A stretch of DNA of 64,000 nucleotides from Apostichopus japonicus (lineage: Eukaryota; Echinodermata; Holothuroidea; Aspidochirotida; Stichopodidae), in assembly GCF_037975245.1 (NCBI RefSeq), contig NC_092568.1:6296501-6360500 (forward strand). Reading direction: 5' to 3'. This document shows, one piece after another, positions 1 to 64,000 of the stretch. The notes under the pieces are model-generated. The model ran no database searches and was not told where the DNA came from. It worked only from the letters and a program-made list of their open reading frames with translations. A program made the translations under genes and the position numbers. Each line of letters starts with the position of its first letter. The stretch's first letter is position 1.

Positions 1-714
1 AGGTAGTCATAATTTAACATTCAGTTTCTAATGAAGCTAGACTTGTATTACTCATTAGGCACACTTTAATTTAGGGAACACAAAAAATTAACTGTACTGT
101 TCTATATTAAATGAAGCCGAGGCCTAGGGCCTATATCAATTATCATGTGCAAAACAATGACCTATGCCTAGGATAAAGTTTCTATGCTGTTGCAGCACGA
201 TAGGATATGATGTCATGAATTTTAGAAGTTGAAACAAAGCTTCAATAATTTATTGAGCAAGCCCGTTTGCTAGATATCTTTCAAAATACCTGTTCCACTG
301 CACCGTTTCCATCATCCGGTACAACAATTTGACTTGCCTCAGTACTCGCCATACTAGCGTTACAAGAAGTTTTTCTTGTGAAAACAATCGTCCTGAATAG
401 CTGAGTAGTATGTTCTGATATGTATAGCTTGTGTGGTGTATGCTGTTCGTAGAGTATAGGCTAGGCACTTATAGTACTTTATACTTGTATAGGCTTTAGT
501 GTATTTTACATATGATGTCACATGCTGTACACCGCAGGTTTCGACATCGCACATAAGTATCATGCACCGTAAATACCGAGTGTTTCATGAAAACGCAAAC
601 GACCAGTTTGCTGCCCTCGCTCAGGTGATTACCAAAAACAGAGCTGTATATAACATATGACTGGCCGAAACGTTCTTCAAACCATGGAGCTATATGGCGG
701 GCCATCAGTTTCAA
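1..714. other. intergenic, no gene seen
   Basis: AT-rich sequence with only short open frames of no recognisable family on either strand. No splice-linked coding signal or repeat was recognised. Confidence 0.5.
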
Positions 715-880
715 AGTCTCGAATTAAACTGGTATAAGCCAATTTAAATCGACAATTAACCAGTTTAAATTGATGATATGTCAATTTAAATCGGTAGAAG
801 CCAATTTAAGCTGCTAAAAACTGATATGTGTCGAAGGAAATTAGTATATGTCGAATTAAATCGGTATATGTCGATTCCCC
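715..880. repeat. degenerate short tandem repeat (about 25 bp)
   Basis: Six or so imperfect copies of a motif like TATGTCGAATTAAATCGG or CCAATTTAAATCG follow one another. The copies differ strongly, so this looks like an old, decaying array. No gene is associated with it. Confidence 0.55.
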
Positions 881-1142
881 ACGATTTGAGCCATTCCGTA
901 ATAGTAATTTAGTCACTTTCCAAGGCCGCTAGAGCACAGGCATCTCCTAACCAACATATGGTAGCTGATGGCTTGGGCCGGCTAGTACAGCACATTCAAC
1001 TTTTGCCACCATGAGTGTTTATATTTGAGCTAGAACAGCTCGAAGGTTAGTATCGTGCTCCATAATCCGTCTGCCAGATCTCGCTACGGAATCGTCTTGT
1101 TTCACTCAGGAATGCTTTAAAGGTCTACGGTAAAGACCCCAA

Positions 1143-1454
1143 CTATAGCAAGCTATCGTGGAAAAGTTTGTTGAGATTACTTAATCGACCTGCCTTAGTC
1201 GTAAAATGACCTATTTTAAATAATTAGTCTGCAACGCCTGCCACATATTTTTTTTTTTTATATGAGGGTCTTTGTGTGAACGTGTATGATTAACTACACT
1301 GTAGACATGAACATATTTCCACACAGAGTTACACAAAGAGCTTAATGGTGTTAAGAAGCTATGCAGGTTAATTGTGGAGCCTGGGGTCGATTTACGACCG
1401 TGGCAAGTCGATTACCGTAATCACAAAACTTTCTAGCTATAGCGTGCTATAATT
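1143..1454. mobile_element. inverted-repeat (MITE-like or foldback) element
   Basis: Two arms of about 70 bp (1143-1212 and 1386-1454) are imperfect reverse complements, roughly 75% identical by eye. Both contain the core TATAGC..GCTAT, then AAAGTTT, GATTAC, AATCGAC, TGCC and GTCGTAAA in the same order. They enclose about 170 bp with no open frame. This architecture fits a non-autonomous DNA transposon or foldback element. I could not identify a target-site duplication, so ends are approximate. Confidence 0.5.
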
Positions 1455-2161
1455 CGAGCCAATAAAGCAGATCTTTAAATCATCTTCATTCAAAAGTTTT
1501 GAACCATCAGTAGTTTATTTCATCCTCTACACACCCAAGAATGAAGAAAATATTATGATGACTAAGGAAATGCCAACAATTCACTGTAATAGATCACTTT
1601 CGATCTATCTTCCCTCCCAGGCGGATGTGCACTACTCTAAGTGCGTTACATAAACGAATAAGTACGTGAACTGATCGGACTGGGCTAAGCCCAACTCCTA
1701 CAGAATTTGGATATTTCTCTTTAGAATTTGGGTTAACGACAACTAGAATTTGGTAACTAAAAATATATATATAGAAAAGGAGTGATGTAATGTAGATAAG
1801 ACGAGCACCTTATCTTACGCGTTGTTTCCTTCCTTTTTTTTCTTGAGATTTTTGGAATGCGAGCAAGGAGACTAATTAATAGGGAGGGGAAGGGCGTGGA
1901 AGGCTGCCCCTTCCCTTGTCGGAAATCTTGGAGAGGATTATTCGCACCCCAGCCGATGACTGTGATGTTTATACTCTACCCACCGGGTTCCTAGAGTCCT
2001 AAAGGTCCTTAGGGGCCACCCGTCACCCACCACCCTCTGTCAGAGCCGAGGCCTCCTTCCACGAAAGAAAGTTTAGTAAATCAAGGCTACTTTAATTCTG
2101 TTGGATTTTAACTTAGAGTGGGTACTTGTAATAAGATAGTCAAGGAGGAGTTTTTTCTTTA

Positions 2162-2401
2162 TCAGGGATCATGAAGTAGATTGTTTTTAAGCAGCTTGGT
2201 GTTAAATTTATGTATAATTATATCAATAATGGATATTTTGACAATTTCATAAAGTTGTTTATTGGTGATGTACCTATTATGGCAGAAGCGGTAAGCATAG
2301 TTATGGATAGTGTTAAGTTTACTGAAGTTTGGGGCACTAAGAAAAGCGAAACTGCCATAATAACGGTTTGAATTTGGCATTTTAAGTCGCATTGATAACA
2401 A
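2162..2401 (-). pseudogene. possible non-LTR retrotransposon reverse-transcriptase C-terminal fragment
   Basis: A 79-codon open frame includes LNTIHNYAYRFCHNRYITNK and, further on, FNTKLLKNNLLHDP. The pattern (query-like helix, aromatic-R, a gap, then a helix ending near a Leu/Pro pair) resembles the region just after the reverse-transcriptase domain of Jockey/RTE-type elements. No catalytic RT motif is present. It is flanked by a poly-C run at about 2415-2428. The match is by impression only; it could be chance. Confidence 0.3.
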
Positions 2402-2689
2402 GCACCCTGAACACCCCCCCCCCCCCCTATGCCACTTGTTATTCCTTATACTAATGATGTTTCATCCGTTTTCTGATCTGTCCATAGAAATTGAACCTAC
2501 TTCAATTTCTATGGGTCTGTTATATTTCAAAGATATTCCACCTTATAGTTTATACAGCGTTGGATACCTGAGTTTCAAACAACCGCGTGCCGCAATGCAT
2601 TCTGGGTTCTAAATTAGAGCTAATGCAAAACGCGTGAACTGCGCAAACAGCAGACGACTCAGAAGGGAAGCAGACGGAATAGTTCCACT

Positions 2690-2753
2690 ATGTCCTCTAC
2701 CAAAAGAAAGCAAGATAAACCCACAAAATCACTGTTCGTTCCTGGATCAGAAG
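2690..2753 (+). CDS. zinc-finger gene, coding exon 1
   Basis: Starts at ATG 2690 and reads MSSTKRKQDKPTKSLFVPGS, ending in phase 1 before GTAACG. This start was chosen because it is the first ATG in a short open frame that ends in a donor whose phase matches exon 2. The 100 bp upstream is less AT-rich than the surroundings, as expected for a 5' UTR, but no TATA box is clear. Confidence 0.65.
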
Positions 2754-5700
2754 GTAACGGCGTTAATATGATGAGGCAAACGTTACACTTATGTATATTT
2801 CTGTAGGTAGAAATACCCCAAAAATTGTTCTTGGTTACCGGCAGTACGCCATTACCTTCCTGCTCGTATAATTGTGTAACACATTGTGTTAGTGTAACTC
2901 AGGGGATCGAGCCTGGGCACAGATACATTGATAGGATATTTTCGACGACCTAATGTTAAAAAGGCATTGCGTGAAGACCAAGAGGCACATGTCACGTCCG
3001 AGAGTAGGTTATTTTGTCAGATGATTCCTAAATGAGATCTCCAATAGCAATTACATACTTCATTTAGGAATCAACACAGCATTGTACAGCAGTGTTCTGT
3101 GAAGCCATATAGAACCTATGATGAAAGACTCAGTCCAATGATAAAACAATTGGCGGTTAAGCTTACCGCAAAATTCACATTATTTGCTTACCATCTTGAA
3201 TTTATTCATGTTTCCAAGATGTCAAAAATATGAATAATAATTATTTCAACTTTTGAAGGTATGATAAGGATTAAGTACAGAGAGCACTATGTTTTGCAGT
3301 TAAATTAAGGTGGCATTTATTTGTTACTGCCTAATGTACAGTAGCTTAAATAATGTTCTTTTGTGGCTTGAGGTTCATCTGGTTATGTCAATGTACAGTC
3401 TACGTTAACATTTACTGCATTTTCTGTTATGAAAATTTAAGAACAAAACAGACACAAAATATTTGCACATAAATTTCTCTGAGTTGTTCATCAGTACCAG
3501 GACTGGACGTTTGATACCAAAATCCAGTGTTTTATAAGGTAGTCATTGGCAACCATGTTTGCTCATTTCTGCAATGAATACGATCACACTGTCTTACAAA
3601 TATAATGTTTACATTCTGTAAGGAGGAATTCATGAGATCTTGTCATGTAAAGTGCCATAGACCATTGAGATTGTACCAGGAAGGCTGCAACCAAGCAGTA
3701 AATGGCCTTACTATAGGGAAGCAAAGTGAATTATTGTGATTTATTTCCATAATGAGCCAGACAGGAGAATTACTTTGCACTTTAAAAATCATGCCATGCA
3801 AGTAATCAGGCAACTCTTTTAAAATAATCTAGACAAATCACTTCCATGAAGTAAAATTCAAAAGAACAGAAAATTTGAGCAAGTTTATAGCTTGGGTGTC
3901 AGATTCGAGAATAGTTTCCTTTGAGTGAGAGGACTTATGGTGGCAAATGATGGCATCTGGGTATGATTTGTAAGAAGATAATACGGATTCCTTTCCCATT
4001 AGAATCTTGTTAACTCTACATTTGCTTCTTTTTGTGGTATCTTTTCAAACAGTTGTATCAGTATCAGTATTTGGAAAGTATTGTGGAAACTACATAACTG
4101 GCTAAATTGTAGGTGCATTAATTTTGAAAGTTTGATCTTACCAAATACCAGTCATTAATGCAATCGAAACAAGATCGTTGGTTCATTACACAGTGCACTG
4201 TGAAGTGTAAACAAATTCAAGTGTATATATTTAAGTCAAACCCAGCCAACAGTTTGAATGTTAGAGTCACCTTTCTTCATTAATTAATTTTTTTCTCCTG
4301 CACAAAACTAGAGCCATCATTTAAGTCAAGAGGACCAAAGACTAGGAACCAGGCAAGATCACGACAAACAACACAAGCACGAAGGAGTGGGCGGGTTCCA
4401 AAGAAGAAGGTACCTTTCTCCAATGAAATACCAGTTCCAAAGAAGAGAGTGAAACGTCGGAGTGATGAGGTCATTCTTAGTCCAACGCAGCCCTCTAGTA
4501 ACAGAGCAAAAATTTTGCCAACCAAGAAGGGACAAAGTCAGAAGAGCGTACCTCCCAAAAAGGTAGAGCAGCACCAAATACTGGAGGTTTATACAGAGGC
4601 CACAGAGAGTTCAACTGTAAGTAAAATACAGAGCATGCAAGAATAAATTCACTAATTAAGTTTATCAACCACTTGTCTTGCAAATAGTCTTGTAAATCAA
4701 TTACCAACTTAGCCTTGGATTTATATTATAGTCATTAAATGTGATTAAAATCTTATTGTGAATGCCATCCTATGCATACATTATTTTACGTTAATTCAAT
4801 TATATATTTTGATAAAATGTTTCAGATGGAGCTTCCATCGGATACTGACAGTGATTCATCAGAGATCAAAATAGAAACAGATTCAAATCTTGAATCAGTT
4901 CGGCTGGCATTGAAGGACACTTTGGAAAGCTTACAGACTATGGATGATCCAACCATCAATGTAGAAATACCATATTTTGTGATAAAAAAGAAAAAGAAGA
5001 AGAAGAAGAAGGCCAAGAAAAAGAGTAAATCTGAGAAAAAAGAAGTCACTGACAAGCCTCAGCTGCAGCCAAAATTTGTTAAAGTTGAACCAGATGCTGA
5101 ACTTGAAGATATAAGTAAGGAGAATGTATTAGATATTGATCTGCTGAGGAAACTATCTGCTGATTCGTTGGTCTTGAAGTATGCAGATCATCAAACTGTG
5201 ACAGTTCCTAAAGATAAGGATAATGACATAACCCAGAGTGTGTACACATGTAAGATGCTTCCCAGTCACTGCTTTGAGAAGTTCATGGGCATTGATGAGG
5301 ATACTAAACACCAGATTACCAGACATCTTCTCCGTCATGTGGGAGAGCTCCTAACAATGGCTAATGAAGGTAGGAACAACAAGCCCCCTCCCTTGCCCCT
5401 CTTATAACAGTTAATCTTCATACTATGTAATGAAGCATCTTTATTGAAAGAAAACTTCTCCTTTATAAGTCATGGAGGTAGAAGATTTGTCGCAAGGATA
5501 TACCTTGCACCCCCCCCCCCATTTCCATCAAACATAATTGATCTTGAACATCCATGTGTGCAACAGCATTATTCAAAATTGCTGATGTGCAGAGATGCTG
5601 ATCAGAGTCCTCATGGATGGATATTTCTGAGTTCAAGCATATTGTTTGGTTCACTGGTTGTAAAAATGTTGAATGGTATGCATTCACCTCCTTTGTGATT

Positions 5701-8700
5701 AAACTACATTCTTGTCTGTCAAATGAGAAGGATTAATGGGCGGTCTGTTGAGCAGGATTAATGAGTGTGACACTACATTCCTGCCTTGTTATCTCTCAAT
5801 ACCCACTGAAAAGAGAAGGCTTGACATAGGCAGACCACAATCATCACATGGATAGGATTTAAAACTATCTTCTGGCTTCCTTATCCTTGGGATTTACTAC
5901 TACTCAAATGAGAAGTATTTGCTTTGTAACTTACTTGAATTTCTGGATTGGATTTTTAATGGCTAACAATATCCCATTCTATGATGAATAGAATTATGTA
6001 TATAATGGATAAGTTTGTAAATTTCCTGTCTTTTAATATTTTTGTGTGTAGGTATGGCAACCAAAGAATCTTCAGAAGGAACTGCTCATGAAGAGGACGA
6101 TGAAGCTGCAGCTTGTAAGAATAACTTTCATATTTAATTCAAAATTTAATCAAATATTCTAATCTGCATGCATGGAGACTTAACTTCAATGCTGGTATTT
6201 TGCATTGTAGTACTTAATGTATTAATACCTTGGGTGAGTTCATTGTGGATTATGTTCCTGCTTTGGAGAAATCTGATGCAATCGTGTTTCTCTGATAATA
6301 GTTTTATTTTTTTTGAAGTACTGTAGGTATTGGTTCATCATTGTTTCTTTTACACAAGCTTTTGCAAATTATCGGTGAAAACGTTTTCTGTGAACTCTAT
6401 GAAATTTCTTTGTCATTAAAAAGTATACAATTAGCTGGTGATAGGCCTCAGGAACTGGTGATAGTCTGTATCCACCTTGTAATTAGGTATATATATCTAT
6501 ATATATATATTTATTAAATTACAACGTTTCGAGTATAAACTCTTCAACAATGTAACAAATATACAACTGTTGTAGTTTTTAGTGTTCGACCAATAATCAG
6601 GGCAATTATCAGACAATCGGTAAATAATCAGCATCAGCAAAATCCATTGCGCTACCGATTATTTGGAACCAATTATTACGTTCCACATTAAGGATTGTAT
6701 TTTTCCGCGCTTTTGATTCACCACAACCACAACAGGAGAAGAATTTATATCATTTGATTCAATGCTGTTCATAGCCGGGGAAAGGTGCGCTAATCTACCC
6801 TGTAACGGTATCGCAAGTCCCTCACACGAGTTTGTTCTAATGCTGTTCAATATACTATCCAGGTTTGGCAGTTAACTTCATACAGTATACCCTGGATAAG
6901 CTTAGGGAGACGACGTAATTTTTTTTTTCACCTCGCTTCTTGCATCTAACAAAACCTGTTATCATGTTCAACCATTGATAAGAAAGAATAATTTTCTTGA
7001 GTAAATATAAAACCAAATCAATATACTTTTGAACCACTTTGGCCGTTTCACCGTAGGTGAAAACTCGAAAGTGAAATGATAACATTAGGCATTGTTCATT
7101 GTGAGTTCTTTGATAGTATTGGCCTAGAAGTTAGTAATCATGCTGATTAGAGGAACTGAATACCACACATAACAGTATCATGTATTTGCTCCATAGTTAT
7201 CACAGCAGCTGCAAAGAAAACAACGTACCATGTTGCATCAAATCCAAAGCCTTTCACAGTCTCTCATCCTCAAAATGTGAATCTCAAGCGATCTCGTTAC
7301 ACAGTGATTCGTTCGTCAGAGGGCAAGGAAGGTACTAATGAAGTAGTGTTACTACCCAGAGGCAGAGGTTTCTACAGCTATAGGCCTCCAGAAGATGAAC
7401 CACAGCTGGATGCAATCACTGAACAATCCTTCCATACTGTCATTGACAATTTACTAGGGCAAGCCTCTATACCCAAGGTAGAGAGTACAGCTGGACCATC
7501 TAACCAATCATTGGTTACTCTTACTAACAATGTTGTAATGTCAGGAAATGGCAGTGTTGTAGTAGGAGAGGTAAGGGATGGTGTGGCTGATGTCAGTGGT
7601 GTCCAAACATCTGTAATCTTACTGGATGAGAAGGACATCCAGATGGATGTGGAGGTCAGCACTGGTGCTCGAAGAAGAAGGTCACCAATCAGCGGTGTCC
7701 CAGATGGTGTAGGATCCATCATGAAGATGAACCATACTTTACCAGAGTCTGAAGGGACCATGGATTCGTCTGATCAAATATTAGGAAACCCTCAAGAAGT
7801 CCCCTACCCTGACCATACATATTCCTTCTCTGATGGATTAGCAACCACTACTATCCATACTAATTCCGATGGGACTCCAACAGTGGCCCCTATCAGCATT
7901 GAAGATTCTAGTGCAGATAAACTAGACATCAATCCCATACTTAATTCAATGAATGAGCAAGTCAGTCGGCTGATTCCAGATATTGAGCATCCTGGTATCT
8001 TACCAGCACAGAACTCAAGTATTGTAGACCAGGAAGAGCAGGAGGCATCTACCTCTCAGGCAACAGTAGTGGATCCTGCTGCAACAGCTAGTGTTGCTAG
8101 TGTCATGACACCAGAGGAAGAGGAAATGCTTAGAGTAAGTTTAACCCCCCATAGCACTTTAACATAGCACTTTGAGTTGCTGTGAAGTAGGTTAATGTTC
8201 CCAGTTTATGTTAGTTCTAACATCTTCCTACCATCTATTGTAGGAAGCACCAATGGTGGTATATCTTGAAGGAATATCTTGCTACATAGTCTGTGATAAT
8301 ACATTATAAGGGTTATCATTGTGGTGGTATCAAGCCATTCAAATGCAGGAATCACAGTTTGTCTCAAATTGTGCTGGGAAGCAAATGCAATGATAGCAGT
8401 ATCAAGTAAGGACATTCTGTGTTCCAACTTCCAATGACAGAAATTGACAGAATTAGTAAAAAAATGTTTCATTGAGACATTATAGCTTGTTACTACATTG
8501 TTTTTGTTGTTGGAAAGTCAAACCTTCTCAAGGTGGACTTACTTAATAAATGCCTCTGGTGACAAACTCTACCTTGTTGCTAGTTACCCTGGCATGAAAA
8601 TTGAAGGAAATCTTTGCTTGTAAGTATATACTTCATTTTGAATCAACGAGTCTGTTGCAAGTGTGTGCATGTGTTGACCTGTGATTACTATTTTATCTTT

Positions 8701-10195
8701 GCAGGTGAAGGCAGTGGACCTCTTGGATAGCCTTCTCAAAAACCAGAAGAAGCGGGGGCCTTTCAGATGTCAGATCTGTCATAAGATACTCACAGCTGCT
8801 AGTACATTAAGAGCCCATTATCGTAGTCATGCAGGTAGGAGATACCTGGATAAGTACTGTACATGAAGTAGAGCACCAATTGGAAGACACACTCACAAAG
8901 GGAGAATAAATGCACAAATAACCTCTGTTGCTCTTAAACAACCTTTCACCTCAAATTACTAAGCATCTTACTTAGCTACTACTAAACAGTAGTTACTGAA
9001 GTAAATAGCCATTCATGGCTCCCATCATTCTCAATCTATTGATAATCGTGTTTGTTGGTTCAACAAAAACTTTGAGCCACTCTGGTGGTGAATACCTCCA
9101 GATTATACATCTGGATATCACATAATGACCTCTCAATGATCATTAACTTAACATTCATCAATAGTCACAAGCTTCTCAAGAATGCAAGGTAATTATGTAA
9201 AGTGAAGATTCATTTAATTGATTTCATGTCATCTCTGTTGGTTAGAGCTTCAATTAGACCAAATAACATCATAAACTAACCTATTCACCATTGTGAGTAC
9301 AAGATCCATGGACTTTTGAAGGAGAAACATTTTACAAATTTTCAAACATTGGTGCCAATGACCTTAGATGACCTTTAAGGTGATATTCATGTAACACTTT
9401 CTAAGGAATGATTTTAATATCATTATCGGGTGAAAGTATTTTGCATAGTTTCAAATGTAAGGAGCCAATGGTACACCACACAGGATCAGTACTACAGTTT
9501 TTCTTCTATTTTTGCTTGTCTTTGCCTATTGTTATCCTTTGTCTTTGTTGATATATATATTTACATATGTATTCCTACTTTTTAAAATAAAGTGACCTGA
9601 CTTCCCCATGTCCGGGAACTATCCCCATATTCCGTGTACCGTCCTTAGATTAATAAGCCCCGTAAATATCCCCAAATTTAATATACCGTCCCAGGATAGA
9701 TTTAAGGCTACCATCCTTGCTGTATGGAAATTAATTTTATAATTAGTAGTAGTAGTAGTGGTAGTAGTAGTAGTAGTAGTGCATACCTTGAAGCAGACAG
9801 GTGGTGGGTTAACCTTCATCACAGATGATCTACACATGAATGTTTTAACCTTCAACACTGATGTGCTCCTCTTTTCTTCCCTGTCAGGTATAAAGCCTTT
9901 CCAGTGTTTGCTATGCAATGCAACTTTCACCAGACAACACAGTCTCAACTATCATATGATGATTCACAACCAGGAGGCAAGGTTCAGTTGCAGTTTTTGT
10001 GCTCGTCAGTTTCGCCATGCCAACCATTTTAGGGAACACCTTCGAAGGCATACTGGTGAAGAACCTTATGGGTGTACAGACTGTCCTGCTCGGTTTAAAA
10101 CTCGTAACACATACAAACGACATATGCGGTCAAAGCACAATAAGATAGTCACCCACAAGAACAACATTAAACTTATAACAGATGATAGTGACTAG
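2690..10195 (+). CDS. C2H2 zinc-finger protein, seven coding exons, about 783 aa
   Basis: Inferred gene model: 2690-2753, 4312-4616, 4826-5369, 6052-6114, 7197-8134, 8705-8834, 9888-10195. All junctions are GT-AG and the phases join without a stop, giving 783 codons plus TAG. Residues about 24-125 are basic and Pro/Lys-rich. Residues about 125-305 include an acidic Ser/Asp start, a nine-lysine run that looks like a nuclear localisation signal, and an alpha-helical segment with KFMGIDEDTKHQITRHLLRH. Residues about 325-640 are low complexity, Ser/Thr/acidic. Four C2H2 fingers lie at about 660-680, 688-710, 716-738 and 744-767, with a canonical TGEEP linker between fingers 3 and 4. It is probably a nuclear DNA-binding regulator. 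I do not recognise the orthologue. It lies tail-to-tail with PPP4R4. Confidence 0.8.
2754..4311 (+). other. zinc-finger gene intron 1
   Basis: About 1.56 kb of AT-rich intron between the donor at 2754 and the acceptor ACTAG at 4311. No repeat array, RNA gene or coding segment was recognised in it. Confidence 0.6.
4312..4616 (+). CDS. zinc-finger gene, coding exon 2
   Basis: Acceptor CTAG at 4311 and donor ACT|GTAAGT at 4616. It encodes about 102 residues, very basic, beginning EPSFKSRGPKTRNQARSRQT and later PKKKVPFSNEIPVPKKRVKR. Frame is open throughout and phases match exons 1 and 3. Confidence 0.75.
4826..5369 (+). CDS. zinc-finger gene, coding exon 3
   Basis: Acceptor TTTCAG at 4825; donor GAAG|GTAGGA. 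It begins MELPSDTDSDSSEIKIETDS, an acidic serine-rich stretch, then a run of lysines with AKKKSKSEKK (likely nuclear localisation signal), then VKVEPDAELEDI, which resembles a sumoylation consensus (VKVE), and a predicted helical end LLRHVGELLTMANE. The poly-lysine is encoded by a GAA/AAG-rich tract that may vary in length. Confidence 0.8.
6052..6114 (+). CDS. zinc-finger gene, coding exon 4
   Basis: A 63-bp exon between GTGTAG and T|GTAAGA encodes GMATKESSEGTAHEEDDEAA, acidic. Entry and exit are both phase 1, so skipping it would keep the reading frame. Confidence 0.65.
6115..7196 (+). other. zinc-finger gene intron 4 with repeat fragments
   Basis: About 1.1 kb. It holds a TA-rich stretch near 6490-6515, and on the minus strand at 6521-6550 a hairpin motif (GAGT-TTAT-ACTC) followed by GAAACG that recalls the ends of retroelements. 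The part from 6590 to 6690 has repeated AATAATCAG-type words. No exon was recognised. Confidence 0.5.
7197..8134 (+). CDS. zinc-finger gene, coding exon 5 (large)
   Basis: Acceptor CCATAG at 7196; donor AGA|GTAAGT at 8134. The 938-bp exon reads FITAAAKKTTYHVASNPKPF at the start and contains RSRYTVIRSSEGKEGTNEVV, then a long low-complexity Ser/Thr/Asp/Glu-rich part, ending TPEEEEMLR. The open frame extends upstream of the internal GTG at 7277 back to the acceptor, so the exon is larger than the ATG/GTG-initiated open frame suggests. Function of this segment is unknown. Confidence 0.8.
8135..8704 (+). other. zinc-finger gene intron 5
   Basis: AT-rich intron ending in a TTTGCAG acceptor. No repeat or coding segment seen. 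Confidence 0.6.
8705..8834 (+). CDS. zinc-finger gene, coding exon 6 (finger 1)
   Basis: Acceptor TTGCAG; donor CAG|GTAGGA. It encodes VKAVDLLDSLLKNQKKRG and then a C2H2 finger, CQICHKILTAASTLRAHY with spacing C-x2-C-x12-H-x3-H. The frame joins exon 7 to give the inter-finger sequence AGIKPF. Confidence 0.85.
8835..9887 (+). other. zinc-finger gene intron 6
   Basis: About 1.05 kb of intron with a (GTA)n microsatellite at about 9746-9780. The acceptor is CTGTCAG at 9887. Nothing else was recognised. Confidence 0.6.
9746..9780. repeat. (GTA)n microsatellite
   Basis: About eleven GTA/TAG trinucleotides with one GTG interruption, inside an intron of the zinc-finger gene. Confidence 0.9.
9888..10195 (+). 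CDS. zinc-finger gene, terminal coding exon (fingers 2-4)
   Basis: Begins after CTGTCAG and ends at TAG 10193-10195. It contains three C2H2 fingers: CLLCNATFTRQHSLNYHM, CSFCARQFRHANHFREHL and CTDCPARFKTRNTYKRHM. The last has H-x4-H spacing. A short polar tail (KLITDDSD) follows. Confidence 0.9.
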
Positions 10196-10620
10196 ACCAG
10201 TAGCTACAAAGCATAAGCCAATGTAAATTTTAGAACTAACATAGACATTGAATGGTTTATCAATTGATTCTCTGTTACTAATAATACATGTGGTTGTGTG
10301 ATGAAACAGAAGACCAAATCAACCTGCAGCATGTGAACTGATTGCATGTATATTTGAGTTGTTCATCAAATGACCCATCATTGCAGTGATGAATCTGCAG
10401 AGGATCACAAGTTACTGGTGATAAGCCCTTGATGTCTTGAGTGAGGAATGAACAATGGGAAGGAATGTACACATAAAGCCACTCTTTGGTCTGTTTAAAG
10501 TCTTATTGCATAATAACAATCCGCCATGATTAATGAACAACCAGTGATTGATGGTCGTGAGATTCAATTTCAAGCTTATTTCAGCGAATGTGTGTTTATT
10601 ATTTTCTGTCATCAGTAAAC

Positions 10621-10626
10621 AATAAA
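10621..10626 (+). promoter_or_regulatory. candidate poly(A) signal AATAAA
   Basis: AATAAA lies 426 bp after the zinc-finger stop codon, before the first downstream minisatellite. It is the first canonical hexamer I saw after the stop on this strand. Confidence 0.45.
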
Positions 10627-10764
10627 CTAATTGTGATTACAGTTAAACTTGAGCAAGTTGTTTACAGCTTCTGTCTACTCCATGTCTGGGAATAATTTGA
10701 AAGGTCAAAATGTTCAAGGAGATGTTTTGGAAATTTTATTGTTAAAATTTGGGGCATAATTGAT

Positions 10765-11305
10765 AGCGAAGTGGCTATGAACTTTATTGGTAAAGCAGGA
10801 CTGAGTAAAAGGGATATCCATTGAAGTGGTTATGAACTATATTGATAGACCAGGACTGAGTAAACTATTCCCCACTGAAGTGGCTATGAATTTTATTGAT
10901 AGACCAGGACTGTATAAAAGGGATATCCAGTGAAGTGGCTATGAACTATATTGATAGACCAGGACTGAGTAAAGGATATCCAGTGAAGTGGCTATGAACT
11001 ATATAGATAGACCAGGACTGAGTAAAGGATATCCACTAAAGTGGCTATGAACTATATAGATAGACCAGGACTGAGTATAGGATATCCACTGAAGTGGCTA
11101 TGAACGAAATTGTTAGACTAGGACTGAGTAAAAGGATACCCACTGAAGTGGCTATGAACTATATTGATAGACCAGGACTGTGTAAAAGGATATCCACTGA
11201 AGTGGCTATGAACTATATAGATCAGGACTGAGGAAAAGGGATATCCACTGAAGTGGCTATGAAATATATAGATCAGGACTGAGGAAAAGGGATATCCACT
11301 GAAGT
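10765..11305. repeat. minisatellite, about 54-bp unit, about 10 copies
   Basis: The recurring core is GATATCCACTGAAGTGGCTA followed by TGAACTATATTGATAGACCAGGACTGAGTAAA (quoted in parts). Copies differ by a few substitutions and indels. It lies in the intergenic gap after the zinc-finger gene. A minus-strand open frame across it (11118-11321) is a repeat artefact. Confidence 0.9.
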
Positions 11306-11309
11306 AAGA

Positions 11310-13190
11310 TGATGGCTTCATCTCATTCTTGCTATGTTTATTGTTTATTTAATAATAAGTGGGATTTGTAGGATCATATTATTCAAGGTAGCGAGTATAT
11401 CATAAATAGTGTGTTCATCAAAGTGAATGTATTATACAAATTTTATAACCAGATGGAGAATATTTACTTTTTGAATTTTGGAATGGAGATTGAAAATGGT
11501 TAGTATTATTATTTCTTCCTTTTTTCTTTTTTTTTGACTTCCTGATATGGATGTAATAAACTGGCAAGTTAAAAGGTGGCATTCTAACAGTGGTAATACA
11601 CATGATGGCACCGTTATGATGACATGACAGACTGTAGGGTAGTATTTTGGCACAAACAGCAAACGTCTTTAATAAATTACTCAGTAGTTATCCTCATCAT
11701 TTCTGGCAATAAATCAACACAAGAATGGAAACAGAATTTCTGTTGATGGTAATAAATCAAGATGAATGGTACTTGTTACATGTATGGTACTATACAATAT
11801 CACAAATGGACAAGTGATTGATATAATTTTCTTTTCTCTAATTTGCAAAGACACAGAAACAATGTCAACAAGACTTAAACACACAGAGGCAATAAAAGAA
11901 ACAAAAGCGTGGAGTGGAGTGTTAAAGGAGATAAAAATAAAAGTGATAGATATATGTTAATATAGGTCTCAGTGGGAGGTATCTTGTTTCATTGTTTGTG
12001 GAGCTCAATGGACAGCTTACCACTAAAGTGTTTCATTGAAGGATGCCTTCTAGTTTAAGGTTACAATAAACCTTTGTTAGTTTAGGTAGATTAAGGATAT
12101 GACTCAGAAACCCAACCCTTTAGTTTAGGGTTTGTCTTAAACATCTGATATAAATACAACTGTTTAATTCCATTAGCATGAAAATCTGCCAAGCTATTTG
12201 TAAGTTTTCCAGCTATCTTAGGTGATACAAAGATAACTATTATTCTTGTTACCATCTGCTGTCTTCCAATGAAGTTGTTTTGGTTAAGTAGTGATTTAAT
12301 TTTTTTTTTTTCATTTGTTATCAAGAGAGCCAAACTGTGTCTGTATTAATGGTCATAAGAATCTTACTAAAGTTTGATCCAATGCCAGGACATTGTACTC
12401 AACTCTCTGCTTCATCACTTATAACATTGCAATACCCAATTCCTAGCTGCAAATAAATACACAACATTTTGAATATAATAAAATATTCGTAGAGATCAAT
12501 AAGCTGTACCTCACTCATTGAAATGGAATGAATAATGACTAGAACACAGTGATACTCTTTTCATTTTATTTTTCAATTGAAATATTCAATAAAATTTCAT
12601 GTAACTCTGTTTTTACATATCTCCTTCATAAATAAAAAAGAAGTGGTTTTTAAACATGAAAAGTATGTAGAGTTGTTCTTTTATTTACTAAGCAAATGAA
12701 ATGCCCATGTTCCACTTTGAATGAGATTAATAACTTTTGATACTTTGAATAAATCTAAAAGTGAGAGAAGGATAAACTTTTGTTTGTGCAAGTTTATTTT
12801 ATAGGTTCTCACAAAACCAATCTACAGGAATCAGTTGGATATTTGCCTGTATTACTATTCAGAAACTGAATCTATAGTTTAAGAAAGATTATAACCAAGT
12901 ATTATGTAATAACTTTGTCATGGGAGGAACCTATATGAACACAAAGCTACCACAAGAAACATCCTTTTAAAAGTCACTTAGTTCTAGTGGGTAGGATTTC
13001 TTTATGATCATTATGATCTTTATGATCATTAAATAACACTTGTTCTCCAAAGAGATCAATGCATCTTGCAAAGCTTTGGCACCTAAGATGACATCAGCAG
13101 GTCACTCATGGGGACCAGCTATCATACCAATAAGAACAAGAAGGTTCACAACTAAGAAAATCAAGAACTAATACCCTTCACCATTAAGAA
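11310..13190. other. intergenic, no gene seen
   Basis: AT-rich DNA. Short open frames at 11418-11662 and 12091-12333 have no recognisable domain and biased composition. No RNA gene was recognised. Confidence 0.5.
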
Positions 13191-13194
13191 TGAA

Positions 13195-13520
13195 GAAACA
13201 CCAACCTCATGGCACTAAATAGCCCAATAAGGCACCGCTATGCATGAAACCCCAACCTCATGGCACTAAATAGCTCTATAAGACACCGATTGAAACCCCA
13301 ACCTCACAGCACTAAATGGCCGTACAAGGCACCACTATGCTTGAAACCCCAACCTTATGGCACTAAGTAGCTCTATAAGACACTGATTGAAACCCAACCT
13401 CATGGCACTAAATAGCCGTACAAGGCACCACTATGCATGAAACCCCAACCTCGTGGCACTAAGTAGCTCTATAAGACACTGATTGAAACCCAACCTCATG
13501 GCACTAAACAGCCTCACAAG
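13195..13520. repeat. minisatellite, about 46-51-bp unit, 7 copies
   Basis: The repeated core is CCAACCTCATGGCACTAAAT, starting near 13202, 13252, 13298, 13349, 13394, 13445 and 13490. Spacing alternates 50-51 and 45-46 bp, so two unit types alternate. Confidence 0.85.
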
Positions 13521-13524
13521 GCAC

Positions 13525-15385
13525 AATAAAAGAACTGCTGCAATGCTTACACCAAGTGGAAATATCAAGTTAGCTATTCTGTTTAAGACAGAAAGTTAAC
13601 ATACAAAATATGAATAAAGATTTGCATCTACAGTCTAATGTGTTTCATTGTAAGTAATTCATATGCCGACACACTGTATGATTCAGTTTAATACAAGGCA
13701 CTAATCTATGAAAGACGAATACTCTAGGCATCTAAAGGACGGAGGAGCTGTAATGGTTAAAATACACTCCTGTTTGTTTAAGTACCAACAAAACTTTAGC
13801 ACACTCAATATAAATAACATACAAAATGCAATATGTGTGCTGTAGTGAAAAAGAGTTGCAAAGAATGCTTTTATGTGAAAAGTGAAACTAAGCAAGCTTT
13901 TACAAAAACTTGAATACCAAAGGCATTGAATGGTTGATGCTAATCTTTTAAATTTTAAACTTCAACATTTCAAGCTTAACACATTTATGACAAAACATAA
14001 AGCACCAGATGATGACAGGTAAATATTAAGGGGGTTTCACTTAGTAATCAGTAGTTTTGCACGTTTTAATCACAAGTGAGCAAATGGTTCATGTATTTCT
14101 CTGACCAAGCATTCCGCAAACTTGATGTTACCATAATGTACATCTATATAGCACATGTTTAACACTGCAAGAATACAAAGTGTGTTATACACAAGCACAG
14201 ATACATCTTATGATGAGAATTTTCCCAACTCTGTAAAAGTAAAATGTTTCTAATTAAGTCCACATCTGGTTTAATACAGACCTAATTATTATTAATGTAA
14301 TGCCTTGTTATTGTGATGGTAACTTAAGCTTGCTAGAAGTATTTCATAAATTTCTCAATGATTGTATTGTCCAAAATGTATGTATGTATGTGTCATGTGT
14401 ATGTATCTATGTGATGCAGAACATTGTAAACACAATAACTCAAAAATTACTTCTTGTATGGAGTTCATAAATTTTGGTATGCGCATCCACCTTTCGGATC
14501 TTTAACATATCAATGTCGTTGCAAATTTAGTAGCAATACACATAAAAAAATATAAAAACATTGGTTGAGGTCAGAGGTCACTGGAGGTCAAAAAGTCAGG
14601 GTCTGAAATGCTTGTAAACACAAACTTAAGAATAAATGAACTTGACAGTTGTTATGTAGGTTTACATTGGTGCAAGATTATTGCTGATCACTTGAAGTCA
14701 ATAACAGTCAACATGTAAAAATCTTGTGTGCAGCTAAACCGTCCAGGACTCACTTATCCAATGCTATCTAACTATACAACTTATAGCTAGAGAGCTCTTG
14801 ATACTGGTCTTAATGAACAATGTAACTGGTTTATCAAACAGATCCAGTACTACCAACTAGCCAATAAACTTTAACCAATTGCCTCCAGATTTTGTATTTA
14901 TTTTTGGTAAGATTTCAAGATAAAAACCAACTTTTTTCTTTGCCAGAAATCTATTTTCCCTGTTTTTTTTTAAGCCAATGCTGTATAACTGCTGTCTCAG
15001 TATTCTTATGTAATTGTTCTGTAGTTCTAGAGTTAACTTTTCAAGTTGGTGCTGTTTATATTGTTATCTGTCAAATCATTCAGTTTGTTACGAATATACT
15101 ATAATCCAGTTGAATGAGCTCCTCAATATGTCTCTCACCTACATGTGTTTAGCTCCTTGAGTTACTGTTAGCTTTATTTACAATCTCAAATCACATTGCC
15201 ATTAACTTTCCTGCGACCTCTCATGTCACCTCTTTGCTTATCACACATCTCTTTGTCTATTCCACTTCTTCAAGACTGTTTCCTAAGCATATCACTACCA
15301 CACGTCTGTGTACCTTACTATCAAGCATCATTATACAACCATTCAAGACCAGATATCCATAGGCTACGGGACATCCCACCTTTCT
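13525..15385. other. intergenic, no gene seen
   Basis: AT-rich. It holds a short TATG-type microsatellite near 14385-14410 and, at 14560-14600, GAGGTCAGAGGTCACTGGAG, related in style to the TGACCTTTGACC family repeat at 60165-60570. The 3' UTR of PPP4R4 probably lies near its right end, but I could not choose a poly(A) site. Confidence 0.45.
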
Positions 15386-15389
15386 AAGA

Positions 15390-16090
15390 ATCCATCTCTA
15401 TATGCATCCAAACTCTCTCTTTGAATCATCCCACCACTCTGTGAAGAATCCCATCTCTTTACAAAGCATCCCATCTCTTAACAAAGCATCCCATCTCTTT
15501 GCAAAGCATCTAGTCTCTCTGTGGAGCACTTTGTGTAGTAAATTTCTTTCTGTGAATAATGCCACCTCTTTGTGATTCATCCTGCTTCTGAATTTCACCC
15601 CTCTCTGAATCACATATCCCTGTGAAGTATCCCTTCTCTCTCTGTATCCCACCTCTCTGTGAAGCATCCATACTCTTTGTGAAGAATCCAAAATCTCTGT
15701 GAAGAATCCAAACTCTCTGTAAAGCATCCCACCTCTATGTTAAGCATCCAATCTCTCTGTGAAGCATCCAATCTCTATGCAGAGCATCTTATCTCTCTGT
15801 GAAGCATCCAATCTCTATGCAGAGCATCTAATCTCTCTGTGAAGCATCCAATCTCTATGCAGAGCATCTAATCTCTCTGTGAAGCATCATGCCTCTGCAT
15901 CTCACCCTCTCTGAATCACATCACATATCCTTCTGAAGTATCCCTTGTCTCTCTGGGTGCCACCTCTCTGTAAAGCATCCCACCTCTTTGTTAAGCATCC
16001 AATCTCTCTTTGAAGCATCCCACCTCCCCATGAAGCATCCTGCCTCTGCATCACCTCTCTGCATCACATCTCTCCCTCAATCCTATCTTG
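15390..16090. repeat. degenerate minisatellite, about 18-21-bp unit
   Basis: Many imperfect copies of CTCTGTGAAGCATCCAATCT occur, with variants ending in CCCACCTCT. A local higher-order pattern is visible at 15740-15880 where AATCTCTATGCAGAGCAT alternates with ATCTCTCTGTGAAGCAT. It lies just 3' of the PPP4R4 stop codon, so it may be transcribed as 3' UTR. The minus-strand open frame 15398-15727 is an artefact. Confidence 0.85.
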
Positions 16091-16590
16091 CTGAGCATCC
16101 ATTCTGAAACATCTTCTTCCAACTGTTCAACAAGGACCCATCATGGCTTGGCTGCTCTTCGACTGTGGGCATTAGAAAGTAAAGGCATTAAAAGGTATAG
16201 GCAGAACGGTATATCAACCTTTCTTAGACTTAAAACTCATTTTCATGAGTGATCAACTTACATGAATTCAATGTAATTAAATTCAGACCTTCCTAACTCT
16301 TGTATAGTGGTTTGAAATGTGAGGATGCCTACAACCTTTGACATTGGAGGATGCCTGCAACCTTTTACACTGAAGCATACCAGTGGTAGCAGAGAGGATA
16401 ATTTTGATTGATCAATCAATCCAATAATGGCACTTTTGTTCTTCATGTTACTGCAGCCATATGTTAGAGACTGAGAGTAGAACTAACATCTCAAGGTAAC
16501 TTAAAGTGATACCTTAACACTGGTAACAGTCACTTCTTGGTCATCTGCTGAGCTGACAGTAAATGCAATAATACAGACATGGATTGACAC

Positions 16591-16766
16591 TTACACTTTT
16601 GGAGTGGTATTGTGAGTAGATGACCGAAGAGATGAAGTTTTGGTCATTCTTGGTTGAGGGATGGACCCACCAGATGGTTTCCTGGTTACATCTGCTGAAG
16701 AACTCTTCCTGGTGGACTCCAGGGTTCCCCCTGAAACCCTACGAGGCTGTAATGGACTCTTCTTGT
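16591..16766 (-). CDS. PPP4R4: PPP4R4 last coding exon
   Basis: Acceptor TTTGCAG; it encodes DKKSPLQPRRVSGGTLESTR and ends TTPKV then TAA at 16591-16593. The TAA is embedded in GTGTAAGTG, which also looks like a donor (GT at 16594-16593), so either this is the true C-terminus or a further exon exists downstream. The Ser/Arg/Lys-rich composition agrees with the tail of the family. Confidence 0.7.
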
Positions 16767-19700
16767 CTGCAAAGCAAATCAACCGAATCATTGATACAAA
16801 CTTGATTAGAAAATGCTAATTATGATGGTCAGATGTGTTCTTACTCCCCAGAACATGGCCTGTCTGTTCTTTTACCTCTGAGAAATTATGAAATATAATC
16901 AAAGTGAGAGACATTCTCTGCTGTCAAAGGCAACTGTTTGTTTTTTCCATCATGTAACAATAGGAACTAAGTGAGATAATTGCCTTATCATAGGTAGCTG
17001 CATGTCCTCTCCATAGGTAACATTTGATATAATTGACTTATCATAAGAAACTGCATTCATGTTCATTATCTACTAAGTGTGGTAACTGATTTATGAGTGA
17101 AATTCCCTGTAGGTCGGGTCCATAATATATCTGTTAGGTAATGAGTCAGGTAACTGACTTACCATGTGTAACATCCCTGGTCATATATAACTGTATGTCC
17201 TGTCTATAATCTGTTAGGTAATAAGTCAGGTAACTGACTTACCATGTGTGACATCCCTGGTCATATATAACTGTATGTCCTATCTATAATCTGTTAGGTA
17301 ATAAGTCAGATAACTGACTAATACCATGTGTGACATCCCTGGTCATATATAACTGTATGTCCTGTGTATAATATGTTAGGTCATAAGTCAGGTAACTGAC
17401 TTACCATATGTGACATCACTGGTCATATATAACTGTCTGTCCTGTTTATAATATGTTAGGTATTAAGTCAGGTAACTGACTTACCATGTGTGACATCCCT
17501 GGTCATATATAACTGTATGTCCTGTTTATAATATGTTAGGTAATAAGTCAGGTAACTGACTTACCATGTGTGACATCCCTGGTCATATATAACTGTATGT
17601 CCTGTTTATAATATGTTAGGTAATAAGTCAGGTAACTGACTTACCATGTGTGACATCCCTGGTCATATATAACTGTATGTCCTGTTTATAATATGTTAGG
17701 TAATAAGTCAGGTAACTGACTTACCATGTGTAACATCCCTGGTCATATATAACTGTATGTCCTGTCTATAATATGTTAGGTAATAAGTCAGGTAACTGAC
17801 TTACCATGTGTGACATCCCTGGTCATATATAACTGTATGTCCTGTTTATAATATGTTAGGTAATAAGTCAGGTAACTGACTTACCATGTGTAACATCCCT
17901 GGTCATATATAACTGTATGTCCTGTCTATAATATGTTAGGTAATAAGTCAGGTAACTGACTTACCATGTGTAACATCCCTGGTCATATATAACTGTATGT
18001 CCTGTCTATAATATGTTAGGTAATAAGTCAGGTAACTGACTTACCATGTGTAACATCCCTGGTCATATATAACTGTATGTCCTGTCTATAATATGTTAGG
18101 TAATAAGTCAGGTAACTGACTTACCATGTGTGACATCACTGGTCATATAAATGTATGTCCTGTTTATAATATGTTAGGTAATAAGTCAGGTAACTGACTT
18201 ACCATGTGTGACATCCCTGGTCATATAAATGTATGTCCTGTTTATAATATGTTAGGTAATAAGTCAGGTAACTGACTTACCATGTGTAACATCCCTGGTC
18301 ATATAAATGTATGTCCTGTTTATAATATGTTAGGTAATAAGTCAGGTAACTGACTTACCATGTGTAACATCCCTGGTCATATATAACTGTATGTCCTGTG
18401 TATAATCTGTTAGGTAATGAGTCAGGTAACTGACTTACCATGTGTGACATCCCTGGTCATATATAACTGTATGTCCTGTCTATAATATGTTAGGTCATAA
18501 GTCAGGTAACTGACTTACCATGTGTGACATCCCTGGTCATATATAACTGTATGTCCTGTCTATAATATGTTAGGTTATAAGTCAGTTAACTGACTTACCA
18601 TGTGTGACATCCCTGGTCATATATAACTGTATGTCCTCTCTATAATCTGTGAGGTAAATAAGTCAGGTAACTGACTTACCATGTGTGACATCCCTGGTCA
18701 TATATAACTGTATGTCCTGTATATAATATGTTAGGTCATAAGTCAGGTAACTGACTTACCATGTGTGACATTCCCTGCTGATGCTCTTCTTACTTCAGTG
18801 CTGGATGGACTGGAAGTCTCTTTCTTCTTTAACCTACAACAAATAGAATGTGTTGGTCAATTAGTGCTGGCATGTACATAAATGAAGGACAAGCTCATGC
18901 CACCTGAAAGAGTATTAGATTTACCTCCTTACACATGGTAATCTCTTGGTACCAATACAATTAAAGTTATGTAATCAGTTAAGTTTGGTTTGAGTTTCCA
19001 ATACTGATTCATAGCACCTATTAATAGCAATATTGTAGATATTGTGCTGGAATGGAATTAAATACATGCAAGATGCTAACAGAAAGAAACATATTTGAAT
19101 GAGGGTTTTTGCTTCATGTGCAAACAAGAAAGTGATGTAATGCATAATGAGAAGATGAGAACCTGTCTGTGGTGGCTTGCGGTGAATATCTCATAGAAAC
19201 AGCAGCGAGTAAGCCATCTGAACCTGCTCGTCTTCTGAATACAATCATTGTGAAATGAGATGGAGAAGAAAGAGGCAGAGAGATGAAGCTTAAAAGGCAG
19301 ATGAGATGGTGAGATGAAAAAAAATGAGTTAGAAGTGTGTATAGGGTGCTGCATGCAGTGGTATATAGGTGTGCAGGTAATATATCAGTAATGATATTAA
19401 AGGCATGTAAACTATAAACATGATATAGATACAGTGCACTAACAGCAAGCAATAACATCCAATATTGTACTCATAGTGAGGCAGTCTTTACATTATCGTA
19501 CTCATAGTGAGGCAGTCCTTACATTATTGTACTCATGTTGAGGCAGTCTTTACAATATTGTACTCATAGTGAGGCAGTCTTTACATTGCTGTAGTCATAG
19601 TGAGGCAGTCTTTACAATATTGTACTCATAGTGAGGCAGTCTTTACATTGCTGTACTCATAGTGAGGCAGTCTTTACATTATTGTACTCATAGTGAGGCA

Positions 19701-22700
19701 GTCTTTACATTATTGTACTCATAGTGAGGGAGTCTTTACATTATTGCACTAATGGTGAAGAAGTCTCTACATTACTGTACTCATGGTGCGGCAGTCTTTG
19801 CTCTAACTACTGGCGACTGAGTTAATGCAAGCATGTACATTAAGAAAAAGACAAAAATGTGATTAAAGTCTTTAAGTAAACATCCTATAGTTCTGTACAC
19901 ATTTAAGATGATGTTAATCTTATTGTGTATTAATGCTTGCAAGATTAGGGCAGTGTATATTGTCATTTAATAATCTTTATGAATTTGTTTCCGACTTATA
20001 TATATCATACTAAATTCACTAACACTATGCTTAATATGATTCTGCAGTATGGATATGAATTATGAGTGAGAATGAAATGGATGCAGGTGAACAAACAGCA
20101 CTTACCATAACTGTAATCAATAAGCAAGCCAATACATACACTTGATGAATTGAACATATCTCAAGGATTACCTCTCATCCCTGCAACATCTATCCTGCCT
20201 CTACCTCCCCCCCCACCCACCTCTGCTCACCTCACACATTACCATCATAAACATTGAATGTTTAGTCATATTTAATTACTTGCAGATGTGCTCTGTTTGA
20301 TGTATTTGATGAGGTCCTTACCTGATGGCCGATGGTTTGTTGTTATTTGTTTCTAATGGTGACTTCTTACCAGCAGAGCTGTTTGCTTTGGATGGTATTC
20401 TAGTTGGTGTGGTAGCGTTGGAATGAGAATCATTCAGGTGGCTGCTCTCAGGTTTCTTTGATTTCATGGATTTACTAGCGGCTTGGAAAACAAATGAAAT
20501 GATTTTACAGTCAATTCCCTCAGGAATGATAGGTTCTTGAGCATAAGGCAGCAGTGATTTTGATAACATGATAAAAGTGAAATGAAGAAGTGAAAAGATC
20601 ATGCACACTACATCAACCTGTAAAGCAGTACATGAAGATAATCATACTGAATCAGAATGTGTATGAGGAAGACATATTGCAAATAGTCACATAATCCAGG
20701 AGACTGATCAGAAAAGATCCAGCTGGAATGCCAGCATTTATATCGTTTATCACACCCCAAAGAGTGTACCATAGGGTGTACAAATAACCCTGGTCAATGG
20801 TAACTTGTCACACCTACACACCAAAGTGTACACAATTCAATCAATCTCTCCTGGAGCACCACAGTGCACCACAATCACATGTCCGCCGGGTGACTTCCCA
20901 TAGGGTGCAGCCACAAACCGGCGAACGCAACTATATTTACAAGTTACCTCGCAAGTACCCATTTATACACCTGGGTGAAGAGAGGCAATGGAGATAAAGT
21001 GCCTTGCCCAAGGACACAATGGAATGATCTGGCCAGGACTCGAACCTGTAATCCTTAGATCACAAGTCCACTGCCTTAACCACAACGCCATATGGTTGAA
21101 TATATGTGTAACTGAAGAACCTTTAGGCCAGTCTATGCCACGAATATCCATAATCACTGCTGCAGATTTGTTCAATATCTCATGTGAAAATAAGAAAACT
21201 GCATTTTAGTTGCAAGCATCCAAGACAAGATGCAAAGTCTTGTAAAATAATATTAACTTAGATAATATATTCAAATAATACTTAAGAAGTTTGCTAAGTT
21301 TGATGGGCCAAAAATGGGTGCTACTCCTTCCATAGGTGATACTAGTCAAAGTCAGCATTATCAGTGGGTGTTGTTGGAGGGAGGGAGTTGGCAGTGTGGT
21401 GGTGGGAGGGGACACAGTTGGAGAGGGTGTGTGCTATTTTGGCAGTGGGAGGGAGAAAGTTGGAGAGGGTGTGTGCTACTTTGGCAGTGGGAGGGAGACA
21501 GTTGGAGAGGGTGCGTGCTATTTTGGCAGTGAGAGGGAAAAGGTTGGAGAGGGTGTGTGATACTTTGGCAGTGGGAGGGAGACAGTTGGAGAGGGTGTGT
21601 GCTATTTTGGCAGTGGGAGGGAGAAAGATGGAGAGGGTGTGTGCTATTTTAGCAGTGAGAGGGGGACAGTTGGAGAGGGTGTGTGCTATTTTGACAGTGG
21701 GAGGGAGACAGTTGGAGAGGGTGTGTGCTATTTTGACAGTGAGAGGGAAAAGGTTGGAGAGGGTGTGTGCTACTTTGGCAGTAGGAGGGAGACAGTTGGA
21801 GAGGGTGTGTGCTATTTTGGCAGTGGGAGGGGGACAGTTGGAGAGGGTGTGTGCTATTTTGACAGTGGGAGGGAGACAGTTGGAGAGGGTGTGTGCTATT
21901 TTGAGAGTGGGAGGGAGACAGTTGGAGAGGGTGTGTGCTATTTTGGCAGTGGGAGGGAGACAGTTGGAGAGGGTGTGTGCTATTTTGGCAGTGGGAGGGA
22001 GACAGTTGGAGAGGGCGTGTGCTATTTTGGCAGTGGGAGGGAGAAAGATGGAGAGGGTGTGTGCTACTTTGGCAGTGGGAGGGAGAAAGATGGAGAGGGT
22101 GTGTGCTATTTTAGCAGTGAGAGGGGGACAGTTGGATAGGGTGTGTGCTATTTTGGCAGTGGGAGGGAGAAAGATGGAGAGGGTGTGTGCTACTTTGGCA
22201 GTGGGAGGGGGACAGTTGGAGAGGGGGTGTGCTATTACTTTCAGTAGGTGATACATACCTAGAGCTAAAAGCAGTGTATGTGGAGTGAGAGGAGGACAGT
22301 TGGAGGGTACGCTCTCTCTTCCATTACATGAGTGGGAATAAGGGAAGGGAGAGGCAGTTGGAGAGGGGGGTGTTTATTCTTCCAGAAGCTGATACCTCTG
22401 TTTTGGGGGTGGAGGGGTGGGGGGGGAGGTGCTATTTCTTCCAGTACATAATGCTTACCTCTATTAGCCGTGTGACTTGGAGGGCCAGTTGGAGAGGCGC
22501 TGGTTTTTCTTCCAGTAGATGATACAGCCTTTAGTCGACTGGCTATTGAACACAACACAAAACAGTTTTGTATTAAATAAACAATATCATTGATTACTAA
22601 ATGATAGTATATGCCATGTAAAATCTACATCTGGTGCTAAATAGCCTTTTAAGCCCCAAAAAACAAAAAAACAAAAAACAACACAAAAAAAGTGGTATAA

Positions 22701-25700
22701 GTAAGATGCTACATTACCAGTGGAATAATTTCAATAAATACAATAATAGACATTTCTGTACACATTATACTGCACTCTTCAATGAAACATGCAATGTTAT
22801 GAATTACACTAACCTTTCCTTGTTGTGTTACTTGTTGTTGAGCTTGCTGATCCAATAGTTCTCTCCATCTTGTCTGTCTTAGTGTCTGTTCTCCGCCTCT
22901 CAGATGAAGTAGACTTTGCTGATGATGGTACAGGGTTGGCCGTTCTTTCCTTTTCCTTCTCCTCTGCCTGGAGGAGTGACCTCTCCTCCTCCTCCTTCTT
23001 CTGATCCAGGAAATCTTCTTCAAAGTACTGTTTAGCTGTCAGCTAAAATCATTTATGTATACAGGAATATGCAGTTAGGAGTATACAAGTAAGCTTTATG
23101 ATCACATGTGACCTCAAACAAATTAAGACATAGGAATATTTTTGCATTACTGCATCATCGCCTTAGAAACTTGCGTTAGAAAATAAATCATCTTCTTTGC
23201 ACATAAAAATATCTAAAGGACTGTTTAACCAATTAAAGCTAACCGTGGAAAGAACTAGAAACAGTTTGGAATTTGTAGACATCTTTTATAGCCATAGCTT
23301 TTCCTTCACAACATAGTTTGGTATGGTATTTCCTTATGAAGAGAAAGTAACTGAAGTAACTCGCTAGAATAATGACAAAGAACTGCATAGAATGCCTGGA
23401 TGATGCTATCTATGGTTAACCTTTAGGAGGGTGGTGGGTGGTATCTGGGGAACATAATGGGTTTTATTAAAGGATGGTACAGGTGGACAGCCTGGGCTTG
23501 CATTGAGAATCACTGGAGATCATCCTAATCTCAACATCATAATTTATCAGACATTAATGATACTCTATGATATGACTGACTTGATGCTGCCAAACTCACA
23601 AACTTATAAGACCAAATCAAAGCACAACAGGACTGTTTCACAGACAGATTACAAATAACCAAAAGGTGTTTCAAACTAGCCTTACTATAAACAAAAATTA
23701 TGCGATCAGTTTAAAATGTTACAAGAAAAATTTCACCATTAACTTACGGATTGAACAGCAACTTGGACTTTATCCATGTCACAAGCCGCCTGCAAATTGA
23801 GAAAATATAAACAAATTTTTGTCTATGCTGTCATTTACAACATGTACTCATACAGGTGTTACACCTTTAAACTTTTGTCTCCAATTCAGAACATCCATGT
23901 GATTATATAAGGTTTAAGTTAGAGCTGTTAGTGCTATGATGGTAAATAATGATAATATATCCTTGGCACACACATAAAACAGACCAGTAATGAAGATATG
24001 TATTGAGATGCTTCAATCTGATCAAACAACAAACATCATGAGATGGTAAACTAACTGGAAAGGCTGACTTATCATAAATATTTTCCATTATTAGTATTTC
24101 TCTCACTTTAAGAATTCCTGATACCAGCATTTCTACAGTTTTGAAAACTTTGTTACACTTACTGCAACGGACACATAACCCTGATAAAATCAAGCTCACA
24201 AATGATAAACATCCCTAGATGTAAATAACAAACATGGCAGAGGAAAAGAGAAAGTGGATAGATCAGTGGTAGGAATAGGAGGGTAGGTACCAATCAGGTG
24301 ACAAAGAAAGGGCCAAGATGGGGATGGTACCTGTCTTATTGGGGAATGGTACAGACAAATTATCTATTGGTGTTACCTGTCTTACTTGGGGATGGTACAG
24401 ACAAATTACCTATTGGTGTTACAGTCTTATTGGGGGATGGTACACACAAATTATCTTTTGGTGTTACCTGTCTTACTGGGGGATGGTACAGACAAATTAT
24501 CTACAGTGTGTTACCTGTCTTATTGGGGGATGGTACACACGTTATTGTTTGTTGGGGGATGGTACACACATATTATCTATTGGGTGTTACCTGTCTTATT
24601 GGGGGATGGTACACACATATTATCTATTGGTGTTACCTGTCTTACTGGGGGATGGTACAGACATATTATCTACAGTGTGTTACCTGTCTTATTGGGGGAT
24701 GGTACACACGTTGGTGTTACCTGTCTTATTGGGGGATGGTACAGACATATTATCTGTTGGTGTTACCTGTCTTATTGGGGGATGGTACACACACATTATC
24801 TATTGGTGTTACCTGTATTATTGGGGAATGGTACACACGTTGGTGTTACCTGTCTTACTGGGGGATGGTACACACATATTATCTGTTGGTGTTACCTGTA
24901 TTATTGGGGGATGGAACACACATATTATCTACAGTGTGTTACCTGTCTTATTGGGGGATGGTACACACGTTGGTGTTACCTGTCTTATTGGGGGATGGTA
25001 CACACATATTATCTGTTGGTGTTACCTGTATTATTGGGGGATGGTACACACGTTGGTGTTACCTGTATTATTGGGGGATGGTACACACATATTATCTATT
25101 GGTGTTACCTGTCTTACTGGGGAATGGTACACACAAATTATCTACAGTGTGTTACCTGTCTTATTGGGGGATGGTACACACGTTGGTGTTACCTGTCTTA
25201 TTGGGGGATGGTACACACATATTATCTACTGTGTGTTACCTGTCTTATTAGGGGATGGTACACACATATTATCTGTTGGTGTTACCTGTCTTATTGGGGG
25301 ATGGTACAGACATATTATCTACTGTGTGTTACCTGTCTTATTGGGGGATGGTACAGACATATTATCTATTGTTGTGAAGTGTCTTATTAGGGGATGGTAC
25401 ACACATATTATCTATTGGGTGTTACCTGTATTATTGGGGGATGGTACAGACATATTATCATTTGGTGTTACCTGTCTTATTGGGGGATGGTACACATGTA
25501 TTATCTACTGTGTGTTACCTGTCTTATTGGGGGATGGTACACACGTTGGTGTTACCTGTCTTACTGGGGGATGGTACAGACAAATTATCTACAGTTTGTT
25601 ACCTGTCTTATTGGGGGATGGTACACACGTTATCGTTTGTTGGGGATGGTACACACATATTACCTATTGGGTGTTACCTGTCTTATTGGGGGATGGTACA

Positions 25701-28700
25701 CACATATTATCTATTGGTGTTACCTGTCTTACTGGGGATGGTACAGACAAATTATCTACAGTGTGTTACCTGTCTTATTGGGGGATGCTACAGACATATT
25801 ATCTATTGTTGTGAAGTGTCTTATTAGGGGATGGTACACACATATTATCTATTGGGTGTTACCTGTATTATTGGGGGATGGTACAGACATATTATCATTT
25901 GGTGTTACCTGTCTTATTGGGGGATGGTACACATGTATTATCTACTGTGTGTTACCTGTCTTATTGGGGGATGGTACACACGTTGGTGTTACCTGTCTTA
26001 CTGGGGGATGGTACAGACAAATTATCTACAGTTTGTTACCTGTCTTATTGGGGGATGGTACACACGTTATCGTTTGTTGGGGATGGTACACACATATTAC
26101 CTATTGGGTGTTACCTGTCTTATTGGGGGATGGTACACACATATTATCTATTGGTGTTACCTGTCTTACTGGGGATGGTACAGACAAATTATCTACAGTG
26201 TGTTACCTGTCTTATTGGGGGATGGTACACACGTTGGTGTTACCTGTCTTATTGGGGGATGGTACACACATATTATCTGTTGGTGTTACCTGTATTATTG
26301 GGGGATGGTACAGACATATTATCTGTTGGTGTTACCTGTCTTACTGGGGATGGTACAGACGAATTATCTACAGTGTGTTACCTGTCTTATTGAGGGATGG
26401 TACACACGTTGGTGTTACCTGTCTTATTGGGGGATGGTACACACATATTATCTATTGTTGTTAAGTGTCTTATTGGGGGATGGTACAGACATATTATCAT
26501 TTGGTGTTACCTGTCTTATTGGGGGGTGGTACACACATATTATCTACTGTGTGTTACCTGTCTTATTGGGGGATGGTACACACGTATTATCTATTGGGTG
26601 TTACCTGTCTTATTGGGGGATGGTACAGACATATTATCTATTGGTGTTACCTGTCTTATTGGGGGATGGTACACACGTATTATCTATTGGTGTTACCTGT
26701 CTTATTGGGGGATGGTACACATGTATTATATATTGGTGTTACCTGTCTTATTGGGGGATGGTACACACAAATTATCTATTGGTGTTACCTGTCTTACTGG
26801 GGGATGGTACAGACATATTATCTGTTGGTGTTACCTGTCTTACTGGGGGGTGGTACACACATATTATCTACTGTGTGTTACCTGTCTTATTGGGGGATGG
26901 TACACACGTATTATCTATTGGGTGTTACCTGTCTTATTGCTGCTGTCACATCTCTATCTTTCTCCATCACCAGTAGCTTCCTAACCACCAGGTCTAGCTG
27001 CTGCAACAGTTGTCTGTCTTTAGGCAGCTTTAACTGAGTTTTCAACATTGGCAGGAGAGTGCAGCAACGTAACCTGTCCAAGAATAATAGATTATTCAAA
27101 TTATTAAAACCCTGCAGGTCTTTGCTTCATCTTTTCTTGGTCATTAAACATTTGGATAAAAATATGAGAAGAATACAATTTAAGACAATTTACTTGAAAC
27201 TTCCAACGAACTGGGCAAGGCAGACTAAGATCTCATTACAGATATTAAACTCCACCTGATGATGGTACAATACTGATCAGTCATGATAATTCTCACCTTA
27301 CATTTGCTATGGGATCTTCTGCTAGTTCCAACACTTTCTCAAAGAAATGTTCATTAAAGAAAGACTTTGAAAACACCTCCATGAGATAAACGCAGACATC
27401 TAAGAATAAACGGCGATAACGGCTGCTCTGGTGGTTCCGACATTCTGTGTTGAAATCAAAACATAAGGAGCTACTACAGTAGATGTTCCCAAGAGTGATA
27501 TCTATTGTGTCTTGATATTGAGATACCAAGACTGATGCAACCATAGCAAACTCTCAAATCATATGATGGATATATTGATCTATATATATCTATATTTATA
27601 TATGTGGATCTATTGATCCATATATATCTATATATGATGAATCTGTTACCCAGTTACACTTGTACGCATTACAAATAATATCCAATGTAATGCCACATCT
27701 TTAGTATGTATTAACTAAATGAAGCCTGTAGGTTTGAATACACTATATCAGTGTTCAAACACACAGCACCATCACAGCCTAACTTAACAAAGTAATGATT
27801 TCCATCACAATAGAATAAAACGATAACTTATTATGTATCATCATGCATTAGTGAGGCAGTATCTGCTGTTTTAATTTCTTTAACCTATTAACTTAACACC
27901 ATGACATGATAAATAACTGTATGATGCAAAAAGAATATGATAAACGAATGAGTAAAATAATATATTAAACATTTCTTCTGACTCTAGGATGTCATTTGTT
28001 TGTTTCATGAAGGAACATCAACCGCTGACATTTTCAAACTTGAAGGAAGAAAACACTTTGGTGTCTAAGGCAGGAATTCATTATTATCATTTCTAACAAT
28101 TTGTTTTAATCTATATTCTTTACTATTCTATAAGCAACTCATGGACCAAATGCTGATAAGGAAATTATCAGCCCCCAAAATCACAATTGACCATCTTTGA
28201 ATATTCTTTTCTAACTACAAACAATAGAACAGCCAGTATAATAATAGATACGAGCAATTTTCACATTAACGCTGTGCAATGGCTAAAATTACTTAATTTT
28301 CCATTGTGATCATATTGACTCACCCTCTATTAACTGGCTACAGAGTTCTTGTCTCTGTTCCTGTTTCCTGTTATACTTAATGAATACACAAATAGTTCGA
28401 CAAGCAGCAAGGTGAACTGGCAATGGTTTCTACAGGGAAGAAAACAAACAAGCAGGTCACATGACAACAGTAATAGCATTGACAGCATGAGACTCACAGT
28501 CTTCATATTCCAGTTAATTAATAGTTAATTTATAGAACAATATGGTAGAGCCGAACTATGTTGCATCAACAAAACAAGACAATACAGTAAGCAGGATGCA
28601 ACAATGTCTAAAGCTTATTTCTGTGATACAGAAATGGTGTGACAGTGGTGTTTACATAGTATCATAAGCTTTCAGTTTCCTTTCTTGCAGTGTTGTGTTT

Positions 28701-31700
28701 ATAAACTTGACATCAGACACATCCAGACTGTCCAATCAAACCACCGTTAATGCATAGGTTCCCTGTCATTGACAAGTAGTCAAGGATGACAGGTATATAT
28801 TTAGCAAAGATACTCACATGTGAGGTAATACAATGAAATACGACTGGAACAAACTTGTGGTAAATCTGGTCACTTGTGAGGCATTTAGCCAGGCAGCTAA
28901 ATTTATCAAGGATATCTGAATGTAACCTCCAATTACGGGATGCAGCAGCTCGACTCTCAGCAGATAACAGAGCAGGAATAACATCAGAGAAGCAGTTATC
29001 CTGCTGGAGAAACAAAATCCAAACATCATAAGGTAGTGTGCAACCCTTATATTTTGATACCAAACATGAAGTAACACTTACCCTGCTGAAGGTACCAACC
29101 ACTCCAATCATAAGGTAGTGTTCAACCCTCATATCTTGATACCAAACATGAGTAACACTTACCCTGCTGAAGGTACCAACCACTTCAATCATAAAGTAGT
29201 GTTCAACCCTTATATATTCTAATTTTATCCTGCTGAAGAGACATAATCTATCTGTTCTTCAGTCTTCTTGCTGCAAACAGTTGATGATTACACAATCATT
29301 TGACCACTGTGTTTGTTTCTATGTTTGCTTATCTGTATTTTTTTTTCCCTGATTGTTATGAAAAAGATAGTGTATTTAGATATCAGGTTTCGAAATCTTA
29401 TGGTGACTTATAGCATCCTTAAATGTAAACCAACAAGCAATAAGATAATCACACACACTGCATGTAGAAAGTCATATATCAATAACCTTAGAGCACACAA
29501 GCAATAAGATAATCACACACACTGCATGTAGAAAGTCATATATCAATAACCTTAGAGCACACAAGCAATAAGATAAATCACACACACTGCATGTAGAAAG
29601 TCATATATCAATAACCTTAGAGCACACAAGCAATAAGATAATCACACACACCGCATGTAGAAAGTCATATATCAATAACCTTAGAGCACACAAGCAATAA
29701 GATAATCACACACACTGCATGTAGAAAGTCATATATCAATAACCTTAGAGCACACAAGCAATAAGATAATCACACACACTGCATGTAGAAAGTCATATAT
29801 CAATAACCTTAGAGCACACAAGCAATAAGATAATCACACACACTGCATGTAGAAAGTCATATATCAATAACCTTAGAGCACACAAGCAATAAGATAAATC
29901 ACACACACTGCATGTAGAAAGTCATATATCAATAACCTTAGAGCACACAAGCAATAAGATAATCACACACACTGCATGTAGAAAGTCATATATCAATAAC
30001 CTTAGAGCACACAAGCAATAAGATAAATCACACACACTGCATGTAGAAAGTCATATATCAATAACCTTAGAGCACACAAGCAATAAGATAAATCACACAC
30101 ACTGCATGTAGAAAGTCATATATCAATAACCTTAGAGCACACAAGCAATAAGATAATCACACACACTGCATGTAGAAAGTCATATATCAATAACCTTAGA
30201 GCACACAAGCAATAAGATAAATCACACACACCGCATGTAGAAAGTCATATATCAATAACCTTAGAGCACACAAGCAATAAGATAAATCACACACACCGCA
30301 TGTAGAAAGTCATATATCAATAACCTTAGAGCACACAAGCAATAAGATAAATCACACACACTGCATGTAGAAAGTCATATATCAATAACCTTAGAGCACA
30401 CAAGCAATAAGATAAATCACACACACTGCATGTAGAAAGTCATATATCAATAACCTTAGAGCACACAAGCAATAAGATAAATCACACACACTGCATGTAG
30501 AAAGTCATATATCAATAACCTTAGAGCACACAAGCAATAAGATAATCACACACACTGCATGTAGAAAGTCATATATCAATAACCTTAGAGCACACAAGCA
30601 ATAAGATAATCACACACACTGCATGTAGAAAGTCATATATCAATAACCTTAGAGCACACAAGCAATAAGATAAATCACACACACTGCATGTAGAAAGTCA
30701 TATATCAATAACCTTAGAGCACACAAGCAATAAGATAAATCACACACACCGCATGTAGAAAGTCATATATCAATAACCTTAGAGCACACAAGCAATAAGA
30801 TAAATCACACACACTGCATGTAGAAAGTCATATATCAATAACCTTAGAGCACACAAGCAATAAGATAAATCACACACACTGCATGTAGAAAGTCATATAT
30901 CAATAACCTTAGAGCACACAAGCAATAAGATAAATCACACACACCGCATGTAGAAAGTCATATATCAATAACCTTAGAGCACACAAGCAATAAGATAAAT
31001 CACACACACTGCATGTAGAAAGTCATATATCAATAACCTTAGAGCACACAAGCAATAAGATAAATCACACACACTGCATGTAGAAAGTCATATATCAATA
31101 ACCTTAGAGCACACAAGCAATAAGATAATCACACACACTGCATGTAGAAAGTCATATATCAATAACCTTAGAGCACACAAGCAATAAGATAAATCACACA
31201 CACCGCATGTAGAAAGTCATATATCAATAACCTTAGAGCACACAAGCAATAAGATAAATCACACACACTGCATGTAGAAAGTCATATATCAATAACCTTA
31301 GAGCACACAAGCAATAAGATAAATCACACACACTGCATGTAGAAAGTCATATATCAATAACCTTAGAGCACACAAGCAATAAGATAATCACACACACTGC
31401 ATGTAGAAAGTCATATATCAATAACCTTAGAGCACACAAGCAATAAGATAAATCACACACACCGCATGTAGAAAGTCATATATCAATAACCTTAGAGCAC
31501 ACAAGCAATAAGATAATCACACACACTGCATGTAGAAAGTCATATATCAATAACCTTAGAGCACACAAGCAATAAGATAATCACACACACTGCATGTAGA
31601 AAGTCATATATCAATAACCTTAGAGCACACAAGCAATAAGATAATCACACACACTGCATGTAGAAAGTCATATATCAATAACCTTAGAGCACACAAGCAA

Positions 31701-34700
31701 TAAGATAATCACACACACCGCATATAGGTAGTCAAATATCAATAACCTTAGAGCACACAAGCAATAAGATAATCACACACACTGCATGTAGAAAGTCATA
31801 TATCAATTACCTTAGAGCACACAAGCAATAAGATAATCACACACACTGCATATAGGTAGTCAAATATCAATAACCTTAAAGCACACAAGCAATAAGATAA
31901 TCACACACATTGCATGTAGATAGTCATATATCAATATGAACATTAATGAAGTGAGGGACGCTACATACTGTTACTAATACGAACAAGATATACTTAGACA
32001 ACATAACAATGAATAAGACAACATTAATGAAGTGAGGTATACTACATACTGTTACTGTTACTATTACAAACAAGTTATACATAGACAACATAAACAGCAC
32101 TGCATATCATTCTGATACAACAGGCAAGTATAAAGACATTAGAAAACAATAGCTAAGGGCAACAAACAAATTGCAGTGAAACCCTACCCCTTAAACTAAA
32201 TGAAGGATGCTAAGAGTGAAGCATTCTCATCTAAAACCTGAGAATTGAGTCATTTCCTCCCTTTAACTTTATTATTTACACACAATACCTGAAATAAACC
32301 TTGTTATCCAATAGATTGATGTAGACAAACTTCAAGTTAAGTATCTCTCTCTCTATTACATACTTCATAATCAAGTTTCAAGAGAACTGACTAAATAATC
32401 ATGAAAGACCTTGCCAGTTGACTACTTAATTTCAATGTAGTATATAGCTTATATTGCACAAATATCTCTTATCTACAGCTAACACACAAAATGACTGCTA
32501 CAGATATAGAACCTAATCAAGCTAGATTAGCTATTGAGATTAAATGCTTGTAAAGATTATCCAATTATTTATTGCTCTATGAGGATATATAACAAGTAGG
32601 TCTATTAGGATATAGCAGGGAGATCTATGATGATTTAACAGGGAGATATATGAGGATATAGTAGGGAGCTCTATAAGGATAGAGCAGGAACTCTATTAGG
32701 ATATAGCAGGGAGATCTATGGGGATATAACAGGGAGCTCTTTGAGGATATAGCAGGGAGATCTGTGATGATTTAACAGGGAGATATATGAGGATATAACA
32801 GGGAGCTCTTTGAGGATATAGCAGGGAGATCTGTGATGATTTAACAGGGAGATCTATGAGGATATAACGAGGAGCTCTTTGAGGATATAGTAGGGAGCTC
32901 TATAAGGATAGAGCAGGAGCTCTATGAGGATATAACAGGGAGATCTATGATGATTTAACAGGGAGATATATGAGGATATAACAGGGAGCTCTTTGAGGAT
33001 ATAGCAGGGAGATCTGTGATGATTTAACAGGGAGATCTATGAGGATATAACGGGGAGCTCTTTGAGGATATAGCAGGGAGATCTGTGATGATTTAACAGG
33101 GAGATCTATGAGGATATAACAGGGAGATCTATGAGGATATAACGAGGAGCTCTTTGAGGATATAGTAGGGAGCTCTATAAGGATAGAGCAGGAGCTCTAT
33201 GAGGATATAACAGGGAGATCTATGATGATTTAACAGGGAGATATATGAGGATATAACAGGGAGCTCTTTGAGGATATAGCAGGGAGATCTGTGATGATTT
33301 AACAGGGAGATCTATGAGGATATAACAGGGAGCTCTTTGAGGATATAGTAGGGAGCTCTATAAGGATAGAGCAGGAGCTCTATGAGGATATAACAGGGAG
33401 ATCTATGATGATTTAACAGGGAGATATATGAGGATATAACAGGGAGCTCTTTGAGGATATAGCAGGGAGATCTGTGATGATTTAACAGGGAGATCTATGA
33501 GGATATAACGGGGAGCTCTTTGAGGATATAGCAGGGAGATCTGTGATGATTTAACAGGGAGATCTATGAGGATATAACAGGGAGATCTATGAGGATATAA
33601 CGAGGAGCTCTTTGAGGATATAGTAGGGAGCTCTATAAGGATAGAGCAGGAGCTCTATGAGGATATAACAGGGAGATCTATGATGATTTAACAGGGAGAT
33701 ATATGAGGATATAACAGGGAGCTCTTTGAGGATATAGCAGGGAGATCTGTGATGATTTAACAGGGAGATCTATGAGGATATAACAGGGAGCTCTTTGAGG
33801 ATATAGTAGGGAGCTCTATAAGGATAGAGCAGGAGCTCTATGAGGATATAACAGGGAGATCTATGATGATTTAACAGGGAGATATATGAGGATATAACAG
33901 GGAGCTCTTTGAGGATATAGCAGGGAGATCTGTGATGATTTAACAGGGAGATCTATGAGGATATAACGGGGAGCTCTTTGAGGATATAGTAGGGAGCTCT
34001 ATAAGGATAGAGCAGGAGCTCTATGAGGATATAACAGGGAGATCTATGATGATTTAACAGGGAGATCTATGAGGATATAACAGGGAGCTCTTTGAGGATA
34101 TAACAGGGAGATCTATGATGATTTAACAGGGAGATATATGAGGATATAACAGAGAGCTCTTTGAGGATATAGCAGGGAGATCTGTGATGATTTAACAGGG
34201 AGCTCTATGAGGATATAACAGGGAGATCTATGATGATTTAACAGGGAGATCTATGAGGATATAACAGAGAGCTCTTTGAGGATATAGTAGGGAGCTCTAT
34301 AAGGATAGAGCAGGAGCTCTATGAGGATATAACAGGGAGATCTGTGAGGATATAACAGGGAGATCTGTGAGGATATAACAGGGAGATCTATGGGGATTTA
34401 ACAGGGAGATCTATGAGGATATAGCAGGGAGCTATATGTGGATAAAATAGGGAGCTGTATGGGGGGGGGGGATGCATATAGCAAGGGAGATGACAACAGA
34501 GACAAAGGTTATACAAACAACTATAACATAAAGTAAGGTTGAGCAACCAAAACTGCATTTTCATTCAATAAATTCATCACAGCTTTTATAAAGAGCATGT
34601 AGAAAAAGATCTCTACTTTTCTGGTCAACTTTTCAGCATGTAAGATTTTTATGTTTAGGCTCTTGGTTATTTGATCATTAGTTACCTTTAATCTACAAGG

Positions 34701-37700
34701 ATTAAAGCGGGCTAAGGATGCATTTGAAACACACATCTCCAGCTATGTTGAAGCCAGGAGTGTGCAATATTTTAAAGTTTCATCATGCTTGAAGAAGGAT
34801 ATATAATTTATGAAGCGAACACTGCAACACAGCCATTCACAAGATGTTTTTGGAGGCTTTCATGCTATAACATTTAAGGAGTGGGGGGGGGGGTGTTGGC
34901 AGGGGGTGATTTGGTGGGGGGATTTTGCAGGGTGTGATTTGGGAGGTGTTCAAGTGGACTGTATGCTGATTAAATTGAGTTGGCGTGCAGTTAATTCTTA
35001 CCAGTTTCCTAGAGATCAGGAACTGGTTCTTTCTGAAGCCAATTATCTGATCAAAGAGAACTCAAGATGCACTTAAACCATTATAGCAACTAAACACTTC
35101 CGGGAGGGGGGGGGGGCATGGGTTAGGGACTAGGAACATCACAAAAGGAAGGTCTCAGATATACCTAATCCTATTAGTTCATAATAACCACATTAATTAC
35201 CCAAACTAAAACAAAGAAAAGGGAAACAACCAGGATAAGATAATTTTCACTTCTGATCTTAGTGGATTGAGCAATAACTACAATTAATAAAGCAGCTAAT
35301 ACAATAGAACAAGTAAGATTAAAATTGTGTTTTAAATTGAATATTAAACAATAAATAGAGGTATTATAAAGGCATTGAGAAACGTTTTTCTTACTTTCTG
35401 AAAATATTACTAACAAATTAAAGAAATTCAAAATGAACACAATATGCCATAAATTACCTTTATTTGCAGATATCAAGTCACCTCTCATGTGTACAAACTT
35501 GTATAATAACTAACCATAGAAGACCATTACAGAACCAGTACAGATTTTATAACAACTTTGGTTATGAAAGGTATTTGCTGGAAGATATGTCAAACATAGT
35601 TACCTTTGAGTCATTCTTTGCAAACCCCTTGATGAAAGCCTCACAAGTCTCAGGTAGGTGGGACACTAATGCAGCTACAACCTGGAAGAGAAAACAAAAG
35701 TTACTTTAGTAGCTAAGACTAGATAATGCTGTAATGTTAGTCTATAATTACTATTGAGATGCCTGGTGAGAAACACACAATGATGTACAGGCATTAAGCC
35801 ACTCCTCAGATTAACACAATTGGCCATGGAGTAGTGTTATAGTAACTATTTACAGTAACAAGTACCACACTACTAAAAGTCTTCTTATGTGTTGTAGATG
35901 CAGAAGGGTCCTTAGTACATGTCCTTATGAGGATGGGATGCTACAGCAATACTTCCATTTCCTTCTGATCATTATGCAAATTACACAACAAACCATTCTT
36001 CAAAGATTCATTTTACATCAGTTTGCAAGGTAACTTTATCCTTAGTATAAATTCATCCACAGCACATTCTTCTGCATGATATATCAATATGGGTTGGTAA
36101 TCAAACAAAGTATTTAATTATGATGTAGTAACCATGAACACATTGAAAAAGAGGATATGATTTAATGATCAAGTGGGTGGGGGAGGACTTCTTTGGTTCT
36201 CACTCTTCTCCAACTTATGCAGTTTTTACAATAGATCAGCAAGACCAATATATCTAGCAACAGAATGCTTACCTCTAAACTATCATCTCTTAAAATGTTG
36301 ATGAATTCTCCCTGAATAATGTGAACTGAACTTCCTAAAAGTTTGGAAACCTGAAAATGAAATACATGGGTTAAATCAGTCAGTATCAAATATAACAATA
36401 AGAGTAAAATTAGTTTTTATGAAACCATAAGGCATTAGTATGGCAATAATGAACACTACTACAATGAGCTTTATGTCATAGTCTTTAATGGAAACTAAGA
36501 TGTTACATTCTGTAAAAGTACTATATTACATTCTGACTGCTGCTGGGACCCAAATATGCTAGGTACAATGTACGATGCTGGCAGTTTGGATGGTAAATGA
36601 GAAGGACATTGACCGGAGGAGCAGTTCATAGAGGGCGCACAGTTCATTCTAGGCACGGTAGAACGCGAGTGTTAAGGTTGTGGGGAGACAGGTAAGCGAG
36701 GAGAGAAGTCTATTGTTCATGATTTGATTGCTATAGATAGACCCAGTTCATCCTCATGGATTTTATTCACTCCTAGAGATTTAATACACAGATATCATTT
36801 GCAGATTTAAGGCCATAAGCTGCTATTATTTCATGGAACAATCTTCAGCTTTAATGCTTCATTATGATAGAGCACTTGGGCTGTTTAAATTCGAAGGAAA
36901 TTTACAGAGTAACCTTTGAAATCTATGTGATGCTTCAATTTCCAGATAGTATTATAACTTTTCTTTTCCATTTCCTCATTACTAGAATTTAACTCATTTT
37001 TTCAAATCACATTTTCTTAGAATACTCTTATCCCTTTCCGTAGGCTGCGACCTTACATTCAGCAATTCTTTTTTGTTGTTGAATAGATTAAATCTGTGTG
37101 TAATGGATTAAGTCTGTGTGTCATGGATTAAGTCTGTGTGTAATGGATTAAGTCTGTGTGTAATGGATTAAGTCTGTGTGTAATGGATTAAGTCTGTGTG
37201 TAATGGATTAAGTCTGTGTGTAATGGATTAAATCTGTGTGTCATGGTTTAAGTCTGTGTGTAATGGATTAAGTCTGTGTGTAATGGATTAAGTCTGTGTG
37301 TAATGGATTAAATCTGTGTGTCATGGTTTAAGTCTGTGTGTAATGGATTAAGTCTGTGTGTAATGGATTAAGTCTGTGTGTAATGGATTAAGTCTGTGTG
37401 CAATGGATTAAGTCTGTGTGTAATGGATTAAGTCTGTGTGTAATGCTGTAAGTCTGTGTGTCATGGTTTAAGTCTGTGTGCCAGCTCTAAAATTCCTTTC
37501 TGTAGGCTTCAAACTTACATGCAGCAATTCTTTTTGATTTTAAGTGGATTAAGTCTGTGTGTCATGGATTAAGTCTGTGTAATAGATCAAGTCTGTGTGT
37601 AATGGATTAAGTCTGTGTGTAATGGATTAAGTCTGTGTAATGGATTAAGACTGTAATAGATTAAGTCTATGTGTAATGGATTAAGTCTGTGTGTAATGGA

Positions 37701-40700
37701 TTAAGTCTCTGTGTAATGGATTAAGTCTGTGTGTCATGGATTAAGTCTGTGTAATAGATTAAGTATGTGCAAGGGACAAAATAACCGGGTTCGCATCGCA
37801 ATTTGCTACCCAAGAATGGCCAATTGCGAATCAACTTCAATTTGGCGTCGCAGAAGTTGCGAATCAATATTTTCTCAAGTTATGTCCAGGTTCTGACAAT
37901 TCCCATTGACACAACACGTAATAAGTATATTGTTGTTTAAGCCGAAGCCACACATCTGTCGGTCACTCCCGCCTGACAACAACACCCATGCGCGGCATGC
38001 AGCCTCGACCCTTGCATAGAATCGTTATGACAACAAATAGCTACGTACACACGCGGCATGTTGGCTACGTAATTAACACAGCCAGAATGCAGTGTGTATT
38101 ACACGATAGGTTAGTGTGCTATCCACTACGACGAGTGCCCCAGCTCACATAACATACTGTAGCGAACGTTATATTGTATGTACAGTCAATAGCTCGCTGA
38201 TAAATAACGTTGGGATTCACGTAGTGAGTTAATTGTTTAACATCAAAATGCCGAAACTTTCAACAGTTAAACAGTGGCAGAACAAGTTTGATCCATCCCA
38301 AAAATGGATGAATATCAAGACGGGCGGGGGAGAGGATTTGGTGGCCAAAGTTTCATGCCGACTATGTCAGTTATACGAGCCACAACTGCGATGCCTTCGC
38401 AACTTCAGCAGAAGTTTCATTTTGGGGATTTCGGGGAGTGCTCTAAAAAAGGACAATGTTGCGAAACACACCATGACTGAGCAGCACATTCGGGCTCAAC
38501 AGCTGAAAGAATCACCGAGCACCATCGCTGATGTGTATCGCACAACTCCGATCGGTAATTATAATGTACATTAACGTTATTCTTATAAATACACGTGGTA
38601 GTGATATGTGTTGTAACGATTTGTGAACCACTTATCGCGTGCTTTATCACAAATTATAAATAATAACAAAGAATTGCTGTTAACGCTTAGCGAGACCAAA
38701 TATAATCGTTCGCGAAATTGTGTACAGCATCCGTATATTTTGCAATAATAAAATTTTAGCGCAATACTGTACTTTCGGACGTGATAGAGAATCGCGGTAA
38801 GTAACGAATCAGAATGGTTGATCTATACATGGGCATACACACATGTTTGTAACACTTGATTATGCTACGAAATCTGTGATTGGCTGGTGAAAACAAGATT
38901 CTACAATATTCTATAATATTGACAGGTAAACTGGCACTGCCACGGCAATTCCAAGGTCCAGTAGGCAGTGTATGATAATAACAAAGCTTAGGTACAAAAA
39001 TAGAGCGATTTGATCGTAGTACGAGTAGCGATAGGAATGGATTGTGACATTTCTGTGCACCCCCTCCCCTGGGCCTTAGACCGCACCCCAGTCAAATATC
39101 GTCTTGCTTTGTTTCCGTCATTTCAGGGCAAGTGGAAAATAATCAGGGCAAGTGGATTCTGAGAGCAACTTGCCCTACTGGGCAAGTAGTTTTTAGAGTT
39201 AATGTTGAGCCCTGCCTCCACAATCACATTATCAAATTATCCCTTCGTTCACGTTTTATATTTTTCAGGGAGGGCTTTGTGTGGGGCAGAAGAAGCTGAA
39301 AAAACGAGGGTGTCAAAACTAACTGAGATTGCCTACTTCCTGGCGAAAGAAGAAATAGCCTTCAAGAAATTTCCCGCACATGTTCAACAGGAGATGAGGC
39401 ATGGAGTGAAATTGCGTGGGGCACATTTGAATGAGAAGGGATGCAGAGAATTCACGGAATGCATCAATGATGCGATGGTTGAGGACTTGAAAAATAAGAT
39501 AAAAAACACCGCATTTTACTCTGTTTTAACTGATGGGAGTACAGATAGTGGAATCCTAGAAAAGGAACTCACTTACATATTATTTTTGGATGCTGAAGGA
39601 CAATTAGTTTCAACTTTATTGGGTTTGAACGATGTTGAACATGGTACTGCAGAGGGGTTGAAGAAAGTCTTGGAAGAGACATTTGCCAAGATGGATATGG
39701 GGAACTTCAAAACACACTTGGTGGGTTTGGGGGCAGACGGGGCAAATGTTAATCTTGGTAAGAAGAAAGGCTTGGCTGCCCTTCTAAGGGCTGAAATCCC
39801 ATGGCTTGTCAGTGTACATTGTTTCAATCATAGGCTAGAACTGGCTATGAAGGATGCCCTTGACAAAACATACTACTCTGAAATAACAAACACCTTGATG
39901 TTATTGTTTTATGCCTATAAGAACAGTCCTAAAAGGCTTAGGGAACTGAAGGCCCTTGGAGACATAATGAACGAAGTAGTGAACAAGCCACTGAAAGCCC
40001 ATGGTACCAGATGGGTGCAGCACAAGCTTCAGGCGACAGAAGCGTTATTGAAATCCTACAGTGTAGTTGTAGCACATCTGGAAAACATGGCAAATGATAA
40101 AACTCATGACCAGGCCAAAGCCAAGGGCATCCTTGATAAAGTTAATAACTTCAAGTTTGTGAGTCATTTGCTATATTTCCAGCACCTTCTTCGGCCAATA
40201 TCAAGGTTGTCTGTCACTTGGCAAAAGGAAGTAGTTGAAGCTCCATTAGTGTTGGCAACCTTAAACAATCTCAAGCAAACTCTTGGCAACATGAAAGATC
40301 AGCAAGAATACCCTGGGGAACTGAAGGATATTGCTAGTGCTCAGCAATCTGTAGATGCTGACGACCAGCTACAGAATCCCATAACAGGAGATGCAGAGAA
40401 CGAGCCCCAACAGCCTGTAATGTTCAAAGGGACACAGCTGAAGAAGGTCAAAGTTGGCTTGGGTTATTTTTTGTGACATAGCCAAGAATATGTGGTGGCC
40501 ATAGAGAAAGAGCTTGAGAAAAGGTTTGACTTTGATACCAAAGAAAATGAGGTGTTGAAATCCACAAGGATCCTGGACATTAGGCTGTGGCCAGATGATG
40601 ATCAAAACCTTGGGACATATGGGAATGAAGATATAGCAAATGCAGCAGAGTGTTTCAAAGATCTGTTGACTGTGAACATGGAAGATTTTGACTTAGACAA

Positions 40701-43700
40701 TGTCTTACCTGAGTGGAGGGAACTTAAAATGTTCATCAGGGATAGTGGTATGGCTGTATATCTCACTGATCCTTCCACTATCTGGGCAAAGTGTCATAAG
40801 AACTTTTTCTCCAGATTTCCAACAGTTATGAGAATAATAAATATTTTGAGAGTGTTACCATGGTCAAATGGCATAGTTGAAAGGTGTTTCTCAACAATGA
40901 ACAAAGTGAAAACTGATTGGCAATCTACACTAGGGGCAGACTCTCTTGAGATGCTTGTGAGAATCAAGAAAACTGGACCTCCCTGTGAGTTGTATGATGC
41001 ATGTGATGCAGTGGAGCTGTTTTTTTTCCAAGAAACCAAGAAGGTCAATGCAGCCAGATGAGTGCACTCAGCCTGGACCATCTAAGAAGCACAAGTCTGA
41101 TTGAGAAGAAATTAAATTTAACCCAAATCAGTGAACTTGTGGGTGAAGTATACTTACAGCTCCCTTACCTGCTGCAGTCTGCTAATAGATGGACACCCTA
41201 CGTTACCTACCTGTCTTTTCTCGTTCCCAGCAGGTTTCATAGCTGTCACACTCACATGACCACTCACAAGTAGACATAACTAATTTGTTAAACAGAACAG
41301 TGGGCTGAGTATTAATGAGTAGTGTCACTGTGTGATACTCAGCTGTTGAAAAAAGAATTTCATCTCTGTGTCCTCTTTTAGTAGTGAATTTCCTATAATA
41401 CTAATTTCTAACTCCAATGGCCCAATGTTGACTTTTTAAAATTGCTAACCAAGATGAAGTAATCGCTAATCAATTCCAATTTTGATTGGCAATTACTGCT
41501 AATCAATTTTCTCACACTATTTCGTCCCTTGATGTGTGTAATGGATTAAGTCTGTGTGTAATGGATTAAGTCTGTGTATAATGCTGTAAGTCTGTGTGTC
41601 ATGGTTTAAGTCTGTGTGCCAGCTCTAAAATTCCTTTCTGTAGGCTTCAAACTTACATACAGCAATTCTTTTTTGATTTTAAATGGATTAAGTCTGTGTG
41701 TCATGGATTAAATCTGTGTAATAGATCAAGTCTGTGTGTAATGGACTAAGTCTGTGTGTAATGGATTAAGTCTGTGTGTCATGGATTAAGTCTGTGTGTA
41801 ATGGATTAAGTCTGTGTAATGGATTAAGTCTGTGTAATAGATTAAGTCTATGTGTAATGGATTAGTCTGTGTGTAATGGATTAAGTCTGTGTGTAATGCA
41901 TTAAGTCTGTGTGTAATGGATTAAGTCTGTGTGTAATGGATTAAGTCTGTGTGTCATGGATTAAGTCTGTGTAATAGATTAAGTCTGTGTGCAATGGATT
42001 AAGTCTGTGTGTAATGAATTAAGTCTGTGTGTAATGGATTAAGTCTGTGTGTAATGGATTAAGTCTGTGTGTAATGGATTAAGTCTGTGTGTAATGGATT
42101 AAGTCTGTGTGTAATGCATTAAGTCTGTGTGTCATGGTTTAAGTCTGTGTGCCAGCTCTAAAATTCCTTTCTGTAGGCTGCAACCTAACATTCAGCAATC
42201 CTTTTTTGTTGTTGAATGGATTAAGTCTGTGTGTAATGGATTAAGTCTGTGTGTTATGGATTAAGTCTGTGTGTATGGATTAAGTCTGTGTGTAATGGAT
42301 TAAGTCTGTGTGTAATGGATTAAGCCTGTGTGTAATGGATTAAGTTTGTGTGTCATGGTTTAAGTCTGTGTGTCATGGTTTAAGTCTGTGTGTAATGGAT
42401 TAAGTCTGTGTGTAATGGATTAAGTCTGTGTGTAATGGATTAAGTCTGTGTGTAATGGATTAAGTCTGTGTGTCATGGTTTAAGTCTGTGTGCCAGCTCT
42501 AAAATTCCTTTCCATAGGCTGCGACCTTACATTCAACAATCTTTTTTTGTTTTTCAATGGATTAAGTCTGGTTACCAATATTATATGTTTTTACTAATGT
42601 CTATATCATGAAGGTTGACAGACTGGGTAAGACTATATGACAGGGATCAGTAAGGTTATAAGACACATACAAAGTGCATCTAACTTTATCAATGGGTTTA
42701 TATAGTGGATGGCTAAGTTAATGAAGCAGTAACAATTGCATCAGTTAATTCCATTATTTAATGTTAGTTGTACTGCACTCATTCCAGCTATTAACCTAAT
42801 TGAAGGTCACACAGTAATGATGATGATAGTTGGTTAAAAGGGGTCTCAGTCAATGTGACAATGGCTAATATTACTTCTCACAGTTGTTTGCCAACAGATA
42901 TGTTACAGATTACAGTATACAAAGTACTTTTATTATTGTTTCATTTCCAGGAATAAGTTTTTATCTTCTTCTATTATGAAGAGTTTATGGCCAATCTCTT
43001 TGCTTTACTGATTAATACTGTCAGAGATGAAACTAATGATGCAAAATAAACTAATTCAACAGCATTCTTTCTGTCAGAATCTAGGCAAAATCTCAGTAAT
43101 CCCCTAATGATAGCTGTAAAGTAAAGGGCAATACAGATGGAGCGCCTTTAAATTATTTATAAATGTTGAATTTACCTCATGGAATCCTTTGGCAAGAGAA
43201 ATTCGGACCTGTTCCTCTGGGTCATCGCACAGAGATGCAAAGCTTGAATGAAGTTCTGACTTAAAATTTTTGGCACCCGCAAACAATACCATGCACTGGA
43301 AAGAATAGAAAAGATTACACAGTAACGACTACTCACTGGTAATTAAAGGCTGTCTGGCTACACTGTCAAAGATATATAACTTACTGGTAAGTTAAAGGTT
43401 GTCTGGCTACACTGTCAAAGATATATATGTAAACTTATAGGATAGGTTACACACAGGTAAGTTAAAGGTAAGGCTGACTGGTTCTAAACTTTCAATGATA
43501 TATGTAACATTAGAGGATAGGTAACACACTGGTTAGTTAAAGGCTGACTGGTTCTAAGCTTTAAGATATATGTAACATTACAGGATAGGTAACTCACTGG
43601 TAAGTTAAAGGCTGACTGGTTCTAAACTTTCAATGATATATGTAACATTACAGGATAGGTAACTCACTGGTAAGTTAAAGGCTGACTGGTTCTAAACTTT

Positions 43701-46700
43701 CAATGATATATGTAACATTAGAGGATAGGTAACACACTGGTTAGTTAAAGGCTGACTGGTTCTAAGCTTTAAGATATATGTAACATTACAGGATAGATAA
43801 CTCACTGGTAAGTTAAAGGCTGACTGGTTCTAAACTTTCAATGATATATGTAACATTACAGGATAGGTAACTCACTGGTAAGTTAAAGGCTGACTGGTTC
43901 TAAACTTTCAATGATATATGTAACATTACAGGATAGGTAACTCACAGGTTAGTTAAAGGCTGACTGGTTCTTTAAGATACATGTAACATTACAGGATAGG
44001 TAACTCACTGGTAAGTTAAAGGTTGACTGGTTCTAAACTTTCAATGATATATGTAACATTACAGGATAGGTAACACACTGGTTAGTTAAAGGCTGACTGG
44101 TTATAAACTTTAAGATATATGTAACATTACAGGATAGGTAACTCACTGGTAAGTTAAAGGCTGACTGGTTCTAAACTTTCAATGATATATGTAACATTAC
44201 AGGATAGGTAACTCACTGGTAAGTTAAAGGCTGACTGGTTCTAAACTTTCAATGATATAACATTACAGGATAGGTAACACACTGGTTAGTTAAAGGCTGA
44301 CTGGTTCTAAACTTTAAGATATATGTAACATTACAGGATAGGTAACTCACTGGTTAGTTAAAGGCTGACAAGTTCTAAACTTTCAATGATGTATGTAACA
44401 TTACAGGATAGGTAACTCACTGGTAAGTTAAAGGCTGACTGGTTCTAAACTTTAAATGATTGTAACATTACAGGATAGGTAACTCACTGGTAAGTTAAAG
44501 GCTGACTGGTCCTTAACTTTCAATGATATATGTAACATTACAGGATAGGTAACTCACTGGTAAGTTAAAGGCTGACTGGTTCTAAACTTTAAATGATTGT
44601 AACATTACAGGATAGGTAACTCACTGGTAAGATAAAGGCTGACTGGTCCTTAACTTTAAGATATATGTAACATTAAAGGATAGGTAACTCACTGGTAAGT
44701 TAAAGGCTGACTGGTTCTAAACTTTAAATGATTGTAACATTACAGGATAGGTAACTCACTGGTAAGTTAAAGGCTGATTGGTTCTAAACTTTAAATGATT
44801 GTAACATTACAGGATAGGTAACTCACTGGTTAGTTAAAGGCTGACTGGTTCTAAACTTTAAATGATTGTAACATTACAGGATAGGTAACTCACTGGTAAG
44901 TTAAAGGCTGACTGTTTCTTACTTTAAGATATATGTAACATTGTAGGATAGGTAACTCACTGGTAAGTTAAAGGCTGACTGTTTCTAACTTTAAGACATA
45001 TGTAACATTGTAGGATAGGTAACTCACTGGTAAGTTAAAGGCTGACTGGTGTCTGCACTCTCTCTGACGCTCTTCTTCCTTGTACAGTGCTTGTATTCTG
45101 GGACTCTGAAAACACAATAATAGATTGATATTCAACTCTGCATTTTAAACAGATTTACCCAAATAAGTCTGACATCTGAGATGAATGCACAATGCATGTG
45201 TTGTATTTCCAAACTGTGTTTGAACTAACACAACCATGTTAATTCTAGATGATGTGTGAGCGTGAGCATTTTCGGTTGATATGACACAAGGTACAGAGAA
45301 ACAATATGAATGCCTTGTATTTTTTTCTTCCAAATTAATTAAAATATATCAGGTGCTGACATGAAAGGTAAACCAGGAATAACAGATATGAAATGATACT
45401 CCAAGTGTGATGACTTGTACACTAAAGCAGAAGGGGTTATAGGAGCGAGCCCAAGACAGTCGTGGTTAACACCTAGGGAGTGTCTCATGCTTACTTCAGA
45501 CAATCCTGGATGTGACCAGCTTGTTATAGTTGTGCACATAGGATATAGGACATAGGAAATAAACTTTGAATTCACACCAAGCAGTACTTGCCAATACAAT
45601 TATTTTTGGAGGTCCATCCTAATAGTAAATGGAACCATTTTCATGATTCCTTTTCTGTTTCTTTTGAATATTTTCATTACATCATACGCATTGCAATGAC
45701 ACCAAACACATTGCATGCAAATGAAAACAAACAAGCATCGATACTAACAGTAAATTCAGGAAGTTTTCTTGTTTAAGAAACTGATATTATTAAGCTGCAT
45801 GACTACCAGTGTTCTATGCTCCACAGTTTACAAATGTAACATAGCAAAGCTGTCACTAACATGTAACTCAGAACTCTCTATGCCCTTGCTGTCTGAGATA
45901 CATCCTATACAAGCACATCAACATTAGCACTGACCAAAAAAAACAAAGGCTAAAGTATTTTCTTTCTGAAGCACAAATTACACTTCTTTCATGTATTGTG
46001 TAGATCATAGTCATGTATCTCAAAATGATGACATGGAAGTTATGTCAAAATATTTTCAGTTTTGAGTCCAAATGGTGCACTTTATCACACAATGGAGCCA
46101 ATCTTCAAAACTTTATGGAGTATGTACAGCACTGCCCAAAGACAATGTAAACATTGAACCTTTGCCCTGTGGAAATGGTTGTCATTGTTAAAACTACTTT
46201 ACTTCTAAACTGTGAACTGCATACGGTCACCCAAAACTCTTTGATAATATTTTGCCATGAATGTACTACTAATGAAAGATGATTATGACTGTTCATTTTG
46301 GAAATGTAACTATGCTAATGTGATAGTTGTAGACATTTTCATGAAACCTATGCACTACTTTGGTTGTTTAAAGTTTGTATGTTTCATGCCAATGGAAACA
46401 CTTGCTGTGCTGTGAATGGATGAGTATGCAGATAACATGGCCTTGACAATATAGATATATATATAGGCTGTCTGATGCTTTACACTCACAACTATTCTGT
46501 AATTTAAAAGAAGTTCACCTTTATTTCACTAATTCGATATGAAACTACCCTTGTGAAGGAAATGAATTGCCTTGTTAACACAAAGTTTAACACTTTTCAA
46601 ACTGAAGGGAGAATGCATGCTTAAGAGCTACCCATGACACTGTCAACTGCAAATCAATATGGACTTGTCAAGTTACAATGTCATCATAACAAGTAATTAT

Positions 46701-49700
46701 ATGGGTATGTAAACACTCAACCGTGAATCAAACATCAATTTAATGTTAATCAAACAGTTATACCAGATGGGTGAATAAGATAAGTGCAGTGAATATATCT
46801 AAACAAACAGCAATGGAAGGAGTACTTTATGGACAAACTTCAAGGTACTTCATAACTGATTGTTAAATTTCAGGTCTCATACAGGCCAAACAATTTATAA
46901 ATAAACATTCAACATCCCTCTGTAGAAATTTCAGCAGTTATTTAGAGGATCAAAAAGGAAAATATTGTTTAAAATTCTCTGATTAATTAAGTAGATCTAA
47001 CTGCTCAAAGTGCAACACAGGAAATTATAAATTGAAGTTAAGTCCACAAAGATAGTCTGTTTCACAGCACACTATATATACAATACCTCTTCGGTTATAT
47101 CAAGGCTCTCAGATGAAGAGCTCACTGCTGTTGGTGGTTCAGGCTTGTAGTAGGAAAAAGAATTTGTTTGATTGAACTTGTTCAGTAATCAAGCTATGCA
47201 CAGGATTGAGAAAATAACATAATACAAGGTCACAGATTACAACATCACTAAAACCCTTATTTCTTGTATGACACCTATAGCAAGTTATCACGTCTCAAGG
47301 GTCACTAAAACCCTTATTTCTTGTATGACACCTATAGCAAGTTATCACGTCTCAAGGGTCACTAAAACCCTTATTTCTTGTATGACACCTATAGCAAGTT
47401 ATCACGTTTCAAGGGTAACAAGTCTTTAAGATACGAACATTGACAAGTTTCAGTAATTGTAAAGTAATTGAGGGTTGTAACAACCACTCAACTGCCAGGT
47501 AGATATCTAGCGTTTGACTGTCCATTAGGAAGCACCAAGGTAAAACAAAGCAAATCGACTTGTGTGTATGCTGCCTCAAAATATCTTGATGTCTAAGATG
47601 AGATATGGTTAGAATACTACCTTAGATATAGAATTGATGTTATTACAGCAGTGTCAATGAGGTGACTATATCCTGATATAGTTGATTGGTTTGTCAACAT
47701 AGCTCTCAAGAGCTTCCTTTAATCAACAGTAACTCATGAATATGCATACCATGCAGTCATACTACGGCCTGCAGCAGTACTCAGTACAGTCTCTCTGTAT
47801 GTTAGCAATTTTCCCCTTCCTTCATAATCAACATTAACAGACTATTTCAAGTTTGGAATAACCAACCTGGAAAGTCAAGAATAACAACGTCACTGTTATT
47901 CCTTCCTTAGCTTATCTTATTTGTGGTAAAACTGATGTTAATGTTTATGTGGCTAGTATAGCTATGTGTTACCACTACTAACCAATGAGTGTCCAGAGTC
48001 AGGTTAGGTTTCAGGGAGAGTCGGTATTCCTTCCTTATAGTTATTCATAAACTTAAGATGAGTAACTACAGGTAAACACTCACCAGAGTCAGGTTAGGTT
48101 TCAGGGAGAGTCGGTATTCCTTCCTTATAGTTATTCATAAACTTAAGATGAATTACTAAAAGTAAACACTCACCATAGCCTCTTCCGGAGTAGGTTTTTC
48201 ATGAAGACCAAATATGCAAAGATCCCGGTAGTAATTTAATGACCAAATCTTTTGTTCTTCTGTCAAATTGACTTTAAAATGAAATAGAAAACAAACTAAA
48301 TGGAAGCTGAATTATACAAAGAGTTTTAAACTATTCCCATTTGTAGTTATTTAGGTTTGTTGTAAAACGTTGTTCATGTTTCTCTGGAAGAGTACACCTT
48401 TCTTGAGAAAACTGACTTGTAGCAATGACACAGCATATTAGTCATTAAAACAGGATCATGGATTTTAGTATTGAGGAGTGAAGTAGATCTTGTTATGAAT
48501 AATCTTATGTACAAAGGTAACAAAACCTTAATATCAACTACTGTATCACTGATAGAAATACTCCAGCAGCAAGAACTATCATGTTTATGACTTGTGTTAT
48601 TCACTACATGAAATAAGTAACAAACTTAATGACATTCATTTTCTACTACCATATTAAAGAGACATGATTTGAGTTCCACTCAAAATTAGGGAGAGTGATA
48701 AACCACAAATCAGGTCAAGGCAGGGGTGAGTTATATCCATCAAAACATTAAGACTACCTATTCTTTTTATGAAAACCAATGAGAGTCCATGAACAAACAC
48801 CTAAGAGTCTGCATGAATGGGTACTTTCATATCATCTTAACATGCAGCTAGGCTTACCTGAGAGTCCATGACACAGCTTCCCAAACTGCTTGGCTATGGA
48901 TGGAAGGGTGACGTCTTTATTTTGCATTGCATTGTCACAGTATTTACAAACTAAAGGAATGATGGTTTGATTACAGGTTTCTGTGGGAAAGAGTAGAAAC
49001 AAATAATGCATCATCACTACAGAATTTGTCAATAATCACCATTATTACTCAATGCTTTGTGCGTCACACAAACTAGGAACTAAGGAGGGAACTAAGGAAC
49101 ATCTAGCCCATCAACAACAGAAAATAGACAAAAGAAGGTATTTATCACTCAATAACACCAACTGAAAGAAAAAAAGATCTTTCATTAATCAGCAACAATA
49201 TTAATGCAGACTAAGCACATGAACTACAATACTCTACATTACTGCTACAATCATGCGTACACATAATAACATTTACTACCACAGACAAAACTATAACCAA
49301 CAAAAACAAAATAAATACATGTGTAAAAGTAAGAGGGCCTGACGTTTCAGTCCTAGCAGGATCTTCTTCAGAGGCTGAATGACAAGTAACAGAAGGGATA
49401 ATACACACACAGAATACAGACAGCTAAAATAGATACATGATAAATAACAGCTAGTGGACAAAGAGAATAGCAAGGAATCGGTCCAATAGAACAAGTAACT
49501 ACATAGAGCCCTTGACATGAAATATGTCCTGACGCATAGGAGGAGGAATAATCAAGTCTGCATAAGGAAAGATAAGCTGATTGTGAGTGGCATATATACA
49601 GCAGTAGGGAGAGCAGCATGGTAGGTAGTTAAATGATCAGAGGCAGATTATACCTGCTGGGATGTATTCCACTAAACCAGGAGGAATGAAACAGGATAAA

Positions 49701-52700
49701 AAGTTAAATATTGAAACACAATCAAGATAATACTCAATAGTATCATTCAAGTACGATGCCATCATCATTATTCATGAGTTATGCTTGTTCTTGCATCATA
49801 AATAGTTAATCATGTTCAGTAATACCAGTACAGCTTACACATAGCATATTTGAGTTCTCTGGGGCTTATTCATGTAGCATCACTGTTATGGTTCAACAAT
49901 GATTATTCATGAGAGACTCATCTTTTGTAGTCATTAGTCATGTGGTTTTACTGTCATGCACCATTAATATTCATTTCATAGATAATCTATATTATATTGA
50001 TTATTCATGAGGTAAGACTGTCAATTGTCATTCTTGACTGCATTATTAATGGGCTATTCATTAGATACTCTTTATTTCTATGACTATGATTATTCATGAG
50101 GTAAGACTGTTTGATGTCATTAGTAATTATTCATGAGCTATGCATCTTTTGTAGTGATTATTTATCTAGTATTACTGTCCTGTGCCATTGATCATGCATG
50201 AAATACTCTATTTTCCAACCAATTATCCACATCCCTGCTAGGAAAGATCCATAGGCAAGGAGTTATTTCTATTATTATGATTATTCATGAAGTTAGACTG
50301 TTTGGTATCATAAGGTGATATTTCTATGATTATTCATGAGGTAAGACTGGTATTGGTAGTAAATATTCATTTGATAAATCATAGATACTGTACTCTGAAA
50401 ATGCTTATCTTTTACATTATCATATATATCACGAATATATTACAGTAATTTGAATTGTGCTGCTAGTATTAACCTTCCCTGTAAATTAACAAGATGATTC
50501 TTCCAGGCCTGGAATTTGTCTCAATGCAAGCCAGAGATAACAAAACTAGAATCATGATGTGAAGTAACAGCTACTTTGTGGTACTAAAGAACTTAACATA
50601 CTAGGAACTCCCCACACAAGGTCAAAAATATTAAATATTTCAATTCCCAGTTTGTTTGGTCATACCAAGTAATACAAGTATCAGTTATTTTTGCAACCTC
50701 TTAACATCTGTGTGATATCTATCGATATGCTACTTAAAGAAGACACAAAGTTAACTATGATTAACATATAATAAAGATGCTATTGAAGAATATTTACCGT
50801 AACGTCTAGACAATAAAGGAGAGGTAATCCCTCCAATCACCTCCTCCCCCTCCCCCCTCCAACCACCTCCCCCCATCTCTCCCCTCCCCACACCTGGAAA
50901 AATTTCATACAGAAGGAGAAATTGCACTAACATGCCAAACCAAGGTACTCTTGATATATATACCTCCAAACAGCTTAGCATATTATCCATTAATTTGACA
51001 GATATTGGTTTTGAGATTCTTTTGGCTGTGTGACTGAAGACAGCTAGGTATGAGATTTATGATGCTTTAATATCTTCATCACCTCATTAACTTTAAATTT
51101 TTCAAATTAACTTGGAAGACACACTTTGTCCCAGGAAATGAGAGTGGTCAGAGGTGTAACAGAGTTTTCTGTTCTTTTCCTTTTCTTTGATTTACTTTAT
51201 TTTATTCTCCTGGTCTCAGTTATCTTCCTACACTAAGTAAGGTATACACTGTATATGTCATATGTGACCAATTTATACATTAAAGTATTCATCATGCTTT
51301 GTTAGTAGCATACACTCTCTTTCATAGTTTTCATGTAAACATATCTGGTGTACTTATGACTTAACACTTGTCCTGATCCCACTTTCAACATATATCTGAT
51401 ACTATCTTGGGGATAAAAATAAATGATTTTGATATAACCTACCGTCATCTAAGAGACTTAGAAGGTTAACGATGGTTTCCAGAGCAGATAGCCTAACACA
51501 GCTCTCTTCATCATTACTGAGTTCTACCAGTTCTGGTAATATTGCACTTTGAGTAGGCTCCAAGCTAATGGATTAAAACAAAGAGAAAAGTGTTATCAAT
51601 ACTGCCTAAGTTACAAATTAACCTCCACCAATGACAAATTTACTAAAACATACTTTCACACATAAGAACCTTTGCTGATAAGAGCAGATCTGAGATAATC
51701 AGATAATTTAAAGAATAGTTAAATCAGTCATCAATATGCTGTGTCTTGTCTTCATGACACAATCACAGTCTTGTCTCTTGGATGGAACAAAGACAGCTGA
51801 GCATCCTTATTACACAGTCTTTTCTTGATATCTCTCAAAGTTTCTGTCAATCATGAACAAAGTATTCTGACGAGGATAGTCTTATTCAGTTTCTTGTTTT
51901 CTACAAACTCTTTTTGTCTAAAATCAGCACCATTTTCATGATATGAGATCCTCACAGGAGAGCTTTATAAGATACCTTACGATACCGAGCCTTGAGGGTA
52001 TTCAGTTAACTAAACATTTGGAACTTACCCAAGACCTCTTGCTACAACCGCCAACTCCTTGCACATACAGGCCCTGACTTCATAATCGACATCTTGACAG
52101 AGTGCGGTGACGAGAGGTAAAACATCTTTCTTGATCCTATAGAGATGATATCAAACCAGAAACCAGAATTAATGAGGATAATAGGTCTGTGGTTGATAAA
52201 ACGACTCCATGACAGATTGGTCTCATCCCTCGGGTGTTAATGTAAAGATTAACAGTTTAATATCAAATGAATGGACTTACTTACATATAGCTAGGATAAA
52301 TAATATTTTACAACTCTAGAAACAGCATTGTAACAATTTCAAGGTTTCATTTCACAATAACAACATGTTTATCTGGTTCATTGACCCTGTTGAGCAGACA
52401 TTTTAGCTGAGATTAACCTTAGGTTTACATTATTATATTTTTCACTTTCTTAATTATGCCCTTTGTCTTGTTAATATTTAGTTGATTGATTTATTAACTA
52501 ACATTGTTAGAATCTTACTTGTCATCCTTTCAAGTCCAGCTTGATGATTTTGATGCTAGCCAGAGTAAATTTTTAATTGGTCCTAATACATTCACACTGT
52601 ATTGTACTGTGTTAAGTTACATTCAACAACCCTTAATTATGAACTAAGTAGTTAGCAAGGTTCACACAAAGTAAGAATCTATCTCACTATATCTAAATAA

Positions 52701-55700
52701 GACTAATTACATAAACATTCCTCACACAAATGAAAACAATGCAAACAATGTATGCCTTTAATTAGACACAAGAAGAAACTCCACTACTGAACCATTAAGA
52801 AGTTCCTTGTGTACTAAAAGAGTCCTCTGCCCAGTTAGTTACCAGATTGGCAAAGTCATCCCCTGCTGGTAGCAGAAAAATACCCAGGACAGGTGTACTG
52901 GTAGTTACAGACTAATTCATCCTGGGGTACCTACACACACTGGCATCAATCAATTACATACCATGGACATTAAACACCATGTCCAGATGTAAATAAACCA
53001 TTCCTGTACAATGACCTCAATGATACAAGTATCTAGTAGGTGATACCAGTCAGAATAACGAGCTCGGTGATACAAGTATCTAGTAGGTGATACCAGTCAG
53101 AATAACGAGCTCGGTGATACAAGTATCTAGTAGGTGATACCAGTCAGAATAACGAGCTCGGTGATACAAGTATCTAGTAGGTGATACCAGTCAGAATAAC
53201 GAGCTCGGTGATACAAGTATCTAGTAGGTGATACCAGTCAGAATAACGAGCTCGGTGATACAAGTATCTAGTAGGTGATACCAGTCAGAATAACGAGCTC
53301 GGTGATACAAGTATCTAGTAGGTGATACCAGTCAGAATAATGAGCTCGGTGATACAAGTATCTAGTAGGTGATACCAGTCAGAATAACGAGCTCGGTGAT
53401 ACAAGTATCTAGTAGGTGATACCAGTCAGAATAACGAGCTCGGTGATACAAGTATCTAGTAGGTGATACCAGTCAGAATAACGAGCTCGGTGATACAAGT
53501 ATCTAGTAGGTGATACCAGTCAGAATAACGAGCTCGGTGATACAAGTATCTAGTAGGTGATACCAGTCAGAATAACGAGCTCGGTGATACAAGTATCTAG
53601 TAGGTGATACCAGTCAGAATAACGAGCTCGGTGATACAAGTATCTAGTAGGTGATACCAGTCAGAATAATGAGCTCGGTGATACAAGTATCTAGTAGGTG
53701 ATACCAGACAGAATAACGAGCTCGGTGATACAAGTATCTAGTAGGTGATACCAGTCAGAATAATGAGCTCGGTGATACAAGTATCTAGTAGGTGATACCA
53801 GTCAGAATAACGAGCTCGGTGATACAAGTATCTAGTAGGTGATACCAGTCAGAATAACGAGCTCGGTGATACAAGTATCTAGAAAGTGATACCAGTCAGA
53901 ATAATGAGCTCGGTGATACAAGTATCTAATAGGTGATACCAGTCAGAATAACGAGCTCGGTGATACAAGTATCTAGTAGGTGATACCAGTCAGAATAACG
54001 AGCTCGGTGATACAAGTATCTAGAAAGTGATACCAGTCAGAATAATGAGCTTGGTGATACAAGTATCTAATAGGTGATACCAGTCAGAATAACGAGCTCG
54101 GTGATACAAGTATCTAGTAGGTGATACCAGTCAGAATAATGAGCTCGGTGATACAAGTATCTAATAGGTGATACCAGTCAGAATAACGAGCTCGGTGATA
54201 CAAGTATCTAGTAGGTGATACCAGTCAGAATAATGAGCTCGGTGATACAAGTATCTAATAGGTGATACCAGTCAGAATAATACTTCCATGGTGATACATT
54301 GTACAGAATGTTCTACTAACTTTGCAGAATGTATCTGAAGCATTCAATCACATGACTATAGAAGAAAGACCTGTTTGGTTAATCCATAACATTCTTTTAC
54401 ATTTGAATGAGTTTTTCAGATAAAAGCCACCTTCCTGACCTAATCTTTTCCTAAATGGAGTGTTATGATACCTAAAGTATAAACATTTTGCTGAGTTTAT
54501 ATAAACAACCAAGTGTACATGACTCATACAGCTGGTGATGAATAATGTGGTGTACATTTCATGTTGTCCTTGGTGTTCACAGAGAGGCATTGATTCAACA
54601 AAGATAAACTCTCATTCCCCACACTTTACCAATATGATGATGCTCTCACCTAAATCAAGTAACCTAAAGCAGCATACAAGTAAATGAAAATAACCATGAG
54701 GTTTTAATAGATTATTTCAAGGCAAAACAAAAGAAAAGACTCACATGAAAGAATCAAATCTGGTGGCCACTTTTCCAATTATCTGACAGCTCGCTAACCT
54801 CGACTGCACAGACTGGTTTAGCTGGCCTTTAGCTATAGCAATGGATAAAATCTGAAGTAGAAACAAAATAACCAAGATCTCAACTTGATTGAATTCATGA
54901 AATCAGATAATTACCAGCTTCTGTCTTATGTCCACCCAAAACAAAGAATGCAAGTATTAAATGTGACTAACGATGCACTTCACAACCCTTCAAGAAAAAT
55001 TAGTTTTAATCTTTAATATGTAATTTAGTATGCATGACCAAACAGAAATATCACTTGCGTTAAACTTTATCTAATACATCTGAAAATGTGTGTCATTTTG
55101 ACAGGTCTCAACAATTACTTGACATTAATACAGTAGATGATTTGGAATTATCCCTTTAAACAATTTATCATTATATTATTGTTTGGAATTAAACAATTTA
55201 TCACATAAAATCTATGGTACTGAAATGAAATGTTATCACTTTTTTAATCAGTTTAATTCTGTAAGTAAATGTCCAAGCAAACAAGGTTGTACATAGATAA
55301 TAAATTTCCTATTAATTCTGTTTAGGAATGCATCTGACCTATACCCAATCCTAAACAGTTCCTACCCCTTCTATGCCTTCTGCATTCAATGGTCCAAGTA
55401 TTTGATAACTAGCTGAATACTTTTTCAGTCCAAACAGTTTCCCTCCAGTACCTTAACATACAAGCAGGCATTAATTATCAGGTAAATCTGACATATGGTC
55501 ATTGACAGCCACTTAAGTACTTCAAACAAACCCCAGAGTTTATACTATACATTCAGTGTACTTGATGATGTATAGCTAATATCAACACACTGCAGTTATT
55601 TACCACCTTAGTGATGGAGGCCAGTTTACATTGCAACTCTGGGTAATAACCACAATTTAAAGTACCTTTTTCAGACAATTATATTGTTATTATATATATA

Positions 55701-58700
55701 TTTTCAAAACTTCTTCATACTGACATTCCACAGCAATGTAATTCATTGTCTTGACTAGTTAAGTTCCATTTCAAACAATGAAAGAAAGGTCAAATTCTTT
55801 AAAAAATGTCCTTTTGTGTTTTACGTGTGATTCAAACTTACATGAAAAGTCTCTGATGTCGAGAACTGAATGAGATCATTAACAGCCTGTTCATTTTATT
55901 TGGTGATTAAATGAAGGTGGGCACTTTAGTATGAGTAATACTTGGTTTATTCAGTAAAGGATTTGAGTAAATAAAGAAATTCCTTAATTTGATTTGTTGG
56001 CTGACATTTCAAACATCATTGAAAATGTTAAAAGTTTGATGAAAAAGTTAAAAGAGTTTTAAAATTTCCTTCTTTTCCTATTGCATGATATAACAGTACT
56101 GCCTTGGAAGGTAATTGTGTTAGTTTTGTAAACATAATAAATTGATGATGAAAAGCAAAGAGCTACTTTAGGATAAATTAAAAAACAATCCTATAAATCA
56201 ATCCTATATATAGTAGAATATCCTGTACATAGCCAAGTAATCACTGTAAAGTACTACAGTATATCCTGTATATTCAACTAATCACTATATAGTAGAATAC
56301 ATCATATAGCCAAATAGTCACTGTATAGTACCATATCCTATATAGCCAACTAATATATCCTGTATAGCTAACTAATATATCCTGTATAACCGACTAATCA
56401 CTGTGTAGTACTATATGCTGTATAGACAATTCATCACAGTATAGTAGTATATCCTGTATAGCCAACTAATATATCCTGTATAACCAACTATAGTACTGTA
56501 TGCTGTATAGACAATTCATCACTGTATAGTAGTATATCCTGTATAGCCAACTAATATATCCTGTATAACCAACTATAGTACTGTATGCTGTATAGACAAT
56601 TCATCACTGTATAGTAGTATATCCTGTATAGCCAACTAATATATCCTGTATGACCAACTATAGTACTGTATGCTGTATAGACAATTCATCACTGTATAGT
56701 AGTATATCCTGTATAGCCAACTAATATATCCTGTATGACCAAATATAGTACTGTATGCTGTATAGACAATTCATCACTGTATAGTAGTATATCCTGTATA
56801 GCCATCTAATCACTGTATAGTAGTATATCCTGTAGAGCCAACTAATATATCCTGTATAACCAACTGATCACTGTATAGTACTGTATGCTGTATAGACAAT
56901 TCATCATTGTATAGTAGTATATCCTGTATAGCCAACTAATCATTGTATAGTAGTATATCCTGTAAAGCCAACAATTATATCCTGTATAACCAACTGATCA
57001 CTGTATAGTACTGTATGCTGTATAGACAATTCATCATTGTATAGTAGTATATCCTGTATAGCCAACTTATATATCATGTATAACCAACTATAGTACTGTA
57101 TGCTGTATAGACAATTCATCACTGTATAGTAGTATATCCTGTATAGCCATCTAATCACTGTATAGTAAGTATATCCTATAGAGCCAACTAATCACTGTAT
57201 AGTTGTTTATACTATATAGCCAATTAATCATTGTATAGTAGTATATTCTGTGCATAGCCAACTAATCACTATAGTAGAATGTCCTGTAAAGCCAACTAAT
57301 CATTGTATAGTAGCATATTCTGTACATAGCCAAGTAATCCCTGTTTAGTACTACATCATATATAGGAAACTAATCACTGTTTAGTACTACATCATATATA
57401 GGAAACTAATCACTGTTTAGTACTTTATCCTGTAGAGCCAACTAATCATTGTATAGTAGTATATCCTGTATAGACAACTAATCATTGTATAGTACTGTAT
57501 CCTGTATAGACAACTAATCATTGTATAGTACTGTATCCTGTATAGACAACTAATCATTGTATAGTACTGTATCCTGTATAGACAACTAATCATTGTATAG
57601 TACTGTATCCTGTATAGACAACTAATCATTGTATAGTACTGTATCCTGTATAGACAACTAATCATTGTATAGTACTGTATCCTGTATAGACAACTAATCA
57701 TTGTATAGTACTGTATCCTGTATAGACAACTAATCATTGTATAGTAGTATATCCTGTATAGACAACTAATCATTGTATAGTACTGTATCCTGTATAGCCA
57801 TCTAATCATTGTATAGTACTGTATCCTATATATTGACAACCTTGCAAAGATGAATGTATACATAATAATAATAATAATCTGTACAACTCCATACTTGTAA
57901 AGGTGATTCCATACTTGTAAAGGTGATTCCATACCAAGCAATGAACATGTCTGGTTTGTATCTTTGTGAAGGAATAAACCTGAGACAGTGATACTGTGTG
58001 GGGGGGGGGGTCCATGTTGGTCATTAACATGCCTGACTAAGCTTAGCTGACTGCAGGATCTACTCATCTCATGTATCACCATACTCTAATTATATTTTAA
58101 TTGAAATGTAATAGTTTCTACTAGTCAGTCACGGCTAGGAAACATACTTTATATTCTCTCTCATGGGAGGTAATGGTACAAAGTGAAGGGTGATTCATTG
58201 TAATGAAAAAGTTCAACTGACCATTGTGAGTTTTAATCATAAAAATCAACAGTGTGACAGGAATCATTATTGTTGTTTATGTTTTTTGGTAGAATGTGGT
58301 GCTAAGGTTGTGAGGAGACAGGTAAGTGAGGGGCCAAGTAAATATCTTCAAGTTCATCTGAACAAACTTATTTGTTTCTAGTTATTTAAACGAAACAAAA
58401 CAATACTAAAAAAATCTAAACAACTAGGGAGTTCTAGTTAGTACAAATGTAACACTGTATTTTCTGTATCATGCATTGTTTTAGGGGTACAGTAACTGAG
58501 TTTTAACTATATGAGGTAAAATATAATGTGAAGTACCAATCATTTAATACTATTAGAAATGGGGCATTCAAGGGGACTCAACCATTTTGTTTTTATCTCT
58601 TTATATATTGACTACCTCCTTGCATAGGTTTAATAAGCATGCACAGTATAATACATACAGTATGCAGTACATGTACTGTGTACTATTCATGTACACTTTA

Positions 58701-61295
58701 TGTATGATATTAACCAGCCAATCATCGTCTGTGAATGCAAATATCAAATAGATTCTCAGCTTGGTTATTTCCATCATCAGTTTGAAATTAGCTTAACTTC
58801 AAATCTGTAGACTCCTTTAAATATTATTCTGTAACGGAATAAATCAATACTCTATCACGCTAAGGTAGATTCATATAGACCAATAACAATCAGACAGATC
58901 TTAGCCAATAATTCACGATATTATTAACAAAGCTGTAACGTCATCGTGGTCATTATCATCCTTTGCTCATTCATGGCAAACCCATTCAAGCTAGCTCTTG
59001 TTCAAAATGGTTAATATTTCTTACAGCTACCAGTAGAGGCAAGCAATTTCATATATTTCCTAAAGACATGTAATTTTGATGTGATAGGTGAAGCATGACA
59101 GCAACATGAAATCTTCCACCATATTTTTAGATCATATCTTCCTGGTTGCTAAGATACAACTTAATCATGTGACAATGCTGGCATACTCACGTCTCTTTTG
59201 ATTATCTCCTTCGGAAGAAACTTGATGACTTGAAGTAAGACACTTAACCATGACTCTGATATGTCTATGGGGATAAACATAGTATAGATGGAGTAACAGC
59301 CTACTGATAAAAACATATCAAGGCATGGTTTAAAATTGAAAACATAAACAATGTGAAAACATAAACAATGGCAAAGGTTTACAATGCAGACATGAACTTT
59401 TGCTAAGGAACAAACATGAGTGTGTATAAAATCAGCAACCAGAAAGCCAGTTGGCTAAATGTGATTCCTTGCCATATAATTTGCTCAAAATTCAACATAT
59501 CTGACTTATGTAGAGCAAGTGAGTTAACTTTGTCCAATAATTAAGTGAGAACCAGAAAGATCAGAGATGTCCATCTCTTATTTGTAGCACTCCCTTGTGG
59601 ACATCAACCAATTAATTCACTGGCAAGGATTTTACATTATAGATTTTTTAATCCAAAATGCGAACAATATCCTGAAAGAACAGTCTTCCTAGGTGAAATA
59701 TAGACACATAGATGTATGAGCACATGGACATTTTCTGTTACCAATTTTGAGCTGGAAAATCAGCTCTGCCACCAACCATCCCTTTAATAATTGTTATAAA
59801 TGAATGAGAGTTACATGATATTATTTATACACTTTGAAATATTTTCACAACTAACTGCCAAAGCCAAATTCATCTAGTATAAATCACAGAGAATAAGGCC
59901 AATTTTGAGACTATTTGATATAACATGTTGACCCCTTGAAGCTCAGAGTGTGAAAACTGATAAGGGCTACTTGAGTGTTTAAAGCATGAACTATATGAAG
60001 CAGATTTCATTTCCAGCATGACTATATATGTATAGTTGAAAATCACTTGAGATTTACTTAAACTATTGGTCAATGTTCACCAAAAGACAACCAGAGCATG
60101 GTAGAACTCACAGATTAATTGTAGCTTTAAGTTTGAAGTTAACATGTTTACAAGGGATACATACATTGATACATGTTGATCACATGTGACCTTTGACCTC
60201 TACCAATTTCGATAGGCTTCTTGCACTTACTACTAAGCTGGTTCTACATAGAGTATGAAGTTTCACAAAAATCTCCTTTTTGAGTTATCAAGTTTACAAG
60301 GTTTTACAGACTTTGAATTATGTTGACCGCAAATGACCTTTGACCTCCATCAACTTCAATAGGGTTCTTGAACTCACCAAGCTGGATCTACATACTAATA
60401 TGAAGTTCAACAATGTTTTCAGACTTTGACCTCTGTTGACCCCAAATGACCATTCAACTTCACAGAAAACAATAGGGTTCTTGTACTCAACACATGGATC
60501 CACATACCAAGTATGAAGTTAATCCACCATGAACTTTTTGAGTTACGGTGTCTACAAGCAAGTGTCACATACACACACACATGCCAGTACACCCACATAG
60601 ATTCCTTCTGCCTCTGGCAAGGAATCAATAAATCAGTTATGAACAAACTAACTACTGTAAATATATTAACGTTACTGCTGTGTTTGAACCTACACCTAGT
60701 GAGGCTGTACAATGATGTGGCACATTACTCAGTAAGGTACATTAAACTACTTCAATAAACCTTGCCCAAATGTGGAGACATTGCTATCCTCCTTAACATA
60801 GTTTATTACCTGTTGTTTGTTCACTGAATTACCCTTGTAGCTTGTCAAACTCTCCATCCCCCTCTCCCTCCTTCCAACCACAACATACAGACTTATATAC
60901 CCTGTGAACATATATCAAATTACAAAAAACATTAGTTGTACAGCCTTCCCTGTTGATCTTATTTTCAACAATTAGATATATACTACAGTATATATACCAA
61001 TACTTTGATTATAATTTAATATGATTATCTCTGCATAAATTCACTTTTTAACATCCTTTTGGGAATACGTAAGGTAAATTTATATATAAAATGAGGTATA
61101 TTAATCCTTTGAACAACTTTGTAAATGTTGGCAAAGCAAACCCTTACCTGGATCCCTGCTGTCAATATTTTGAAGAATTGTTTGCAGAAAAGTTTGAGCA
61201 TAGAGTTGTGGAGGGATGGATTTGTCCTCAGCGATTTGGACGAATGCAACAGTAGCAGCCTCTTGTAGCTCCTGACAGCTTAAGTGTAAAACCTC
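16591..61295 (-). CDS. PPP4R4: PPP4R4: HEAT-repeat regulatory subunit 4 of protein phosphatase 4 (5' end missing)
   Basis: Twenty-three exons were assembled from GT-AG sites with matching phases: 61148-61295, 59191-59264, 54745-54851, 52029-52136, 51443-51564, 48858-48980, 48174-48271, 47087-47143, 45028-45105, 43176-43295, 36273-36350, 35604-35681, 28818-29000, 28324-28429, 27297-27444, 26929-27073, 23748-23789, 22814-23042, 22459-22542, 20322-20481, 19163-19234 (uncertain), 18760-18833, 16591-16766. They give about 869 residues. Landmarks match my memory of vertebrate PPP4R4 in order: LCQDVDYEVRACMCKEL, LPELVELSNDEESCVRL, GKLCHGL, AESRAAASRNWR, YNRKQEQR, FSKSFFNEHFFEKVLELA, a coiled coil with FLDQKKEEEE. 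HEAT helices fill the first two thirds; the tail is Ser/Lys/Arg-rich. The family binds the PP4 catalytic subunit and is reported as cytosolic. About 115 N-terminal residues are expected beyond the window. Nearly all introns hold repeats. Confidence 0.9.
17125..18759. repeat. donor-containing minisatellite, 80-bp unit, about 21 copies
   Basis: Units of 80 bp (77-81 in variants) run from the distal intron up to the real exon junction at 18760. Read on the minus strand each unit contains GGGATGTCACACATG|GTAAGTCAG, which is the end of PPP4R4 exon 18760-18833 plus its donor. The real exon differs by one extra base (GGGAATGTC). On the plus strand TAAGTCAGGTAACTGACTTA, a perfect inverted repeat, surrounds each donor. 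Most copies are nearly identical in the middle and more varied at both ends. Confidence 0.95.
18760..18833 (-). CDS. PPP4R4: PPP4R4 exon (donor copied in 80-bp array)
   Basis: Acceptor TTGTAG and donor CATG|GTAAGTCAG. It encodes LKKKETSSPSSTEVRRASAG then NVTH. Entry phase 2 joins either the 19163-19234 exon or directly 20322-20481, because both leave the same phase. Confidence 0.75.
19163..19234 (-). CDS. PPP4R4: possible PPP4R4 cassette exon, 72 bp
   Basis: Acceptor ATTCAG; donor ACAG|GTTCTC is weak. It reads RRAGSDGLLAAVSMRYSPQA then TTD. Its length is a multiple of three and both phases equal those of the neighbouring exons, so it can be included or skipped without changing frame. The weak donor makes it uncertain. 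Confidence 0.4.
19462..19800. repeat. minisatellite, 31-bp unit, about 11 copies
   Basis: Unit TACTCATAGTGAGGCAGTCT followed by TTACATTATTG. It lies in a PPP4R4 intron. The copies at 19740-19800 are the most diverged. Confidence 0.9.
20322..20481 (-). CDS. PPP4R4: PPP4R4 exon (Ser/Lys-rich tail)
   Basis: Acceptor CCAAG and donor CATCAG|GTAAGG. It encodes ASKSMKSKKPESSHLNDSHS and then SNATTPTRIPSKANSSAGKK. The upstream acceptor lacks a strong pyrimidine tract but phase and composition fit. Confidence 0.75.
20850..21098 (-). mobile_element. tRNA-derived SINE-like element
   Basis: On the minus strand an A-box-like TGGCGTTGTGG (21090-21080) is followed by a perfect B box GGTTCGAGTCC (21046-21036), spaced as in a leader tRNA. 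Between them is TTAAGGCAGTGGACTTGTGA, as in a Ser/Leu-type tRNA. Downstream is CTTGGGCAAGGCACTTTATC, a body motif shared by many animal SINEs. The 3' boundary is not clear. It lies in a PPP4R4 intron. Confidence 0.7.
21390..22260. repeat. 42-bp minisatellite, about 20 copies
   Basis: Units of exactly 42 bp: GTGTGTGCTATTTTGGCAGT then GGGAGGGAGACAGTTGGAGAGG. Because 42 is a multiple of three, long open frames exist on both strands (minus strand 14-residue repeat NCLPPTAKIAHTLS); these are artefacts. At 22230-22450 longer degenerate units bridge the array to the PPP4R4 exon at 22459-22542, whose interior shares CTCTCCAACTG and TACTGGAAGAA with the units. Confidence 0.95.
22459..22542 (-). CDS. 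PPP4R4: PPP4R4 exon related to the 42-bp array
   Basis: Acceptor CAATAG and donor AGAG|GTAAGC. It encodes ASRLKAVSSTGRKTSASPTG and PPSHTANR. The stretch GTATCATCTACTGG..CTCTCCAACTGGCCCTCC is similar to the degenerate units just downstream in the intron, so this exon is either the founder of the array or was made from one of its copies. Confidence 0.75.
22814..23042 (-). CDS. PPP4R4: PPP4R4 exon with coiled-coil region
   Basis: The acceptor is TTTTAG|CTGACAG and the donor AAAG|GTTAGT. The frame used gives LTAKQYFEEDFLDQKKEEEE and RSLLQAEEKEKERT, then a basic part with ERRRTDTKTDKMER. This matches the family's KFYEKDLLDQEKERE and RRDTKT segments. Another frame is open through much of the exon but gives Arg-rich nonsense and does not match phase. 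Confidence 0.85.
23043..23747 (-). other. PPP4R4 intron, no repeat seen
   Basis: About 700 bp of AT-rich intron with nothing recognised. Confidence 0.6.
23748..23789 (-). CDS. PPP4R4: PPP4R4 exon, 42 bp
   Basis: Acceptor TTTGCAG and donor ATCC|GTAAGT flank 14 codons, AACDMDKVQVAVQS. It corresponds to the segment just before the coiled coil in the vertebrate protein. Confidence 0.75.
24330..26928. repeat. donor-containing minisatellite, about 46-bp unit, over 50 copies
   Basis: Plus-strand unit: ATTGGGGGATGGTACACACA then TATTATCTATTGGTGTTACCTGTCTT. On the minus strand every unit contains CAATAAGACAG|GTAACAC, identical to the last 11 bases of PPP4R4 exon 26929-27073 plus its donor. The array ends exactly at that donor. 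Shorter unit variants (ACACGTTGGTG) are interspersed in a higher-order pattern. The segment 25390-25826 is repeated at 25827-26263. Long plus-strand frames here are artefacts. Confidence 0.97.
26929..27073 (-). CDS. PPP4R4: PPP4R4 exon (HEAT), donor copied in 46-bp array
   Basis: Acceptor GGACAG; donor GACAG|GTAACA. It encodes LRCCTLLPMLKTQLKLPKDR and QLLQQLDLVVRKLLVMEKDR then DVTAAIRQ, matching the family segment with HLLQQLE and RKLL..EKDKDV. Confidence 0.92.
27297..27444 (-). CDS. PPP4R4: PPP4R4 exon (HEAT)
   Basis: Acceptor CACAG, donor GTAAG|GTGAGA. It encodes CRNHQSSRYRRLFLDVCVYL, MEVFSKSFFNEHFFEKVLEL and AEDPIANV. The IFSKSFF and DP.ANVR motifs are hallmarks of the family. Confidence 0.93.
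27445..28323 (-). other. PPP4R4 intron
   Basis: Intron with a TATATA-rich stretch at about 27565-27635 that contains repeated GATCTAT/GATCCAT words. No other feature seen. Confidence 0.6.
28324..28429 (-). CDS. PPP4R4: PPP4R4 exon (HEAT)
   Basis: Acceptor CTGTAG, donor GAGG|GTGAGT. It encodes KPLPVHLAACRTICVFIKYN and RKQEQRQELCSQLIE; RKQEQR is identical to the vertebrate motif. Confidence 0.92.
28818..29000 (-). CDS. PPP4R4: PPP4R4 exon (HEAT) with NAGNAG acceptor
   Basis: Donor TCACAT|GTGAGT at 28818. The acceptor is CCAGCAG, so the exon may start at 29000 (DNCF) or 29003 (QDNCF), differing by one glutamine. It encodes DNCFSDVIPALLSAESRAAA, SRNWRLHSDILDKFSCLAKC and LTSDQIYHKFVPVVFHCITS. 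It matches the family's LIPAL..AEQRAAAS and SSDQIYYRF. Confidence 0.92.
29001..29236. repeat. three-copy 81-82-bp repeat that includes an acceptor
   Basis: CTGCTG occurs at 29001, 29083, 29164 and 29230 in a shared context. On the minus strand each unit holds CAGCAG, like the real acceptor of exon 28818-29000, but the copies continue as GGTAAGTGTTAC, so they also look like donors. The array abuts the exon. Confidence 0.88.
29430..31945. repeat. minisatellite, 64/65-bp unit, about 39 copies
   Basis: Unit: AAGCAATAAGATAATCACAC then ACACTGCATGTAGAAAGTCATATATCAATAACCTTAGAGCACAC (quoted in parts). Two binary variants mark copies: AATC or AAATC, and ACTGC or ACCGC. Copies are otherwise almost identical until 31,720, where the last three or four diverge (ATAGGTAGTCAAATATC). 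It lies in a PPP4R4 intron. Confidence 0.97.
31950..32575 (-). other. PPP4R4 intron between two arrays
   Basis: Contains two degenerate copies (about 31,940 and 32,020) of CATTAATGAAGTGAGG followed by ACATACTGTTACT. Otherwise AT-rich without recognisable content. Confidence 0.5.
32580..34465. repeat. 23-bp minisatellite with higher-order structure
   Basis: Basic unit like ATATAACAGGGAGATCTATG + AGG. Variants (GATTTAACAGGGAG, ATAGCAGGGAG, GATAGAGCAGGAGCTC) recur in fixed order. The marker GGATAGAGCAGGAGC occurs at about 32905, 33181, 33364, 33639, 33822, 34005 and 34303, spacings 276, 183, 275, 183, 183, 298, that is 12 or 8 basic units. It is rich in AGATCT and GAGCTC. Confidence 0.95.
34466..35603 (-). 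other. PPP4R4 intron with poly-G runs
   Basis: Holds G runs at about 34458-34467, 34882-34890 and 35105-35113. A small plus-strand open frame at 34810-35076 spans the second run and has no recognisable domain. Confidence 0.55.
35604..35681 (-). CDS. PPP4R4: PPP4R4 exon (HEAT)
   Basis: Acceptor TTCCAG, donor CAAAG|GTAACT. It encodes VVAALVSHLPETCEAFIKGF then AKNDSK. It follows the DSLE motif of the preceding exon, as in the vertebrate protein. Confidence 0.88.
36273..36350 (-). CDS. PPP4R4: PPP4R4 exon (HEAT)
   Basis: Acceptor TTTCAG, donor GAG|GTAAGC. It encodes VSKLLGSSVHIIQGEFINIL then RDDSLE, matching VSKLL..V..I..E.I..LQDESLE of the family. Confidence 0.92.
36590..36715 (+). repeat. dispersed repeat, copy 1
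   Basis: Contains GAGAAGGACATTGACCGGAG and ends with GGTTGTGGGGAGACAGGTAAG. Related copies lie at 58285-58345 and 62350-62495. All end in AGACAG|GTAAG, which looks like an exon/donor boundary. Confidence 0.65.
37075..37764. repeat. 20-bp satellite, left block
   Basis: Copies of TAATGGATTAAGTCTGTGTG, many perfect. The tract is interrupted near 37475-37545 by a spacer of about 70 bp (GCCAGCTCTAAAATTCCTTT..CAGCAATTCTTTTTG) that recurs in the right block. The left edge at about 37030-37075 has the same spacer sequence. It is split from the right block by a hAT insertion. Confidence 0.95.
37770..41531 (+). mobile_element. hAT-family DNA transposon, 3,762 bp, nearly intact
   Basis: Terminal inverted repeats of about 14 bp: CAAGGGACAAAATA at 37770 and, in reverse complement, CAAGGGACGAAATA ending at 41531. 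ATGTG flanks both ends (37765-37769 and 41532-41536). It encodes a BED-like zinc finger plus hAT transposase. Subterminal sequences at 37826-37877 and 41464-41514 are similar in direct orientation (both with (G/C)GCTAATCAA or GCGAATCAA twice and ending TTTTCTCA). It lies in a PPP4R4 intron, in opposite orientation to the gene, inserted into the 20-bp satellite. Confidence 0.93.
38248..41061 (+). pseudogene. hAT transposase, two exons, one premature stop
   Basis: Exon 1 38248-38554 (donor ATCG|GTAATT) joins exon 2 39269-41061 (acceptor TTTCAG) in phase, about 699 codons. Exon 1 has a BED/TTF-like finger: CRLCQLYEPQLR..., KKDNVAKH and H after five more residues. Exon 2 has the DDE/RNase H-like fold: LTDGSTDSG (first Asp), GLGADGANVNLGKKKG and then VHCFNHRLELAMKDAL (second Asp and C-x2-H motif), and the C-terminal dimerisation block SNGIVERCFSTMNKVKTDW (likely catalytic Glu). 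A single in-frame TGA at 40474-40476 separates the first 402 exon-2 codons from 194 more. The protein resembles ZNF862/KIAA1586-type domesticated hAT proteins. With the stop it is probably inactive, unless read through or a sequencing difference. Confidence 0.9.
41532..42575. repeat. 20-bp satellite, right block
   Basis: Continues the left block after the hAT. It contains three more spacer copies at about 41615-41690, 42150-42215 and 42490-42560, each beginning GCCAGCTCTAAAATTCCTTT. Variant units lacking the second TG (AATAGATTAAG) occur in the same relative positions in both blocks, so the array is a higher-order repeat. Confidence 0.95.
42580..43175 (-). other. PPP4R4 intron, no repeat seen
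   Basis: AT-rich unique-looking intron sequence next to exon 43176-43295. No feature recognised. Confidence 0.6.
43176..43295 (-). CDS. PPP4R4: PPP4R4 exon (HEAT)
   Basis: Acceptor TTTCCAG, donor GAG|GTAAAT. It encodes MVLFAGAKNFKSELHSSFAS and LCDDPEEQVRISLAKGFHE, matching the family's VFVDPKNFHMELYSTF and CHDPE..VR. Confidence 0.93.
43320..45027. repeat. donor-containing minisatellite, about 70-75-bp unit, about 24 copies
   Basis: Plus-strand unit: GGATAGGTAACTCACTGGTA then AGTTAAAGGCTGACTGGTTC and TAAACTTTCAATGATATATGTAACATTACA. On the minus strand each unit contains CAGTCAGCCTTTAACTTACCA|GTGAGT, that is the last 21 bases of PPP4R4 exon 45028-45105 plus its donor. The array starts at that donor and fills almost the whole intron to about 25 bp from the next acceptor. 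Copies at 43,330-43,500 are the most diverged. Confidence 0.96.
45028..45105 (-). CDS. PPP4R4: PPP4R4 exon, donor copied in 70-bp array
   Basis: Acceptor TTTCAG, donor TTACCA|GTGAGT. It encodes SPRIQALYKEEERQRECRHQ then SAFNLP, aligning with PPQILEQEKKY..VRKNCAYNFP of vertebrates. Confidence 0.9.
45106..47086 (-). other. PPP4R4 intron, no array
   Basis: About 2 kb, AT-rich. Short open frames (45145-45333, 45339-45599, 46105-46296) show no domain. A TATATA stretch is at 46450-46465. It is one of the few long introns here without a minisatellite. Confidence 0.55.
47087..47143 (-). CDS. PPP4R4: PPP4R4 exon, 57 bp
   Basis: Acceptor TACAAG, donor GAAGAG|GTATTG. It encodes PEPPTAVSSSSESLDITEE, a low-complexity linker between HEAT helices where the vertebrate protein is also poorly conserved. 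Both phases are 0. Confidence 0.7.
47243..47417. repeat. 57-bp tandem repeat, three copies
   Basis: TCACTAAAACCCTTATTTCT starts at about 47244, 47302 and 47359. The copies are nearly identical, so the triplication is recent. It lies in an intron 100 bp upstream of exon 47087-47143. Confidence 0.92.
47994..48173. repeat. 90-bp tandem duplication including a donor
   Basis: CAGAGTCAGGTTAGGTTTCA starts at 47994 and 48084. The second copy ends at the real donor of exon 48174-48271 (plus strand CTCACCA), and the junction of copy 1 to copy 2 (48079-48085) carries the same CTCACCA. Thus the donor is present twice. Confidence 0.9.
48174..48271 (-). CDS. PPP4R4: PPP4R4 exon
   Basis: Acceptor TTTAAAG, donor GCTATG|GTGAGT. 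It encodes NLTEEQKIWSLNYYRDLCIF then GLHEKPTPEEAM, matching the family's TPDQHLRFLEFYKKLC..GL. Confidence 0.9.
48858..48980 (-). CDS. PPP4R4: PPP4R4 exon (HEAT)
   Basis: Acceptor CCACAG, donor CTCAG|GTAAGC. It encodes TCNQTIIPLVCKYCDNAMQN and KDVTLPSIAKQFGKLCHGLS; GKLCHGL is identical to vertebrates. Confidence 0.93.
48981..51442 (-). other. PPP4R4 intron with dispersed repeat fragments
   Basis: A retroelement-like hairpin motif is at 49341-49371 (minus strand). Between 49,760 and 50,380 the phrase ATTATTCATGAG(G)TAAGACTGT recurs at least five times at irregular spacing. A C-rich tract is at 50,830-50,895. No exon was recognised. Confidence 0.55.
49760..50380. repeat. degenerate ATTATTCATGAGGTAAGACT repeat
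   Basis: At least five recognisable copies (near 49,915, 49,998, 50,090, 50,278 and 50,330) plus weaker ones. Spacing is irregular (50-190 bp), as in an eroded array. Confidence 0.65.
51443..51564 (-). CDS. PPP4R4: PPP4R4 exon (HEAT)
   Basis: Acceptor CATTAG, donor GACG|GTAGGT. It encodes LEPTQSAILPELVELSNDEE and SCVRLSALETIVNLLSLLDD, matching LPELIELSRDEGSSVRLAAFETLVNLL of the family (quoted in part). Confidence 0.93.
52029..52136 (-). CDS. PPP4R4: PPP4R4 exon (HEAT)
   Basis: Acceptor CTATAG, donor CTTGG|GTAAGT. It encodes IKKDVLPLVTALCQDVDYEV and RACMCKELAVVARGL. LCQDV.YEVR.CMC is highly conserved in PPP4R4. Confidence 0.94.
52137..53024 (-). other. PPP4R4 intron, no repeat seen
   Basis: AT-rich intron up to the 47-bp array; nothing else recognised. 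Confidence 0.55.
53025..54280. repeat. minisatellite, 47-bp unit, about 27 copies
   Basis: Unit: GATACAAGTATCTAGTAGGT then GATACCAGTCAGAATAACGAGCTCGGT. Almost no length variation; a few substitutions (AACGAG/AATGAG, AGTAGG/AGAAAG/AATAGG) mark copies and cluster towards the right. GATACAAGTATC is a perfect 5-bp-stem palindrome. It lies in a PPP4R4 intron, away from splice sites. Confidence 0.97.
54745..54851 (-). CDS. PPP4R4: PPP4R4 exon (HEAT)
   Basis: Acceptor CTTCAG, donor TTTCAT|GTGAGT. It encodes ILSIAIAKGQLNQSVQSRLA and SCQIIGKVATRFDSF, matching KAQLSQTVQSRLVSCKILGK of the family. Confidence 0.93.
54852..56190 (-). other. PPP4R4 intron, no repeat seen
   Basis: AT-rich, with a TATATATA stretch near 55,690. 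No repeat array or coding segment recognised. Confidence 0.55.
56195..57835. repeat. minisatellite, 36-bp unit and variants
   Basis: Units such as TAGTATATCCTGTATAGCCA then ACTAATCACTGTATAG. From 57,430 to 57,830 the unit is an exact 36 bp (TAGACAACTAATCATTGTAT AGTACTGTATCCTGTA in two parts), giving a 12-residue repeat in minus-strand frame 57417-58082. The left part (56,390-57,160) has an about 84-bp higher-order unit mixing full and shortened units. It is intronic. Confidence 0.95.
57840..59190 (-). other. PPP4R4 intron
   Basis: Holds (AAT)n at 57,864-57,878, a duplicated CCATACTTGTAAAGGTGATT (57,890-57,930), a G run at 57,999-58,010 and a dispersed repeat copy at 58,285-58,345. Confidence 0.6.
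58285..58345 (+). repeat. dispersed repeat, copy 2 (short)
   Basis: GTAGAATGTGGTGCTAAGGT then TGTGAGGAGACAG|GTAAGTG. It matches the right end of the copies at 36,590 and 62,350. Confidence 0.65.
59191..59264 (-). CDS. PPP4R4: PPP4R4 exon (HEAT)
   Basis: Acceptor CCATAG, donor GAC|GTGAGT. It encodes ISESWLSVLLQVIKFLPKEI then IKRD, matching AWLETLLSVIEVLPKE of vertebrates. Confidence 0.92.
59265..61147 (-). other. PPP4R4 intron
   Basis: AT-rich intron holding a dispersed three-part repeat at 60,165-60,570 and a CA microsatellite at about 60,570-60,580. A degenerate TATATA stretch is at 60,975-61,000. Confidence 0.55.
60165..60570. repeat. dispersed repeat with internal tandem units (TGACCTTTGACCTC)
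   Basis: Three related units begin at about 60,188 (TGACCTTTGACCTCTACCAA), 60,334 (TGACCTTTGACCTCCATCAA) and 60,447 (TGACCATTCAACTTCACAGA). Each continues with AATAGG(G)TTCTTG..ACTCA, GGATCTACATAC and TATGAAGTT. A related but shorter trace is at 14,560-14,600. Confidence 0.75.
61148..61295 (-). CDS. PPP4R4: PPP4R4 first exon found in the window
   Basis: Acceptor CACAG at 61296-61298, donor CCAG|GTAAGG. It encodes EVLHLSCQELQEAATVAFVQ and IAEDKSIPPQLYAQTFLQTI then LQNIDSRDP. It corresponds to about residues 110-160 of the vertebrate protein, so about 115 residues are still upstream. Open frame continues 5' of the acceptor but without family similarity. Confidence 0.9.
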
Positions 61296-61853
61296 CTGTG
61301 TACATGAATAGTAAAACCATGAAGGCATTATCTGCAAATTAAAACTCTTTCTAATTGAAACTATTTAGTCACATTTTTCTTTTCGTCAGTGTTTTAATAA
61401 CATACACACCACTAACAATAAACTAAATCAGCTTGATCTATTAGTTACAACATTTGCTGATTCGATTGGTGGAAGGCAAATGGTTTGATTGTAGACAAGA
61501 GAGCAGAATGACATAAATATGAGCTATTTGTTTTCTTATGGTCGGAAAATGCTCTAGACGGGCTGAAAATAGATCTATGTGTAATCCTTGCAAGACCTCT
61601 TCCCAAACAAGTATTAAACTGAACCCTCATAATCTCTGAGAGTGGTTTATAGTTTAATGACCTCCTGTACATACCAGTTCAAATGCACACAAGTTCAACT
61701 GGGCATGTACCTTTTGTTATCACAGACAATACTGTACTTGAGGTTTGATAATCAAACTAAATCAAAACCTTGAGAAGGATAGGAACATCCTGTCATGACC
61801 TGACATGAATTCAATAGGACATAGTGGATGATGACTCATAGTTATTATAAAAA

Positions 61854-62082
61854 TAGGGGCTTGTGGCTTACAAAGTACGCTACAAAAGTGAAAACCCAAC
61901 ACTTAGAAAGAGAACAAGTAACGAAAATACATGAAAACAATCATAACATCTTACGAGAACCGCGTATCCGCGATAGTGCGAGATAGGGGCTCGCGGCTAA
62001 CAAAGTACGCTACAAAAGTGAAATCCAACACTTAGAAAGCGAACAAGTAACGAAAGTACATGAAAACAATCATAACATCTTA
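61854..62082. repeat. about 100-bp direct repeat, two copies
   Basis: ACAAAGTACGCTACAAAAGT through AACAATCATAACATCTTA occurs at 61,870-61,953 and 62,000-62,082, over 90% identical by eye, with about 28 bp between. GC-rich joins (CGCGTATCCGCGATAGTGCG) lie between them. Confidence 0.85.
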
Positions 62083-62349
62083 GAAGAAGTATAACAGATA
62101 AAAACATGTACACAAAGATGAGAAACCTGAGAAAATAACGTTACGCTAACAAAAACGAACACATGGGCGTGAGTTGCACACTAAAAACAGCCCCCAAACT
62201 CCCTTCCCTATAAGAAAAGGAAACTTATCGTGCTGTAATAGGCTGTTGAAATGCTTAGAAATCCAATAGGATGTAAAGAAGGTAATAATCCAATGTAATC
62301 CGGGCAGTTTTCGAAAGATTTGAATCCACTACGAAAACGCATGAGTAAA

Positions 62350-62495
62350 CACTTTGGATGGTAGAATGAGAAGGAAGGACATTGACTGGATAGGACCGGT
62401 CACTGATGGTGCACAGTGTTAAAAGTTTACCAGGGCATACTAGACACGGTAGAATGAGGTGCTAAGGTTGTGAGGAGACAGGTAAGCGGGGAACG
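62350..62495 (+). repeat. dispersed repeat, copy 3
   Basis: GGTAGAATGAGAAGGAAGGA at the left, then CACGGTAGAATGAGGTGCTA and GGTTGTGAGGAGACAG|GTAAG. It shares both ends with copy 1 (36,590-36,715) with a different middle. Confidence 0.7.
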
Positions 62496-64000
62496 AAGTA
62501 AATATATAAAACCAACTCCCTCCTCCAAACACCCAGTCTGGTCTGGAGGGTGACAAGTGACAATATTTACCAGTCTCTAAGCTACTATTACACTGTCCAG
62601 GCTGTACAGTCCAAACGTTGGTTACCACTGACTAACACACCTCTAGGTCATGGCTCAAGACAGATACCATGACAATACACCCACAACCATCAAATATGCA
62701 ACCCAAGTGACCTTCTTCACCAATAGAGTTCACATCATATCACCATAATGTCCCTACATAAACTCAGTGTATCAGGCAACATTTACACATTACTTTAAAC
62801 ATACTGCCCACAGAAGCAAAGGGTGTATACCATAATACCATATCATGGACCAAGTCACTGGAAGAACCAATGTCATTAATATCAAGCAGCACTGACTCGT
62901 TACTGTATACTATTTGAAATATATAATTATTCATAGAAAACATCAGAATCAGTGTTTCTACAATGAAATCAAATTTACCACCCTTCTTCTCTACCATCCT
63001 TAACCCTCTTCTCCCTGCCTTTGCCCCTCCATCCTCACTTCTCTTTCTCCTTCCCGATCCTGTCCTCCAAAAGTAGAGCTAGTATGATTCATACACTGTA
63101 CAGGGTCTCTACACACTAACATTTGAAGAAACATGTTCACTACTGTAGTTCAATGTATTTTGGGATGTATCATGTACACTGAATTGTGCAGCCTGTACAC
63201 CCTGCTCCCTGCATTAAGTACACCAGAGCCTTATCCCATCCAAAGACCTTTCATTTTCACTCCTGTCACCTGACAACCCTATTCTCATACAAGCAATGCT
63301 AGAGGGTGGGTTAATGGTATAGCTGTAAATAAATGTTTCTTTATTACTCCCAACTACAGCTTTATATGGCAGTGGGGTATAGCAATAACATTGTGAGACT
63401 TCCGACCTTGAGTTTCAATTTGGGTCGTTTTTTGATGAGAAGAGTCAGTATTTCAGACTCTCACAAAAAGACATTAGTCTGTTTTCCAAGTAAGTAACAG
63501 GTAAAATAACTTCATGCCCTTCGAAGTTGCACTGCAGTACAATGCAGACAAATTAACAACCTGTCAAAATGACAGAAACATCTCTTTGTAACATTATACT
63601 TACTCTGTATTCTTGTATTTAAGAAATCTGTCCAAAGACAATTGTTTCATACCTTACACTTTTAAGATGAAATATGAAGATCAGCCTAGTAAAGATAATA
63701 AACTTATTGGCAGCCTGCTCACTTCTTTCTTCTTCCAAATGAAGCACCTTTCTGGTTAATCTAAACTAGCTCAGAAATGTTCATGATTTTTCTGGCCACG
63801 AGGAGGTTTCTGTGTCGGACTACCTTAAGTTAGCTTACTTCCAAACTTCCTATTCTATCAGTGACTATTTTAGTCATCATTTAAACTGCTAGCTTTTCTT
63901 GCTCTGTTCTCCTTTCCTGGTTTACTATACAAAGCTACCTTGGCTTGTACAAAATCAAAACCTTGAACAGTGTGGAAGTGTGAAAGTGAACCTTAATACA

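Follow-up and report, generated by a model that had tools for sequence, protein, structure and literature searches.

Donor-spanning arrays in a PPP4R4-like gene

The window (the whole stretch of 64,000 nucleotides of Apostichopus japonicus DNA that was analyzed) contains, on the minus strand, a HEAT-repeat gene that is putatively PPP4R4. The HEAT match in its product (Pfam; E value, 1.7e-5) and the resemblance of the product to the PP2A scaffold subunit (E value, 9e-8) fit that identity. An Rfam search of the window gave no match. The gene model is partial: according to exon phase, at least one exon is missing between 59191 and 48980, and the donor at 16671 and both gene ends are provisional. 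Nine of the exons, once joined, read without a stop, and by our reading the phases agree along the chain of exons from 48980 down to 18760, a consistency that suggests that the predicted donors are credible. The gene and the features discussed below, with exons designated by their lower coordinate and donors written as exon/intron, are as follows.

16671..61295, minus strand: HEAT-repeat gene, PPP4R4-like; partial model with 17 exons (Pfam HEAT, PP2A scaffold)
17132..18777, minus strand: array of an 80-bp unit, 20.6 copies (TRF), spanning the donor of exon 18760, with 18 bases exonic
18760..18833, minus strand: predicted coding exon, donor ATG/GTAAGT at the low end
21402..22236, minus strand: array of a 42-bp unit, 19.9 copies (TRF), not at a donor, beginning 222 bp into the intron
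22237..22438, minus strand: putative degenerate copy of exon 22459 in the intron (local alignment)
22459..22542, minus strand: predicted coding exon, resembling the intron just downstream (decayed duplication)
24552..26939, minus strand: array of a 46-bp unit, 53 copies (TRF), spanning the donor of exon 26929, with 11 bases exonic
26929..27073, minus strand: predicted coding exon, donor CAG/GTAACA
43331..45050, minus strand: array of a unit of ~70 bp, ~24 copies (TRF), spanning the donor of exon 45028, with 23 bases exonic
45028..45105, minus strand: predicted coding exon, donor CCA/GTGAGT
47993..48175, minus strand: 90-bp unit present twice (TRF), beginning 2 bases inside exon 48174, donor repeated
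48174..48271, minus strand: predicted coding exon, donor ATG/GTGAGT

The first-pass annotation had placed repeats at five donors of this gene. The TRF calls and their distances from the exons confirmed four of these (18760, 26929, 45028, and 48174) and removed the fifth (22459), from which the array lies 222 bp away. At the four donors, the TRF edges also agree with the earlier statement that the repeats run from the junction into the intron. When the exon share was measured by identity to the copies, it was 11 bases for exon 26929, 23 for exon 45028, and 2 for exon 48174, and it was 12 bases for exon 18760, compared with 18 by the array edge. The array at exon 45028 comprises two TRF calls (43377-45050 and 43331-43427), and 35 bases separate its far end from the next exon; nearly the whole intron is thus filled. 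An extra piece of the 46-bp array of exon 26929 is present at 24328-24540. The donor GT was kept in 19/20, 52/52, and 24/24 recognized copies in the arrays of exons 18760, 26929, and 45028, respectively, counts that are conditional because the copies were located by their likeness to the donor core.

A segment of 47 bases of exon 22459 aligned to the intron at 22237-22438 with a local score of 49, and the maximum in 300 shuffles was 23 for that interval and 25 for the whole stretch. The excess over the shuffled maximum of 23 indicates that a decayed copy of the exon is present in the intron.

Of the 16 arrays of at least 100 bp in the window gene, which has 16 donors, four begin at a donor, compared with 0.41 expected under random placement (P = 0.00064). 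This figure bears on the earlier judgment that chance is unlikely, but it is flattering because the gene was chosen for this very pattern.

Array positions in sampled gene families

Arrays of at least 100 bp were counted at exons of the myosin, kinesin, dynein, and RhoGAP families. There were 298 family matches, of which the last 12 dynein rows (E values of 0.0017 and above) were excluded before sampling, leaving 286. Sample 1 consisted of 150 of these 286 matches taken at random, the loci of which contained 154 exons, and sample 2 combined the full set of 53 RhoGAP rows with 30 motor rows. Together, the samples gave 237 exons; no donor was called for one of these, which left 236 donors, with exons from 97 gene clusters. 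The donors were predicted from sequence by a caller that was revised between the inspection of sample 1 and the reading of sample 2. Four loci call for comment: L138, one of the hits, has a donor that was judged by eye to be mis-set; L149 (edge at -41) lies 1 base outside the preset zone; L028, placed at a donor by the first caller, was lost with the revised one; and L007 was spanning under the first caller and lies 15 bases past the donor with the revised one.

Although the counts are small, 10/236 predicted donors were spanned by an array, versus 2/236 acceptors (P = 0.018), the latter being L058 (124 bp, 3 copies) and L084 (42 bp, 5 copies). Ten array 5' edges fell in the last 45 exon bases, compared to 21 in intron bases 0 to 380 (4.0-fold; P = 0.0009) or 13 to 14 in intron bases 25 to 200 (2.8- to 3.0-fold; P = 0.010 to 0.014). 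No array started from -200 to -46 in the exons of the 236-donor sample. In sample 2, with zones fixed beforehand, the corresponding comparison was 5 versus 7 edges (P = 0.025 as scored); under a stricter donor rule, the preset test gave 4 versus 8 (P = 0.096), and the P value was 0.016 when the zone was widened afterwards to -45..+25 under that rule. With the ends of domain matches in place of donors, the P values were 0.066 and 0.046 for the samples singly and 0.008 when pooled. The proportion of donors that were spanned (4.2%) was lower than the proportion of intron positions 200 to 600 bp from an exon that lay under any array (about 7 to 11% in sample 1).

Spanned donors were more often of the GTRAG type (8/10) than the others (93/226; P = 0.02). 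There were three same-gene pairs of spanned donors, compared with 0.38 expected (P = 0.009), and two same-gene pairs of interior arrays, compared with 1.15 expected (P = 0.31). Thus, donor-spanning arrays cluster in certain genes, with modest statistics.

Scans of the whole genome with donor words gave no clear support, the excess over reversed words being absent or weak. Triplets of CAGGTAAGT occurred in 61 windows, versus 48 for the reversed word; pairs occurred in 97 versus 98 and, counted by place, in 22 versus 34, with dispersed elements in both sets of places. AGGTRAGT triplets numbered 1,046, versus 760 for the reversed word, and among the matches listed for the first ~33 Mb they occupied 11 places versus 5, a difference that was not significant. 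The genome also contains a dispersed sequence that carries a pair of donor-like words. The proposal that the process extends beyond the window gene is consequently favored by the other spanned donors and by the ~3- to 4-fold-denser array starts, but not by these scans, and its wording in terms of exon/intron junctions was too general, since acceptors had no excess.

Repeat units and origin of the arrays

The unit sequences were mutually unrelated (among 13 units, only 2/78 pairs exceeded the shuffled 99% level), and they contain the coding end of their own host exon. Where the arrays lie in kinesin, dynein, and RhoGAP genes, the exon ends that they repeat fall within conserved protein-domain matches, which indicates that the exon is the source of the repeat. 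Minisatellites driven by G-rich R-loops or quadruplexes are defined by a consistently G-rich sense strand. The 13 units have no such consistency: their sense-strand GC skew took either sign, between extremes of -0.28 and +0.56, and the R-loop cause suggested in the first-pass annotation gains no support from the sequences. Nor did unit folding reveal a common signal of a hairpin drive (z-scores of -2.0 to +1.8 against mononucleotide shuffles). The unit of exon 18760 has an inverted repeat, seen by eye. Because the edges are spread over 2 to 41 exon bases, the breakpoint is not at the junction proper, and a splice-precise mode of duplication, for example, by priming from the free exon end, was rejected. 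So was a uniform placement of the unit over the junction (mean exon share, 0.35; probability that all are ≤42 bases, 0.008; 13 cases). The exon parts are thus shorter than uniform placement would give, for which selection against long exon copies is an alternative cause.

The arrays are junction-spanning minisatellites, or mirages, and on balance it seems more probable than not that they arose by ordinary tandem duplication, tolerated while the exon-proximal donor was used, with a modest bias toward exon ends. As their anatomy shows, a segment made up of the last 2 to 41 exon bases, the donor, and the first part of the intron was duplicated in tandem and then expanded, the copies numbering from 2 to about 50. 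These sit downstream of the authentic donor; if that donor stays in use, the copies would depart with the intron. We infer that duplication is mildly biased, in some genes, to the ends of exons or to donors, and that selective tolerance adds to this bias, and relative to this a dedicated machinery is disfavored. It is possible, if not likely, that there is no bias and that tolerance is the only factor, with duplications arising anywhere, donor-spanning ones surviving through the upstream donor, and acceptor- or exon-spanning ones being purged. Tolerance by itself accounts for the preponderance of donors over acceptors and for the lack of long arrays deeper in exons, and the weak results of the donor-word scans agree with it. 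However, tolerance could raise the density of starts no higher than that in introns, and the density in the last 45 exon bases was 2.8 to 4.0 times the intron value; moreover, spanned donors cluster by gene, whereas interior arrays do not.

Selection of the copies as spare or regulatory donors is improbable. The recognized copies retain GT (for example, 52/52), and the mean mismatch across copies in nine arrays was 0.017 in the donor versus 0.084 at intron positions 7 to 14; however, the intron mean is driven by the array of exon 26929 (0.399, with indels by our reading), the copies were found by the donor core, and units of an array evolve together, so that copies are not independent. Furthermore, a second donor, if used, would give a stop in 9/13 cases, an argument for predominant use of the first donor; the frame would be preserved without a stop in 3/13 (L087, L012, and L025). 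Introners are a single mobile sequence family that produces many introns. Insertion of such an element with its own donor could explain why every unit has a donor, and a dispersed sequence with donor-like words does exist, but the 13 units belong to no shared family and hold the coding ends of their hosts, which points to the exon as the source and makes this origin very improbable. An assembly artifact is less probable still: tandem arrays are hard to assemble, but the window arrays, at 0.2 to 2.6 kb, are below the usual lengths of HiFi reads, and the units within arrays differ from each other. The matching assembly was built from PacBio HiFi reads (PMC10344927).

Relation to amphioxus mirages and significance

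The mirages of amphioxus, described in Adh3, the globins BflGb6 and BflGb9, TnC, and PGBD5, are minisatellite-like tandem duplications over exon-intron boundaries, with units of 10 to 160 bp, many of which contain splice signals, at both donors and acceptors; length instability and normal splicing have been reported for them in the passages available (PMC3087553, PMC3902484). The comparison drawn in the first-pass annotation was apt, with an echinoderm as the host instead of amphioxus. As in those passages, units in A. japonicus span the exon-intron boundary (at the four window donors and, in the families, at 10 donors and 2 acceptors), many contain splice signals (within the conditional counts given above), and both 5' and 3' boundaries are affected (here, the acceptors of L058 and L084). 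The A. japonicus arrays differ in belonging to another phylum and in being known from the sequence of one assembly. They lean toward donors and certain genes among 236 donors and 236 acceptors, whereas the amphioxus passages available hold no such count. A partial literature search on junction repeats, covering titles and the starts of abstracts, returned no report of mirages outside amphioxus.

A minisatellite reported elsewhere likewise repeats a splice donor, and the title of that report describes the donors as "provided." Its unit is reportedly 12 bp, compared with 39 to 90 bp in A. japonicus, where the donors are predicted only. In another case, according to the part of the report available, a tandem duplication over an intron-exon boundary reused the parent splice signals, and one duplication gave a new intron (PMC4974935); in A. 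japonicus, by contrast, existing introns were apparently lengthened by the arrays.

Junction minisatellites were thus already known from amphioxus and now look to be present in sea cucumber genes as well. A bolder proposal, which we regard as doubtful, is that exon ends are hot spots of tandem duplication, at which a germline event linked to transcription or splicing, in the 45 or so bases that precede strong donors, founds minisatellites repeatedly in the same genes; introns would then lengthen through copies of their own donors, and one deuterostome process would underlie mirages in both amphioxus and echinoderms. If the bias is genome-wide, mirages would be a recurrent route of intron growth and change in deuterostomes rather than an oddity of amphioxus. 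The arrays also offer a natural experiment, in which as many as about fifty near-identical donors come after a single exon; in the nine arrays scored, the median predicted strength of the copy donors equaled that of the real donor. The acceptor version is the mirror image of this arrangement. Which copy splicing picks, and with what error rate, would bear on exon definition versus the order of transcription, and the clustering by gene may provide a handle on why some genes are prone to tandem duplication.

Donor-spanning arrays in the PPP4R4-like gene

On the minus strand, we read the exon predictions as a chain with consistent phases from exon 48980 to exon 18760. Nine joined exons yielded a stop-free product of 359 residues that has a HEAT match (E = 1.7e-5) and resembles the PP2A scaffold subunit (E = 9e-8); this fits a predicted identity as PPP4R4, the exact name that we assume here. 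The model is partial, with a phase mismatch between exons 59191 and 48980.

The first-pass annotation had placed repeats at five donors (5' splice sites) of this gene. At four of them, an array detected with TRF spans a predicted donor, and in the listed units the end of the exon recurs together with the donor:

17132-18777, minus strand: array at exon 18760, 80-bp unit, gene-sense start 18 bases within the exon
Exon 26929, minus strand: 46-bp unit, gene-sense start 11 bases within the exon
Exon 45028, minus strand: ∼70-bp unit, gene-sense start 23 bases within the exon
Exon 48174, minus strand: 90-bp unit, gene-sense start 2 bases within the exon

The fifth, exon 22459, did not hold as a donor array, because the 42-bp array there begins in the intron, 222 bp from the donor. 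The exon is similar to the intron directly downstream (alignment score, 49, versus at most 23 to 25 in shuffles), a likeness that marks a decayed duplication. Four arrays started at donors of this gene, which was picked for this feature, compared to 0.41 expected by random placement (16 arrays of at least 100 bp; P = 0.00064). With 4 of 16 donors spanned, the gene was an outlier relative to the sampled genes described below (P = 0.007).

The 80-bp unit of 17132-18777 contains an inverted repeat adjoining the donor (GTAAGTCAG ... CTGACTTA), and thus donor-like words on both strands. A 65-bp array at 29433-31936 (∼39 copies, 98% matches) lies in an intron of the gene, distant from any donor. At 37082-42492, the window also contains the following:

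Within 38233-41061: transposase frames, presumably hAT-like, flanked by arrays 37082-37769 and 41533-42492 with one 20-bp unit in both

The only Pfam match of these frames, DUF4371, was subthreshold. Near 37772 and 41519 lie 11-base inverted ends that differ by one mismatch, which suggests that an element inserted into a single 20-bp-unit array; a scan of those ends found no clean target duplication.

Array starts at donors of other genes

A family search blind to repeats located exons that encode domains of myosin, kinesin, dynein, and RhoGAP. For sample 1, 150 motor exons were drawn at random (154 exons in their loci), and sample 2 was 83 exons with start zones fixed in advance. Arrays were called with TRF, and donors were predicted by a simple score that was changed between the analysis of sample 1 and the reading of sample 2. 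By-eye reading of the array cases found the donor caller wrong at locus L138 and, in the first run, at locus L007.

In sample 1, 6 arrays started at positions −40 to +20 of 153 predicted donors (negative positions are exonic), compared to 10 at positions 40 to 380 (P = 0.025); the corresponding counts for the 83 predicted donors of sample 2 were 5 and 7 (P = 0.025). Pooling gave 11 versus 17, a 3.6-fold excess (P = 0.0017), and no excess was found at acceptors in the pooled samples (2 starts versus 20 in the comparison zone). Under a stricter donor rule, P was 0.006 pooled and 0.096 for sample 2 alone; with domain-match ends in place of donors, it was 0.008 pooled and 0.066 and 0.046 for samples 1 and 2 alone. 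Pooled starts per kb, as scored, were 0.94 in the final 45 bases of the exon and 0 at −200 to −46; in the intron they were 0.51 in bases 0 to 24, 0 in 25 to 39, and 0.47, 0.21, 0, and 0.26 in 40 to 120, 120 to 200, 200 to 300, and 300 to 380. Density in the last 45 exon bases was 4.0-fold that of intron bases 0 to 380 (P = 0.0009) and 2.8- to 3.0-fold that of intron bases 25 to 200 (P = 0.010 to 0.014).

GTRAG was commoner among spanned donors (8/10) than among the others (93/226; P = 0.02). Spanned donors formed 3 same-gene pairs versus 0.38 expected (P = 0.009), whereas interior arrays were not clustered (2 pairs versus 1.15 expected; P = 0.31). By eye, the exon end encoding REGSNINK is duplicated with its donor in a kinesin case, and ∼10 copies of the exon end are present in a dynein case. 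Other clean cases were as follows:

L148 and L149, C18 ∼529,100 and ∼530,900: successive exons of one RhoGAP gene with separate donor-spanning arrays, units of 60 bp and 65 bp
L058, myosin: acceptor-spanning array, mirror image of the donor cases, 124 bp x3, 69 exon bases
L084, kinesin: acceptor-spanning array, mirror image of the donor cases, 42 bp x5, 9 exon bases

At L058 and L084, keeping the domain sequence would require use of the last acceptor copy.

Donor words across the genome

The proposal that donor enrichment extends beyond the window gene was supported in the sampled families, in which 10/236 predicted donors were spanned versus 2/236 acceptors (P = 0.018), but in whole-genome scans of donor words, intended as an independent check, the excess was absent or weak. 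Exact CAGGTAAGT triplets occurred in 61 windows genome-wide versus 48 for the reversed word, and CAGGTAAGT pairs were not in excess over the reversed word (97 windows versus 98; 22 places versus 34). AGGTRAGT triplets had a weak genome-wide excess (1,046 versus 760 reversed), and by our count among the matches listed for the first ∼33 Mb, they occupied 11 places versus 5. These scans have little power, because a small number of long arrays, along with some dispersed elements, sway the window counts, and they argue against a very large genome-wide donor effect. Among the matches listed, one dispersed sequence, opening CAGGTAAGTAACAATGAC with a second CAGGTAAGT 45 to 55 bp further, was at seven places, including C4:8233640, C16:41678390, and C17:15200875, and a variant of it was at C20:1750541, an eighth place.

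Origin of the repeats and relation to amphioxus mirages

The exon is the source of the repeat unit, because in several cases the repeated exon end encodes conserved protein sequence. Units at different sites are unrelated and so do not come from the spread of one element; nor did splicing chemistry set the edges, which are scattered over 2 to 41 exon bases. Sense-strand skew of the units had no common sign. In 9 of 13 cases, use of the second donor would introduce a stop, an argument for the authentic donor as the one mainly used. Array copies would then be removed with the intron, and the lean toward donors over acceptors would reflect tolerance. The excess over intron background, together with the clustering by gene, suggests that mutation is modestly biased toward exon ends.

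Contig C35 of the assembly carries COX1, found by family search, and behind it lie frames read as nad4L and cox2 that are open under the echinoderm code, an order characteristic of echinoderms. The sea cucumber arrays match the anatomy of mirages, the junction-spanning minisatellites of amphioxus, on three tested points. On that basis, we file them as mirages-type arrays in a phylum other than that of amphioxus. Provisionally, what is new is the lean toward donors, the zone of array starts at exon ends, and the clustering within genes.
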